Below are positions 1 to 42,400 of a stretch of DNA of 42,400 nt, piece by piece. The stretch's first letter is position 1. Each line of letters opens with the position of its first letter. The translations under genes and the position numbers were made by a program. The stretch is taken from positions 1 to 42,400 of the IMG/VR virus record IMGVR_UViG_3300025105_000001; one strand, given 5' to 3'. Below the pieces are notes generated by a model, which was not told the DNA's origin, ran no database searches, and was given only the letters and a program-made list of their open reading frames with translations. Source of the stretch: a virus.

Positions 1-1
1 C

Positions 2-1873
2 CTGGGGGACAGCCGCGAGGAGTACCAGGTGCGCCTGGCCGGCCGGCACTACCGGTGCGACTGCTACGAGAGGATGTGGGGCGGCACCCGGGAAAAATGC
101 ATCTGCTCCCACGTCCTGGCCGTGGTGCTTTTCCGTAAGAGAAAGCTCCGCTCGGCCGCCTCCGGCGGCCTCGCTCCGGGGGTTTTAAAACGCTCTGGGG
201 GCACCAGCACCTCAAACGGGGAGACTGACCACGTTCCGCGCTGGCTGCCCGCCAAACTGGGCCTGCCGTCCAAGTTCTCCCGGTTTCGCCGGGTCCAGGA
301 GGACGCCCTGGAGCAGATACTGGCCTCCGACAAGCGATGGATCTTTCTCCAGGCCCCCACGGGCACGGGCAAGAGCCTCATAGCCGCGGCGGTCCAGCGC
401 CTTACCACGAACAGGATGGTCTACTGCTGCACCACCAAGAGCCTCCAGGCCCAGTTTACGGGGGACTTCCCGTATGCCGTGGAGCTAAAGGGTCGCCAGA
501 ACTACCGCACCGGGTACTTTCCGCACCTTTTCCCGGATGTCCATGCCGGCCTCTGCACCAAGAGCAAACAGGATCCCCGCTGCCGGTGGTGCTGTCCGCC
601 CAATTGCTCCGGGTATCCCGAGTGCGCCATCGAGGGAAAGTGTGTGACGGACGAGAGGAACTGCCCGTACGAGCAGCAGAAGCGGCGCGCCCTGGCGGCG
701 AACCTCGCGGTCCTCAACACCGCGATGTTCCTGAACGAGGCCAATTACGCCGGCGGCTTCTCCGGCTGGCCCTGGGTATGTCTCGACGAGGCCGACACCC
801 TGGAGCATGAGCTGATGAACTTCGTCGAGCTGACCATTTCCCCGCGGCTGATCCAGAGGCTCGGGCTGGAGCCGCCACGGTACAAGACCAAGGAGGAGGC
901 GTGGGTCGAGTGGGTGGACCGGCTGGCCCTGCCGGCGGTCGAGGAGCGCATCCACCTGCTCACAGACCGCGAGTGGCACGCGGCCAGCATTGCCGAACTA
1001 AAGGAACTTAACGACCTCAAGCGCATCAAGCAGCGCCTGGCCTTCTTCCGCCGCGAGGTGGGCCAGACCATGTGGGCCAATTGCAGCGAGGACATGCAGA
1101 ACGGCCCGTGGGTCTTCCGGCCCGTCTTCGTGGGCCGGTACGCGGACCGCGCCCTGTGGCGGCACGGCGAGCGGTTCCTGCTGATGAGCGCGACCATCAT
1201 CAGCAAGGAGCAGATGTGCCGTAACCTGGGCATCCCCGCCGACCAGGCCGACTACGTGGAGTTGCCCAGCACGTTTCCCAAGGAGAATCGGCCCATCTAC
1301 TACCTCCCCGCAGCCAACATGACCGAGAAGACGAAGGTCGAGGAGTGGCCGCGGGTGGTGGCGGCCCTGGACCGCGTGCTGGACGAGCACTCGAAGGATA
1401 AGGTGCTGGTGCACGCGGTGTCCTATGCGCTGACCAGGTACGTCTGCGCCAACAGCCGCCACCGGCAGCGGATGGTCATGTATGACACCGCGGCCCGGAG
1501 GGAGGAGGCCATCGAGGCATTCAAGGCGTCATCCCGGTCCCTGGTGATGGTGGCGCCGAGCCTCGAACGGGGTGTCGACCTACCGGACGACCTCTGCCGC
1601 GTCATAATCATCATCAAGGTTCCCTTTCGCAGCCTTGGGGACGAGCAGGTCCGGAAGCGGCTCTACTCGGCCTCGGACGGGCAGAGTTGGTACACCGTCG
1701 ACGCCATCAGGACCCTGGTTCAGATGAGCGGCCGCGGGGTCAGGCACGAGAAAGACTGGGCAGTGACGTACATCCTCGACACCCAGTTCGGCCGCCTGCT
1801 GAAAACGTGGCGCCACACCTTCCCCAAGTGGTGGCGCGAGGCCCTGGAGGTGAGAGCCCCGGATCAAGTCTAA
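2..1873 (+). CDS. SWIM zinc finger fused to XPD/DinG-type Fe-S helicase (5' partial)
   Basis: The frame is open from base 2, so the true start may lie upstream; the first in-window start codon is GTG at 29. Counting from that GTG, residues about 10-29 carry a SWIM-type CxC...CxH pattern. Walker A QAPTGTGKS is at 98-106, the DEAD box at 253-256, and an SAT-type motif, an ERGVDLPDD segment and a QMSGRGVRH motif VI follow. Seven or more Cys between residues 166 and 202 lie between Walker A and the DEAD box, as in XPD/DinG Fe-S helicases. Family role: 5'-3' DNA unwinding. Residues about 39-62 are encoded by dispersed repeat R1, with no in-frame ATG/GTG/TTG seen between R1 and Walker A, so the fusion appears to be translated through the repeat. 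The helicase call is strong; the SWIM part and start are less sure. Confidence 0.85.
   Translation: MGDSREEYQVRLAGRHYRCDCYERMWGGTREKCICSHVLAVVLFRKRKLRSAASGGLAPGVLKRSGGTSTSNGETDHVPRWLPAKLGLPSKFSRFRRVQEDALEQILASDKRWIFLQAPTGTGKSLIAAAVQRLTTNRMVYCCTTKSLQAQFTGDFPYAVELKGRQNYRTGYFPHLFPDVHAGLCTKSKQDPRCRWCCPPNCSGYPECAIEGKCVTDERNCPYEQQKRRALAANLAVLNTAMFLNEANYAGGFSGWPWVCLDEADTLEHELMNFVELTISPRLIQRLGLEPPRYKTKEEAWVEWVDRLALPAVEERIHLLTDREWHAASIAELKELNDLKRIKQRLAFFRREVGQTMWANCSEDMQNGPWVFRPVFVGRYADRALWRHGERFLLMSATIISKEQMCRNLGIPADQADYVELPSTFPKENRPIYYLPAANMTEKTKVEEWPRVVAALDRVLDEHSKDKVLVHAVSYALTRYVCANSRHRQRMVMYDTAARREEAIEAFKASSRSLVMVAPSLERGVDLPDDLCRVIIIIKVPFRSLGDEQVRKRLYSASDGQSWYTVDAIRTLVQMSGRGVRHEKDWAVTYILDTQFGRLLKTWRHTFPKWWREALEVRAPDQV
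144..216 (-). repeat. Dispersed hairpin repeat R1 (reverse orientation, inside helicase ORF)
   Basis: First of five copies of a roughly 76-bp repeat. Read on the minus strand it runs from TTTGAGGTGCTGG, through AAAACCCCCGGAGCGAG, then a perfect GC hairpin (GGCCGCC/GGCGGCC with a GGA loop), to CGAGCGGAGC. Here it lies inside a coding frame and is translated without a stop. Confidence 0.85.
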
Positions 1874-1876
1874 GCC

Positions 1877-1954
1877 TTTGAGGTGCTGGTGCCCCTTAAA
1901 GCGGTATAAAACCCCCGGAGCGAGGCCCGCCGCAGGCGGGCCGAGCGGAGCTAT
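1877..1954 (+). repeat. Dispersed hairpin repeat R2
   Basis: Second copy of the family, starting four bases after the helicase stop and ending just before the ribosome site of the next gene. Its hairpin is GGCCCGCC/GGCGGGCC with a GCA loop. Arm sequences differ between copies while pairing is kept, which favours selection on a DNA or RNA hairpin. It may act as an intergenic processing or attenuation element, or be a REP/MITE-like unit. Confidence 0.85.
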
Positions 1955-1983
1955 CTGAAAAACCGAGGAGGAGGTTCATCTTC

Positions 1984-2742
1984 ATGCCCGAGGAGATCAA
2001 GAAGCATCTTGACGACGATTGGGAAACCGAATCTGGCCTGCCCGACGACTTTGACTGCTGGATCGTGGACGCCAAGTTCGGTTACCTCGCCGAGTACACC
2101 GACAGCCAGGGCCGACCCGTGCCGCTGCTTTTGTGGTACTGCGAGTCGCCGGACGTGGACCTCGAGCAGCCGATACCGTGGAGTCTTGGGTCCGGGTGGC
2201 AGATCCGGGCCGAGGGTGCCCGGGTGGAGCACAAGGACGGCCGGAAGCGCTTCGTGGATTCCTCCATGTACGGCCGGCTCATCAACCGGGTCGTCAAAGA
2301 CCTCGGCGTGAACATGCGCTCCCGGGGCTCGGCCAAGGAAGCCAAGGTGTGGGTGGGCCTGGGCTTCCACATGAAGCGCGAGGAGGTCAAGTACGAGGGC
2401 CTGATGCCGGAGCGGGGCGGCAAAACCTCGCGGCTGATGCCCGTCTCCTACCTGGGCGACCGGCGGGAGAAGGGCAAGGTCGTCGAGCTCCCGAAGCAGG
2501 CAAAGTCTCTGACCGAGGAGGAGGTCACCATCGCGGCGCGGGAGACTTTCGGGGAATTCCAACCTGAGGATCTCATGGCGCGGCTGAAAAAGCTGGCCCT
2601 GGAGCACGACCAGTGCCTGAAGTTCCAGATGGAGGCCATCAAGATTCCCGAAGTGCGGTCCGACAACGAGCTCAAGGCCGATATCCTCAACGACGGTGAG
2701 GACGGCTTCTGGGCGCGTGTCTGGAGGGAGGCACGTGGCTGA
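1984..2742 (+). CDS. Conserved hypothetical protein of the replication block
   Basis: 252 aa, ATG start after GAGGAGGAGG. It begins with an acidic segment (EEIKKHLDDDWE), then a beta-rich region of about 150 residues containing GSGWQIRAEGARV and VWVGLGFHMKREEVKY, and ends in a charged helical tail. No enzyme motif is visible. Its place between the helicase and the Cas4-like nuclease would suit a single-strand DNA-binding or recombination accessory protein, but that is only inferred from context. Its 3' end overlaps the next gene by eight bases. Confidence 0.7.
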   Translation: MPEEIKKHLDDDWETESGLPDDFDCWIVDAKFGYLAEYTDSQGRPVPLLLWYCESPDVDLEQPIPWSLGSGWQIRAEGARVEHKDGRKRFVDSSMYGRLINRVVKDLGVNMRSRGSAKEAKVWVGLGFHMKREEVKYEGLMPERGGKTSRLMPVSYLGDRREKGKVVELPKQAKSLTEEEVTIAARETFGEFQPEDLMARLKKLALEHDQCLKFQMEAIKIPEVRSDNELKADILNDGEDGFWARVWREARG

Positions 2743-3355
2743 CGAGCGGCCCATCGTATACCTGGAGGCCGGGAGGCCCGTCTACCGGGCCTCCGCCTCC
2801 GGTTACTGCCGCAGGATGCTGGGCGCGGCTCGCCTGGGTTACGTGCCGAAGCCGGACAGCGAGTATCTGCTGCTCGCGGCCCGTGAAGGCCAGCGGCACG
2901 AGGAGTGGATCGTCGAGGATCTGGTGCGCGAGGGTTGGCAGGTGTTCCAGCGGCAGAAGGAGATTGAAGTCGACTTGGGTGCCCTGGTCGTGAGGGGTCA
3001 CGTTGACGGCGTGGCGGCCCGGGGCAAGCGCGAGCTTTACGTCCTGGAGATTAAGACCATGAGCCGCTGGATGTTCGGCCAGCTGAGGAGGGAGGGAATT
3101 TCGTACAAGCACCGGTGCCAGATGGCGGTCTACTCCCGTGCCCTGGGACTTCCTGCCCTGTACGTGGTCAAATGCCGGGACACGGGCGAGACCGAGCGGT
3201 ACGTGGTCAACGACCTGGATTTCCGGGAGGTGGAGGAGCGCCTGCTGGAGGTGGAGCTGGCGGCTCTCAAGGATCGCCTGCCTAAACCGGACGACGATCT
3301 TTGCTTCGGAGGAAGGTGCCAGTATGATTTCCTCTGCCCGCGAGGAGTTCTTTGA
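2735..3355 (+). CDS. Cas4-like PD-(D/E)XK nuclease with probable Fe-S cluster
   Basis: 206 aa from GTG 2735, preceded by GGAGGGAGG and overlapping the previous stop. The nuclease core is visible as GHVDG (motif II Asp) followed by LYVLEIKTM (ExK) and a downstream QMAVYSRAL helix (QxxxY motif). One Cys near the N terminus (SGYCRRM) and Cys residues at the C terminus (CFGGRCQYDFLCP) match the split 4Fe-4S ligand layout of Cas4/AddB-type nucleases. It probably acts as an exonuclease in phage recombination or end processing together with the neighbouring P-loop ATPase. No cas1 or cas2 is present, so this is not a CRISPR adaptation locus. Confidence 0.85.
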   Translation: MADERPIVYLEAGRPVYRASASGYCRRMLGAARLGYVPKPDSEYLLLAAREGQRHEEWIVEDLVREGWQVFQRQKEIEVDLGALVVRGHVDGVAARGKRELYVLEIKTMSRWMFGQLRREGISYKHRCQMAVYSRALGLPALYVVKCRDTGETERYVVNDLDFREVEERLLEVELAALKDRLPKPDDDLCFGGRCQYDFLCPRGVL

Positions 3356-3515
3356 GGCGCTGGAGGGGTACCGGGCGGCGTGCTCGCGCTTCGATTACGT
3401 CGAGCCCGACCTGGTTGACGCCGCGGCCCTGGAGGTCACCGCCGCATGGCTGCGCCTGCGGGCGGCCATCCGAAAAGCAAAGGAGGAGGACGGGCATGAT
3501 TCTGGACGTACCTAG
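3324..3515 (+). CDS. Small DUF2508-like protein
   Basis: 63 aa, ATG 3324 with GGAGGAAGG upstream, overlapping the nuclease gene by 32 bases. The segment FDYVEPDLVDAAALEVTAAW followed by LRAAIRKAK resembles the helical DUF2508 (YaaL-like) pattern of a DPDLVD motif and an amphipathic helix. Function is unknown. The resemblance is by eye and moderate. Confidence 0.6.
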   Translation: MISSAREEFFEALEGYRAACSRFDYVEPDLVDAAALEVTAAWLRLRAAIRKAKEEDGHDSGRT

Positions 3516-3870
3516 CGTGGACGCCTTCGTCGACGAGGTCCGAAGGGCCGGCGTGGAAGTCGTGTACACGGTATACAAGACGGAGACCAGGGACGCGGGT
3601 CTGAAGATTTACCGGATGCGGTTCGTGGCCACCGCTCTGGGCGTCGTGGTGCCCTACCGGTACGGCGACGGCAAGCAACGCTACCAGCAAACGCTTATCC
3701 GATTGGAGCATGACTTTGGCCCGGTGTACCAGGACCTCCAGACGGGAGGCGTGCCCGAATTCTACCTGAGTCGGGTGGGAGAGGATGGGGAGATAATCCG
3801 CAATCGTCTGCTCGCCGAGGGGTTCGACGTGCGGGTCGGGGAGATCTCTTTACCCGCGAGGAGGAGTTGA
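3496..3870 (+). CDS. Hypothetical protein
   Basis: 124 aa from ATG 3496 (AGGAGGA upstream), overlapping its neighbour by 20 bases. Mixed alpha/beta: an N-terminal helix, strand-rich VEVVYTVYKTETRDAGLKIY, then a helical part. No recognised motif. It is co-transcribed with the recombination genes. Confidence 0.65.
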   Translation: MILDVPSVDAFVDEVRRAGVEVVYTVYKTETRDAGLKIYRMRFVATALGVVVPYRYGDGKQRYQQTLIRLEHDFGPVYQDLQTGGVPEFYLSRVGEDGEIIRNRLLAEGFDVRVGEISLPARRS

Positions 3871-3872
3871 CG

Positions 3873-4094
3873 ATGGAGACCCTACTGAAGGATTCGTTGC
3901 TCGAAACCTTGCTTGCTCCAGACGTTACGTCCCCCTGGTACCTGGTTGGGTTGCGGGAGCTGGACGATGGCGAGTTGCTGCTGCTTGTCGAGAAGGAGAC
4001 CCGTAACTGGAACAGAAAGGCCGCATTGCGGGAGGCGGAAAGGAGGGGCCTGCTTGAGCTGGATCGTCGAAGTGGATGTATGGGGGAACGTTAA
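3873..4094 (+). CDS. Small hypothetical protein
   Basis: 73 aa. ATG 3873 is preferred to TTG 3867 because GAGGAGGAG lies at better spacing. It has an amphipathic N-terminal helix and an acidic middle with DDGELLLLVEKE. No domain recognised. The 3' end overlaps the following zinc-ribbon gene by 41 bases. Confidence 0.5.
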   Translation: METLLKDSLLETLLAPDVTSPWYLVGLRELDDGELLLLVEKETRNWNRKAALREAERRGLLELDRRSGCMGER

Positions 4095-4224
4095 AGAGTG
4101 GGTGTGCGGCGAAGGCGAGTGCCCGGCGTGCGGCGGGCCGTGTCTGGTGGACTTCGGGCAGAATGGCGTTCCGGACCGCTTGATGTGTCCCTGGTGCGGC
4201 CATTGCGAAGGGTGGGACGGATAG
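4054..4224 (+). CDS. Zinc-ribbon mini-protein
   Basis: 56 aa from TTG 4054, with AGGAGGGG just upstream deciding the start. It carries CPACGG and CPWCGH knuckles 20 residues apart, a typical zinc ribbon. The stop codon shares a base with the GTG of the ATPase gene, so the two are translationally coupled. It is one of many CxxC mini-proteins here. Confidence 0.6.
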   Translation: MSWIVEVDVWGNVKEWVCGEGECPACGGPCLVDFGQNGVPDRLMCPWCGHCEGWDG

Positions 4225-4997
4225 TGGATACCGAGCGCATTCTGGTTTTCGGCCCCCCGAATGCGGGCAAATCCTACCAATTCCTGCGGATAGCCGCAGC
4301 GGTCCGCGGCCGTGGCGCCCGGGCTTATGTCCTGGACTCCGACGACTCTTACCCTCGCCTGCTGTCCACCGAGTTCAGGGGGCTGGATAACGTCGAGGTG
4401 TACCCTGTCTTCTGGTGGCAGGAATGGGTCGAAGCCGTGCGCCACGTGGTGGACCGGATCCAGCCCGGTGACTGGGTGTGCGTAGATCGCGCGGACGTGC
4501 TCTGGGATGCGGTCCAGGAGTATTTCGTCGAGCGCGTTTTCGGCGAGGAGATGGGCGACTACTTCCTGGAGGCCCGCATGAAACTGGAGGCCAACCTGCG
4601 GGCCGGCCTGAAGAAGGAGGCCAAGACCCTGCACGTCCTGGAAGGCGACAAGGACTGGCAGGTGATCAATCGCCTGTACAAGCAGCTATGGTTCAATCTC
4701 ATCGAGCCCACCTTCCCGGCCCACCTTTATGTCGTGACGGCGGCCGCGAAAATCGAGAAGCGGGACGAGGCCGAGGTCCAGGACACCTACGGCTGGCTGG
4801 GAATGCGGCCCACGGGGCAAAAGCATCTGGTTCACCAGGTGCACACCGTCTTTTACTTCGAGGGCGTGCGCGAGAAGTCGCGGCGGTGGTGGAAGATAAC
4901 GACCGTCAAGGACCGCGGCAGAAAGCCCTTCGATCACGAGGAACTGGTGAGCCTGCCGCACCAGTACGAGTACGTCCTGAGGGGTGGAGAGCAGTGA
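4224..4997 (+). CDS. P-loop ATPase (RecA/Sak4-like phage NTPase)
   Basis: 257 aa from GTG 4224. The N terminus has beta strand ILVFG plus Walker A GPPNAGKS (about residues 8-15). A hydrophobic strand ending in D (DWVCVDRAD) is a likely Walker B, and LYVVTAAA is a further core strand. The layout fits the AAA_24/Sak4-type phage ATPases that assist single-strand annealing or helicase loading. It sits between a Cas4-like nuclease and a phage protein often found in recombination modules. An alternative worth testing is a genome-packaging ATPase, because none is seen in the structural operon. Confidence 0.75.
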   Translation: MDTERILVFGPPNAGKSYQFLRIAAAVRGRGARAYVLDSDDSYPRLLSTEFRGLDNVEVYPVFWWQEWVEAVRHVVDRIQPGDWVCVDRADVLWDAVQEYFVERVFGEEMGDYFLEARMKLEANLRAGLKKEAKTLHVLEGDKDWQVINRLYKQLWFNLIEPTFPAHLYVVTAAAKIEKRDEAEVQDTYGWLGMRPTGQKHLVHQVHTVFYFEGVREKSRRWWKITTVKDRGRKPFDHEELVSLPHQYEYVLRGGEQ

Positions 4998-5575
4998 CCT
5001 ACGATGCGGTGCAGAGCCTGGTCGCCGACATAGCGGCCCTGGAGAGCGAGACCACCACCTTGACTATCACCGGGGACCGGGAGCTGCGGGTGGCTTCCGA
5101 CATGCTGGCCCGGGTGGCCAGGCTGAGGAAGCGGCTGGAGGAGCGGCGAAAGCACTTCACCGCGCCACTGAACGAGAGCCTGCGGCGGATAAATGACTTT
5201 TTCAAAAAGTGGCTGGAGCCTCTGGACAGGGTGGACGGGAAACTCCGGGCCGCTATCGTCGAGTATCGCGCCCGCAGGGAGCAGGAACGCCGCGATGAGG
5301 AGGAGCTGGCACGGCTGAAGCGGGAGGTCGCTGCCGAGCACGGCGAGACCCTGCCTGACCTGCCGCCCCCTCCCCCGCCGCCGGCCACGGTGCGAACCGA
5401 AGCTGGAACGGTGACGACAAGAAAGGTCTGGACATTCGAGGTGGTGGACGAATCCCTGGTGCCCCGGGAGTACCTGACGGTGGACGCGAAGAAGATCCGC
5501 GCGGTGCAGGCCGGGGTCAGAGAGATACCGGGAGTCAGGATCTATGAAACCGAGCAGGTGGCGGTGAGAGCGTGA
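4994..5575 (+). CDS. Conserved phage coiled-coil protein (recombination-module type)
   Basis: 193 aa from GTG 4994, overlapping the ATPase stop. Residues about 35-115 form a long charged coiled coil, followed by a run of nine prolines. The C-terminal domain has VWTFEVVDESLVPREYLTVD and a segment ending GVREIPGVRIYE. I know this C-terminal pattern from many phage recombination clusters, where its role is not firmly established. It is probably a partner of the nuclease/ATPase pair. Confidence 0.7.
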   Translation: MTYDAVQSLVADIAALESETTTLTITGDRELRVASDMLARVARLRKRLEERRKHFTAPLNESLRRINDFFKKWLEPLDRVDGKLRAAIVEYRARREQERRDEEELARLKREVAAEHGETLPDLPPPPPPPATVRTEAGTVTTRKVWTFEVVDESLVPREYLTVDAKKIRAVQAGVREIPGVRIYETEQVAVRA

Positions 5576-5769
5576 ACGAAGGCTGGGCAATGCCGCTGGT
5601 GGTGACCGGGGCTCTTCCCACCAAGTACCACTATTTCGTCGGCAATATATCTCTGTGCGGCAGGTGGTTCATACTGGGTCGCGTGCACGTAGTCTCGCGG
5701 GATGACGACGACCCGGGCAATTGCACCGTGTGCCACAGGAGACTGAGGAAGCGGAGGATGGAAAGGTGA
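5572..5769 (+). CDS. Small Cys-containing phage protein
   Basis: 65 aa from GTG 5572, overlapping the previous stop. It is beta-rich, with GRWFILGRVHVVSRDD followed by CTVCHRR at the C terminus. A half zinc-knuckle is possible. Function unknown. Confidence 0.5.
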   Translation: MNEGWAMPLVVTGALPTKYHYFVGNISLCGRWFILGRVHVVSRDDDDPGNCTVCHRRLRKRRMER

Positions 5770-5773
5770 ATAT

Positions 5774-5980
5774 ATGGCATTCGCTTCTGCTTGGGCATAT
5801 GGCCCGATTATTCAGGCAGTCACCCTGGATGACCATTCGCGGACAGTACCCGGACGGCTGTTCGCATCGGGCACGCCAAGGGTTATCATCTCAAAAAAAA
5901 AGATTGGCGGGAAAGGCGCTGTCGGTGGCGGAAGATGGCGCACGAGTCAAGGAGGAGAAACCGGCGATGAGCAGTTCTGA
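5774..5980 (+). CDS. Doubtful small ORF
   Basis: 68 aa from ATG 5774 with a modest GGATGGAAAGG upstream. The sequence becomes basic and glycine-rich after an A10 run near 5893-5902. Composition and lack of pattern leave it doubtful. It may be a decayed gene, since the A run is a natural frameshift site. It fills the gap before the next good gene. Confidence 0.25.
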   Translation: MAFASAWAYGPIIQAVTLDDHSRTVPGRLFASGTPRVIISKKKIGGKGAVGGGRWRTSQGGETGDEQF

Positions 5981-6305
5981 CGAAAAGGCGTATGTCGTTT
6001 ACGAGCCCGACGACGTAAACGGGGGCGTCTACGCCGCGGAGGTGGTTTTTGCCGGCAACCCGGGCCAGGCCAAGGTCCGCTCGACCTTAGACACCGAGTT
6101 TGTCTTCCTTCGGGCGAAGCGGGCGCCGGAGTACGACCGGTACGCTCCCGGCCCGGTGCCAGTGGAGGTTCTGATTCGGGACGGCTGGGTCTTCCGTTGT
6201 GAGGGGTGCGAGCGGCGCGTCCGCGAAGATGCCGTGATGAGGGGCAGGGCTATATTGTGTCCCGAATGTTCCGGAGGTGAGGTTGATGAACTGGCTTTCT
6301 TATAG
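5967..6305 (+). CDS. Hypothetical protein with C-terminal zinc ribbon
   Basis: 112 aa from ATG 5967 (AAGGAGGAG upstream). The first two thirds are beta-rich; the last 40 residues carry CEGCERRV and CPECSGG. This fits a small zinc-ribbon regulatory or nucleic-acid-binding protein. The 3' end overlaps the next small gene by 20 bases. Confidence 0.6.
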   Translation: MSSSDEKAYVVYEPDDVNGGVYAAEVVFAGNPGQAKVRSTLDTEFVFLRAKRAPEYDRYAPGPVPVEVLIRDGWVFRCEGCERRVREDAVMRGRAILCPECSGGEVDELAFL

Positions 6306-6456
6306 TTCTGGACCCTGGATCTGTCCCATTTGCCACGGCAAAGGGACCGTTCCGGACTATTTTTACAACCCACAGCTTTTGACTTCCACCGCCATCAATT
6401 ACGTCATTTGCCGAGCCTGTCTCGGTACGGGAATCATATGGCCACCTCAGTCGTGA
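6286..6456 (+). CDS. Mini-protein with DnaJ-type zinc repeats
   Basis: 56 aa from ATG 6286, with GGAGGTGAGG upstream. It contains CPICHGKG and CRACLGTG, two CxxCxGxG repeats 22 residues apart, the signature of the DnaJ cysteine-rich zinc fold. There is no J domain. A larger four-repeat relative is encoded at 41090-41530. Confidence 0.65.
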   Translation: MNWLSYSSGPWICPICHGKGTVPDYFYNPQLLTSTAINYVICRACLGTGIIWPPQS

Positions 6457-6474
6457 CGGTAGCGAGGTGAAGGT

Positions 6475-7128
6475 ATGATTCTCGTCTCGCCCGCCGAGCC
6501 CTCGGATCTGATCACTCTGGTCGGCGGCGTGACGGATCTGCTTCCCGAGGAGCACGGCGCGGACTATCTCTTTTCCGGAAAGCCGGGCCTGGTCGGGGTC
6601 CAGCGCAAGACGGTTTCCGACCTCCTGCGCTCTCTGGAGGACGGCCGGCTGGCCCGCGAGGTGGCTTTGCTCAAGCGCCTTCCCGTGGGCGTGCTCCTGG
6701 TGGAGGGGCGGGCGGACAGCGCGACGGACGGCCGCCTGCTCCTCCCTGGGAGCCGCTACACGAAGGCCCAACTCCGCAACCTCCTGCGGTCGGTCCAGGG
6801 CGAGGGCCTCCTTGTGGAGCGCACCGAGGGGGTCGGCGACACCGCGGCCGCCATACTGGAGATGCGGGACTACTACCGCAAGGAGGTCCATCGGTCCCTG
6901 GCAGTGCGGCCCAAACCCAGGACCGAGTGGGGCGACCGGACAGACCGGGACTGGGCCTTGCACATCCTCCAGGGCTTTCCGGGGATCGGGCCGACCCTGG
7001 CCGGCGCGATATTCGACCGCTTCGGGGAGGTTCCCCTGCGGTGGGCGTGCACCAAGAGGGAGTTGCAGAGCGTGGACGGCATCGGGAAGAGACGGGCGGA
7101 TCTGTTATGGAGGGCACTGAATGGCTAG
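6475..7128 (+). CDS. ERCC4/XPF-like nuclease with helix-hairpin-helix C terminus
   Basis: 217 aa from ATG 6475. The nuclease core includes an early GAD (Asp 30), GVQRKTVSD (residues 41-49, the ERKxxxD motif with Gln for Glu) and SLEDGRL. Two C-terminal helix-hairpin-helix motifs are visible: FPGIGPTLAG (about 165-174) and VDGIGKRRAD. Family role: structure-specific cleavage of branched or flapped DNA. Gln in the first motif position is, from memory, also seen in other phage ERCC4 proteins, so I do not call it inactive. It probably resolves replication or recombination intermediates. Confidence 0.85.
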   Translation: MILVSPAEPSDLITLVGGVTDLLPEEHGADYLFSGKPGLVGVQRKTVSDLLRSLEDGRLAREVALLKRLPVGVLLVEGRADSATDGRLLLPGSRYTKAQLRNLLRSVQGEGLLVERTEGVGDTAAAILEMRDYYRKEVHRSLAVRPKPRTEWGDRTDRDWALHILQGFPGIGPTLAGAIFDRFGEVPLRWACTKRELQSVDGIGKRRADLLWRALNG

Positions 7129-7140
7129 GAGGCGATTCGG

Positions 7141-7647
7141 ATGGAGAGGCGTGTGTGTCAGAAGTGCGGTACGGCCTGGTATTCGGCGGCCGCGGAGCAG
7201 GATTGGAAGTGCGCGATATGCGGAAGCGTGCTGCCGGTTTCCCAGACGGTGGCGACTTCGGAAGGCTTGACGAAGGGCATGTTTCAAATGGCACTCATGG
7301 GATGCTCGGGGCCTTACCGCAAGGAGTGGCCGTGTTTCGTGAGCCCCGAGTTTCCGGGATTGTGCCTGCATCCGCCCGAGTGGACCGACGGTCGTCTTGA
7401 TCGTGACCATAAGGAATGGGATATCAGCCAGATTTCGACCGGCGTCAGGGTAGCGGGTGGTTGTTCCTGTCTGGATGCGGCTGCAAGTATAGCCAGAAAG
7501 TTGGCCCAGGAGATGGAGAGACGGGGCCATTCGTGGGAAGAGCCGGTCGAGATAATACGCCCGATAGCCTGGGAAGTGATTCGAGCGGCCCTGGATTTGA
7601 AGAATGTGTTTGAGGAACGCGGTGGTGCGGGAAATGCGGAAGGCTGA
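7141..7647 (+). CDS. Zinc-ribbon hypothetical protein
   Basis: 168 aa from ATG 7141; GGAGG overlaps the previous stop. The N terminus holds CQKCG and CAICG, a complete four-Cys zinc ribbon. The middle is rich in Trp, Pro and Cys, and the last 60 residues form two amphipathic helices starting LDAAASIARKLAQEM. Function not recognised. Confidence 0.55.
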   Translation: MERRVCQKCGTAWYSAAAEQDWKCAICGSVLPVSQTVATSEGLTKGMFQMALMGCSGPYRKEWPCFVSPEFPGLCLHPPEWTDGRLDRDHKEWDISQISTGVRVAGGCSCLDAAASIARKLAQEMERRGHSWEEPVEIIRPIAWEVIRAALDLKNVFEERGGAGNAEG

Positions 7648-7867
7648 AAGGCTTTACCGGTACCAAGACGGCATGAACATAACACGGGAGGTGGTGCTTT
7701 GCCCTTGCGGTAAGGAGAATCATTTCGCCCTCTGGTCGTGGGCCGGCAACGGAAAGGCCCGTTACCACTGGTGCGGATCCTGGATCAAGTACGGCACGCT
7801 GGAAACTTCGGGGCGCCGGAGGGGGTTGGCGGATGAGGGAGTGGAAGATGGTCGAGATCCTGGCTGA
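7634..7867 (+). CDS. Small Cys/Trp-rich hypothetical protein
   Basis: 77 aa from ATG 7634, overlapping its neighbour by 14 bases. It has CPCGKENHF and a later WCGSW, suggesting a small zinc-binding fold. The C-terminal tail overlaps the MazG-like gene by 35 bases and looks uninformative. Confidence 0.45.
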   Translation: MRKAERLYRYQDGMNITREVVLCPCGKENHFALWSWAGNGKARYHWCGSWIKYGTLETSGRRRGLADEGVEDGRDPG

Positions 7868-8108
7868 TGTGGCCAAAGAGTGCAGGTTTGCCGCGAAGAG
7901 GCATCCTCCCATGCGGTCGGGCCACGAGGGGTACGCCATCATCAAGGAGGAGCTGGACGAGCTCTGGGAGGCGGTGAAGAAAGATGCGCCGCCCGAAGAG
8001 TTGTACAAGGAAGCCCATCAGGTAGCGGCCACGGCCATCAGGTTTATGGCGGACGTGTGTTGGGAACGCATACCCGAGAAGGAGGTTGGCGATCTTGCTC
8101 AGAGGTAG
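7833..8108 (+). CDS. MazG-like NTP pyrophosphohydrolase
   Basis: 91 aa, ATG 7833 (ATG 7848 is an alternative start). The helix IIKEELDELWEAVKK gives the EExxE metal-binding motif (residues 39-43), and EAHQVAATAIRFMAD supplies the second acidic helix of the all-alpha MazG fold. The family hydrolyses (d)NTPs to monophosphates; phage members are thought to clean nucleotide pools or alter host alarmone signalling. Confidence 0.75.
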   Translation: MREWKMVEILADVAKECRFAAKRHPPMRSGHEGYAIIKEELDELWEAVKKDAPPEELYKEAHQVAATAIRFMADVCWERIPEKEVGDLAQR

Positions 8109-8250
8109 AAGGAACTGGCGCGACGCCTACCAGCGCGCCGGCAGCCACGTGCGCTTCTTCGGCGACGCGAGGCGGTACGCCGAGGCCATTCTCGCCAAAC
8201 GTCGGGCCGGGATGCCTTTAGACGATCCCGAGGCTGCTTTTGTCTTCTGA
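8095..8250 (+). CDS. Basic mini-protein
   Basis: 51 aa from TTG 8095, with AAGGAGG at good spacing. It begins LRGRRNWRDAY and has a basic helix RRYAEAILAKRRAG. No family recognised. It overlaps the MazG-like gene by 14 bases. Confidence 0.45.
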   Translation: MLRGRRNWRDAYQRAGSHVRFFGDARRYAEAILAKRRAGMPLDDPEAAFVF

Positions 8251-8285
8251 TTAGCTAACCCGCATCTGTTCGAGGAGGAGAGAGC

Positions 8286-9062
8286 ATGTGGCGTCGTTAC
8301 GAAGTGACCTGGCGCTTCACCAACCTGCTGTGCGGGTCCGTCCCGCAGAACCGGGAGCTCGTGCGGGCCTGGATCGAGAGCCGCGCCCCGAAGGAGAAGC
8401 CCCCGGAAGGCCCGAGCTTCGACGAGATCGAGGCCGAGGTCGCGGCCACCACGGACAACGTTGAAGACGTGATCGAGCGCATCACCCTGGGCTTTCAGAG
8501 GGATGAGAATGGGCTGTTCGTCCGGGGGGCCACGATACGCAGTCACATAAAAGACTGCGCCTATCAGCTTCGCGAGTATCTGGCTGCGAATCTCGGGGCG
8601 GATGAGGAGATTTTCGAGAACGAAGAGGCCCCGGAGAGCGAGAAGGCCCCTAAAAAGAAGGGCAAGAAGACGACGAAGGGATTGAAGGAAAGGATCAGGA
8701 ATCTCAAGTCCATTCTGGCCAACCGCGTCTACATAGAACCCTATCGCGTCCATATTCTCCGCGACGGAAAGCCCGTCCAAAAGGAGGACGGCCAGTACGA
8801 CCAGGCCGTACACGTCATGACCGCCCTCGGGCCTCGTTCGGCACTGAAGGTCATCCGGTACGTCGAACGGCCGACACTCAAATTCGAGCTCCTGGTGCTG
8901 GACGATGGGTTCATTACGGATGCCGTCCTGGAGGCCATCTTTGAGTATGGCTCGGTGCACGGCTACGGCGGCGAGAGGTCTATGGGCGAGGGTCGCTACG
9001 AGTGGGAGATGAAGCAGATCTGGCCGCCTCGGGTGGAGGAGGTTCTGGCGGCCAAAGCGTAG
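8286..9062 (+). CDS. Conserved phage protein with RAMP-like glycine-rich C terminus
   Basis: 258 aa from ATG 8286, after GAGGAGGAGA. N-terminal strand YEVTWRFTNLLCGSVP, then NRELVRAWIESRA, matching a phage family I know with GSIPKDPELVEGWLRSRAG-type starts. A helical middle holds a Lys/Glu-rich insertion (residues about 111-135). The C-terminal half has LGPRSALKVIRYV and a final EYGSVHGYGGERSMGEGRYE (residues 220-239). That Gly-rich loop followed by an aromatic strand resembles the G-rich loop of CRISPR RAMP (Cas5/6/7) proteins. The RAMP link is inference. It is followed at once by the degenerate repeat tract at 9063-9700. Confidence 0.6.
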   Translation: MWRRYEVTWRFTNLLCGSVPQNRELVRAWIESRAPKEKPPEGPSFDEIEAEVAATTDNVEDVIERITLGFQRDENGLFVRGATIRSHIKDCAYQLREYLAANLGADEEIFENEEAPESEKAPKKKGKKTTKGLKERIRNLKSILANRVYIEPYRVHILRDGKPVQKEDGQYDQAVHVMTALGPRSALKVIRYVERPTLKFELLVLDDGFITDAVLEAIFEYGSVHGYGGERSMGEGRYEWEMKQIWPPRVEEVLAAKA

Positions 9063-9700
9063 CAGACTACTGCGGCAGCGAGAGGCGGACTGGCTTGTGA
9101 GTGGTAACGAGGGATGGCTCGGTGTGCAATGGAACGGATTCGAGATCTGGCCTGCGGTGATGTGTTGTGGCTTCGAGGTATGGGCTGGCTTGGGCTGAGG
9201 TGAAATGGCCACGAAGCAGGTTCGAGACCTGAACCGTGGCGTTCTGGCCTGCGGTGGGCGGGATTCGAGAAACACCATGTTGTGAGCTGGTGTGGCTTCG
9301 AGGTGCGGACCGTGTTGGCGGGGCGCGGGCCGGGGTGGGCCGGCTGCGAGGTTCGATATGATGTGTGTCGCCCTGCTCCGAGCCGTAACGCGCGGATTCG
9401 CATCGACGCCGGGAGATGAGCGGGCGTGAAGTGGCTCGGCACGGCGGCGAGGTGTGGCGTGCAATGCCGTGGCGACGAGAAATGATATGGGATGCTGTGG
9501 ACTGGCGGCGAGATTTATCACGAGTCGACCCGGGTCGCGATGGCGGTGAGAAACGTTATGCCCCACGGCGTGACATCGAGAATCGGGACGCGATGAAACG
9601 AGCCGGGCGACGAGAAGCGACGCGAGACGCGAGGTGATGCGTCGACGAGAGGTGTCACGAGTCGTCTTGTCGCAAAACGAGAGGTGAAGCGAAACGGCGT
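9063..9700 (+). repeat. Degenerate G/A-rich repeat tract without genes
   Basis: About 640 bp with no ribosome-site-preceded gene. The plus strand is G/A-biased and built of recurring words: CTGGCCTGCGGTG at 9147-9159 and 9244-9256, GGATTCGAGA at 9136-9145 and 9261-9270, and TGTGGCTTCGAGGT at 9166-9179 and 9290-9303. The second half, from about 9420, is dominated by GCGA, CGAG, GTGG and GATG with no unit exactly repeated. No clean period is obvious by eye; modules of 10-20 nt recur. It starts directly at the stop of the RAMP-like gene and ends at the structured-RNA candidate. Confidence 0.65.
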
Positions 9701-9704
9701 GAAG

Positions 9705-9836
9705 CGTGCCGTCGCGCCTTCTCCCGGGCGGGAGGATAGGCCGCCGGTTCGGGGTCCGGCGTCCGAGCGCCCGCCCGGGGGCGTACAGCACCTCCCGGGT
9801 CCGGGACCTTTGTACCCGGCGCCCGGGAGAGGGCGC
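9705..9836 (+). ncRNA. Candidate structured RNA, copy A (5' leader)
   Basis: Shares about 100 aligned positions with 34690-34832. A 17-bp closing helix (one G-U) pairs 9714-9730 with 9820-9836. Inside are hairpin CGCCGG/CCGGCG (9742-9747 with 9756-9761) and a CGCCC/GGGCG hairpin. Relative to copy B the first hairpin has two T-A to C-G exchanges on opposite strands, so pairing is kept. Conserved unpaired blocks include GGGAGGATAGG, TACAGCACCT and GACCTTTGTA. It ends 12 bases before the AAGGAGG of gene 9861, so it would be a leader RNA. I match it to no known riboswitch or ribozyme. Confidence 0.5.
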
Positions 9837-9860
9837 GGCGGCGGAAAGGAGGGGTCAAAG

Positions 9861-10103
9861 ATGCCGAAGCCGATCAGCAGGTTTGAGGTCTGGTCTTTCT
9901 TCAGGAACGGCGATGTCGCCGTCAGCCGAGTACGCACCATCGTGAAGGCTGAGACCCTGGTACGAACTCTTTCCAGAGACCCCGACTGTGCAGATGTGCA
10001 ACTATACCGGAAGGAATGGTGCGGCCCTCTCATTTACCCGGGCAGTAGCTGGGCTTACATACCCGTGAAAAGGCGCAGGAAGCCCCGTCTTGAAAACGGG
10101 TAA
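9861..10103 (+). CDS. Hypothetical protein downstream of structured leader
   Basis: 80 aa from ATG 9861 with AAAGGAGG upstream. Begins MPKPISRFEVWSFFRNGD; mixed alpha/beta with a Trp-containing strand (GSSWAYIPVKRRR) and a basic C terminus. No family recognised. The structured RNA upstream suggests its translation may be controlled. Confidence 0.55.
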   Translation: MPKPISRFEVWSFFRNGDVAVSRVRTIVKAETLVRTLSRDPDCADVQLYRKEWCGPLIYPGSSWAYIPVKRRRKPRLENG

Positions 10104-10169
10104 AGGGGAAAGTATTGGCGCGTCCGCAGATGGGCCTCTACGGGCCTGTACGAGCATCAAGCACCCCGA

Positions 10170-10247
10170 TTTGAGGTGCTGGTGCCCCTTAAAGCAGTAG
10201 AAAACCCCCGGAGCGAGCCCCGCCGCAGGCGGGGCGAGCGGAGCTAT
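10170..10247 (+). repeat. Dispersed hairpin repeat R3
   Basis: Third copy of the R family. Hairpin GCCCCGCC/GGCGGGGC with a GCA loop, flanked by the constant CGGAGCGAG and CGAGCGGAGCTATC. An extra AGCACC/GGTGCT pairing can form between 10160-10165 and the start of the repeat. It lies between gene 9861 and the small membrane-protein gene. Confidence 0.85.
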
Positions 10248-10257
10248 CCTGAGAGGG

Positions 10258-10479
10258 GTGGTTCGATTGGCAGGCTTCGTCATTCTGCAGCCGTTCAGCT
10301 GGGCGCTTCCGTTCTACTTCGAGGTGGGGAAGTATCTGGGCTGCGTGCGTATCGCCGTCGGCTTTGTGCACATTTTTATCTTCTTGGGTCCCGACGCGGC
10401 GGAGAGGAGAGATGCTTTCCTGGACGGATGCCGCAGCGTGGCGGCCCGGTTTCGATGGGAGGCGCGGCGAGATGACTGA
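10258..10479 (+). CDS. Small hydrophobic (membrane) protein
   Basis: 73 aa from GTG 10258; TTG 10267 is an alternative because GAGAGGGG lies about nine bases before it. Residues about 5-45 are hydrophobic and aromatic (FVILQPFSWALPFYFEV and IAVGFVHIFIFLG), giving one or two membrane segments, then a charged tail. Function unknown. Confidence 0.5.
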   Translation: MVRLAGFVILQPFSWALPFYFEVGKYLGCVRIAVGFVHIFIFLGPDAAERRDAFLDGCRSVAARFRWEARRDD

Positions 10480-11275
10480 GTACCTGGAGGAGGTCTACCG
10501 TCGCATTTCCCGCACCTACTCGCGGGAGTTCCTTTCCCTGGTGCCGGAGCCCGTGGCGTCCCGCTACCGGGAGATGTGCCGAGCTTTCTTCTCCGCCGAC
10601 AGTCTCATCGGCGACCTGGTGGCGGGACTGGAACTGGCCTGGCAGGAGGTTCTGCTGGCCCTGCTCGGGCCGCGGCCTCTTCCTTCGGGCGAGCGCGCGG
10701 CTCGCCTCGCCGCTCTGGGCGACGTGGCGGCCCAGATCTCTACCTGTACTGCCTGTCCTCTCCACGGGACCAGGACCAGGCCCGTGCCCGGCGAGGGCCA
10801 CCCCGGCGCGCGGCTGTTTCTGGTTGGCGAGGGGCCAGGAAAGAACGAGGACTTGAAGGGCCGTCCCTTCGCGGGCCGAGCGGGCGAAATCCTGACCCAT
10901 CTTCTTTCCCTCCTCGCTCTCTCGCGGAAAGACGTCTACGTGACCAACACGGTCAAGTGCCGGCCGGCAAACGGAGACAGGGACCGGCAGCCCCTGCCCC
11001 ACGAGTCGGCGGCCTGCCGGGGTTTCCTGAAGATGCAGCTCCTTGTCGTGGCCCCCGACCTGGTGGTGACCCTAGGGAACACGGCCCTGCGCTGGTTCGA
11101 TCCGGACGCTTCCGTCGGGCGGGTCAGGGGGCAGGTATTGGAGCTCGGGGGATGGCGCGTCTATCCCGTCTATCACCCCGCCTCCGTGCTGTACAGGCCG
11201 GAGCTGAAGGAGGAGCTGGAGGGGGATTTCCTCCGCCTGCCCTTCGCGCTTGCCGGGGTGGACCGATGCGGGTGA
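10472..11275 (+). CDS. Family-4 (Fe-S) uracil-DNA glycosylase
   Basis: 267 aa from ATG 10472. Four Cys fit the 4Fe-4S ligand set of family-4 UDGs: C92 and C95 in CTACPLHG, C163 in TNTVKCRPAN and C182 in AACRGF. Catalytic motif GEGPGKNED is at about 119-127 and the HPAS motif at 235. Family role: excision of uracil from DNA, important in thermophiles where cytosine deaminates quickly. An N-terminal extension of about 85 helical residues exceeds the usual length. It overlaps its neighbours, so it is in an operon. Confidence 0.92.
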   Translation: MTEYLEEVYRRISRTYSREFLSLVPEPVASRYREMCRAFFSADSLIGDLVAGLELAWQEVLLALLGPRPLPSGERAARLAALGDVAAQISTCTACPLHGTRTRPVPGEGHPGARLFLVGEGPGKNEDLKGRPFAGRAGEILTHLLSLLALSRKDVYVTNTVKCRPANGDRDRQPLPHESAACRGFLKMQLLVVAPDLVVTLGNTALRWFDPDASVGRVRGQVLELGGWRVYPVYHPASVLYRPELKEELEGDFLRLPFALAGVDRCG

Positions 11276-11544
11276 GAATAACGCGCTACGCGAGGCAGAG
11301 GTGGCTCGACTACGGCGGAGGGGGCGAGCTGCGGCCCGGGTGGGTGCGGAGCCGCCTTGTCTCCGCGTTCCTGAAAGGGGTGAGGGTGGTTGCCGGCGCG
11401 GTTTACATCAGGCTCGGCAGGGACGGGCGCGGCCGCGCCCTCTTCGGGGTTTTCATCCCCGAGGCGGGCGGGTGGGCGCTCGTCACGGTGCGGAGACGCC
11501 GCCGGGTGCCTGCGGCTCGTGCGCGCCGCCCTGGAGCGCGCTAG
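11266..11544 (+). CDS. Small basic protein, possibly RelE/BECR-like
   Basis: 92 aa from ATG 11266, overlapping the glycosylase stop. It starts MRVRITRYARQRWLDYGGG, then a helix, then three strands (VAGAVYIRLGRDGRGRAL, FGVFIPEAGGWALVTV). This order resembles small RelE/BECR-fold proteins. No antitoxin partner is recognised, so I do not call a toxin. The Arg-rich tail overlaps the next ORF. Confidence 0.5.
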   Translation: MRVRITRYARQRWLDYGGGGELRPGWVRSRLVSAFLKGVRVVAGAVYIRLGRDGRGRALFGVFIPEAGGWALVTVRRRRRVPAARARRPGAR

Positions 11545-11944
11545 GGAGGATTACGCGGAATACTACCGGACGGCGCTTCACCGCGCCTACCTCTACCTCC
11601 ACCTCACCGGTTTCGCGGCGCTGCTCGAAGCCCAGGGCTACGATCCCGGACCGGTGCTGGTCGTCCGGGACGATGTCCGCAGGGAGCTGGAGGAGGAGGT
11701 TGAGGATCTGGATTCGTTCCACCAGACCGCGATGGGGCGTCTTGTATGCCTGATCTACGGACGGACGCCCGAGGCGGAAGGCGCGAGGCTCCGGGCCGCG
11801 GCTCGGGCGGCCGTCGATCCGGAGGCGGTGCGTCGGGAGGCCGCGCGGGAGGCCCTGCGCCTGGTTCTCTCATCGTTGTCCGATCACGGCCCGAGAAATG
11901 GCCTGGATGATGAGGGCCGTGGACACGCCCGCAACCGCGGTTAG
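11519..11944 (+). CDS. Helical hypothetical protein
   Basis: 141 aa from GTG 11519; the start is weakly supported. Almost wholly alpha-helical and acidic/basic (AALERAREDYAEYYRTALH, RRELEEEVEDLDSFHQ). The last 25 residues overlap the convergent minus-strand gene by 75 bases and may be readthrough sequence. No family recognised. Confidence 0.45.
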   Translation: MRAALERAREDYAEYYRTALHRAYLYLHLTGFAALLEAQGYDPGPVLVVRDDVRRELEEEVEDLDSFHQTAMGRLVCLIYGRTPEAEGARLRAAARAAVDPEAVRREAAREALRLVLSSLSDHGPRNGLDDEGRGHARNRG

Positions 11945-12091
11945 CGCCAGCGACGGCGCGGATCCCGCTCCCGCGGTCCTGTGGGGCGGGGGCGGCAGGA
12001 AGTACACGATCAGCCCCGCCGCAAGCCCGGACACGAGTCCGCGCAGGAAGTCCAGCCAGAATTCCTGTTCGTAGCTCGGCCACTGATTCAT
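11870..12091 (-). CDS. Two-helix membrane protein, holin candidate
   Basis: 73 aa from ATG 12091. A short amphipathic N terminus (MNQWPSYEQEFWLDFLRG), membrane segment LVSGLAAGLIVYFL, a Pro-rich loop, and second segment LALTAVAGVSTALIIQAI. Size and two hydrophobic helices fit a holin or a small virion membrane protein. It is the last gene of the structural operon and follows a glucosaminidase gene with a four-base overlap, which favours a lysis role. Confidence 0.6.
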   Translation of the reverse strand: MNQWPSYEQEFWLDFLRGLVSGLAAGLIVYFLPPPPHRTAGAGSAPSLALTAVAGVSTALIIQAISRAVIGQR

Positions 12092-12678
12092 CTTGTCAGC
12101 CTCCACAGCAGCAGGGCCAGCGCTCCGGCGGTCAGCAGCATGATCAGCCAGGGCCTCGGCGCCGGCACGATTTCCTCGCCGGTCATGGCCACCTTTATCT
12201 TCCACACCGCTCGCGCGTATTCCTCCGCGTCACCCTCCGTCCACAACCGCGCCACGTCGATCAGCCGGTCCGCCGATCCGTACTTCTCCATCAGGTGAAA
12301 GTACCGCCAGTGCCCGTAGTTGTCGTCGTACATGCCGCCCTGGCCCGAGACGTCGCTCGGGTAGACGTAGCACTGCAGGCGCTCGTAATGGGCATGGACG
12401 CCCTGCTCCCAGGTGGTGAAGGATTGAAATCCGCCATGTCTTGACTTCAGGCCCGCCGGGTTGTGTTGCTCCGGGCAGATCTGCTCGCCGAAGCGCAGGT
12501 ACCCGGTCTCCAGGATCATCTGGGCCGCGGCCAGGTCGGCCCGGAGCCCGAACTTCCGGCCGAAGCGGACGTAGTGTTCTCCCAGGGCCGGGGCCTTTGG
12601 GTTGACTGACCGGATGTAGGCATCGATGCGGTTCGCGGTTATGGGTGATATGCCGATGAAAGAGGTGTTGATGCTCAT
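12088..12678 (-). CDS. Glucosaminidase (GH73-like) with C-terminal membrane anchor
   Basis: 196 aa. Residues about 15-160 form a glucosaminidase/lysozyme-like domain: AAQMILETGYLRFGE with probable catalytic Glu 57, HNPAGLKSRHGGFQSF, and a GHWRYFHLMEKYGS segment. The C terminus is a Pro linker, a hydrophobic helix (WLIMLLTAGALALLLW) and a basic end RLTR. The enzyme would be tail-anchored in a membrane, unusual for a secreted endolysin. It shares this plan with the proteins at 15153, 16456, 18988 and 31465. Confidence 0.8.
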   Translation of the reverse strand: MSINTSFIGISPITANRIDAYIRSVNPKAPALGEHYVRFGRKFGLRADLAAAQMILETGYLRFGEQICPEQHNPAGLKSRHGGFQSFTTWEQGVHAHYERLQCYVYPSDVSGQGGMYDDNYGHWRYFHLMEKYGSADRLIDVARLWTEGDAEEYARAVWKIKVAMTGEEIVPAPRPWLIMLLTAGALALLLWRLTR

Positions 12679-12681
12679 GGC

Positions 12682-13113
12682 TTACGTCGAAATGGCCACC
12701 TGAATCCATTCATAGTTGTCGGTTGAATTCTGCACGCACAGATAGAGCTTGCTTACCTGGCTGGTACCGGTCCGCAGGATGCGAAATTTTCCCAAATATT
12801 GGGCTCCGGCCGAAGGTAGTGAGGGTACCACATCCACGGCTCGTTCGGGTGTGGTTCCGGCTTCCCAGGCCGTTGCGTCGCGACGGAGCACCTGGCCCTC
12901 GGTCGCGGTAGGCAGTACCAGCAAGTTGCCATCAGAAGCACCGAAGGACTTGCCTCCGATACCTGTGGCGTTGGGATGAATCGGACCCGCATAGTTATTG
13001 TGATTGGTTATCTTGGCGTCTACTTCCGTGTCCCGCGCAATTTCGGCCGGTATGTCGGCCTCAGCGAGGTCCTGCCAAGACCAATCAAGCGCCGTACCCT
13101 TTGGGAACGCCAT
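12682..13113 (-). CDS. Fibre-like protein with C-terminal YEW module
   Basis: 143 aa from ATG 13113. The N terminus (FPKGTALDWSWQDLAEADIP) resembles the start of the larger fibre protein at 13231-14310, and the middle has fibre-like NATGIGGKSFGASDGNLLVL. The last 45 residues (KLYLCVQNSTDNYEWIQV) resemble the whole of the small protein at 14312-14491. It is probably a receptor-binding or fibre accessory protein. Confidence 0.6.
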   Translation of the reverse strand: MAFPKGTALDWSWQDLAEADIPAEIARDTEVDAKITNHNNYAGPIHPNATGIGGKSFGASDGNLLVLPTATEGQVLRRDATAWEAGTTPERAVDVVPSLPSAGAQYLGKFRILRTGTSQVSKLYLCVQNSTDNYEWIQVAIST

Positions 13114-13230
13114 GCTGGTTCACTTCTCTCCTACTTAACTGGTAGTGGTGTTCATTTAGGTCCGATCGTGCAGCTGGCAGTTATGACGGCAATTTGGGTC
13201 TTGGTTATGATTTCCCTCTTTTTCACTTAT

Positions 13231-14310
13231 TTACGTTCCTTCTCTCCGCATACCTTTTATAATTACTATTCCTTCTGCCGGCATATCTGCCGATGTTTGA
13301 TATATGGTGATGTACGGCGAGTTTATGTGTGCTACAGCTAGAAACTCGCCGTTGGGCGACCAGGCGACGCCGTAGCCATGGTTCGTTGGCAGGGTGGCGG
13401 GGTCTGCCAGCTTGGTAAACGTGGTGCCCGACCGCTGGTAGATGGTGATGTACGGCGAGTTTACGTGTGCTACGGCCAGAAACTCGCCGTTGGGTGACCA
13501 GGCGACGCCGTAGCCATAGCCCGTTGGCAGGGTGGCGGGGTCTGCCAGCTTAACAGGAGCTGGCCAGGGGAAAATAGGAGTTATTTTAGACGGAAAGCCC
13601 GCTGCACCATGGCTGAAATCCCCTGCCCAGACGCAGGCGACTTCTATTTTGTTCTGTATTTTTGCATTGGTTACGGCCCCGTCTGCGATGGCAGCGGCGG
13701 GGAGAGGAGTGTCGTAGCCGTCTATCTTGTCGGCGTCAAGGCCGGAGCCGGCGCCGTCGTTGCCTGCGTGCCAGGCCAGGTAGCCTTCAATATAGGTCGG
13801 AACTCTCAAAAAGATTCTTCTGTTTACGGGGTTACACTCCCACAACACAATGGCATTAGAAACATCATATAGACCCACCATCTTGTCGGTAGGGTGACCA
13901 AAGAAATATGTCAAACGTCCAGTATTGAAAGTTATTCGCTTTTCACTTCCAGTCGCGTCGAAAGTCAAATCTCCTGTCATCGTGTCTCCAGCCTTATTCA
14001 CCGCCCCGATGTCCGCCGGGGTCAGGACATCTGACCCGCCCGAGGCGTGGGTAGACTTGTAAGCGCTGGGCGGGAAGGTCGCGGGTTTGTCCGGTATGTC
14101 CGCCCACGAAGGCAACTGATCCGTCCGCGAGGTCTTCGCTAGACGATAACTGCCCGATGCGCCGTAGGTCTGAACAAGAGAGGCATGAGTGCCAACAGCT
14201 GACTCCACCTCGGCATCGCGGGCCATGGTGTCGGGAACATCCTGGTCTTGTATCTCGACCCATTGCCAATCGGTTGGGGTGCCCTTGACGAACTTCGGCA
14301 CGGATCCCAC
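13231..14310 (-). CDS. Fibre/receptor-binding protein with two beta-propeller-like repeats
   Basis: 359 aa from GTG 14310. Phage-fibre signatures fill the first two thirds: VPKFVKGTPTDWQWVEI, ASGGSDVLTPADIGAVNKAG, GDTMTGDL, and DADKIDGYDT. The C-terminal third has two near-identical 46-residue units (KLADPATLPTxxGYGVAWSP to SPYITIYQ) encoded by a 138-bp tandem duplication (13310 and 13448). Such units normally come in six or seven to close a WD40-like propeller; here only about 1.9 remain, then a short unrelated tail. The array may have contracted by recombination. Confidence 0.7.
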   Translation of the reverse strand: MGSVPKFVKGTPTDWQWVEIQDQDVPDTMARDAEVESAVGTHASLVQTYGASGSYRLAKTSRTDQLPSWADIPDKPATFPPSAYKSTHASGGSDVLTPADIGAVNKAGDTMTGDLTFDATGSEKRITFNTGRLTYFFGHPTDKMVGLYDVSNAIVLWECNPVNRRIFLRVPTYIEGYLAWHAGNDGAGSGLDADKIDGYDTPLPAAAIADGAVTNAKIQNKIEVACVWAGDFSHGAAGFPSKITPIFPWPAPVKLADPATLPTGYGYGVAWSPNGEFLAVAHVNSPYITIYQRSGTTFTKLADPATLPTNHGYGVAWSPNGEFLAVAHINSPYITIYQTSADMPAEGIVIIKGMRREGT

Positions 14311-14311
14311 C

Positions 14312-14491
14312 TCACGTAGATTCGGAGAGCTGATTCCACTCGTAGTTGCCGAAAGAGTTGACGACGCAGATGTAGGAACGGGCTTTCCCGTTGCTTCGCA
14401 CCAGAATTATCAGGCCTCGGTACTCCGGCCCGGCGGGAGGTAGACTGATATATTCTTCTATTCTTCGTATTGGCGGGTTGACAATCGACAT
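14312..14491 (-). CDS. Small fibre-associated protein (YEW module alone)
   Basis: 59 aa from ATG 14491 (GAGTAAGAG upstream), one base before the next gene. The C-terminal half, LIILVRSNGKARSYICVVNS then NYEWNQLSEST, matches the end of the protein at 12682-13113. Seen as a free-standing module it may be a fibre chaperone or a minor fibre subunit. Confidence 0.6.
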   Translation of the reverse strand: MSIVNPPIRRIEEYISLPPAGPEYRGLIILVRSNGKARSYICVVNSFGNYEWNQLSEST

Positions 14492-14494
14492 CTC

Positions 14495-15148
14495 TTACTC
14501 GTCCCCCACTACACATACCCTCTTGGTCCCGGTGCCACCGTGGATGCCGTAGACGGCCAGCACGTGGTGGTTTGTCCAGTTTATCTCATACACGCCCCCG
14601 TCGGGGTTGAGCCTTATACCCTTGTTGAGCCGGGCTGCCCTGCCGACGCCGAGATATATCACCGTATCAGAGTCGTTGATTATGGCGGCGTACTTCCGGT
14701 AAGGATTCTCATCGAGTATCAGCGTGCTGTTTGTGCCCACATCCACGCTGTCGCATATCGGGAATGCCGTGCTGCGTCTAGCCATCAGCTCGGCAAGATC
14801 GAGGCTGATGTCCCTGGGACTGAGCGGCACTCCCGCCCACTGCGTTATCTCCCCGCTGACCTTGCCGAAGAAGCCGATCCTGTACGTACTGGTGGTGTCG
14901 GGCGCGACGGTAAAGGCCGGGGTGACGTAGAGTCTCGTCGCAGTGTTTGATACGATCTTGCGTACCTGTCCCTTGCCCTTTCCGCCGGTAATCTCGACAA
15001 GCAGGTCCGCCAGCGTGTTGTCCGCCCAATCCTTCGCCGGATCTTCAACGTACAGGGAGGTGTTGGTAGCGGCGGCGATGCCCGTGTCCACGCTTGCTTC
15101 GACCAGGGTGCGGATGATCTGTTCCAGGTTCTTGAGCCCGATCTGCAC
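14495..15148 (-). CDS. Structural protein with a duplicated C-terminal beta domain
   Basis: 217 aa. Residues 1-130 are beta-rich (TSLYVEDPAKDWADNTLADL, GQVRKIVSNTATRLYV). The last 80 residues (RKYAAIINDSDTVIYLGVGR, GGVYEINWTN, YGIHGGTGTKRVCVV) are paralogous to the protein at 18669-18983. This looks like a phage surface or fibre-attachment protein. No enzyme motif. Confidence 0.6.
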   Translation of the reverse strand: MQIGLKNLEQIIRTLVEASVDTGIAAATNTSLYVEDPAKDWADNTLADLLVEITGGKGKGQVRKIVSNTATRLYVTPAFTVAPDTTSTYRIGFFGKVSGEITQWAGVPLSPRDISLDLAELMARRSTAFPICDSVDVGTNSTLILDENPYRKYAAIINDSDTVIYLGVGRAARLNKGIRLNPDGGVYEINWTNHHVLAVYGIHGGTGTKRVCVVGDE

Positions 15149-15152
15149 GGGC

Positions 15153-16454
15153 TCACCTTCTCGTCGCCAGCCAGGCCAGCCCGGCCACGGCCGCCGCCCC
15201 GCTCGCGATCAAGATCCACGGTCTCCGGGCCAGCGTGTTTCCCGTCCCGCTCACCCGCTCCGCCGGTACCAGGGTAAACGGCATCTCGAACGTCTCTTCC
15301 CTGCCGGCGAAGGCGGGCACGGCCCACTTCGGTACCCACCTGTCTTCGGCGGCCACCCACGCGGCCGGCACCAGGCGGCTGCCTCCTCCGACCGCGCCCA
15401 CGCCGGACAGCATCCCCATCACTGACATCAGGTTGTAGAGCAGGATGCTCATCTCGGCCCGGGTGATCGGGTAGTCCGGCAGGAACCTGGCCTGGCCGAA
15501 GTAGTCGGCCTCGGTGAACTCCTGCAGCCAGCCCTGCGTGTAGGCCCACATGACTGCGTTGTAGTGCCAGGCATCCGGCGGCACATCCACGAAGGTCGGC
15601 GCCGGCTGCTCCGTTGCGGCTGGTGCCCCGACGCGGTAGAGGATCATGCAGGTCTGCGCCCGAGTCAGGGGCAGGTCCGGGTACCAGTTGCCGTCCGGGT
15701 ACCCGACCATCCACCCCACGCCGACCACCTTGCATATGCTGTCCTTCGCCCAGTGATTCTGGACGTCCGGCGGCGGCGGCGCCGGGGCGACGCCGGTCAG
15801 CTTCTGCCAGAAGGTGCGGGCCAGCAGGGTCGCCATCTCGGCGCGGGTCAGGGGCCACTCCTGGCGCACGTACCCGCCGGGGTAGCCCCTCATAACTCCC
15901 CGGCTCATCAGCTCCGACACCGCCTGCCCAGTGAACTCGCCCCGCACGCCCGGCGGCGGCAGGCGCCCGTAGCCCAGGATGGCGTTGGCTCGCTCGACCA
16001 CGCGGCTTACCTGGCCGGTTCCCCAGCGGGTTAGGAACTTCGACACCGTGTTCGCCCCGGCCTCGACGTAGCGCAGGGCCAGCTCCACGTGGGCCTTGAC
16101 GCCCTGGCGCTTCGTCATGAAGACGGCCCAGCCTCCCTGCCGGTTCAGCTCCGGCGGCGCGTCCAGGGGGTCGAAGCGGTCCCGATAGTATTTCATTCCG
16201 GCGGGGTTGTTGTACGCCATCCAGTGCGGGTTGTCGTGCTCGCGGTAGAAATAGCACTCCTGGGCGCCCTGGGCGACCAGTATCTCGGGCCGCAGGCCGT
16301 AGGCGCGACCCCAGAGGCAGTAGACGGCGCCCAGCCCCGTGCGGGGGTAAACCCTCTCGCCGGTTACCTCGTTCAGCCAGCCGTCTATCTGCTCCGGGGA
16401 GACCATCTCGTTCGGGTCCGGGCTAAAGGTTAACGGCGTGTTCGGGCCGATCAC
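15153..16454 (-). CDS. Glucosaminidase with three SLH repeats and C-terminal membrane anchor
   Basis: 433 aa from GTG 16454. Residues about 18-165: glucosaminidase-type domain (ILVAQGAQECYFYREHDN with Glu 66; NNPAGMKYY). Residues about 175-360: three S-layer-homology units (RGYPGGYVRQEWPLTRAEMA; MVGYPDGNWYPDLPLTRAQT; FLPDYPITRAEMS). The C terminus has a hydrophobic helix (WILIASGAAAVAGLAWL) ending ATRR. SLH modules bind secondary cell-wall polymer, so this virion or lysis protein could dock on the Gram-positive wall while cutting it. The fusion with a membrane tail is unusual. Confidence 0.85.
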   Translation of the reverse strand: MIGPNTPLTFSPDPNEMVSPEQIDGWLNEVTGERVYPRTGLGAVYCLWGRAYGLRPEILVAQGAQECYFYREHDNPHWMAYNNPAGMKYYRDRFDPLDAPPELNRQGGWAVFMTKRQGVKAHVELALRYVEAGANTVSKFLTRWGTGQVSRVVERANAILGYGRLPPPGVRGEFTGQAVSELMSRGVMRGYPGGYVRQEWPLTRAEMATLLARTFWQKLTGVAPAPPPPDVQNHWAKDSICKVVGVGWMVGYPDGNWYPDLPLTRAQTCMILYRVGAPAATEQPAPTFVDVPPDAWHYNAVMWAYTQGWLQEFTEADYFGQARFLPDYPITRAEMSILLYNLMSVMGMLSGVGAVGGGSRLVPAAWVAAEDRWVPKWAVPAFAGREETFEMPFTLVPAERVSGTGNTLARRPWILIASGAAAVAGLAWLATRR

Positions 16455-16455
16455 T

Positions 16456-17124
16456 TTACCTTCTCCTCGCCAGCGCGTAGATCCCGAGGACCGCGCCCAG
16501 GCCGCCGAGCGCGTAGACTATCGGCGGCACTCCCCGCGGCACCTGCCTGCCGTCGGGCGCCGGCGGCGGCGCGCCGTCGGGCGGAACCGGCTGCGGCACG
16601 GGCGGCTCGACGACCTCGGTGATGAACCGGGCGTACCTATCCGGCGTCACGCCCTGGCCGTCGCCGTCGCCGTAGGCCCAGAAGAAGTACCCGCTTTCGA
16701 TCTTCAGCCCGAAGCTGCCGAAGATGTGGCTCGTCCTCGGGGCGTAGGGGTTAGGAATGATGAATTTGGGCAGGTCCTCGGAGAGCACCCGCAGGCCGCG
16801 CGGGTACTGGAATAGGTTCTTGTCCGCCCAGAAGTCGTGGGGAAAATACATTCCGGCCTGCCTCAGGAAGGCCGAGAAGCCTTCCTGGCCGATGTTGGCC
16901 GGCGGCAGGCCCCACGGCGCGTCGAGCCAGTAGAAAGGGTAGCCGCCATAGTAGGCCCACACCTGGCCGTCCCTGATGCCGCGGGCCACCTCGCCGGGGG
17001 TGTGTTTTGAGACCTCCCCTCCCCCGTTGATGCGGACCTTCTCCGGCGTGCTCGCGGCCAGCTCCTGGAGCCAGTCGTCGGGCGGCTTCCACAGGGCATA
17101 GTTGGTGCGGATGACGGTGCCCAC
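16456..17124 (-). CDS. Aromatic-rich protein with C-terminal membrane anchor
   Basis: 222 aa; GTG 17124 is preferred because GAGGAGGAG lies six bases upstream, GTG 17130 being possible. The 150-residue N-terminal domain is very rich in Trp, Tyr, Phe and Gly (GGYPFYWLDAPWGLPPANIG; YFFWAYGDGDGQG). Then a Pro-rich linker (PVPQPVPPDGAPPPAPDG), membrane helix VYALGGLGAVLGIYAL and tail ARRR. The N-terminal domain may bind or hydrolyse cell-wall glycan, but I do not recognise it. Confidence 0.6.
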   Translation of the reverse strand: MGTVIRTNYALWKPPDDWLQELAASTPEKVRINGGGEVSKHTPGEVARGIRDGQVWAYYGGYPFYWLDAPWGLPPANIGQEGFSAFLRQAGMYFPHDFWADKNLFQYPRGLRVLSEDLPKFIIPNPYAPRTSHIFGSFGLKIESGYFFWAYGDGDGQGVTPDRYARFITEVVEPPVPQPVPPDGAPPPAPDGRQVPRGVPPIVYALGGLGAVLGIYALARRR

Positions 17125-17126
17125 GG

Positions 17127-17387
17127 TCACTCCTCCTCGCCGCTCTTTAGCCCCTCCGCGACGTTCTTGGCGCCGGACCACAGTCCCGTGGCGGCCAGGC
17201 CCGTGACAACGCCCAGCCAGGCAGCCTTCGCGTAGTCGCCGGGGGCCAGGTAGACGAAGCCGATAATCAGGCCCAGGGTCAGGGCCAGCAGCGGGGAAAA
17301 CTTCCGGTTGAGACCCATCCGCTTGGCCAGCTCGACAAGGGCGATTATGACGGGAACGGCCGCGATTCCGTAGACTTCGGGGTTCAT
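17127..17387 (-). CDS. Small two-helix membrane protein, holin-like
   Basis: 86 aa from ATG 17387. Segments VYGIAAVPVIIALVELAKRM, FSPLLALTLGLIIGFVYLA and AAWLGVVTGLAATGLW are hydrophobic; the C terminus is acidic and charged. The order resembles phage holin families. Its place inside the structural operon, between a propeller protein and a membrane-anchored protein, would also fit a virion membrane component. Confidence 0.6.
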   Translation of the reverse strand: MNPEVYGIAAVPVIIALVELAKRMGLNRKFSPLLALTLGLIIGFVYLAPGDYAKAAWLGVVTGLAATGLWSGAKNVAEGLKSGEEE

Positions 17388-17439
17388 GGTATCACTCCCG
17401 ACTCTGGTTCAATTTTCATCGGACGGGTAAAGGATCACA

Positions 17440-18561
17440 CTACTGAACTGTTCCTGATAACACACCTAACACTAAGGGGTTAATTCGTCTCAGATGGCGT
17501 GGCGGAGCTATTGCGCCAGAAACACTAGGGAAAGCATACAGGTAGCGGTCTGTGCTGGTGACATACACTGTACCGTCGCTGCCAATAGCCGCCGAGCCAT
17601 AAATCGGATTACCGGTAGTATAAGACCACTTTACGGTGCCGTTAGGATTGACACAATAAAACTTGTAATCACGGCTGCCGACGTAGATAAATCCGTTGGC
17701 GCAAACCACAGGTGCAGTTCTAATGGCATCGCTGGCTACCGGTTGACTCCATTTTACGGTGCCGTTGGGGTCAACTGCGTATAGATAACCATCGTCAGTA
17801 CCGACATAGATGGTTCCGTCGCTAGCCACACAAGGGGACGATCTGCTGCCAGCCGCCCCCAGGGGAACGTTCCAAAGCGCGTCGCCAGTATCTTTTGCTA
17901 AAGCGTAGAGTTCAGACCCCGCCACATATACCACGTTACCGACTACAGCAGGAGACGCATAAAATATCTCTCCAGCTAAGTACCTGCTCCAGCGTAGATT
18001 TCCAAATATGTCTAGCGAGTAGACGTAGTACGAATACCGGCAGAAGTACACATTGTCCGCATCATCGAGAGCCGGAGATGACTCTACAGCATCTCCTGTA
18101 TTGTATCTCCATCTGAGAGAGCCATCGGGATTAATTGCGTACAGATAGTTGTCTCGACTGCCAACCAATATCGTTCCGTCACTGGCCACGTTGGGCGATG
18201 ATGGCACATAGGACCCGGTGCTGTATTTCCATTTTCGAGTGCCATCAGGATATGCCGCATACAGACTGTAGTAGCCGCCTGCATAAATCACCCCGTTCTC
18301 ATCAACAGCAGGAAAAGAAGTATCTTGATAATCGTGATAGGCGCGCCATTTCCGGGTACCATCAGGATTGACTGCATGCCAATAACGAGAAGTGTCGATC
18401 ACATAAATGGTGCCATCTGCACCAATGGCAGGCGAGCAACGCATACTGTAGGCGTGGTATTTCCAGCGTACTGTGCCATCAGTATTGGTCGGTACCCCGG
18501 CCAAACCACGGCCATATTTGTCTCGTTTGAATTTAGGCCAAGGCGTTGCACCGAGTCCCAT
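17440..18561 (-). CDS. PQQ-like beta-propeller surface protein
   Basis: 373 aa from ATG 18561. About eight blades of roughly 40 residues, each with a pattern like SPAIGADGTIYV...LYAINPDGTxKW (for example SSPNVASDGTILVGSRDNYL and CVASDGTIYVGTDDGYLYA). No quinone-binding enzyme context. In this block a propeller is most likely a receptor-binding or capsid-decorating protein. G+C of this gene looks lower than its neighbours, hinting at a separate origin. Confidence 0.8.
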   Translation of the reverse strand: MGLGATPWPKFKRDKYGRGLAGVPTNTDGTVRWKYHAYSMRCSPAIGADGTIYVIDTSRYWHAVNPDGTRKWRAYHDYQDTSFPAVDENGVIYAGGYYSLYAAYPDGTRKWKYSTGSYVPSSPNVASDGTILVGSRDNYLYAINPDGSLRWRYNTGDAVESSPALDDADNVYFCRYSYYVYSLDIFGNLRWSRYLAGEIFYASPAVVGNVVYVAGSELYALAKDTGDALWNVPLGAAGSRSSPCVASDGTIYVGTDDGYLYAVDPNGTVKWSQPVASDAIRTAPVVCANGFIYVGSRDYKFYCVNPNGTVKWSYTTGNPIYGSAAIGSDGTVYVTSTDRYLYAFPSVSGAIAPPRHLRRINPLVLGVLSGTVQ

Positions 18562-18668
18562 TGCTTATTTCTCCACCACGGTGAACCTTTTGATTTTCAT
18601 GCCTCTGTGTTCTGGTATTCCTGACGTCGTGCATATACTTGGGCCACGGAGAAACGGCAAGCCCCATC

Positions 18669-18983
18669 CTACCACGCCTCTACCACGGTCAGCCTCTTGG
18701 TTCCAGTTCCTCCGTGTATCGCCCATACGGCGGCCGTTATGGGGTTATTCCACGTTATTTCATAGAACCCTCCGTTTTCCGCAAGCCGCACTCCGGCCCC
18801 CACCTGGGCCGTCGCGGCGAAGGCCAGGTAGATCGGCGTATCGCTGTCGTTTATGAAAATGGCGTACTTTCGGTCCGCCCTGGCCCCCAGAACCTGCGTG
18901 CTGGTGGTGCCCACGTCCACCCCGGTGTTGAGGTAATTCTTCGGTTTCAGGAACTCCCACATATTCTTCAGGCTAGACTGCAT
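18669..18983 (-). CDS. Small beta protein paralogous to the 14495-15148 C-terminal domain
   Basis: 104 aa from ATG 18983. RKYAIFINDSDTPIYLAF, GGFYEITWNN and AIHGGTGTKRLTVVE match the C-terminal domain of the 217-residue protein upstream of 15148. Probably a minor structural or fibre-attachment subunit. Confidence 0.6.
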   Translation of the reverse strand: MQSSLKNMWEFLKPKNYLNTGVDVGTTSTQVLGARADRKYAIFINDSDTPIYLAFAATAQVGAGVRLAENGGFYEITWNNPITAAVWAIHGGTGTKRLTVVEAW

Positions 18984-18987
18984 CTCC

Positions 18988-19221
18988 CTATCTCCTGCCC
19001 GGTTTCGTCGCCAGCAGGTAGGCCGTCGCGGCCATCAGTCCCGCCGCGCCCAGCGTGATTCCCATCTGGCGCACCGCGATGGTCACCGTCTCGGCCCTGG
19101 TGATGGGGTTGTCCGGCTTAAACGTCCCGTCCGGGTACCCCTTGACCAGGCCCAGGTAGGTCGCCAGAGTGATGTACGTGCTCGCCCAGTGGGTCTTCGG
19201 TACGTCGGTGTATAGCGCCAT
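18988..19221 (-). CDS. Single SLH module with membrane anchor
   Basis: 77 aa from ATG 19221. One S-layer-homology unit (THWASTYITLATYLGLVKGY, FKPDNPITRAETVTIAVR) followed by hydrophobic helix LGAAGLMAATAYLLA and tail TKPGRR. It is a minimal wall-binding protein anchored in a membrane, the smallest member of the tail-anchored set in this window. Confidence 0.75.
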   Translation of the reverse strand: MALYTDVPKTHWASTYITLATYLGLVKGYPDGTFKPDNPITRAETVTIAVRQMGITLGAAGLMAATAYLLATKPGRR

Positions 19222-19407
19222 TTATTTCCCCTCCTCTATCGGGCAGTTCCGGCCGCCGATCTGTTTGCCCGATATTAGCTGGCACACGATGGGCTTTCCC
19301 CATGAGCCCGGCGGCGTCAAAATCTTTCTCCGGTTCAGAACGAGGCCGTTCCCACTACCTTCGAGAACAGCAATCACTCCGTGCGTCGGGCATTTCAGCA
19401 CCTTCAC
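19222..19407 (-). CDS. Small Cys-containing protein
   Basis: 61 aa from ATG 19407, overlapping the stop of the spike gene by four bases and ending next to the SLH gene start. Cys at CPTHG, VCQL and NCPIEE could bind metal. Function unknown; the tight packing supports it as a real gene. Confidence 0.55.
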   Translation of the reverse strand: MKVLKCPTHGVIAVLEGSGNGLVLNRRKILTPPGSWGKPIVCQLISGKQIGGRNCPIEEGK

Positions 19408-20336
19408 AATCTGATGCCCCCCATCTTCTCGCTGATGTCGGACAGGGCCATGACGGCCGTCCGGGTCAAGGGGACGTAAAAGTCGGTAAACAGGTAATCG
19501 GCCAGCAGCGCCACATTCACCCGTACGGTAACCATGGCGTCGGTGGACGAGCCGTTGTTGACCACAAACTTGACCGTGTTTCGCTTGACGCCGTAGCGCC
19601 CCAGGTCCACCTCTAGCGGATCGGTGAGAATCAGTTTTTCAGGAGTAACCAGAACGTCGTCGATATAGGCTTCTACCTCAATACGAGAATCATAATAATC
19701 TGATGTGATTAGAAACGACTTCGAGCTTACGCACACAAAGCCCGCCGGTATGTTCAGCACCAGTTCCGTGCTTGCGCCCCAGGGGCAATTGATCGGCTGA
19801 CTGTACGATGTGAACCTCGTGTCGCCTGCCCTGCCCGCGGCCTGCAGAATCTTAATAATTGCCTCCGGGTCGAGCAGTGGTGCCGCGTCTCCGGGTACTC
19901 CCGGCGGCAGGGCGGCCGGTACTTCCCCGGGAACCGGAGGCGGCGGGGTCTCAGGAGGCGCAGGAGCCGGCGGAGCGACTTCCGGAGGCGGCACAGGCGG
20001 CGTCGGATACCACCACGGCGGCGCAGCCTCAGGCGGCGGCGCGGGTGCCGGAGGCGACGGGGCCTTGGGAACTTCTGAAGGGGCAGGCGCAGGCGTCGGT
20101 GCGGGAGCCGGCGCTTCTGGTTCCACGTAGTACCTCGGTACCGGCGGCCCGGGCTGATACGGCATGATGGGGGTCTCAAGTGGCAACTCCAGGTCCACTG
20201 GTTGCTCCAGTACCGTCGGCACCTGCTCCTGCTGCGCCGCCTGTTGCGCCGGGACCTCTTGCCCGACCCTGAATCCCACCCGCCTCTTCTCCCACGGCGG
20301 GGTCGTATTAACCAGCGCCGCTATCAGCCGCCTCAC
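19404..20336 (-). CDS. Spike-like protein with Pro/Ala-rich stalk
   Basis: 310 aa. Residues about 60-155 are an extended Pro/Ala/Glu stalk (PAPAPTPAPAPSEVPKAPSP and similar). Residues about 170-310 form a beta-rich domain (TELVLNIPAGFVCVSSKSFL, RIEVEAYIDDVLVTPEKL, NTVKFVVNNGSSTDAM). A globular C-terminal head on a proline stalk, coded right after a candidate capsid protein, fits a vertex spike or minor coat protein. The stalk-plus-head layout is visible; the role is inferred. Confidence 0.6.
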   Translation of the reverse strand: MRRLIAALVNTTPPWEKRRVGFRVGQEVPAQQAAQQEQVPTVLEQPVDLELPLETPIMPYQPGPPVPRYYVEPEAPAPAPTPAPAPSEVPKAPSPPAPAPPPEAAPPWWYPTPPVPPPEVAPPAPAPPETPPPPVPGEVPAALPPGVPGDAAPLLDPEAIIKILQAAGRAGDTRFTSYSQPINCPWGASTELVLNIPAGFVCVSSKSFLITSDYYDSRIEVEAYIDDVLVTPEKLILTDPLEVDLGRYGVKRNTVKFVVNNGSSTDAMVTVRVNVALLADYLFTDFYVPLTRTAVMALSDISEKMGGIRL

Positions 20337-21251
20337 TTACAGGATGCCTCCTTTGGTCTTGTCCCAGGTCTCGCCCGGGGTCCTCTCCCTGTCCAGCAGC
20401 CCGAACCTGACGCGAAGGACGTTGGTCATCACGCAGCGCCTGACCTCATACCGCATGGCCCACCCGGCGACGTTCTGGCTGGCGATGGCCTTGATCCTGA
20501 ACTCCCTCAGGGCCGGGACCCAGCACTGGATCGGGTCGTCCAGCGACAGGGGGTAGGTCGGTATCTCGATGTAGTCGGCGTCCCGGTCGCGGTCGATCCG
20601 GATCCGGACGTTCTGGGCCACCGTGCCGGGGGCGGCGGCCAGGCCGGTCAGCACCAGGAACTCGCCGGGATTCGGGTTGACCACGCCCACCGTGACTTCG
20701 GTGTTCGCCGCCAGGTCCAGGACGGCCGTGCGGGCTACCTCTCCCACGGTGTTGTACTCGCGCTCCAGGAGGTACGAGATCGGGACGGGCAGCACGCCCT
20801 TCTGCACCGACGCCGCCAGGTTCAGGGCCGAGGCGATGCGGGACTCCTCCTGGTCCAGCCGCCGGCCCAGCATGATCTTCTCAGCGACGGACGGCTCGTA
20901 GACCCACACGCCGAACCTGACGCGATAGTCGCTCACACTGCCGACGCCGTACAGGTTCAGGTAGAGCAGCGCCGTCCCGAGCAGCTCCCACCGGGCCGAC
21001 TTGAGGTCAGGCAGCCCGCCGGCGTTGATCTTGTAGTTGTCGGCGTCGGCTCGGACCCGCACTTCGACGTTCGCGCTGGTCTCCACCGCCAGGTTGACGA
21101 GCCGAAGGAATTTCGGTTCGTATCTTCTTAAGTCCAAAATCGGCGGGCTGATTTCGGAGCCCGCCGATACAGACACGACTCGTGCGTCGGGCAGCAGCTC
21201 CGGGTAGTAGCGCGCCCGCGCGATGGTCGCTTCGTTTATCATGACTGGCAA
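20337..21251 (-). CDS. Candidate capsid protein 2 (beta-rich)
   Basis: 304 aa from ATG 21251. Strands dominate (FLRLVNLAVETSANVEVRVR, YRVRFGVWVYEPSV, EVTVGVVNPNPGEFLVL, NVRIRIDRDRDADYIEIPTY, AGWAMRYEVRRCVM), with one helix near residues 120-150. No HK97 signature, portal or enzyme motif is visible. Length falls in the range of jelly-roll capsid proteins of tailless viruses. Together with the 356-residue protein it is one of the two largest beta proteins in the block. Fold assignment needs structure prediction. Confidence 0.45.
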   Translation of the reverse strand: MPVMINEATIARARYYPELLPDARVVSVSAGSEISPPILDLRRYEPKFLRLVNLAVETSANVEVRVRADADNYKINAGGLPDLKSARWELLGTALLYLNLYGVGSVSDYRVRFGVWVYEPSVAEKIMLGRRLDQEESRIASALNLAASVQKGVLPVPISYLLEREYNTVGEVARTAVLDLAANTEVTVGVVNPNPGEFLVLTGLAAAPGTVAQNVRIRIDRDRDADYIEIPTYPLSLDDPIQCWVPALREFRIKAIASQNVAGWAMRYEVRRCVMTNVLRVRFGLLDRERTPGETWDKTKGGIL

Positions 21252-21273
21252 GCCTCCAGTCGGTTTTGTTTAT

Positions 21274-21619
21274 CTATGACGCCTTGCGCCTCACGCTCAC
21301 GCGAATGTAGCTGAGCACCAAGATGTCGCCGAGCTGGGTGGCGACGTTGAGCGTGATGGTGTCCTCGTTGACCTTCGTGGGCATGGTGTTGACCACCGGA
21401 TCGCCCGCCGCGAGGGTGTGCCTTGCCGTAGTCGCGTGGTCGGCCTGAGTGGCGGTCAGATCCGCGCCCTGGAGGGGGACGGCCGATATGGTCAGTTGGT
21501 TTGTCGGCCTGATCAGGAAAGCGCTTGCTACACTATCGATCTTGGGCGCCCACGCCGGCAGGTTGATGTTCTGCCCCTTGCGCCACCGCGCCCGGGACGA
21601 ACTGGATCGTGGTTATCAT
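21274..21619 (-). pseudogene. Frameshifted small gene between the two candidate capsid genes
   Basis: An ATG at 21619 with AAGGTGG upstream starts MITTIQFVPG and stops after 28 codons (21533). The +1 frame carries on WRKGQNINLPAWAPKID then about 85 further residues (FLIRPTNQLTISAVPL, VNEDTITLNVATQLGDILVL) to a stop at 21274, but has no start of its own. Joined they give about 114 residues. Causes could be programmed +1 frameshifting, a one-base insertion near the GC-rich 21585-21600 stretch, or a sequencing error. The coding pattern remains clean on both sides. Confidence 0.6.
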
Positions 21620-21635
21620 GCCGCCACCTTCTTTC

Positions 21636-22706
21636 CTACGCCATCTCGATCAGAACACCATTGAGGGCCACGACGATCTGGTTGGCCGCAATCGACGTCC
21701 CGTTGTCCTGCACCGCCACGTACCCCTTGTCCTGCCAGATGAGGTACGGCTTGTCGAACTTCGGGATGGCGAAGTACACGGGCCAGTCCGCGGGGTAAAG
21801 CGGGTACGCCTTTCCGAAGTGCCTGAGGTTCACGTACTGTTCGGTCGGCCACCGCTTCTTGGGACGATCCTTGCCTGCGATGTTAAGGAACGTCTCCTTG
21901 AGGTTGGCCGGTGCCCTCACCCCGAGCCCCTTGACCACCAGGGCCTTGTTCTCGATGTCGAACGGGAAGTACATGTTTTCGGCTCTAGTAGCCACGTCGC
22001 GGGTGTCGTACCGGAACTGGTAGGGCGTGTTGGGAGTCGTGGCGTTTGCGTTCCGGGCGTAACGCACCAGGGGGTTGATCTTGGGCATGGCCTGGTCCAC
22101 GCCGCCGGGAAGCTGGGGCCAGTTTTCCCACGTCACGGCTATGGACGGCTTCTCCACGACCAGGGTCCGGTTGGTGCGGTCGTCCCGGATCTCCAGCCGT
22201 CCGCCGATGGTGCCGAACAGGCGGGAGAGTTCCTGGGCCGGGTACCGGTAGCCCCAGATGCGGATGCGGAAGTTGGCGGTGACGCCGCCCTCGCCCGCGC
22301 GGCACTCGATCTTCAGGTTCTTGTTGTATTTCGGGCAGATGCCTTCAAAGAGCGGGGCTCCCTTGACCGCATAGACCAGAGGCTGGCCGAACGCCAGGAT
22401 CTGACCGTTGTGCATCTGGGTCGCTTCCGCGGTGAACAGCAGGGTGTCGGTTCCGGGAATGTTGATATACTCTTCGTAGCTCTTTTCGTCCAGGATCAGG
22501 TTGATGTCTTCCAGCTTCTCAGCAACGCCGCCACCGGTCACGGGCGCGAAGACTTCCATGAAGACGACCTCTGCGACCTCGTGGGAGTCCAGCTCGGCAT
22601 TTCCCTCCTGGGCCGTGGGCTTCCAGACCTCGCCCGCGGCCAGACTTCCGGTATGCTTGAAATCCCCCAGAAGTTGCAACTCATACTGTTCCCACTGGTA
22701 GGGCAT
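21636..22706 (-). CDS. Candidate major capsid protein 1 (beta-rich)
   Basis: 356 aa from ATG 22706 (CGGGAGGAATCC upstream). The largest protein of the central block, strongly beta (EVVFMEVFAPVTGG, DTLLFTAEATQMHNGQILAF, ANFRIRIWGYRYP, RTLVVEKPSIAVTWE, YFAIPKFDKPYLIW, GYVAVQDNGTSIAANQIVVA). There is no tail-phage capsid signature I recognise. About 350 residues with two strand-dense halves suits a double-jelly-roll capsid protein, though an unfamiliar HK97-fold protein is not excluded by eye. Its neighbours are small membrane proteins rather than portal/protease genes. Confidence 0.5.
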   Translation of the reverse strand: MPYQWEQYELQLLGDFKHTGSLAAGEVWKPTAQEGNAELDSHEVAEVVFMEVFAPVTGGGVAEKLEDINLILDEKSYEEYINIPGTDTLLFTAEATQMHNGQILAFGQPLVYAVKGAPLFEGICPKYNKNLKIECRAGEGGVTANFRIRIWGYRYPAQELSRLFGTIGGRLEIRDDRTNRTLVVEKPSIAVTWENWPQLPGGVDQAMPKINPLVRYARNANATTPNTPYQFRYDTRDVATRAENMYFPFDIENKALVVKGLGVRAPANLKETFLNIAGKDRPKKRWPTEQYVNLRHFGKAYPLYPADWPVYFAIPKFDKPYLIWQDKGYVAVQDNGTSIAANQIVVALNGVLIEMA

Positions 22707-22753
22707 TTTGGATTCCTCCCGATTCTTTGTTTTGCCTCGGGACTACCGAAGCT

Positions 22754-23092
22754 CTAGAGTTCCACCACGCTGGAAAGGGGCGCGAACACGGGCCGCTGCT
22801 CGGGCAGGAGCGGCGGCGTCACCCTCTGGCCTGCTCTGCCGGTGGTCTTTACCCCACCCGACAGGATCGGCCCGACGTAGGCGGCGCCGAAGTAGGCGGC
22901 CGCGCCGTCCAGGGCGCCTTCGCCTACCGCGGCCATGTTGCCGCGCAGGCTCATGCCGGCCATGTAGCCCAGGGCTCCGAGCGCCGTGGCGATCAGAGCG
23001 TCGAAGAGCGGGATGTCGATCTTGGCGCGCACCAGGGAGCTCATCGCCCCGACCCCGGCTGCTCCGGCCATCTTGTAGGCATTGACTGCCAT
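22754..23092 (-). CDS. Gly/Ala-rich small membrane protein of the capsid block
   Basis: 112 aa from ATG 23092 with GGGAGGTG upstream. Gly/Ala-rich hydrophobic stretches ALIATALGALGYMAGMSL and GALDGAAAYFGAAYVGPIL, then a polar Pro-rich tail. It is encoded just before the 356-residue candidate capsid protein. It may be an internal-membrane protein of the virion. Confidence 0.55.
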   Translation of the reverse strand: MAVNAYKMAGAAGVGAMSSLVRAKIDIPLFDALIATALGALGYMAGMSLRGNMAAVGEGALDGAAAYFGAAYVGPILSGGVKTTGRAGQRVTPPLLPEQRPVFAPLSSVVEL

Positions 23093-23111
23093 CGAATGCA
23101 CCTCCCTGCCT

Positions 23112-23738
23112 TCATGGTAGATTCCGCCGCCGTGCGGCGTCAAGGCGACCCATCAGCAGCACCATCTTCAGCCGGCTATCTCCCTTGGACGGTACTGCAA
23201 TTTCCCTGACCGGCAGCACCACGGTATCGTTGAACCGAAAGAAGGGTACGTAGGGAAGCTGTTCCGGGATCGCCTTATAGGACGGTAGTCCCGGGGTGGT
23301 CTCTAGCACGAGCCCGTCCACCGTGACCCAGGCGTGCCCGTAGTTGTCGAAAAGTCCTATGGTCACGAAGACTCGGGTATCGGGAAGCCGCCGCCGGAGG
23401 ATTGATGCGAGCAGGAAGGAGGCGTCTTCGCAGTCGCCGATTCTCGTGACCAACGTCTCGGCGGGAAAGGACCAGTAGTCGTATACCCGATATGCCCTTC
23501 TGGTCCGGCCCCGAAAGGCCCGGAAGTAATGCTCATCCTCAACATCCGGCGAGCCTTCCGGATACTGGATGTACTTCGTTACCCACCACCAGGCGGTCGC
23601 CACAAACTCTCTTTCGCCCGCCGGAAGCTGCGTCTCTATCCGCGCCACACCCGGTACATTCGGCGTCACAAATTGTCGAATGTCCCACTCCTCGCCCGGC
23701 AACCTCTTTTTGACCACGTAAAAAGTCGTCAGGGTCAT
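23112..23738 (-). CDS. Transglutaminase-like cysteine protein
   Basis: 208 aa from ATG 23738, overlapping its upstream neighbour by four bases. The triad region of the transglutaminase/papain-like fold is visible: RIGDCEDASFLLASIL with Cys 103, NYGHAWVTVDGLVLETT with His 135 and an acidic residue after it. The family includes proteases and acyl-transfer enzymes. In a virion block it could process a structural protein or cut a wall peptide cross-bridge. No signal peptide. Confidence 0.75.
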   Translation of the reverse strand: MTLTTFYVVKKRLPGEEWDIRQFVTPNVPGVARIETQLPAGEREFVATAWWWVTKYIQYPEGSPDVEDEHYFRAFRGRTRRAYRVYDYWSFPAETLVTRIGDCEDASFLLASILRRRLPDTRVFVTIGLFDNYGHAWVTVDGLVLETTPGLPSYKAIPEQLPYVPFFRFNDTVVLPVREIAVPSKGDSRLKMVLLMGRLDAARRRNLP

Positions 23739-24235
23739 CGCCGCTTCAGCCTCTCCAGCCACTCTTCGACGGGCAGGTGACCCGTCTTCCGGAGGGTGAA
23801 AATCAGCCAGGCGACGCCGACCGTGGCGGTGATGAGGGCTATCTTGTCCACCAGGGACGGGTGCCCTCCGTTGACGGGAGTGACCCGCAGGAAGACCCAC
23901 GCGACGACCAGCAGCGCGATGACAAAGGCTATGGCCAGCAGCGCCGCGACGACCGCCGGTGCCCAGGGTGCGCCCTTTTGCCAGCGGATGTACCAGGCCG
24001 CGTTCTCCTCGTCGACGAACACCCGCCTGGCCTCCCGCGGCCAGGGCCGCACGCCCCGGCTGGCAAGCTCTTGCTCAAGCTGGTTTGCCGCCGTGAGGAA
24101 CAGCGGGAAGCGGACACGGAAGTTGACGCGCAGCTCGGCCAGCCCGCCTTCGGGTATGTGGGCGGTCTCGTCGTCGATTATGCGGCTCAGCTCGTGCCAT
24201 CCCCCGGTGGAGACGGTTTCGTAGATGTACGCCAT
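23735..24235 (-). CDS. Two-helix membrane protein
   Basis: 166 aa from ATG 24235. A soluble N-terminal domain of about 90 residues (GGLAELRVNFRVRFPLFLTA), then membrane helices AVVAALLAIAFVIALLVVAW and KIALITATVGVAWLIFTL, and a basic tail ending LKRR. A candidate virion membrane protein. Confidence 0.6.
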   Translation of the reverse strand: MAYIYETVSTGGWHELSRIIDDETAHIPEGGLAELRVNFRVRFPLFLTAANQLEQELASRGVRPWPREARRVFVDEENAAWYIRWQKGAPWAPAVVAALLAIAFVIALLVVAWVFLRVTPVNGGHPSLVDKIALITATVGVAWLIFTLRKTGHLPVEEWLERLKRR

Positions 24236-24239
24236 GCTT

Positions 24240-24764
24240 TCACCCGACGTAGTAGCGGCTCCAGTTGAACCTGGTCTTCGGCGCGCCGACCGCGGCCGCA
24301 ACTTCCTGGTGTATGATGGCGTAGCGGTCGTAGACTTCAAGCACTTCCACGTCGGCCCCGGTCTGCGGGTCCTTGGCGTAGATGTCCCACGCGCAGGTGA
24401 AGGCATCGCCATCCTTCCATACGCCCTTCTTTCCGTCGGCCCAGTTGGTCCGGCGGAAGGTGAAGGTAGCCGACTGGCCGGCCTCAATCCTCTTCGACTG
24501 ACCGGGCCAGGTGCCGACCCGCTCCTGGGCTCTCATCAGCCAGATGGAGCCTTCGATATAGAAGTTGCCGGGGCCGTTGCCGACGTTGGTGATGCTCAGC
24601 TCGGCAGTCACCGGATCTCCCGGCTTCGGCTTGGCCCGGTAGCCCTCCGCGACTTCCCTATAAACCGGCGCGCCGATGAGTAGCCTGAAAGAAGAGCCTG
24701 CGATGTGGATGCGCGGCCGGACGAACACCGGGTATCTGGCCGCCGTCTTCAGCAGGGTTAGCAA
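24240..24764 (-). CDS. Beta-sandwich structural protein with NWSRYYVG tail
   Basis: 174 aa from TTG 24764 (GGGAGGTGA upstream). Residues about 45-140 look like an immunoglobulin-like sandwich (GDPVTAELSITNVGNGPGNF, QSATFTFRRTNW, AFTCAWDIYA). The last residues, KTRFNWSRYYVG, are nearly the same as the end of the next protein (KIRLNWSRYYVG), and the coding DNA is near-identical over about 40 bp. The shared tail may be a docking or sorting tag. Confidence 0.6.
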   Translation of the reverse strand: MLTLLKTAARYPVFVRPRIHIAGSSFRLLIGAPVYREVAEGYRAKPKPGDPVTAELSITNVGNGPGNFYIEGSIWLMRAQERVGTWPGQSKRIEAGQSATFTFRRTNWADGKKGVWKDGDAFTCAWDIYAKDPQTGADVEVLEVYDRYAIIHQEVAAAVGAPKTRFNWSRYYVG

Positions 24765-24776
24765 AGTCTCACCTCC

Positions 24777-25184
24777 CTAGCCGACGTAGTAGCGGCTCCA
24801 GTTGAGCCTGATCTTGGGCCGGCCGACTGCTTCCGGAGGCCTTTCAGGCGGAACTTCCTTCGGGGGTAACGGGACCTCCGGAAGTTCTTTAGGCAGAACT
24901 TCTTTCGGGGGTAACGGGACCTCCGGAAGTTCTTTAGGCGGAATCTTCGGCAGCTCCTCCGGCGGAACTTCCTCTGGCGGAATCTCCTTCTCCGGAACCT
25001 CCTCCGGAGGCTTCTCCCACGGGGGTTTTTCTTCCGCCCGCGCCCACTCCGGCTTAAAGATCAGAATCATCGCGATCAGCCCGAGGGAACCGGCGGCCAG
25101 CCCATATAGGGGCCACTTGCGAACCTCGGTACCCTTCTTCTCCTTTACGCCTTCGGGTGGCTTTTCGAGAGCCAAGTTATCCAC
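24777..25184 (-). CDS. Membrane-anchored Pro/Glu-repeat protein with NWSRYYVG tail
   Basis: 135 aa from GTG 25184. A short charged N terminus, one membrane helix (WPLYGLAAGSLGLIAMILIF), then about 75 residues of tandem acidic proline repeats (PPEEVPEKEIPPEEVPPEEL; PEVPLPPKEVLPKEL twice), ending KIRLNWSRYYVG. The plan, anchor plus stiff spacer plus tag, suggests a spacer linking a membrane to the capsid shell. That role is inference. Confidence 0.6.
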   Translation of the reverse strand: MDNLALEKPPEGVKEKKGTEVRKWPLYGLAAGSLGLIAMILIFKPEWARAEEKPPWEKPPEEVPEKEIPPEEVPPEELPKIPPKELPEVPLPPKEVLPKELPEVPLPPKEVPPERPPEAVGRPKIRLNWSRYYVG

Positions 25185-25536
25185 CCGCCATTTCCAGAAG
25201 TCTCTTCCACACCGCGGCCACCTGGCCCCGCAGCCACAGGTGGTTGCGGGCCAGAATGTCCCTCTTGTCCGGATTCAGGCGCTCCATCGTTCTCGCCAAA
25301 ATCGTATCAAAGTCGTCTGGCGAGAAGCAACCGACATAGCGCCGCAGGGTTCCGGTCACTTGCTGGGGCTGGAAGCGGCGGTACAGCTCCCGCTCCAGGA
25401 CCGGCACGAGATTCTGCCCGACCAGAGCCTCGGCGTCGGCTCCGTTGATATGCTCGGCGAGGTGGTGGGCAAGGATCGTGAACACCCGCTGCCGCGCGAA
25501 AGCCACCGCGAACCTGCCCAGGGCATCAGAGGTCAA
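25177..25536 (-). CDS. Helical hypothetical protein
   Basis: 119 aa from TTG 25536, overlapping both neighbours. Wholly helical, containing VFTILAHHLAEHINGADAEA and FDTILARTMERLNPDKRDIL, with the ending WKRLLEMAGG. No family recognised. Confidence 0.5.
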   Translation of the reverse strand: MTSDALGRFAVAFARQRVFTILAHHLAEHINGADAEALVGQNLVPVLERELYRRFQPQQVTGTLRRYVGCFSPDDFDTILARTMERLNPDKRDILARNHLWLRGQVAAVWKRLLEMAGG

Positions 25537-26479
25537 CGGTCATTCCCCCTCCCGGCCGCGACGGGTAGGGTTGCGGGGGTGGCGGCTGGGCCTGCGGCTG
25601 CGCGTGGGGCGGCGAAGGGGTCGGCGGCGGAGGTGGCGCGCTCCGGCTGGCTATCGCTTCCGCCACCGCGGCCACGAGCTCAGTCAGAGGCCCCCTTAGG
25701 GCCTCCAGCCCATTACGAAGGTTTTCCATTCTTTCTCTTTCCAGACGCAATTGCTCCCGACGGAATTCCCTGTCCCGCTCATCCTCCAGGATGAGGCGCA
25801 GGACCTCGGTCTTGATCCCCCCAACCAGGGCCTCCCGCCGCATGTCGTCGCCGTCCCGCCGGGCGCGGAAGTATTCGGCAAGCTGCTCGGCCAGCGAGAG
25901 ACTTTCCTTAACTGCTTCCAGCGGGCTGGCGGGCTTCTGCTGTTGAACCAGGGCTCCGGTTACCTGGTTTCGCAACACGTCGGCCAGTGCCTGCTGGATG
26001 GCAGCCGTAATGGGGTCGACAGCGGGCCGCCTCGCCTCCTCCGTCAGCCGGCGCACCTCGCTCAGGCTGCTCTGGACACTCTGGATCAGGGCCTCCATTT
26101 GGGCCTTCACGGCTTCCGCCCTGGCCACCTGAACCTCCTCCCTTGCCTTCTCTATCTCCTGGCTCATCTCGCGCCGCATGTCTCTCTCCTCCCGGGCTAT
26201 GGACCGGAAGGTTTCCGCGGCTTCCTTATGTATGCCGGTAATGGTACCCAGATCCAGACCGGCCTCCTTTAGATGCTTCAACCCCTCCAGAGGGCTCGGC
26301 TCCGACGTGGAAATCAGATCTTTTAACATGCTTACCGCCGACTTGGCCTTGTGGGCATCCACCAACTCGCCGACGCCCTCGCTGACGATTCGCATGAGGT
26401 TGCGGACCGGCACTTCCTGGTGTCCGTTCCCGGCCTGCTGCTCCACCAGGCTACCCCTCAGGACACTTGCGACCCCCAT
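25526..26479 (-). CDS. Long coiled-coil protein (scaffold candidate)
   Basis: 317 aa from ATG 26479. Residues about 70-265 are charged helices with coiled-coil character (EERDMRREMSQEIEKAREEV; FRREQLRLERERMENLRNGL), and the last 40 residues are Pro/Gln-rich. Being early in the structural operon and rod-like, it could be an assembly scaffold or a length determinant. It overlaps its upstream neighbour by 22 bases. Confidence 0.6.
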   Translation of the reverse strand: MGVASVLRGSLVEQQAGNGHQEVPVRNLMRIVSEGVGELVDAHKAKSAVSMLKDLISTSEPSPLEGLKHLKEAGLDLGTITGIHKEAAETFRSIAREERDMRREMSQEIEKAREEVQVARAEAVKAQMEALIQSVQSSLSEVRRLTEEARRPAVDPITAAIQQALADVLRNQVTGALVQQQKPASPLEAVKESLSLAEQLAEYFRARRDGDDMRREALVGGIKTEVLRLILEDERDREFRREQLRLERERMENLRNGLEALRGPLTELVAAVAEAIASRSAPPPPPTPSPPHAQPQAQPPPPQPYPSRPGGGMTVDL

Positions 26480-27036
26480 TCCATCTCCTCCTTGATTTTC
26501 AACCTTTCGATAGATTTTGCCAGCAGAATGTCGAACCCGAGCTCGCTGGCGTGCTCGGCGTAGAAGGTAAAGATGCACTCCTCGACCCAGCGAGCGAAGC
26601 TCTGCGGCGTATCGTCGTAGTCGTCCGGCCACTTCAGCCGGGCCAGGTCGAACAGGATCCAGAGGGCGGGATCGAGGTCCACATCCACCAGTTTCATCCT
26701 GACCCTGGTCGTGGACGCCGTGCGAGCCTCCTGCCCGCCGCGGCCGGCGTCTTTCTTCTTCACGTAGCCCAGCCGGACGGCGTTCCGCATGTCCGGCCCC
26801 CTGACCAGCATGATTCCCCTCCGGTCAAACAACCCCTCGACCATCCCCATCGCCTGCATGCCCCCATGGTCGGTCCGGATGTGGGAAAACAGGGCGCGAT
26901 AACCTTCGCCGTCCCCCGACTCCGGAAAACTCTGGCCGCACTGGCAGCGCCATACCATCTCTTGTGGCCCGTCGGGGGCGTCGGGGTCCGGGCGATGGAC
27001 CTCTTTCTCGGGATGGCGCTCCCTCTTCTTGGCCAT
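26458..27036 (-). CDS. C2H2-like zinc-finger protein, first gene of structural operon
   Basis: 192 aa from ATG 27036 (AAGGAGGGAGGG upstream). Residues about 30-57 hold CQCGQSF...ALFSHIRTDHGG, a CxC-x-HxxxxH zinc finger. The rest is mixed, with an aromatic acidic region (LDPALWILFDLARLKWPDDY). As the first gene after the operator array it could be an autoregulator of the structural operon, or a virion DNA-binding protein. Confidence 0.6.
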   Translation of the reverse strand: MAKKRERHPEKEVHRPDPDAPDGPQEMVWRCQCGQSFPESGDGEGYRALFSHIRTDHGGMQAMGMVEGLFDRRGIMLVRGPDMRNAVRLGYVKKKDAGRGGQEARTASTTRVRMKLVDVDLDPALWILFDLARLKWPDDYDDTPQSFARWVEECIFTFYAEHASELGFDILLAKSIERLKIKEEMEWGSQVS

Positions 27037-27063
27037 ACCCTCCCTCCTTATTCCAGTGTTGGT

Positions 27064-27093
27064 AGTATACAGTCACTCAAGGGGCTCACTCAA
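27064..27093 (-). promoter_or_regulatory. Promoter of the structural operon
   Basis: Reading on the minus strand, TTGAGT (27093-27088) and TATACT (27069-27064) are separated by 18 bases, about 28 bases before the ATG of the first gene. The -35 element is part of a CCTTGAGTG repeat of the operator array, so a protein bound to the array would directly affect RNA polymerase. Confidence 0.55.
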
Positions 27094-27187
27094 GGTTCCA
27101 GAAACTGGTCACTCAAGGGTCCACTCAAGGTTCCAGTAATTAGTCACTCAAGGTTCACTCAAGACTCCAGAAACTGGTCACTCAAGG
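27074..27187. repeat. Iteron-like operator array (7 x CACTCAAG in 35-bp units)
   Basis: CACTCAAG begins at 27074, 27087, 27110, 27122, 27145, 27156 and 27179. The steps are 13, 23, 12, 23, 11 and 23, so pairs of sites recur every 34-36 bp, with similar sequence between them (TTCCAGAAACTGGT). It lies between the divergent structural operon and the plus-strand operon starting at 27333. This fits a regulator-binding array; an iteron origin is the alternative. It is not a CRISPR because the intervening bases are conserved. Confidence 0.85.
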
Positions 27188-27272
27188 GTCCGCCCAAAAA
27201 CAGTCTAGCAAAGGGAGGCGCGCGAAGTAAAACCGGTCCCTGGAAGAAGCAGGAAAGCCGCGGGCCGCGGGT

Positions 27273-27302
27273 TTGACGCCGCCGAAAGAAGGAAGATACG
27301 AT
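27273..27302 (+). promoter_or_regulatory. Promoter of the 27.3 kb rightward operon
   Basis: TTGACG at 27273-27278 and TACGAT at 27297-27302 with an 18-base spacer, 30 bases before the GTG of the JAMM gene. It lies beyond the operator array, divergent from the structural promoter. Confidence 0.5.
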
Positions 27303-27332
27303 AGTGGCGAGAGGGGCGCAAGAGGTGGTTCC

Positions 27333-28001
27333 GTGCCGGAAGACTATCTGATAACATTCGAATTTAGTTTCGATCTCATCGACCGACTCATCGACGAAAT
27401 CGGGCCGCGTGGGACGTGCCGGTTGCTCGAACCGATGGCCGCCCAGGCCAGGAAGGCCGCCAGGCTCCACGCCAGGACCGGCCGCGAGCACGGATTCGCC
27501 ATCTGTATGCGCCGCGGGGCCGATCCCAAAAAATTGAAGAGAGGCGACATTAAAGCCGGCCCGATCGTCGCCGGCGAAGAGTACGAAATAAGGATTCCCG
27601 AGATGAAGTGCGACCCGCCTTACGAAAAGATCGGTGATGTTCACACACACGACGAATCGCCGGAACCGTCGCCGCCGGACATCATAAATGCGCCCATTGG
27701 CTGCGTGGTAAGCGCAAAGACGGGCGAAGCCCGGTGCTACTCGACCGAGGCCCCAGAGTGCTGGAAGTATGCGAAAGTTTTCAGGGAACTATATTCCATC
27801 AGGCTGTCATTGCTGGAATGGCTCCTAGACCTGGATAAGAATGCACGGGCCGGGAAAATAAGTAAGGAAGAGTATGTTGAAAAGAAGACCCGGGTGTGGA
27901 GGGAAATCGACAAATGGGAGCAGGAAACTATTCGGAAAACAGACGAGTTTTTAGATCGGTGTGGTTGCCGCGCCACGGTGAAACTAGACGGAGAGGCTTA
28001 G
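27333..28001 (+). CDS. JAMM/MPN-domain protein (JAB metalloprotease-like)
   Basis: 222 aa from GTG 27333 (AAGAGGTGG upstream). JAMM elements: Glu 52 in GREHGFAICM, then GDVHTHDESPEPSPPDI giving His 104, His 106, Ser 113 and Asp 116 (HxH-x6-SxxD; the usual spacing is x7). This is the zinc site of JAB/MPN isopeptidases and metalloproteases. The last 80 residues are helical (WLLDLDKNARAGKISKEEYV) with a CGC near the end. It may process a viral precursor or a host protein. No ubiquitin-like partner was seen. Confidence 0.75.
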   Translation: MPEDYLITFEFSFDLIDRLIDEIGPRGTCRLLEPMAAQARKAARLHARTGREHGFAICMRRGADPKKLKRGDIKAGPIVAGEEYEIRIPEMKCDPPYEKIGDVHTHDESPEPSPPDIINAPIGCVVSAKTGEARCYSTEAPECWKYAKVFRELYSIRLSLLEWLLDLDKNARAGKISKEEYVEKKTRVWREIDKWEQETIRKTDEFLDRCGCRATVKLDGEA

Positions 28002-28002
28002 A

Positions 28003-28650
28003 ATGCGCGAACTCATCCGCCCTATGGTGGGCCTAATCCTGCATCTCAGCGCAAGCCAGCTTGCCCGCACCCGGCCCCGGATCCCGAGTCGGGTGGAACA
28101 GATCGAGAAACGGCTGGCCGAGCTGGACACCATAGAAAAGGAAATGTGCCGGGAAGAAGAGGGCCGTCCGGTCTTCCCCATGCCCGTCCCAGAGGACGTG
28201 AGTGTCGGATGCGTCCCGTGCGCCCGGGCGCACCTGTCCACCGTGGCCGGTAGCCTGAAGGAAGCCCTGCGGTTCGCGCGGGAGGAAGGCATCATGCATC
28301 CAGAGGTCCAGTCTCGCCTCCAGACGGCCGAGGAGGACATCACGGCCGTCGAAAGACACGACTGGACGCCGGAAAAGATCCTGCGGTCCCCGCCGGAGGA
28401 GCAAGAAGTCATTAGGAGATTTCTCCCAAGGCTGAGGGCGCTCCGCCAGGGCGTGATGACCGTGGCCTCGGTAGAGGATCTGGAGCAGGTGGCCGCCGAG
28501 GCCGGCAAGCTAGCGACTGACTTCCGGCTGGAGGTCTTACGCCTGCGGGGCGTGGACGTGGGTCAGATCGTGGAGCTGGCCAGAAAGGTTGAGGCCGGTG
28601 AGATAACAATGGAAGAGGCCAAGAAGATAGTAGCCAGGACCGGAGGGTAA
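28003..28650 (+). CDS. Helical hypothetical protein
   Basis: 215 aa from ATG 28003, one base after the JAMM gene stop. Mostly helical and charged (RVEQIEKRLAELDTIEKEMC, LQTAEEDITAVERHDWTPEK) with a CVPCARAH Cys pair at about residues 70-77. No family recognised; probably in one operon with its neighbours. Confidence 0.6.
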   Translation: MRELIRPMVGLILHLSASQLARTRPRIPSRVEQIEKRLAELDTIEKEMCREEEGRPVFPMPVPEDVSVGCVPCARAHLSTVAGSLKEALRFAREEGIMHPEVQSRLQTAEEDITAVERHDWTPEKILRSPPEEQEVIRRFLPRLRALRQGVMTVASVEDLEQVAAEAGKLATDFRLEVLRLRGVDVGQIVELARKVEAGEITMEEAKKIVARTGG

Positions 28651-28655
28651 TTCGG

Positions 28656-29096
28656 ATGCCAAACAGCGGCGCGCCGAGCCTGGATGTGGAGAAAATCATA
28701 AAGGAACTTCTCGACCTGGCCGACAAGCGAATCATGCTTACCTACGGTAAGGTCGACCTTACTGTCGAGATATACCAGATCTTGAGCGCCCTCCTGGGCG
28801 AGGCCAACAGATGCGATATTTACGGCACCCTGGATTCAGCAAGAAAGGCCGGCAGACTCGAAGAAGCCACCAAAATTCACGCCGGAAAGAAATTCTCCGA
28901 AGAGAGAATCAAAAAATATGCCGAAGAGTTTGGTCCGGATGTGACGGGAGACCCGTGGCCGCTCATAGAGGAGGCGGTCGATCGAGCCATAACGGCTGCC
29001 GGTTACCGGTTCGAGCAAAACTGCGGCCTGTCGAAACGGTTTATGAAGAGATGGCAGGCGCCGCCCGGGCCGGAACCGGGGCTGCCGCAATTATAA
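28656..29096 (+). CDS. Helical hypothetical protein
   Basis: 146 aa from ATG 28656, six bases after the previous gene. Helical (DVEKIIKELLDLADKRIML, SEERIKKYAEEFGPDVTGD) with a Pro-rich C terminus. No domain recognised. Confidence 0.55.
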   Translation: MPNSGAPSLDVEKIIKELLDLADKRIMLTYGKVDLTVEIYQILSALLGEANRCDIYGTLDSARKAGRLEEATKIHAGKKFSEERIKKYAEEFGPDVTGDPWPLIEEAVDRAITAAGYRFEQNCGLSKRFMKRWQAPPGPEPGLPQL

Positions 29097-29131
29097 AATG
29101 CGCAAGAAATAAAGAGGAGGATTCTCTATAT

Positions 29132-29176
29132 ATGCCTGGAAGACGTTCCAAACTGGAGAGTGAAGTCAGAAAATGA
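29132..29176 (+). other. Possible 14-residue leader peptide and A/T-rich gap
   Basis: In the 263-base gap 29097-29359, an excellent AAGAGGAGG precedes ATG 29132 and a 14-codon ORF (MPGRRSKLESEVRK). The rest of the gap is A/T-richer than its surroundings and holds no other ORF or clear hairpin terminator that I see. A leader peptide or decayed gene are both possible. Confidence 0.3.
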
Positions 29177-29359
29177 GTTAACTCGTTACCCCACGCCGAA
29201 AAATCAGAAATTGGAGTCTTTATTTTCAACGCCACGATACTTTCTTTGAAGAACTGTAGCGTAGAAACCTTCTTGATGTTCACACATTATCACATCAAAA
29301 AATAATGCGTCAGAGTCCCGGTTCCTCGGTCTACGACGCGTCCCAAAGGAAGTGATAGA

Positions 29360-29560
29360 TTGGCAATCAAAGAAGCGGTCATTGAGGAGCTCGTATCCCT
29401 CATTGAAAAAAGCTCGAACTACCGCTGCCACAAAACCACCCCTCAGGGCATTCCAATCGACGAAATCGAGCTGCCGGTCTGGGTCTACGAGGGCCTGAAA
29501 AAGGCCGGCTACAGGTACGTGGAGGACGTCCTGAAAGCGGTGGCAAGAACGCAAAAGTAG
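29360..29560 (+). CDS. RNA polymerase alpha-CTD-like mini-protein
   Basis: 66 aa from TTG 29360 (AAAGGAAGTG upstream). IDEIELPVWVYEGLKKAGYR and VEDVLKAV match the helix-hairpin-helix segment of bacterial RpoA C-terminal domains (LELSVRSYNCLKRAGI...TVGDLL). Only the C-terminal-domain-like half is present. A free alpha-CTD-like module could bind promoter DNA or sigma and redirect host RNA polymerase. The match is by eye and short. Confidence 0.55.
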   Translation: MAIKEAVIEELVSLIEKSSNYRCHKTTPQGIPIDEIELPVWVYEGLKKAGYRYVEDVLKAVARTQK

Positions 29561-29584
29561 CATCTCGAAAGGAGGTATAAAGCC

Positions 29585-29857
29585 GTGCCCTATCACCCCC
29601 CGGGTTCCGTCCTGCTCCGCGAGGAGATAAAGGGGCTTATAGACCGCTTCGTGGCCAAAAAAGACGCCCCGGAGGTGGAACGCACCGTCGAGCGGGCCGC
29701 GCGGGATGCTGAAAAGTGCAACTTCAGGAGCGCGACCATCGGCTTGACAGAGGTCCTGAAGCTGGAGGAGAAACGCAAGATTCCGGCGCAATTGCGCGAC
29801 AAGGCCATCGCCCTGGTCGAAGCCATCATGGCGGAAAAGTGCGGCTGCCGCATTTAG
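29585..29857 (+). CDS. Hypothetical helical protein
   Basis: 90 aa from GTG 29585 with AAAGGAGG upstream. Three helices (EEIKGLIDRFVAKKDAPEVE, VERAARDAEKCNFRSA, ALVEAIMAEKCG). No family recognised. Confidence 0.55.
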   Translation: MPYHPPGSVLLREEIKGLIDRFVAKKDAPEVERTVERAARDAEKCNFRSATIGLTEVLKLEEKRKIPAQLRDKAIALVEAIMAEKCGCRI

Positions 29858-29869
29858 GAGGATGCAGCC

Positions 29870-30274
29870 ATGAAGAAACGAACCTGCGCCGAGGCCCTGG
29901 CCTCGCCGGTTGACAAAGAGCTGTGCCATAACTTCCGGGGCGTCCGCCAGCGGGTCATGTGCCGCGCCTGGGAGATGGAAGGTGAGGGTATCCCGTTCGG
30001 CGAGGCGATCTCCAGGGCCTGGGACCAGATGATAGAAGAGTGCCGGGCCATTGGTGCTAGCCCGTCCGAAGAGGAGAAGCCGTCCAAGGTGAAGACGGCC
30101 GTCCTGATCGACAGGGAATCCGGCAATCCAGCCGGGAAAATCGTCCTGGCCGACGACGAGCTGACGGTCTGCTTCGGTGGCGACTGTGCCACGACGCACG
30201 GTGATAAAAGGCTTTATTATGTCGCTCAGGCTTTCTTCGACCGTCTGGGGTATGGCATAAAGGAAGGTGAGTAA
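29870..30274 (+). CDS. Hypothetical Cys-containing protein
   Basis: 134 aa from ATG 29870 (TTAGGAGG upstream). A helical N-terminal half with several Cys, a Ser/Glu linker, then a beta C-terminal half (KTAVLIDRESGNPAGKIVLA). The stop is directly followed by the next ATG. Function unknown. Confidence 0.55.
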   Translation: MKKRTCAEALASPVDKELCHNFRGVRQRVMCRAWEMEGEGIPFGEAISRAWDQMIEECRAIGASPSEEEKPSKVKTAVLIDRESGNPAGKIVLADDELTVCFGGDCATTHGDKRLYYVAQAFFDRLGYGIKEGE

Positions 30275-30553
30275 ATGGAGTGCTTTGAGTGCGAAATCAG
30301 TGGGGCCGTGGCCGCCTTCAAGGAGGCGTGCGATGACCACGGGCTGGACTGCGGGAAGCTCTACGAACTGCTGGACCGGCAGGCGCCGCCGGAGGAATGG
30401 ATCAGGGGCCTGCACGAGCTGCGGGACGAGCACAAGGACCACCCGGCCCGCGAGGCGTTCGACGCGATCCTGGACCGGCTTTGCCACCGGCTCGAAAAGT
30501 CGCCGTATTCCGGCGCGTGCAGGGTTTACACGCCCGGCGAAAACAGCCTATAA
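30275..30553 (+). CDS. Hypothetical helical protein
   Basis: 92 aa from ATG 30275. Starts MECFECEISGAV; helical (ECEISGAVAAFKEACDD, LHELRDEHKDHPAREAFDAI). Its last codons contain the promoter of the following gene. Function unknown. Confidence 0.55.
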   Translation: MECFECEISGAVAAFKEACDDHGLDCGKLYELLDRQAPPEEWIRGLHELRDEHKDHPAREAFDAILDRLCHRLEKSPYSGACRVYTPGENSL

Positions 30554-30554
30554 T
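30525..30554 (+). promoter_or_regulatory. Strong promoter for the 30579 gene
   Basis: TTTACA and a perfect TATAAT with an 18-base spacer, at the very end of the preceding coding region, about 25 bases before the ATG. It is the best consensus promoter in the window and gives this gene its own transcript. Confidence 0.6.
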
Positions 30555-30578
30555 CGTAAGCGAAAGGAGGTTCCATCC

Positions 30579-30833
30579 ATGGCGTCTTTCCCCCTCAGCG
30601 ACATCGGAAGGGTCTCGGTGCACCCGGCGAAAGGCATCTCCTGGAGCAAGAGCACGCTGATCATCAAGCGCCTGGCCTTCCCGAAGGGCGCCATTCCTCC
30701 GCATCTGGTGCAGTACACCGAGAGGTTCACCGCCGCCGCCCGGGAATGCAGGGGCGTGATGACCGGCAAGACCGGGGCCGACAAGATTGTGGCGTTCAAC
30801 GGCTGCATCGGAAGCAGGCTGAAGAGAAGGTAG
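30579..30833 (+). CDS. Small basic protein on its own transcript
   Basis: 84 aa from ATG 30579 (GAAAGGAGG upstream). Starts MASFPLSDIGRVSVHPAKG; basic, with a helix (YTERFTAAARECRGVM) and a tail ending SRLKRR. It is flanked by its own consensus promoter and a 13-bp terminator stem, so it is a single-gene unit that may be expressed when the rest is silent. No HTH motif is evident, so I do not call it a repressor. Confidence 0.6.
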   Translation: MASFPLSDIGRVSVHPAKGISWSKSTLIIKRLAFPKGAIPPHLVQYTERFTAAARECRGVMTGKTGADKIVAFNGCIGSRLKRR

Positions 30834-30867
30834 GCATCCCGGTTCCCGAACCCTCCTCGGCGCACCA

Positions 30868-30905
30868 GGCCCCGGACCGGTACGCAGGCCCGCCGGTCCG
30901 GGGCC
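30868..30905. terminator. Bidirectional hairpin between convergent genes
   Basis: A perfect 13-bp stem GGCCCCGGACCGG (30868-30880) with CCGGTCCGGGGCC (30893-30905), loop of 12, between the stops of the 30579 gene (plus) and the amidase gene (minus). No long U tract follows. Confidence 0.6.
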
Positions 30906-30913
30906 GCTGTTCC

Positions 30914-31468
30914 TCAGCAGAGCCACCCGCGCAGGTACCGGACTATTCCCATGGCCAGCACGCAGGCCATAAGGTCATACCGAAGTAGCAGGTCCAGATC
31001 ATGGGCATTGGTGACGAACCCCAGCTCGATCAGGGCCGCCGGCATGACCGTTCCACCCAGGACATAGTACCGGGCCGGCTTGACGCCGCGCCTGGGGACG
31101 TCTGGATAGACGCCCACTACCTCCTCGTAGACGCAGGCCGCTAATCTCCGCCCCTCCGAAGAGAAAAACTGCCCCTTCTGGAAGTAGAACGCCGCCGGGC
31201 CGGACGCGCCCGAATGGCTCCACCAGTCGGCGTGGACGGACATGAACAAATCGACCCCGGCGCGGTTGGCGATGCGGCACCTCTCTTCCAGTGATACGGT
31301 GTCATCGGACTCCCTGGTCAGAATGACGGTGTGTCCCCGGGGTTCCAGCAATTCCCTCACTCTAAGGCAGATCGGTAAAACAATATTCTTTTCTACTATT
31401 TCTCCTGCCCTGCATCCCGTATCGATCCCGCCATGGCCCGGGTCCAGGCATATCAGCGCCATCCTCAT
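30914..31468 (-). CDS. N-acetylmuramoyl-L-alanine amidase (Amidase_3)
   Basis: 184 aa from ATG 31468, overlapping the stop of the upstream amidase by four bases. Zinc-site motifs: LDPGHGGIDTGC, then EKNIVLPICLRVRELL, SVHADWWS, and catalytic Glu in ALIELGFVTNAHD. No signal peptide and, unlike its neighbour, no clear C-terminal anchor (ends IVRYLRGWLC). It cleaves the amide bond between MurNAc and the stem peptide. Second amidase of a holin-amidase-amidase lysis cassette. Confidence 0.9.
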   Translation of the reverse strand: MRMALICLDPGHGGIDTGCRAGEIVEKNIVLPICLRVRELLEPRGHTVILTRESDDTVSLEERCRIANRAGVDLFMSVHADWWSHSGASGPAAFYFQKGQFFSSEGRRLAACVYEEVVGVYPDVPRRGVKPARYYVLGGTVMPAALIELGFVTNAHDLDLLLRYDLMACVLAMGIVRYLRGWLC

Positions 31469-32139
31469 CTCCTTCTCACCAGCCAGATGTTCGCCCCGCC
31501 CAAAACCGCCCCGAAGAGCAGGAGCAGCCACGGCACGCGGGCCGGCCCAGGCGCCTTCGGCGGCCGCAGGCCCGCGTAGGCGTGCAACGCCGCCAGGTGA
31601 GCGTGGGCGATGGCCTGTATGATAGCCGGATTCGCCAGCTTCTCCTCATCCTCCGGGTTACTGATGAAGCCACTCTCGGTGAGCACGTGGAGAGTGCCGG
31701 GCAGGGAATTCCTCACCTCGACAAACCGGCCGTATGAAGACCAGCCCGGATAGACGGTTCTCACGCCGCGGTTTACCATTCCTGCGGCCCCGGCGACGTA
31801 CCCCGCCATCATTTCCGCGAGCCGCCAGCTCGGCGTATCCGGAAGCGCCCACACCTCGACTCCCTGCGCGCTGCTGTCAAAAACGGAATTGACGTGGAAC
31901 TCGATTATCAGGTTGGCCCCGACATTCCTGGCCGTCGAAATGATGGTTCCGAGATAGACGCGCACGTCCCCGGTCCTGACCCGGTAGACACGATGGCCGC
32001 AGGCGCCGGCCAGGGCCGCAAACGCCCCGTCTATTTCGAGCGTGATCGCCTTCTCCGGCCGGTGCGGACGGTATGGGTTCAGGGCACCCGAATCGTCTCC
32101 CCCGTGCCCCGCGGCCGTGACGATAATCATGGCTACCAC
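31465..32139 (-). CDS. N-acetylmuramoyl-L-alanine amidase with C-terminal membrane anchor
   Basis: 224 aa. Amidase_3 motifs: TAAGHGGDDSG, RPEKAITLEID, IIEFHVNSVF and LTESGFISNPEDEEKL. The C terminus has a Pro linker (PPKAPGPARVP), a hydrophobic helix (WLLLLFGAVLGGANIWLV) and RRR. The same enzyme-linker-helix-RRR plan appears in structural-operon proteins, so this enzyme could be a virion or inner-membrane-bound lysin. It overlaps the holin-like gene by seven bases. Confidence 0.88.
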   Translation of the reverse strand: MVAMIIVTAAGHGGDDSGALNPYRPHRPEKAITLEIDGAFAALAGACGHRVYRVRTGDVRVYLGTIISTARNVGANLIIEFHVNSVFDSSAQGVEVWALPDTPSWRLAEMMAGYVAGAAGMVNRGVRTVYPGWSSYGRFVEVRNSLPGTLHVLTESGFISNPEDEEKLANPAIIQAIAHAHLAALHAYAGLRPPKAPGPARVPWLLLLFGAVLGGANIWLVRRR

Positions 32140-32360
32140 CTGCTGGCCAGCAACGTCCCGAGAACACCCACGAGCATTGACAGGACGGAGATTATGATGG
32201 TAATACTGTAAGGCAACCGGTGCACCAGGTGATTCACTACCTCTTCGCGAAGAGATGCGAGGTTCTGGCTGATTTCTTCGAGCTGCCTGCTCTGATTCAC
32301 TGTGCGCTCCTCCAGGACCGCGATGCGCTGACAGATTTCCGCCAGCTCCGGATTGGCCAT
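32133..32360 (-). CDS. XhlA-like holin/hemolysin
   Basis: 75 aa, ATG 32360 chosen over the longer ORF start. An N-terminal amphipathic coiled coil (ELAEICQRIAVLEERTVNQS) and a C-terminal membrane helix (ITIIISVLSMLVGVLGTLLA) ending SRW: the layout of XhlA proteins, which work with a holin and amidase in Bacillus PBSX-type lysis. The next two genes are amidases, which supports the role. Confidence 0.7.
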   Translation of the reverse strand: MANPELAEICQRIAVLEERTVNQSRQLEEISQNLASLREEVVNHLVHRLPYSITIIISVLSMLVGVLGTLLASRW

Positions 32361-32410
32361 TCCGCTCACCCCGAGACTATCGTAACCGGAAGGATACTGC
32401 TCGGTAAAGG

Positions 32411-32439
32411 TTGACCCCGGAGCCGCGATGTGGTACAAT
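32411..32439 (+). promoter_or_regulatory. Promoter of the recombinase operon
   Basis: TTGACC (32411-32416) and TACAAT (32434-32439) with a 17-base spacer, 52 bases before ATG 32491. It is divergent from the lysis cassette. Confidence 0.6.
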
Positions 32440-32490
32440 CCAGCCAGGATAATCAACGGAATTATCCAAACCGACACGAGGAGGAGCAAA

Positions 32491-32673
32491 ATGAGCCAGG
32501 GGCAATATCTCATCTACACCGTCGACCGCAACGGGCAGGAAATAAGATACAACCTGAGCAAAGAGGATGCATTGCTGATAGTCAAAGAACTGGTAGAAGC
32601 ATTCGACATAGACCTCGACGCGCTAAAATACGCCATCAAGCACTATCCGGTGAAGGAGAGCCAGCAGTGCTAG
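32491..32673 (+). CDS. Small acidic protein upstream of the recombinase
   Basis: 60 aa from ATG 32491 (GAGGAGGAG upstream). IYTVDRNGQEIRYNLSKEDA, then a helix VKELVEAFDIDLDALKYAI. No domain recognised. It overlaps the recombinase start by seven bases, so the two are coupled; it could be a recombination directionality or accessory factor, by position only. Confidence 0.55.
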   Translation: MSQGQYLIYTVDRNGQEIRYNLSKEDALLIVKELVEAFDIDLDALKYAIKHYPVKESQQC

Positions 32674-33518
32674 ACCTGCTCGACAAGTACGCCGCCAGCC
32701 TCTCCGGCAGCCGGGCCGTGTACCTGCCAAAGGTGAAGCGCTTCCTCGACGAGTGCGAAGGCGACTTCTCGCGCCGGGCCGTCGAGCGCCACCTGAACCG
32801 GCTGCGCGAGGAGGGATACGCCGACGGCACGATAGAACTGGTGTTCAAGACCCTGAAGCGATTCTACAAGGTGAACGGCCTGGAGTGGCCCTTCCGCCCG
32901 ATGGAAAGGCCGACCATCAGGGAAAAGGAAGTCTTTGCGCCCGCCCTCAACCCCATGCTGGTCGAGGCGATGATCCGGGCCGCGAAACGGGGCCGGCTCA
33001 ACGAGCAGGAGACAGCCATGCTGGTCCTGTCGACCACCTACGGGCTGCGCCGCAAGGAGCTTGCGGGACTGAGAAAGAGCGACCTGCGGCCGGCGGAAAG
33101 GCTGCTGTTCGTGGAGACCGCCAAGCGCGGCCGGCAGCGGTACCACATCGTCCCCGATGAGATCCTGCCCTACCTGGAAAGGTACAGCTTCCCTCCTGTC
33201 TCCGAAATGAAAGTGACGAAAATCTACTACTCCATAGAAAAGAAACTCGGCCTGGAGCGAATGGCGGAGGTGGGATGGCACGCCATCAGGCGCATCCTGA
33301 ACCGCTTGCTCGTCGAAGCCGGCCTGCCGGAGCCGGTCATCATGAGCTTCCTCCGGTGGAAGAGGAGCCACCGGTCGATGGTGGGGCTCTACTTCTCCGT
33401 CACCATCGTCGGCGGACCGGAAGAAAAAGGAGTGGAGGTGGCCCGCGCCGACCGCGAGGTGGACGAAGCCGTCTTCAAGGTCCACCCGTTCGTCCCGTTA
33501 TGGAAGCCGAGTGCCTAG
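32667..33518 (+). CDS. Tyrosine recombinase/integrase
   Basis: 283 aa from GTG 32667 (AAGGAGAG upstream). An N-terminal SAM-like DNA-binding region (YLPKVKRFLDECEGDFSRRA) and catalytic domain with TYGLRRKELAGLRKSDL (first Arg), a Lys-containing beta hairpin (VETAKRGRQRYHIVP), GWHAIRRILNRLL (HxxR), a RWKRSHRSM segment and GLYF with the likely Tyr nucleophile. Family role: site-specific integration/excision or dimer resolution. I see no tRNA-derived att site next to it. Confidence 0.9.
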   Translation: MLDLLDKYAASLSGSRAVYLPKVKRFLDECEGDFSRRAVERHLNRLREEGYADGTIELVFKTLKRFYKVNGLEWPFRPMERPTIREKEVFAPALNPMLVEAMIRAAKRGRLNEQETAMLVLSTTYGLRRKELAGLRKSDLRPAERLLFVETAKRGRQRYHIVPDEILPYLERYSFPPVSEMKVTKIYYSIEKKLGLERMAEVGWHAIRRILNRLLVEAGLPEPVIMSFLRWKRSHRSMVGLYFSVTIVGGPEEKGVEVARADREVDEAVFKVHPFVPLWKPSA

Positions 33519-34605
33519 AGAGAAGCGGGCAAAGGCCAGGCCGGCCCCGGCCCCGCAGGTAATCGCGACCGAGGAGCTGCCGCCCTGGCGTACCGTCGAA
33601 AAGATCCGCTTCTGGTGCCCCCTGTGCGGCATGGTGGCGGACGAGGACCGCCTGGACGGGTCGCCCTACCCGGTCAAGGTCAAGCGCCATGTCTTCGGGG
33701 GCAAGCTGCCGGGCGGCGCCGGATTTATGCGCTATCTACCGGTGCAGGACGAGAGCCAGCCCAGGCGCATAATGGCCCGCCTGGCGGAGCTGGCGAAGGA
33801 GCTGCCGGCGCGCCTGACCCTGGCGGAATACGAGGAGGAAAAGACCTTCGCTGGATGGTGCCGCGAGGCCCGCAGGAGATTCGGCCTGGAACGGGATTAC
33901 GACGTGGTACTACACGGGCTGACCTTGGCCCTAACGGAGCAGGCGGGATTCGACGTCACACCCGGGGAATTAGACGCGCTCTTTCACAACCCCCTAGCCG
34001 ACGCCACGCCCGAAGACACCTACGCCGACCTGGCCGCGGGCATGGCACGCGCGTTGTCGGAGCGGGCCAAGCACCTGCCGTACTACATGTCCCTGGACGA
34101 AACACTGGCCGTCGCGACGGCCGCGGACCTGGCCCAAATACCGGTGCCGTTCCTCGCGGTGGAGGCGGAAGTGGCCGGGGCGTTGAAGAAGGAGAAGATA
34201 CGCCGGGGAACCAAGAAGTACCGGGAGTGGATGCGGGAAAACGCCGAGAAGATCGTGTCCATCGCCCGGGAAGAATTCGAGCGGGCCAAGGCCTGGCGCC
34301 TGGCGGAGGCGAAGGCCAGACTCCGGGAGTGGCAGGAGGATGCCGGCCGGGCCGCGAATTACCGCGAGATACTGGAAAGAGCCCTGGACATAGCGGTCGA
34401 GATCCACGTCCTGGCCGAAAAGAAAATCCCGGCGGCCCTGCTCGCCGAGGTGACGCAAGCCGGCGAGGCGCTGCAGAAGGCCGCGGGTAATGCGGCCATC
34501 GTGGAAAGGGCAGTCGAAAAGCTGGAGGAGAAAACGTTCGAGGAATACGTGCAGGAAAGGGGCACGCCCCTGGTGAAAGAGGCGTGGGAGGCATTGCAGG
34601 GATAG
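33511..34605 (+). CDS. Large helical protein with N-terminal zinc knuckle
   Basis: 364 aa from GTG 33511, overlapping the recombinase stop. Residues about 36-39 are CPLC, half a zinc knuckle with no clear partner; the rest is helical and charged (IRRGTKKYREWMRENAEKIV, AWRLAEAKARLREWQEDAGR). The stop codon is supplied by the outer end of repeat R4, so R4 may have trimmed the original C terminus. Function unknown. Confidence 0.65.
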   Translation: MPREKRAKARPAPAPQVIATEELPPWRTVEKIRFWCPLCGMVADEDRLDGSPYPVKVKRHVFGGKLPGGAGFMRYLPVQDESQPRRIMARLAELAKELPARLTLAEYEEEKTFAGWCREARRRFGLERDYDVVLHGLTLALTEQAGFDVTPGELDALFHNPLADATPEDTYADLAAGMARALSERAKHLPYYMSLDETLAVATAADLAQIPVPFLAVEAEVAGALKKEKIRRGTKKYREWMRENAEKIVSIAREEFERAKAWRLAEAKARLREWQEDAGRAANYREILERALDIAVEIHVLAEKKIPAALLAEVTQAGEALQKAAGNAAIVERAVEKLEEKTFEEYVQERGTPLVKEAWEALQG

Positions 34606-34679
34606 CTCCGCTCGCCCCGCCTTCGGCGGGGCTCGCTCCGGGGGTTTTGTACCGCTTTAAGGGGCACCAGCACCTCAAA
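34601..34679 (-). repeat. Dispersed hairpin repeat R4 (reverse orientation)
   Basis: Fourth copy. On the minus strand it reads TTTGAGGTGCTGGTGCCCC to CGAGCGGAGCTATC with hairpin GCCCCGCC/GGCGGGGC and a GAA loop. Together with R5 it flanks structured-RNA copy B as an inverted pair. Its end contributes the stop codon of the preceding gene. Confidence 0.85.
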
Positions 34680-34689
34680 TTGACACGCT

Positions 34690-34832
34690 TGCCATGGCGC
34701 CTTGCTCCGGGCGGGAGGATAGGCTGCTGGTTTGGGGTCCAGCAGTCGAGCGCCCGTCCGGGGGCGTACAGCACCTGTCGGGCGGAGGCGGGCGACCTTT
34801 GTATGCCCCGTCTCCCGTCCGGAGGAAGGCGT
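34690..34832 (+). ncRNA. Candidate structured RNA, copy B
   Basis: Related to 9705-9836. A closing helix of 21 positions (one G-G mismatch, two G-U) pairs 34697-34717 with 34812-34832; hairpin CTGCTGG/CCAGCAG (34724-34730 with 34739-34745) keeps pairing through two compensatory changes relative to copy A. An alternative 11-bp pairing between GGGGCGTACAG and CTTTGTATGCCCC would compete with the third hairpin, as in a switch. It sits exactly between inverted repeats R4 and R5, upstream of a membrane-protein gene. Confidence 0.55.
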
Positions 34833-34851
34833 TCAGCGGCAAGTCTGTCCG

Positions 34852-34927
34852 TTTGAGGTGCTGGTGCCCCTGGGAGCGCAATAAAACCCCCGGAGCGAGG
34901 CCGCCGGAGGCGGCCGAGCGGAGCGAT
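34852..34927 (+). repeat. Dispersed hairpin repeat R5
   Basis: Fifth copy, plus orientation, with hairpin GGCCGCC/GGCGGCC and a GGA loop, ending GAGCGGAGCGATC. It lies immediately upstream of the AAAGGAGG of gene 34945. R4-RNA B-R5 forms a 327-bp unit with inverted ends. Confidence 0.85.
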
Positions 34928-34944
34928 CTAAAAGGAGGCTCGTC

Positions 34945-35271
34945 ATGTCCCCGTTTAGAGTCCTGATTCTTCACGCCCTGTTCGTCTGCTTCAACGTGGT
35001 GGACGCCTATATGACTGCCTGGCAGATGGACCCAGAATACACCCTGGAGGCCAATCCGATAATGCGGTGGCTGATGGTTCACCACGGCGGCCTGGCCGCG
35101 GCCATGCTGGTCAAGATTGCGCTTATAGTGATAGCCACCTACCTTGCAACCCTGGCCCTGCGGCGCCGCGCGCGTCTGGCGCGGCCGGGATTGGTCATCG
35201 TCACCGCAGGTTATGGTCTGTTGACCCTCTACCACGCCGTGGGCGCAATTCTGGTTGCAACCTTGACCTAA
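34945..35271 (+). CDS. DUF5658-like membrane protein
   Basis: 108 aa from ATG 34945 (AAAGGAGG upstream). Three membrane helices; the first with FNVVDAYMTAWQMDPEYTLE and ANPIMRWLM fits the NxxDxxxT...ExNPxM pattern of DUF5658 proteins. Function of the family is unknown to me. The stop lies in the first unit of a 30-bp tandem repeat. Confidence 0.65.
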   Translation: MSPFRVLILHALFVCFNVVDAYMTAWQMDPEYTLEANPIMRWLMVHHGGLAAAMLVKIALIVIATYLATLALRRRARLARPGLVIVTAGYGLLTLYHAVGAILVATLT

Positions 35272-35340
35272 CCCCTGCTTCCCGCCGCAACCCCGACCTA
35301 ACCTCTACTTCCCGCCAGAACCCCGACCCAGGCTCTGCTA
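35265..35340. repeat. 30-bp tandem repeat (about 2.5 copies)
   Basis: Units start at 35265, 35295 and 35325 with GACCTAACCCCTGCTTCCCG in the first and a few substitutions in the second; the third is partial. C-rich on the plus strand. It begins inside the end of the membrane-protein gene. Beyond it, 35341-35544 holds only the palindrome at 35412 and no gene I can support. Confidence 0.7.
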
Positions 35341-35411
35341 TGTCCATCCGGACCCTCAAAAGCACTCCCAGAAGATCCCAACCCCTGCTCCGGAGATCTA
35401 AGCCTTCTCCC

Positions 35412-35429
35412 ATTTCGATATATCGAAAT
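35412..35429. promoter_or_regulatory. 18-bp perfect palindrome (operator candidate)
   Basis: ATTTCGATATATCGAAAT is a perfect A/T-rich palindrome in a G+C-rich region, 116 bases upstream of the sigma-like gene. Symmetry and placement suit a dimeric regulator site. It lacks a U tract and is too short-stemmed for a terminator. Confidence 0.5.
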
Positions 35430-35544
35430 TATCCTGGGAGGATTATTGCGGTTGGACGTCGAATATGTTTTTGCGAAGCTGGGCCGGAAGGGAGGGTAGC
35501 TGCGTGATGGACGGCCCGAACACTATATGAAAGGAAGGGATAAC

Positions 35545-36381
35545 ATGGCTCGTGGACGCGGGGCCGGTAAGGTTATCAGCTATACTTTACCGGTCGAACA
35601 AGCAAGGCAATATAAACCGCATAGATGGTACTTTGTCCACAAGGCCGAGGATAAACCGGCGCCACCTGACCACCAGGATTTAGATGCAATAATCAACCGG
35701 AAAAAAACCACAGTACCAACCACGATAAAAGCCAAAGTAACTATGGCACTAGATGAGCAGGGACAGCCAATTCGCAGAGAAGTTTGTTACCGGTTGGATG
35801 GTGAGCAAGTAAAACCAGTCACTAGCAGGAAACTGCGCGCTATTCGATACACCCAAGAGGAAAAGAGAGTATTTGCTGAATGGTACGCCATGGCGAAAAA
35901 GCTAATCTCCCGACGGGTCCCGGCCCGTGATAGGGAGGATATCCTGCAGGAAATAGCAGTCAAGTTAATAGCAAGGAACAAACAATCTCCTGCCATGGTC
36001 TACCTGGTCACAAAGGAAACACTCGTCCAATACTATCGCCGGGGCCGGATCGAAAACAGGAATTATCGTAACCTACTTATGTTTCGGGCTTACACTCAGA
36101 CTGTTTACAGTAAGAAGACAGGCCAACCTCTTCGGACCGTCCACGTGGCCAAATACGTGGACGGTACAGAGGAAACGATCCTAACCCTTGACGATATCGC
36201 AGAAGAGGTGGGGATCGACACTACAGAAGTCACGATTGACAAGCTATTCTTCGATAGTCTGCCTAAGTCGATTAGGGATATCGCCCAAAAGCGGGCCGAG
36301 GGATACCCGTTAACCGGGGCCGAAAGAACGGCACTCTATCGCTTCCTGAAGCGAAACACGGATCTGCTGCAATACCTGTGA
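35545..36381 (+). CDS. Sigma-70-family-like transcription factor
   Basis: 278 aa; ATG 35545 chosen because GGAAGGGA lies just before it (ATG 35527 possible). After a lysine-rich N-terminal 100 residues, DREDILQEIAVKLIARN followed by YLVTKETLVQYYRRGRIENR resembles sigma region 2; near the C terminus LPKSIRDIAQKRAEGYPL and a terminal helix resemble region 4. G+C is clearly lower than in flanking genes, a sign of separate origin. It probably directs polymerase to viral promoters. A strong terminator follows. Confidence 0.55.
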   Translation: MARGRGAGKVISYTLPVEQARQYKPHRWYFVHKAEDKPAPPDHQDLDAIINRKKTTVPTTIKAKVTMALDEQGQPIRREVCYRLDGEQVKPVTSRKLRAIRYTQEEKRVFAEWYAMAKKLISRRVPARDREDILQEIAVKLIARNKQSPAMVYLVTKETLVQYYRRGRIENRNYRNLLMFRAYTQTVYSKKTGQPLRTVHVAKYVDGTEETILTLDDIAEEVGIDTTEVTIDKLFFDSLPKSIRDIAQKRAEGYPLTGAERTALYRFLKRNTDLLQYL

Positions 36382-36427
36382 CATTTCGACCCTTGGCTGT
36401 ACGTATTCCTTTGTGAGGGAACTGAAT

Positions 36428-36462
36428 AAGGGTTGGGTTGTTTGACCCAACCCTTTTCTTTT
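36428..36462 (+). terminator. Rho-independent terminator after the sigma-like gene
   Basis: An 11-bp perfect stem AAGGGTTGGGT/ACCCAACCCTT (36428-36438 with 36445-36455), loop of six, followed by TTCTTTT. Confidence 0.85.
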
Positions 36463-36518
36463 CCCCGAAACTGAATACGGAGGGTCCGAGCATGGATTCG
36501 CGAACCAATGCTCGGAGA

Positions 36519-36657
36519 GCTGGCCGGGCTCTAACCCGGCCTTCTGCATCCCTGCGGGGGTGTAGAAGGGCGGGTTAGACCGCCCTCTGTCCTAACCCGG
36601 GCTGCGTAACGCGCCTTGGGGACCGGCAGAGAAAACTCAATACGTGGAGGTGGGCCG
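36519..36657 (+). promoter_or_regulatory. Multi-hairpin leader L1
   Basis: Four consecutive hairpins upstream of gene 36658: GGCCGGG/CCCGGCC, TTCTGCA/TGTAGAA, GGGCGG/CCGCCC, and a CCCGGG stem with GCG-TAA-CGC tip, then GAGAAAACT before the ribosome site. The whole 120-nt order is repeated in L2 (37571-37709) with different stem sequences that still pair. An 8-bp CCGAGCAT/ATGCTCGG hairpin (36487-36515) precedes it. Attenuation or mRNA protection are possible roles. Confidence 0.6.
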
Positions 36658-37509
36658 ATGGCTCAAAAAGCCTATCGGGCCCGCTTCCGGGAGGGGTTCG
36701 TCGAACTCGAACCCGTCCGCCGGGTCATCTACCGGTGGCGGATAGGGGAATCACCTCCCTGGCCAGCCTTCTTCGACGTCGAATCCGTCGAGGAAGTAGA
36801 CGGCCAGAAGGTGTATCCTTATCCCTGCCGTCGGATTGAGGATCCGGTATACGTCGCCACCCGTATGTTATCCACCCGCGGTGGACACAATGCGTGGTGG
36901 CGGGCGGGGGATATGGCTCGGCGGTGCTTCAACCGAGCGCCGTACGAGCCCGTCTTCCGTGGATGGGTTCAAAACTTCGAATGGGCCCCTGCGGCCAATG
37001 CGATGGCCGACCGGGACGGCCTCCTGCTTTATGCCTCGCGGTTGAAGCAGGAGTGGGTGGCCGACCCGGAGTCTACCCTAATCGTCCAGGGTGGTACGGC
37101 TACGCTGAATTGGTCAGGGGAGCTTATTCCCCCCGACGACCTACCGGAAGCCGTGGTCCGGGAGGAACCCCATCGAGGCCACCTGCGGCTGGCAGTCGGG
37201 CACCTCGCGCCAAATATCCTGCGCGAGGCTGATCCCGACTACCGCCAGGGCCACCTCTCGTTATATCGCCTTGAGGGTGATATAACGAAGGTGGCTGACT
37301 ACTTCTACCCCTATGGTCGGGTAGTGTTTAACCACTACCTGACCGGGGGGTCAGGAGTGGTGGCGCAGTGGCACGAGTGGTTTCTCATCCGTGTTTACCG
37401 GTTGACCGACACTCCGATCCTTTCGCCGGACCACAATCCCATTTGGCCGGCGCCGGGTTGGTATATCGCGCACCACCCGGTGCCGAGAGCCAGGGGTGAC
37501 GTGGATTGA
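36658..37509 (+). CDS. Hypothetical Trp/Arg-rich protein
   Basis: 283 aa from ATG 36658 (GGAGGTG upstream). Rich in Trp, Tyr and Arg (RRVIYRWRIGESPPWPAFFD, AWWRAGDMARRCFNRAPYEP). No catalytic motif recognised. It shares a leader type with the clamp gene, so the two may be co-regulated. Confidence 0.65.
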   Translation: MAQKAYRARFREGFVELEPVRRVIYRWRIGESPPWPAFFDVESVEEVDGQKVYPYPCRRIEDPVYVATRMLSTRGGHNAWWRAGDMARRCFNRAPYEPVFRGWVQNFEWAPAANAMADRDGLLLYASRLKQEWVADPESTLIVQGGTATLNWSGELIPPDDLPEAVVREEPHRGHLRLAVGHLAPNILREADPDYRQGHLSLYRLEGDITKVADYFYPYGRVVFNHYLTGGSGVVAQWHEWFLIRVYRLTDTPILSPDHNPIWPAPGWYIAHHPVPRARGDVD

Positions 37510-37520
37510 CGTGGATTGAG

Positions 37521-37600
37521 GAAGAGAAGTAGGCCGGGATACGTGCCCGGCCTTTTTCCTGAGGAGAAGTAGGCCGGGACACGTGCCCGGCCTTTTTCCT
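37521..37600 (+). terminator. Duplicated terminator (two 40-bp tandem units)
   Basis: Units 37521-37560 and 37561-37600 differ at two bases. Each has an AGGCCGGG/CCCGGCCT stem followed by TTTT. The second unit doubles as the first hairpin of leader L2. A tandem copy would strengthen termination after gene 36658. Confidence 0.8.
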
Positions 37601-37709
37601 GCCCACGCAGGAAAAAGGGCGGGCACGAACCCGCCCTCCGCCCCAACCGGGGCCGCGCAACGCGCCCCGGGACAAGCGGGGAAAACTACATAAGGGGGTG
37701 CGCTTTTCC
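37571..37709 (+). promoter_or_regulatory. Multi-hairpin leader L2
   Basis: Same hairpin order as L1: GGCCGGG/CCCGGCC; a TTTTTCCTGC/GCAGGAAAAA stem; GGGCGGG/CCCGCCC; and CCGGGGC/GCCCCGG with a GCG-CAA-CGC tip; then GGGAAAACTACATAAGGGGG. Substitutions relative to L1 fall mostly on both sides of stems. It lies just upstream of the sliding-clamp-like gene. Confidence 0.6.
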
Positions 37710-38975
37710 GTGGCCAGGGAAAAACTGATGGTCACGGGGAAGCGCGTCGGGCACGGTTTCGTCGTGGGCCGGCAGTCCCTGCTGGAGGCCCTGGGGATGA
37801 CCAGTGCCTTGGCAGTCCGGATCGGGGAGCACTACGTCGGCCGGGCGGGCCTAATGCAGTACCTCAAATACGTCAGAGGTGCTGGCAGTACGGTCCGTAT
37901 TATCCCGAGCCGACGTGGCATGTGCTTCGATTCCGGAACCGTCGGGGGTGTTGACCTGGCGCCCTGGCAGTGGATTCCCATGGGCAAGCGCGAGCTGGCC
38001 GAGAGCGACGCCGTTTACCTCGAAGTGGGTCAGAACGGCGAATACGCTCCCAACGTTGGCCCGCAAGAGCTTGCCAAGGCTTTGACCCGTGTTCTGACAG
38101 TGATGGACCGGGACCCGTACTACCCGGCCAAGAACGAAATGGTCATCACGGCTGACGGGCTGCGGCTGACCATTTCAGGCACGGACCTGCAGCGTGCGGC
38201 CGAGGCCCGGGTTCCGTGCATTACCGACGGGCCAGCCAAGGTCAAGCTATCCTACGACGAAGCCAAGGCCGCGATCCGGGTCCTCCAGAAGGCACCCCGG
38301 GCGCGGGTGGAATTTCGGCCGGTATATCACGATGTCCGGACCGGCGGCACCACCTCCAAGGTCAAGCTGACCCAAATGGTGGTGTACGGCGGGCCGGTGA
38401 AGCTCGAATGCACACCGGTCGGAGACTTCGTTCACCCGCTGAGCCAGGGGGTTGCCGAGGCTCGGGGCTTCCACGGTGACTACCGGGCGTTCGCCTTCGT
38501 GGGTGCCCGCGAATTCGCCGACCTGGTGCGGGCGGCCGAGATTGTCAGCATGGACCCCAACTATAAGAAGGGGCCAAGGCTGATGTATCTGGCTATTCGC
38601 GACGGGCAGGTTGAAGTTTCGGTCACCCAGGGTAACGACCTGGTGCTCGCCACAAGCCTCGAAGCCGAAACCTCCGGCGAGGGGGACGCACTTCTGGATG
38701 CCCGGTTGCTCCTCCCGATCCTCCGGGTGCTGGACCGCGGGACGATCGACCTGGGTATTCCCAGGATCAATCAGGCCGTGATGTTCAGTACCGAGGAGGT
38801 CCGCTTTTGGGTTTTCCCGATCAAGCGCGAGGTCCAAGCGGCGCCCACGCCGACGCGGCCCGTGCCGACGGGACCCGAAACGGGACCCGAGCCGGAGGAG
38901 GAACCCGAGGAGTCCTGGGACGAGGAGATCGCGGAGGCCGAGAGTGCGGAGGAAAAAATCGCGGAAGTCGCATAA
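37710..38975 (+). CDS. Divergent DnaN-like sliding clamp
   Basis: 421 aa if GTG 37710 is used; GTG 37698 and ATG 37728 are alternatives. The middle has MVITADGLRLTISGTDLQRA, like the LTLTATDLE strand pair of bacterial beta clamps. The C-terminal third has LDARLLLPILRVLDRGTIDL and FWVFPIKRE, resembling the DnaN end (YLLDALKAL...PVR). The last 50 residues are an acidic Pro/Glu tail not normal in DnaN. Family role: DNA polymerase processivity clamp. No polymerase gene is in the window. Homology is by eye. Confidence 0.6.
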   Translation: MAREKLMVTGKRVGHGFVVGRQSLLEALGMTSALAVRIGEHYVGRAGLMQYLKYVRGAGSTVRIIPSRRGMCFDSGTVGGVDLAPWQWIPMGKRELAESDAVYLEVGQNGEYAPNVGPQELAKALTRVLTVMDRDPYYPAKNEMVITADGLRLTISGTDLQRAAEARVPCITDGPAKVKLSYDEAKAAIRVLQKAPRARVEFRPVYHDVRTGGTTSKVKLTQMVVYGGPVKLECTPVGDFVHPLSQGVAEARGFHGDYRAFAFVGAREFADLVRAAEIVSMDPNYKKGPRLMYLAIRDGQVEVSVTQGNDLVLATSLEAETSGEGDALLDARLLLPILRVLDRGTIDLGIPRINQAVMFSTEEVRFWVFPIKREVQAAPTPTRPVPTGPETGPEPEEEPEESWDEEIAEAESAEEKIAEVA

Positions 38976-38995
38976 CGAGCCCGACGCGCTTCCCG

Positions 38996-39021
38996 GGCGG
39001 TCGAAAGACCGCCTTTTTTTT
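38996..39021 (+). terminator. Rho-independent terminator after the clamp gene
   Basis: A perfect GGCGGTC/GACCGCC stem with a GAAA tetraloop, followed by eight T. A textbook terminator 20 bases after the stop. Confidence 0.92.
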
Positions 39022-39057
39022 ACCCAAAACACGGGGGACGCCGAAAGGAGGGACAGC

Positions 39058-39249
39058 TTGCGCTACGTGGCCTGGCTCTCCCACACCTGCTGGGTGTGCA
39101 GGGACGGAGGTTCGCGGCCGCCCCGGCTTCACGTGAGCTCCAGGGGCTACCGGCCCACCAGTCCCTGCGACACTGCGTGCGTGGTGGTGGAAGCCGGCGA
39201 CCGGAAAGAAGCGGTCAGGAAAGTACGAGAAAGACTTCTACGCAGGTAG
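39058..39249 (+). CDS. Small Cys-containing protein
   Basis: 63 aa from TTG 39058, with GAAAGGAGGG upstream deciding the start. CWVCRDGG and a later PCDTAC could bind metal; the C-terminal helix is basic (RKEAVRKVRERLLRR). Function unknown. Confidence 0.55.
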   Translation: MRYVAWLSHTCWVCRDGGSRPPRLHVSSRGYRPTSPCDTACVVVEAGDRKEAVRKVRERLLRR

Positions 39250-39355
39250 GAGGGATAGAGTACGCGCCTACGCCATCACGGGCAAGCTGATCGTCAAGGC
39301 GAAGTCGCCCGAGGACACAATCGATATCGTAGCCGAAAGGCTGAGTCGATAGTTC

Positions 39356-39457
39356 ATGGAAGACCTCGACAGGCTACCGCCTTTCCCGCGTGGCTCCCTT
39401 CTGCTCTGGAGCTTCGCGGAGAAGCCTTCACCCGACGCGAAGGAGGAGGCCGTATGA
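39356..39457 (+). CDS. 33-residue small ORF
   Basis: ATG 39356, with MEDLDRLPPFPRGSLLLW at the N terminus, overlapping the next gene by four bases. No good ribosome site is seen, so it is doubtful apart from the tight coupling. Confidence 0.3.
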   Translation: MEDLDRLPPFPRGSLLLWSFAEKPSPDAKEEAV

Positions 39458-39558
39458 TCGAGTGGGTCTACCTCGGGCTGAGCGTGATCCAGACTTTCAC
39501 CACCGTCATCATCGCCTTTATGCTGGTGCTGGTGGCGGTGGACTGGCTGAGGAGGTGA
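39454..39558 (+). CDS. 34-residue single-pass membrane peptide
   Basis: ATG 39454 with AAGGAGGAGG upstream. One membrane helix (TTVIIAFMLVLVAVDW) and a basic end LRR. A mini membrane protein similar in size to holin-like or virion membrane peptides. Confidence 0.55.
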   Translation: MIEWVYLGLSVIQTFTTVIIAFMLVLVAVDWLRR

Positions 39559-39562
39559 GCGG

Positions 39563-39733
39563 ATGGAGGTCAAGGTCGTGCTGGAGCGAGAGAAAGAGAC
39601 CAAGAACACAATCCGGTTCATCGAGCCGGAGGGCGACGAGCCCATGGTCATCGGGACCCTGTACGTCCAGAAGTTCGCACTCAGGCGCATGGGCAACCCG
39701 GACCGCATCGAGGTGACCATCCGGCCGGCGTGA
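39563..39733 (+). CDS. Small beta-rich protein
   Basis: 56 aa from ATG 39563, with GGAGG at the end of the preceding gene. VKVVLEREKETKNTIRFIEP, TLYVQKFALRRM and IEVTIRPA. I recall similar short phage proteins; no function known. Confidence 0.6.
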   Translation: MEVKVVLEREKETKNTIRFIEPEGDEPMVIGTLYVQKFALRRMGNPDRIEVTIRPA

Positions 39734-39749
39734 AAGGAGGGGCACGGGA

Positions 39750-40136
39750 ATGAAGGTGTGCGTCTGGGACGCGGAGGACAGGTGCCTGCTCCGGGGCCTG
39801 CTGTATTGTCGGTCGGACCAGGGCCGGGATCACTCTAAATGCTTCGGGTACTTCACCCCGGCCGCGGCCGACATGACCGAGGAGCAAATCCGCGCGGAGT
39901 TGGCCAGATCCAGGCGGTGGGGCGTGAACGCCCAGCCGGAGATGGACTTCATGATCGCGCTTTTGCGGGCTTTGCCCACCGCAGGCGTGATCGTGGAGGA
40001 TCACGATCTGGTGACCGTCGAGTTCCACAGGCCCCTTAGCGGCGCGGAGGGGTTCATTCTGGCCCGGCTCACGGGAGCCGACGAGCCCGAATACCTGACC
40101 GACCCCGTGACCGCGGTCACCCTGTGGTGGGACTGA
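39750..40136 (+). CDS. Hypothetical protein
   Basis: 128 aa from ATG 39750 with AAAGGAGG upstream. Cys-containing N-terminal strands (MKVCVWDAEDRCLLRGLLYC), a helical middle (TEEQIRAELARSRRWGVNA) and a beta end. Its stop overlaps the GIY-YIG start by one base. Function unknown. Confidence 0.6.
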   Translation: MKVCVWDAEDRCLLRGLLYCRSDQGRDHSKCFGYFTPAAADMTEEQIRAELARSRRWGVNAQPEMDFMIALLRALPTAGVIVEDHDLVTVEFHRPLSGAEGFILARLTGADEPEYLTDPVTAVTLWWD

Positions 40137-40558
40137 TGTACGTCTACCTGCTCCACTTCCACCGCCCGCTGCACCACGCCCGGCACTACCTGGGCTGCAC
40201 GGGCCACGAGAGCCTGGAGGCCCGCATCGCCAGGCACCGCCGGGGCGACGGGGCGAAGCTCGTGCGGGCCATGCTGGAGGCCGGCATCGGCTTCGAGGTG
40301 GCCCGCGTGTGGGAGGGCGGATGGGAGCTGGAAAAGAGGCTGAAGCGGCGCAAGAACAACGCGACCCTATGCCCCATCTGCCGGAAGGAGGTGAAAAGGT
40401 GCCGTTCTACAGGAGAGTCGTCAAAGTCGCCGACGACCCCGAGCAGCTCGAAGAGGTCCGCCGCCGAATCATGTACGTCCAGGACCCCACCGGCCGGTGG
40501 TGGGAGCCCCTGCGCTGGTGGACCGACAAACAGGGGGTCTGGTGCGAGGCCGAGCTGA
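40136..40558 (+). CDS. GIY-YIG nuclease-like protein with overprinted tail
   Basis: 140 aa from ATG 40136. The GIY-YIG core is seen in the order YVYLLHFHRP, HARHYLGCTG, ARIARHRRGDGAKLVRAML and ELEKRLKRRKN (Glu), then CPICRKE. Residues after about 90 are Ser/Pro/Arg-rich and read out of frame through the first 160 bases of the next gene, which looks like accidental coding; a stop or frameshift near 40390 seems to have been lost. The core is complete enough for nuclease activity. Confidence 0.75.
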   Translation: MYVYLLHFHRPLHHARHYLGCTGHESLEARIARHRRGDGAKLVRAMLEAGIGFEVARVWEGGWELEKRLKRRKNNATLCPICRKEVKRCRSTGESSKSPTTPSSSKRSAAESCTSRTPPAGGGSPCAGGPTNRGSGARPS

Positions 40559-40827
40559 TCGAAGGCCACAGGGCGGACTACCACCTGAAGAAGATACACG
40601 AGGCCCTGGAGGCCGCACTGGTGCACTGCCGTTTGCTCGCGTGGGTATTCAACCCCGACCGATGTAAGGGCTTCTACCACTCCTCCATGGCCTGGGAGGA
40701 GATGATCAAGGCTCTCATCGCGTCGGTGGATGCCTACGGGAAAGGCGCGGTGGAAATTATAACCGTGAGGGAGCCCTTCTCGCTGCTCGAAGCCGAGGCG
40801 TGGGAGGAAAAGGAGGGAAGAGAGTGA
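40399..40827 (+). CDS. Hypothetical protein
   Basis: 142 aa from GTG 40399 with GGAAGGAGG upstream. VPFYRRVVKVADDPEQLEEV, a Trp-rich segment (GRWWEPLRWWTDKQGVWCEA), then helices. No family recognised. Overlaps the GIY-YIG frame by 160 bases. Confidence 0.6.
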   Translation: MPFYRRVVKVADDPEQLEEVRRRIMYVQDPTGRWWEPLRWWTDKQGVWCEAELIEGHRADYHLKKIHEALEAALVHCRLLAWVFNPDRCKGFYHSSMAWEEMIKALIASVDAYGKGAVEIITVREPFSLLEAEAWEEKEGRE

Positions 40828-41087
40828 CGGAACTGGAATGGCTGGAATCCCAGCCCAACTGGGTAGCCACCTTCGAGAGCACGTCGCCGGCGGTCCTGCA
40901 CCGCTACCGCTGCCTGATGAAAACGGTAGTGGGCACGTACTACTGGCACATCCCGGACCATAGAGGCATTCCGGCGGGGGCTACCAAACCCGCCGACCTC
41001 CGCTGGCTGGCGGAGGACCTGCGGGAAGGGCGGCTGCGCCTCGTAAGGGGCGCGCTGCCACCGGAAATCGACCGGAAAGGAGGGTAA
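40824..41087 (+). CDS. Hypothetical protein
   Basis: 87 aa from GTG 40824, overlapping the previous stop. Starts VTELEWLESQPNWVATFE; mixed fold with the ending PPEIDRKGG. Function unknown. Confidence 0.55.
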   Translation: MTELEWLESQPNWVATFESTSPAVLHRYRCLMKTVVGTYYWHIPDHRGIPAGATKPADLRWLAEDLREGRLRLVRGALPPEIDRKGG

Positions 41088-41089
41088 GG

Positions 41090-41530
41090 ATGGGCGACAT
41101 TTACTGTACCGTATGTGGAGAGCCCTGGGACGCCTACGGGGTCAAGCACGGAGACATGGCCCCGGACGAGGCGCACCGGTTCCTCCGCGGCGAGGGATGC
41201 CCTGCGTGCCACTTCGGCACCAAGTGCCGGGCGTGCAACGGCACCGGAAAAAAGAAATGCCTTTTCTGCTACGGGACGGGCAAGGTGAAAGTCAAGGAAG
41301 CCCAGTATTACTGGGACTATACCGGGCGCTACCACCTGGTCCAGAAGGCAGAGTTTGAACCCTGCTTGGAGTGCAAGGGCACGGGCTTCCTGGGTGACCC
41401 CTGCCCGACGTGCGGGGGCACCGGGAAGCCCTCGGGTGGCGACCCGCTGGAGGCCGCCATATCGGAAATCGAGGCGTCGGACGAAGACGCGATAGAGATA
41501 CTGCACCGCCGACGCCTGCTGAAGTGGTGA
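41090..41530 (+). CDS. DnaJ-type cysteine-rich zinc protein
   Basis: 146 aa from ATG 41090, two bases after the previous stop (GAAAGGAGGG). Four CxxCxGxG repeats: CRACNGTG, CLFCYGTG, CLECKGTG and CPTCGGTG, the complete two-zinc DnaJ fold, preceded by CTVCG and CPAC. There is no J domain and no chaperone partner, so it is a stand-alone zinc module. Related in motif to the mini-protein at 6286. Confidence 0.8.
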   Translation: MGDIYCTVCGEPWDAYGVKHGDMAPDEAHRFLRGEGCPACHFGTKCRACNGTGKKKCLFCYGTGKVKVKEAQYYWDYTGRYHLVQKAEFEPCLECKGTGFLGDPCPTCGGTGKPSGGDPLEAAISEIEASDEDAIEILHRRRLLKW

Positions 41531-41577
41531 ACCAAAACCGCGCCCTGGGCATGGCGTAAAACTGCCTACCAGTTAGA

Positions 41578-41604
41578 CCGCGGCCCACAAGTTCTGGGCC
41601 GCGG
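41578..41604 (+). promoter_or_regulatory. Leader hairpin before gene 41643
   Basis: A perfect 9-bp stem CCGCGGCCC/GGGCCGCGG with a nine-base loop, 39 bases before ATG 41643. No U tract, so it is more likely a leader element than a terminator. Confidence 0.5.
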
Positions 41605-41642
41605 CCCGGCGCAAGGCCAAATCTTATGAAAGGGGGGATAGC

Positions 41643-41795
41643 ATGTACGGTGACATTTTAATCACATGCAAAGATTGTCTCTATAACGAAGGCAATTTTT
41701 GTGGCTACTGGAATGCAATAGGATTGGTCATATTCCGAAAAGTTAAGGCAGGTTATCACAACTGCCCCCACTACTGGTCCATTGAACTTCTGTAA
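41643..41795 (+). CDS. Small Cys-rich protein
   Basis: 50 aa from ATG 41643 with AAAGGGGGG upstream. CKDCLY, FCGYW and NCPHYW give a four-Cys/one-His zinc-type pattern. A/T-richer than its neighbours. Function unknown. Confidence 0.6.
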   Translation: MYGDILITCKDCLYNEGNFCGYWNAIGLVIFRKVKAGYHNCPHYWSIELL

Positions 41796-41806
41796 GGCAG
41801 GATTTT

Positions 41807-41857
41807 CCCGGGAGCACGCCGAATAAGAACAGGGAGCAAAACTCCCCGGGTATTTTT
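41807..41857 (+). terminator. Attenuator-like hairpins with T tract
   Basis: CCCGGGAG (41807-41814) can pair with CTCCCCGGG (41842-41850), or GGGAG (41832-41836) with CTCCC (41842-41846) around CAAAA. The two are mutually exclusive, and TATTTTT follows. This suits a terminator, possibly regulated, before gene 41893. Confidence 0.5.
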
Positions 41858-41892
41858 ATCACCAGATACGGGAATTGAAAGGAGGTGCAACT

Positions 41893-42282
41893 ATGCTGGC
41901 AGCTACTGTAGCCTATCACTGCCGCTGGCTGCCGGAGGAAACCATTGAGGCCCTCCGGCAGATAGAGCCGTTCGAGCTCTATCTCCTCCCCGCTGCGTGC
42001 CGCCAGTGCTGCGCGTACTGGCGGGGGGAACGGGAGGAAGCCGAAGAAGCTCCGCGGGGACACTTCGCGTGTTACAGCTGGGGCGACGCGTATAGCGTAG
42101 CGCAATGGTTACGCTTGGCCCCTAACCAGGTGGTCCAGGTCGCTGGCCCCTGGTACGGGGACAATGGCTGGCGGCAAGTTGTCGCTATCCCGGAACGGGC
42201 TGCCCGGAAGCTTGAGGACAGCTGGTGGAGAAGCCGCCGGTTGCGCGTCGCTGGCCTCAGCGACGACGGGACCTGGCGGTAA
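41893..42282 (+). CDS. Hypothetical protein
   Basis: 129 aa from ATG 41893 (GAAAGGAGGTG upstream). A helical, acidic N-terminal half (LPEETIEALRQIEPFELYLL), CRQCCAYW, then a Trp-rich second half (WLRLAPNQVVQVAGPWYGDN). No motif recognised. Confidence 0.6.
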   Translation: MLAATVAYHCRWLPEETIEALRQIEPFELYLLPAACRQCCAYWRGEREEAEEAPRGHFACYSWGDAYSVAQWLRLAPNQVVQVAGPWYGDNGWRQVVAIPERAARKLEDSWWRSRRLRVAGLSDDGTWR

Positions 42283-42320
42283 AGATAAAACGGAAGGCTG
42301 AAGCTACTGCAGGGCTAACC

Positions 42321-42363
42321 GCGCTCCCCGGAGCCCCTTGCGTGGAGGCGCTCTGGGGAGCGC
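42321..42363 (+). promoter_or_regulatory. Leader hairpin at the window end
   Basis: GCGCTCCCC (42321-42329) pairs with GGGGAGCGC (42355-42363), with an inner GGAGC/GCTCT pairing. GAAGGAGGGA follows at the window end, so a further gene starts just outside. Confidence 0.5.
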
Positions 42364-42400
42364 AGTTGACTCCGAAATCCGAAATTTGAAGGAGGGAGAA

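Follow-up and report, generated by a model that had tools for sequence, protein, structure and literature searches.

A late operon without tailed-phage morphogenesis genes in a 42.4-kb viral record: a candidate tailless, membrane-containing phage of a Firmicute

The bacterial viruses described so far are mostly tailed, and the tailless phages that contain a membrane make up only a few groups. Among these, the Halopanivirales (the Thermus phages P23-77 and IN93 and the Haloarcula virus SH1) have genomes of 17-31 kb, with a late operon that has no terminase, portal or tail genes and that encodes many small membrane proteins, a proline-rich membrane protein and a membrane-anchored lysin. A small membrane protein is encoded directly ahead of the two capsid genes of P23-77 (VP15-VP16-VP17), and SH1 keeps the same order of a small membrane protein and then two large genes (VP12-VP7-VP4). 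PRD1 and PM2 (Tectiliviricetes) also have late operons rich in membrane proteins, with wall hydrolases in the virion, while Salisaeta icosahedral phage SSIP-1 is tailless, carries an integrase gene and has a genome of 43.8 kb. A packaging ATPase is encoded by P23-77, SH1, PM2, PRD1 and SSIP-1 alike.

The window analysed here is the whole of a 42.4-kb record (IMGVR_UViG_3300025105_000001), which IMG/VR calls linear and which is nearly the size of SSIP-1. A single minus-strand block of 25 genes runs from 27036 to 11870 (about 15 kb) with plus-strand genes on both sides, as the original prediction had described. The block was also predicted to have its own promoter; a sigma-70-like site matching at 9 of 12 positions does lie at 27093-27064, although such sites were no commoner than in shuffled sequences. 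The site falls in the divergent intergenic region between the arms (27037-27332), where repeated CACTCAAGG elements are found. All the block genes named below are on the minus strand. The first of them (26458-27036, 192 aa) has an N-terminus that reads as zinc-finger-like (CxC/HxxxxH) and no family match, and is followed by a 317-aa coiled-coil protein with a proline-rich tail (25526-26479), whose family matches did not rise above noise, and a helical protein of 119 aa without a family match (25177-25536). Outside the block, the similarity of the gene at 36658-37509 to lipothrixviruses is confined to its C-terminal third and is uninformative on the virion.

Like the late operons of the Halopanivirales, the block is devoid of tailed-phage morphogenesis genes. 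When its genes and those of the remaining record were scanned with Pfam and PHROGs, no families of terminase, portal, HK97 head, tape measure or tail tube were found, and prohead protease, sheath and baseplate likewise had no match in the block or elsewhere in the 42.4 kb. A six-frame search of the record for TerL (phrog_2) gave no match either, with controls detected in 13 of 14 cases, and in an uncultured, divergent tailed phage the family library recognised the portal (E 9e-11) and major head protein (2e-14). No block protein is longer than 433 aa, whereas the late modules of four tailed phages reach 1132 aa or more. The claim that the block contains no terminase, portal, protease, tape measure, sheath or baseplate is thus upheld and extends to the whole record, though to this record only, which may be a fragment.

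The early arm (2-11275, plus strand) points in another direction. It encodes a DinG-type helicase, a Cas4-like exonuclease, a Sak4-like ATPase, a Gp157-like protein, an ERCC4 nuclease, a MazG-like protein and a uracil-DNA glycosylase, and it is collinear with a tailed-phage record, G415 (IMGVR_UViG_3300031753_000006), in which DinG, the following gene, the Cas4-like, Sak4, ERCC4 and MazG-like genes and the uracil-DNA glycosylase have the same order. G415 differs in having portal and HK97-type head genes, and nothing in it matches the 356-aa block protein discussed below. Because the early genes share their order with a tailed phage, the explanation stays alive that the record is an incomplete tailed phage, with its terminase, portal, capsid and tail genes outside the record, and that the block is a second late operon of fibres, wall-active proteins, lysis genes and orphans. 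The linear topology call agrees with this. In the tailed Thermus phage P74-26, propeller, fibre and holin genes do sit in a minus-strand block of their own, opposite the terminase block, so that fibres, propellers, holin and lysin are found in tailed phages as well, and tail-fibre families are among the fibre matches of our block. However, the fibre and lysis genes here have no neighbour for a tape measure, a tail tube, a neck or a baseplate, and the operon begins at its own intergenic region without a terminase. We hold this explanation to be possible, if somewhat doubtful.

The abundance of membrane proteins also argues against an incomplete tailed phage. With a KD-19 segment scoring 1.6 or more as the criterion, membrane-spanning segments were predicted in 9 of the 25 block proteins (36%), compared to 25-58% in five tailless phages and 8-19% in four tailed ones, these nine phages being picked by hand. 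One of the nine, counted in the original prediction among the small membrane proteins, is a holin (17127-17387, 86 aa; phrog_1299, E 1.4e-25). A protein of 166 aa (23735-24235) has two strong segments (KD 3.19 and 1.87), and one of 135 aa (24777-25184) has a single segment followed by a stalk rich in proline and glutamate. The latter ends in the motif NWSRYYVG, which recurs at the C-terminus of the neighbouring 174-aa, probable beta protein (24240-24764); DNA scans of viral contigs for NWSRYYVG and RIWGYRYP gave chance matches only. Next in the block is a 208-aa protein with a transglutaminase-like fold and a GDCED motif (23112-23738), matched at E 0.002 to 0.016, under the curated cut-offs.

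The two large genes are immediately preceded by that of a Gly/Ala-rich, membrane-type protein of 112 aa (22754-23092; KD 1.58, just below the threshold), so that the gene order, a small membrane protein and then two large, probably beta-rich genes, is that of P23-77 and SH1. The first large gene encodes a putative major capsid protein, an orphan of 356 aa (21636-22706), and the second a candidate capsid protein of 301 aa (20337-21242), for which the start at ATG 21242 is more likely than that at TTG 21251 (304 aa). Both are longer than the capsid proteins of the Halopanivirales (173-185 and 232-291 aa), and a pair differs from the single double-jelly-roll protein of PRD1 and PM2. The original prediction of two large beta-rich capsid proteins was not confirmed. 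AlphaFold2 models made without relatives reached a pLDDT of 28.6 for the 356-aa protein and 31.9 for the 301-aa protein, too low for a fold; no jelly-roll emerged, and strand dominance appears only in these untrustworthy models. Composition statistics did not set the two candidates apart from HK97 proteins, and secondary-structure statistics could not tell HK97 from jelly-roll proteins. We also considered one repeated beta domain common to the 356-, 301- and 310-aa proteins, which failed shuffling tests except for a weak duplication within the 301-aa protein (p about 0.02 to 0.05).

Sequence comparison gave no link to tailless phages. Those proteins of the capsid region that served as queries had no similarity to annotated phages, and in hhalign comparisons of profiles with P23-77, IN93, SH1 and SSIP-1 the best true matches did not exceed reversed decoys. 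No relatives of the 356-aa protein were found in viral and genome contigs, and viral contigs contained none for the proteins of 301 and 208 aa. A search of 398 genomes of a phylum reached via a Clostridia genome gave two matches, both ordinary chromosomal genes, and two smaller classes gave none. Joined block proteins (913 aa) had no match over 398 genomes.

The remainder of the block is occupied by putative spike, fibre, wall-binding and lysis genes. A protein of 310 aa (19404-20336) with a proline-rich stalk and a C-terminal, probable beta domain is a candidate vertex spike. The SLH, fibre and wall-hydrolase genes of the original prediction were recovered as family matches: a 77-aa protein with a single SLH domain (18988-19221), a 433-aa protein with a glucosaminidase-like domain and three SLH repeats (15153-16454), a second glucosaminidase of 196 aa (12088-12678) and a 359-aa fibre with WD40-like C-terminal repeats (13231-14310). 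A hydrophobic C-terminal segment with a basic end is common to the glucosaminidases, the SLH protein and a 222-aa orphan without a family match (16456-17124), and the 433-aa protein is a candidate for binding and cutting the wall in the virion or in lysis. Hydrolase and SLH domains are likewise joined in LysBT1, a cell-surface-binding prophage endolysin of a thermophilic Brevibacillus; it is an amidase rather than a glucosaminidase, and its abstract mentions no membrane anchor (PMC12285257). The block further encodes a PQQ/BamB-type beta-propeller (17440-18561, 373 aa; family match), fibre-like proteins of 217 aa (14495-15148) and 143 aa (12682-13113), the latter resembling the 359-aa fibre at its N-terminus on inspection, and, as its last gene, a holin-like protein with two membrane segments (11870-12205). 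A protein of 104 aa (18669-18983) copies the C-terminal domain of the 217-aa protein at 47% identity, and a search for relatives of this domain returned none. A Firmicute host is plausible from the SLH-encoding DNA and the strong Shine-Dalgarno sites; when one stretch of 20 kb was searched for CRISPR spacers, the matches were mainly to SLH and amidase or were short and of low significance.

The block departs from all the tailless systems above in one respect. No FtsK/HerA-type packaging ATPase (PF01580) was found in six frames of the record, with controls detected, and none lies beside the capsid candidate as in PRD1 and PM2, which have P9, or is present as in the Halopanivirales and SSIP-1 (gp40). 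Walker A matches were limited to DinG and the Sak4-like gene, one uncalled frame, and two further genes in which they were apparently due to chance. In membrane-protein richness and in gene order near the two large genes the block resembles tailless phages with an internal membrane, but the likening to PRD1, PM2 and P23-77 fails in this gene. Either the record is incomplete or packaging is different, and the simplest answer is that the ATPase lies on a part of the genome that was not sequenced.

The different packaging would apply if the record were a complete circle without a dedicated motor, with a pleomorphic, vesicle-like or other non-icosahedral particle, for example, or a shell assembled round the DNA. 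The right end carries AAGGAGG, a strong ribosome-binding site, at the distance that the first ORF of the left end would require; a site of this kind is expected within the last 18 nt of a random cut in about 1% of cases. The two ends may thus adjoin in the genome, which would also weaken the case for an incomplete tailed phage, and the arms would then meet at one divergent and one convergent region. However, no overlap between the ends was found, and an ORF across the junction would start at CTG or an internal GTG. Virus groups without a packaging ATPase do exist, namely the Odin group and FLiP, but these have small genomes or ssDNA, not 42 kb (PMC5894146). A complete circle of this kind appears unlikely, and we think it quite improbable that the record is, in full, a complete circular 42-kb dsDNA Firmicute phage whose tailless membrane virion, built on an undescribed pair of capsid proteins, is loaded without such an ATPase.

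On an evenly balanced judgement, we suggest that the record derives from a phage of an SLH-bearing Firmicute and that the late operon builds a tailless virion with a lipid membrane. The 356- and 301-aa proteins would form the shell, and the virion membrane would hold the small protein encoded upstream of them, the two-segment protein and the proline-stalk membrane protein. Vertex spikes may consist of the proline-stalk/beta protein, fibres and propeller. Binding to secondary wall polymers would fall to the SLH domains, the tail-anchored hydrolases would open the peptidoglycan at entry, and the holin and lysins would serve exit. The undescribed tailless Firmicute group of the original prediction agrees with the missing tailed-phage morphogenesis genes, the membrane richness and the gene order; against it are the absence of a packaging ATPase and of a sequence link to tailless phages, models that gave no fold, early genes ordered as in a tailed phage, and the fact that at least one block membrane protein is a holin. 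Because the record has no packaging ATPase, DNA packaging is left unexplained by a tailless membrane phage.

If this proposal is true, the virion operon of 15 kb, having no relationship to catalogued phages, would make this Firmicute virus the representative of a new lineage of virions. A complete genome would also raise the question whether dsDNA viruses as large as this one require a packaging motor of their own. The joining of SLH to membrane-anchored wall enzymes suggests how a tailless particle could hold and open a Gram-positive wall.

The 42,400 bases examined cover the entire IMG/VR record, and its genes, called by a model using codons and ribosome-binding sites, form two arms that point away from each other at 27037-27332 and meet near 11.9 kb. 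The late block comprises 25 genes in a single minus-strand run (27036 to 11870), and the early arm occupies the plus strand from 27333 to the right end and from 2 to 11944, with a lysis cassette on the minus strand (30914-32360) in between. About seven copies of CACTCAAGG, with a spacing that is partly 34-36 nt, lie between the divergent arms (27065-27190) and are candidate regulator operators or origin iterons.

As the original prediction had proposed, tailed-phage morphogenesis genes were lacking. Pfam and PHROGs scans of the called genes of the whole record, excluding some very small ORFs, and a six-frame search with a TerL family brought up no terminase, portal or head gene and no gene for a tape measure or tail. 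In a sensitivity check on an uncultured, divergent tailed phage, PHROGs picked up its portal and major head protein and missed its presumed terminase pieces, and therefore a highly divergent terminase alone could escape detection. An argument independent of the family searches agrees: just three of the called proteins are longer than 400 aa (the DinG helicase, the SLH-glucosaminidase and the sliding clamp), so that there is no space for a TerL, portal or tape measure of the usual kind.

The functions matched in the block by family searches were peripheral only (glucosaminidase, SLH, PQQ propeller, fibre, holin and a weak transglutaminase-like domain), and its upstream half (19.4-27 kb), the expected site of capsid genes, was nearly family-free. 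The capsid-region and neighbouring proteins that were searched gave no credible tblastn match among 50,697 annotated phage records, the sole match being a 50-residue stretch of the 356-aa protein (21636-22706, minus strand) at chance level. Joined block proteins (991 aa) did not match plasmids, and neither viral contigs nor species-representative genomes yielded relatives. At the sensitivity available, the searched proteins are orphans. Single-sequence AlphaFold2 predictions for the 356-aa protein and the other candidate capsid protein (301 aa; 20337-21242, minus strand) reached mean pLDDT values of only 28.6 and 31.9 and yielded no usable fold; by composition and hydrophobic-moment statistics, both were not separable from HK97 capsid proteins. 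Two neighbours, 24240-24764 (-) and 24777-25184 (-), otherwise unlike, share a C-terminal NWSRYYVG, a possible sorting or assembly tag. A duplicated domain, 47% identical and including INDSDTxIYL, occurs in 18669-18983 (-) and 14495-14842 (-).

The proposed membrane-containing particle was favoured by membrane proteins and gene order. Nine of the 25 block proteins (36%), at least one of them a holin, have a transmembrane segment, compared to 25-58% in late modules of P23-77, SSIP-1, SH1, PM2 and PRD1 and 8-19% in tailed GVE2, lambda, A118 and P74-26, whose holins are likewise counted. A small membrane-type protein (22754-23092) immediately precedes the two large genes, as VP15 precedes VP16/VP17 in P23-77 and VP12 precedes VP7/VP4 in SH1. 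A review describes VP12 as the major membrane protein and groups it with the genes for the capsid proteins and ATPase as the best conserved of the SH1 group (PMC5332951). Several wall-active proteins (12088, 15153, 16456, 18988 and the amidase at 31465) carry a C-terminal hydrophobic segment and a basic tail. This likeness to known membrane-containing phages is one of analogy, not homology.

The lack of a packaging ATPase, a point that the original prediction left aside, speaks against the proposed models. FtsK/HerA (PF01580) was not found in the record by a search positive in 14 of 14 control genomes. Six-frame Walker A patterns occurred in the DinG helicase, a Sak4-like protein, two further genes and one uncalled frame; the last three look like chance matches. 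A packaging or virion ATPase was annotated in all tailless dsDNA reference phages fetched. At face value, the absence counts against membership of the PRD1, PM2 or P23-77 groups; alternatively, the record is incomplete. Among known jelly-roll groups, a packaging ATPase is missing from the small-genome Odin group and from FLiP, an ssDNA phage (PMC5894146); an unusual particle without a packaging motor seems improbable here.

Completeness bears on this absence. AAGGAGG, a strong Shine-Dalgarno motif, lies in the final bases (42385-42400), correctly spaced for the first codon of the ORF that begins at the left end (within 1-30). Cutting the early arm at random would leave this motif among the final 18 nt 1.0% of the time, which suggests that the record ends are adjacent in a circular molecule. 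An ORF joined across the ends would have to start at CTG or the internal GTG, and the ends have no sequence overlap. Counting against completeness are the IMG/VR linear label, given because end repeats were not found, the missing packaging gene, and a sliding-clamp (DNA polymerase III beta) homologue at 37710-38975 (+) in a record without DNA polymerase.

The early genes are collinear with those of G415, a tailed-phage record in IMG/VR carrying portal and head genes (identities of 26% for DinG, 30% for ERCC4 and 34% for UDG), and the Cas4-like, Sak4 and MazG-like genes also keep this order. An incomplete tailed phage is therefore a serious rival, to which we give roughly one chance in three. 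Because replication modules pass between virus types, this collinearity leaves the virion type undecided. In G415, the UDG domain is N-terminal in a single ORF with a DNA-polymerase exonuclease-like part. The lysis cassette at 30914-32360, the second in the record and on the strand opposite to the surrounding early arm, encodes a pair of Amidase_3 proteins, of which one ends in a transmembrane segment, and a 75-aa coiled-coil/transmembrane protein that may be the source of an XhlA (hemolysin)-like match in the pooled scan. Elsewhere in the early arm, the product of 35527-36381 (+) has weak sigma-factor (SigZ-like) similarity and could be a late-gene transcription factor; the C-terminal third of 36658-37509 (+) is similar to ORF227/ORF223 from betalipothrixviruses of archaea (E 5e-4); and the orphan 8286-9062 (+), with a Gly-rich C-terminal loop, has a very weak Csm4 (RAMP) profile match (E 0.09), a candidate assignment.

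The observation behind the original prediction holds in the main, and its interpretation as a tailless membrane virus is reasonable yet unproven; we put even odds on a virion that is tailless and membrane-containing. The predicted Firmicute host is likely, judging from 83% identity over 75 bases between the SLH gene and a genome sharing its phylum with a Clostridia MAG, the best amidase relatives in that phylum, to which the search was limited, and the strong AGGAGG sites used by the record's genes.
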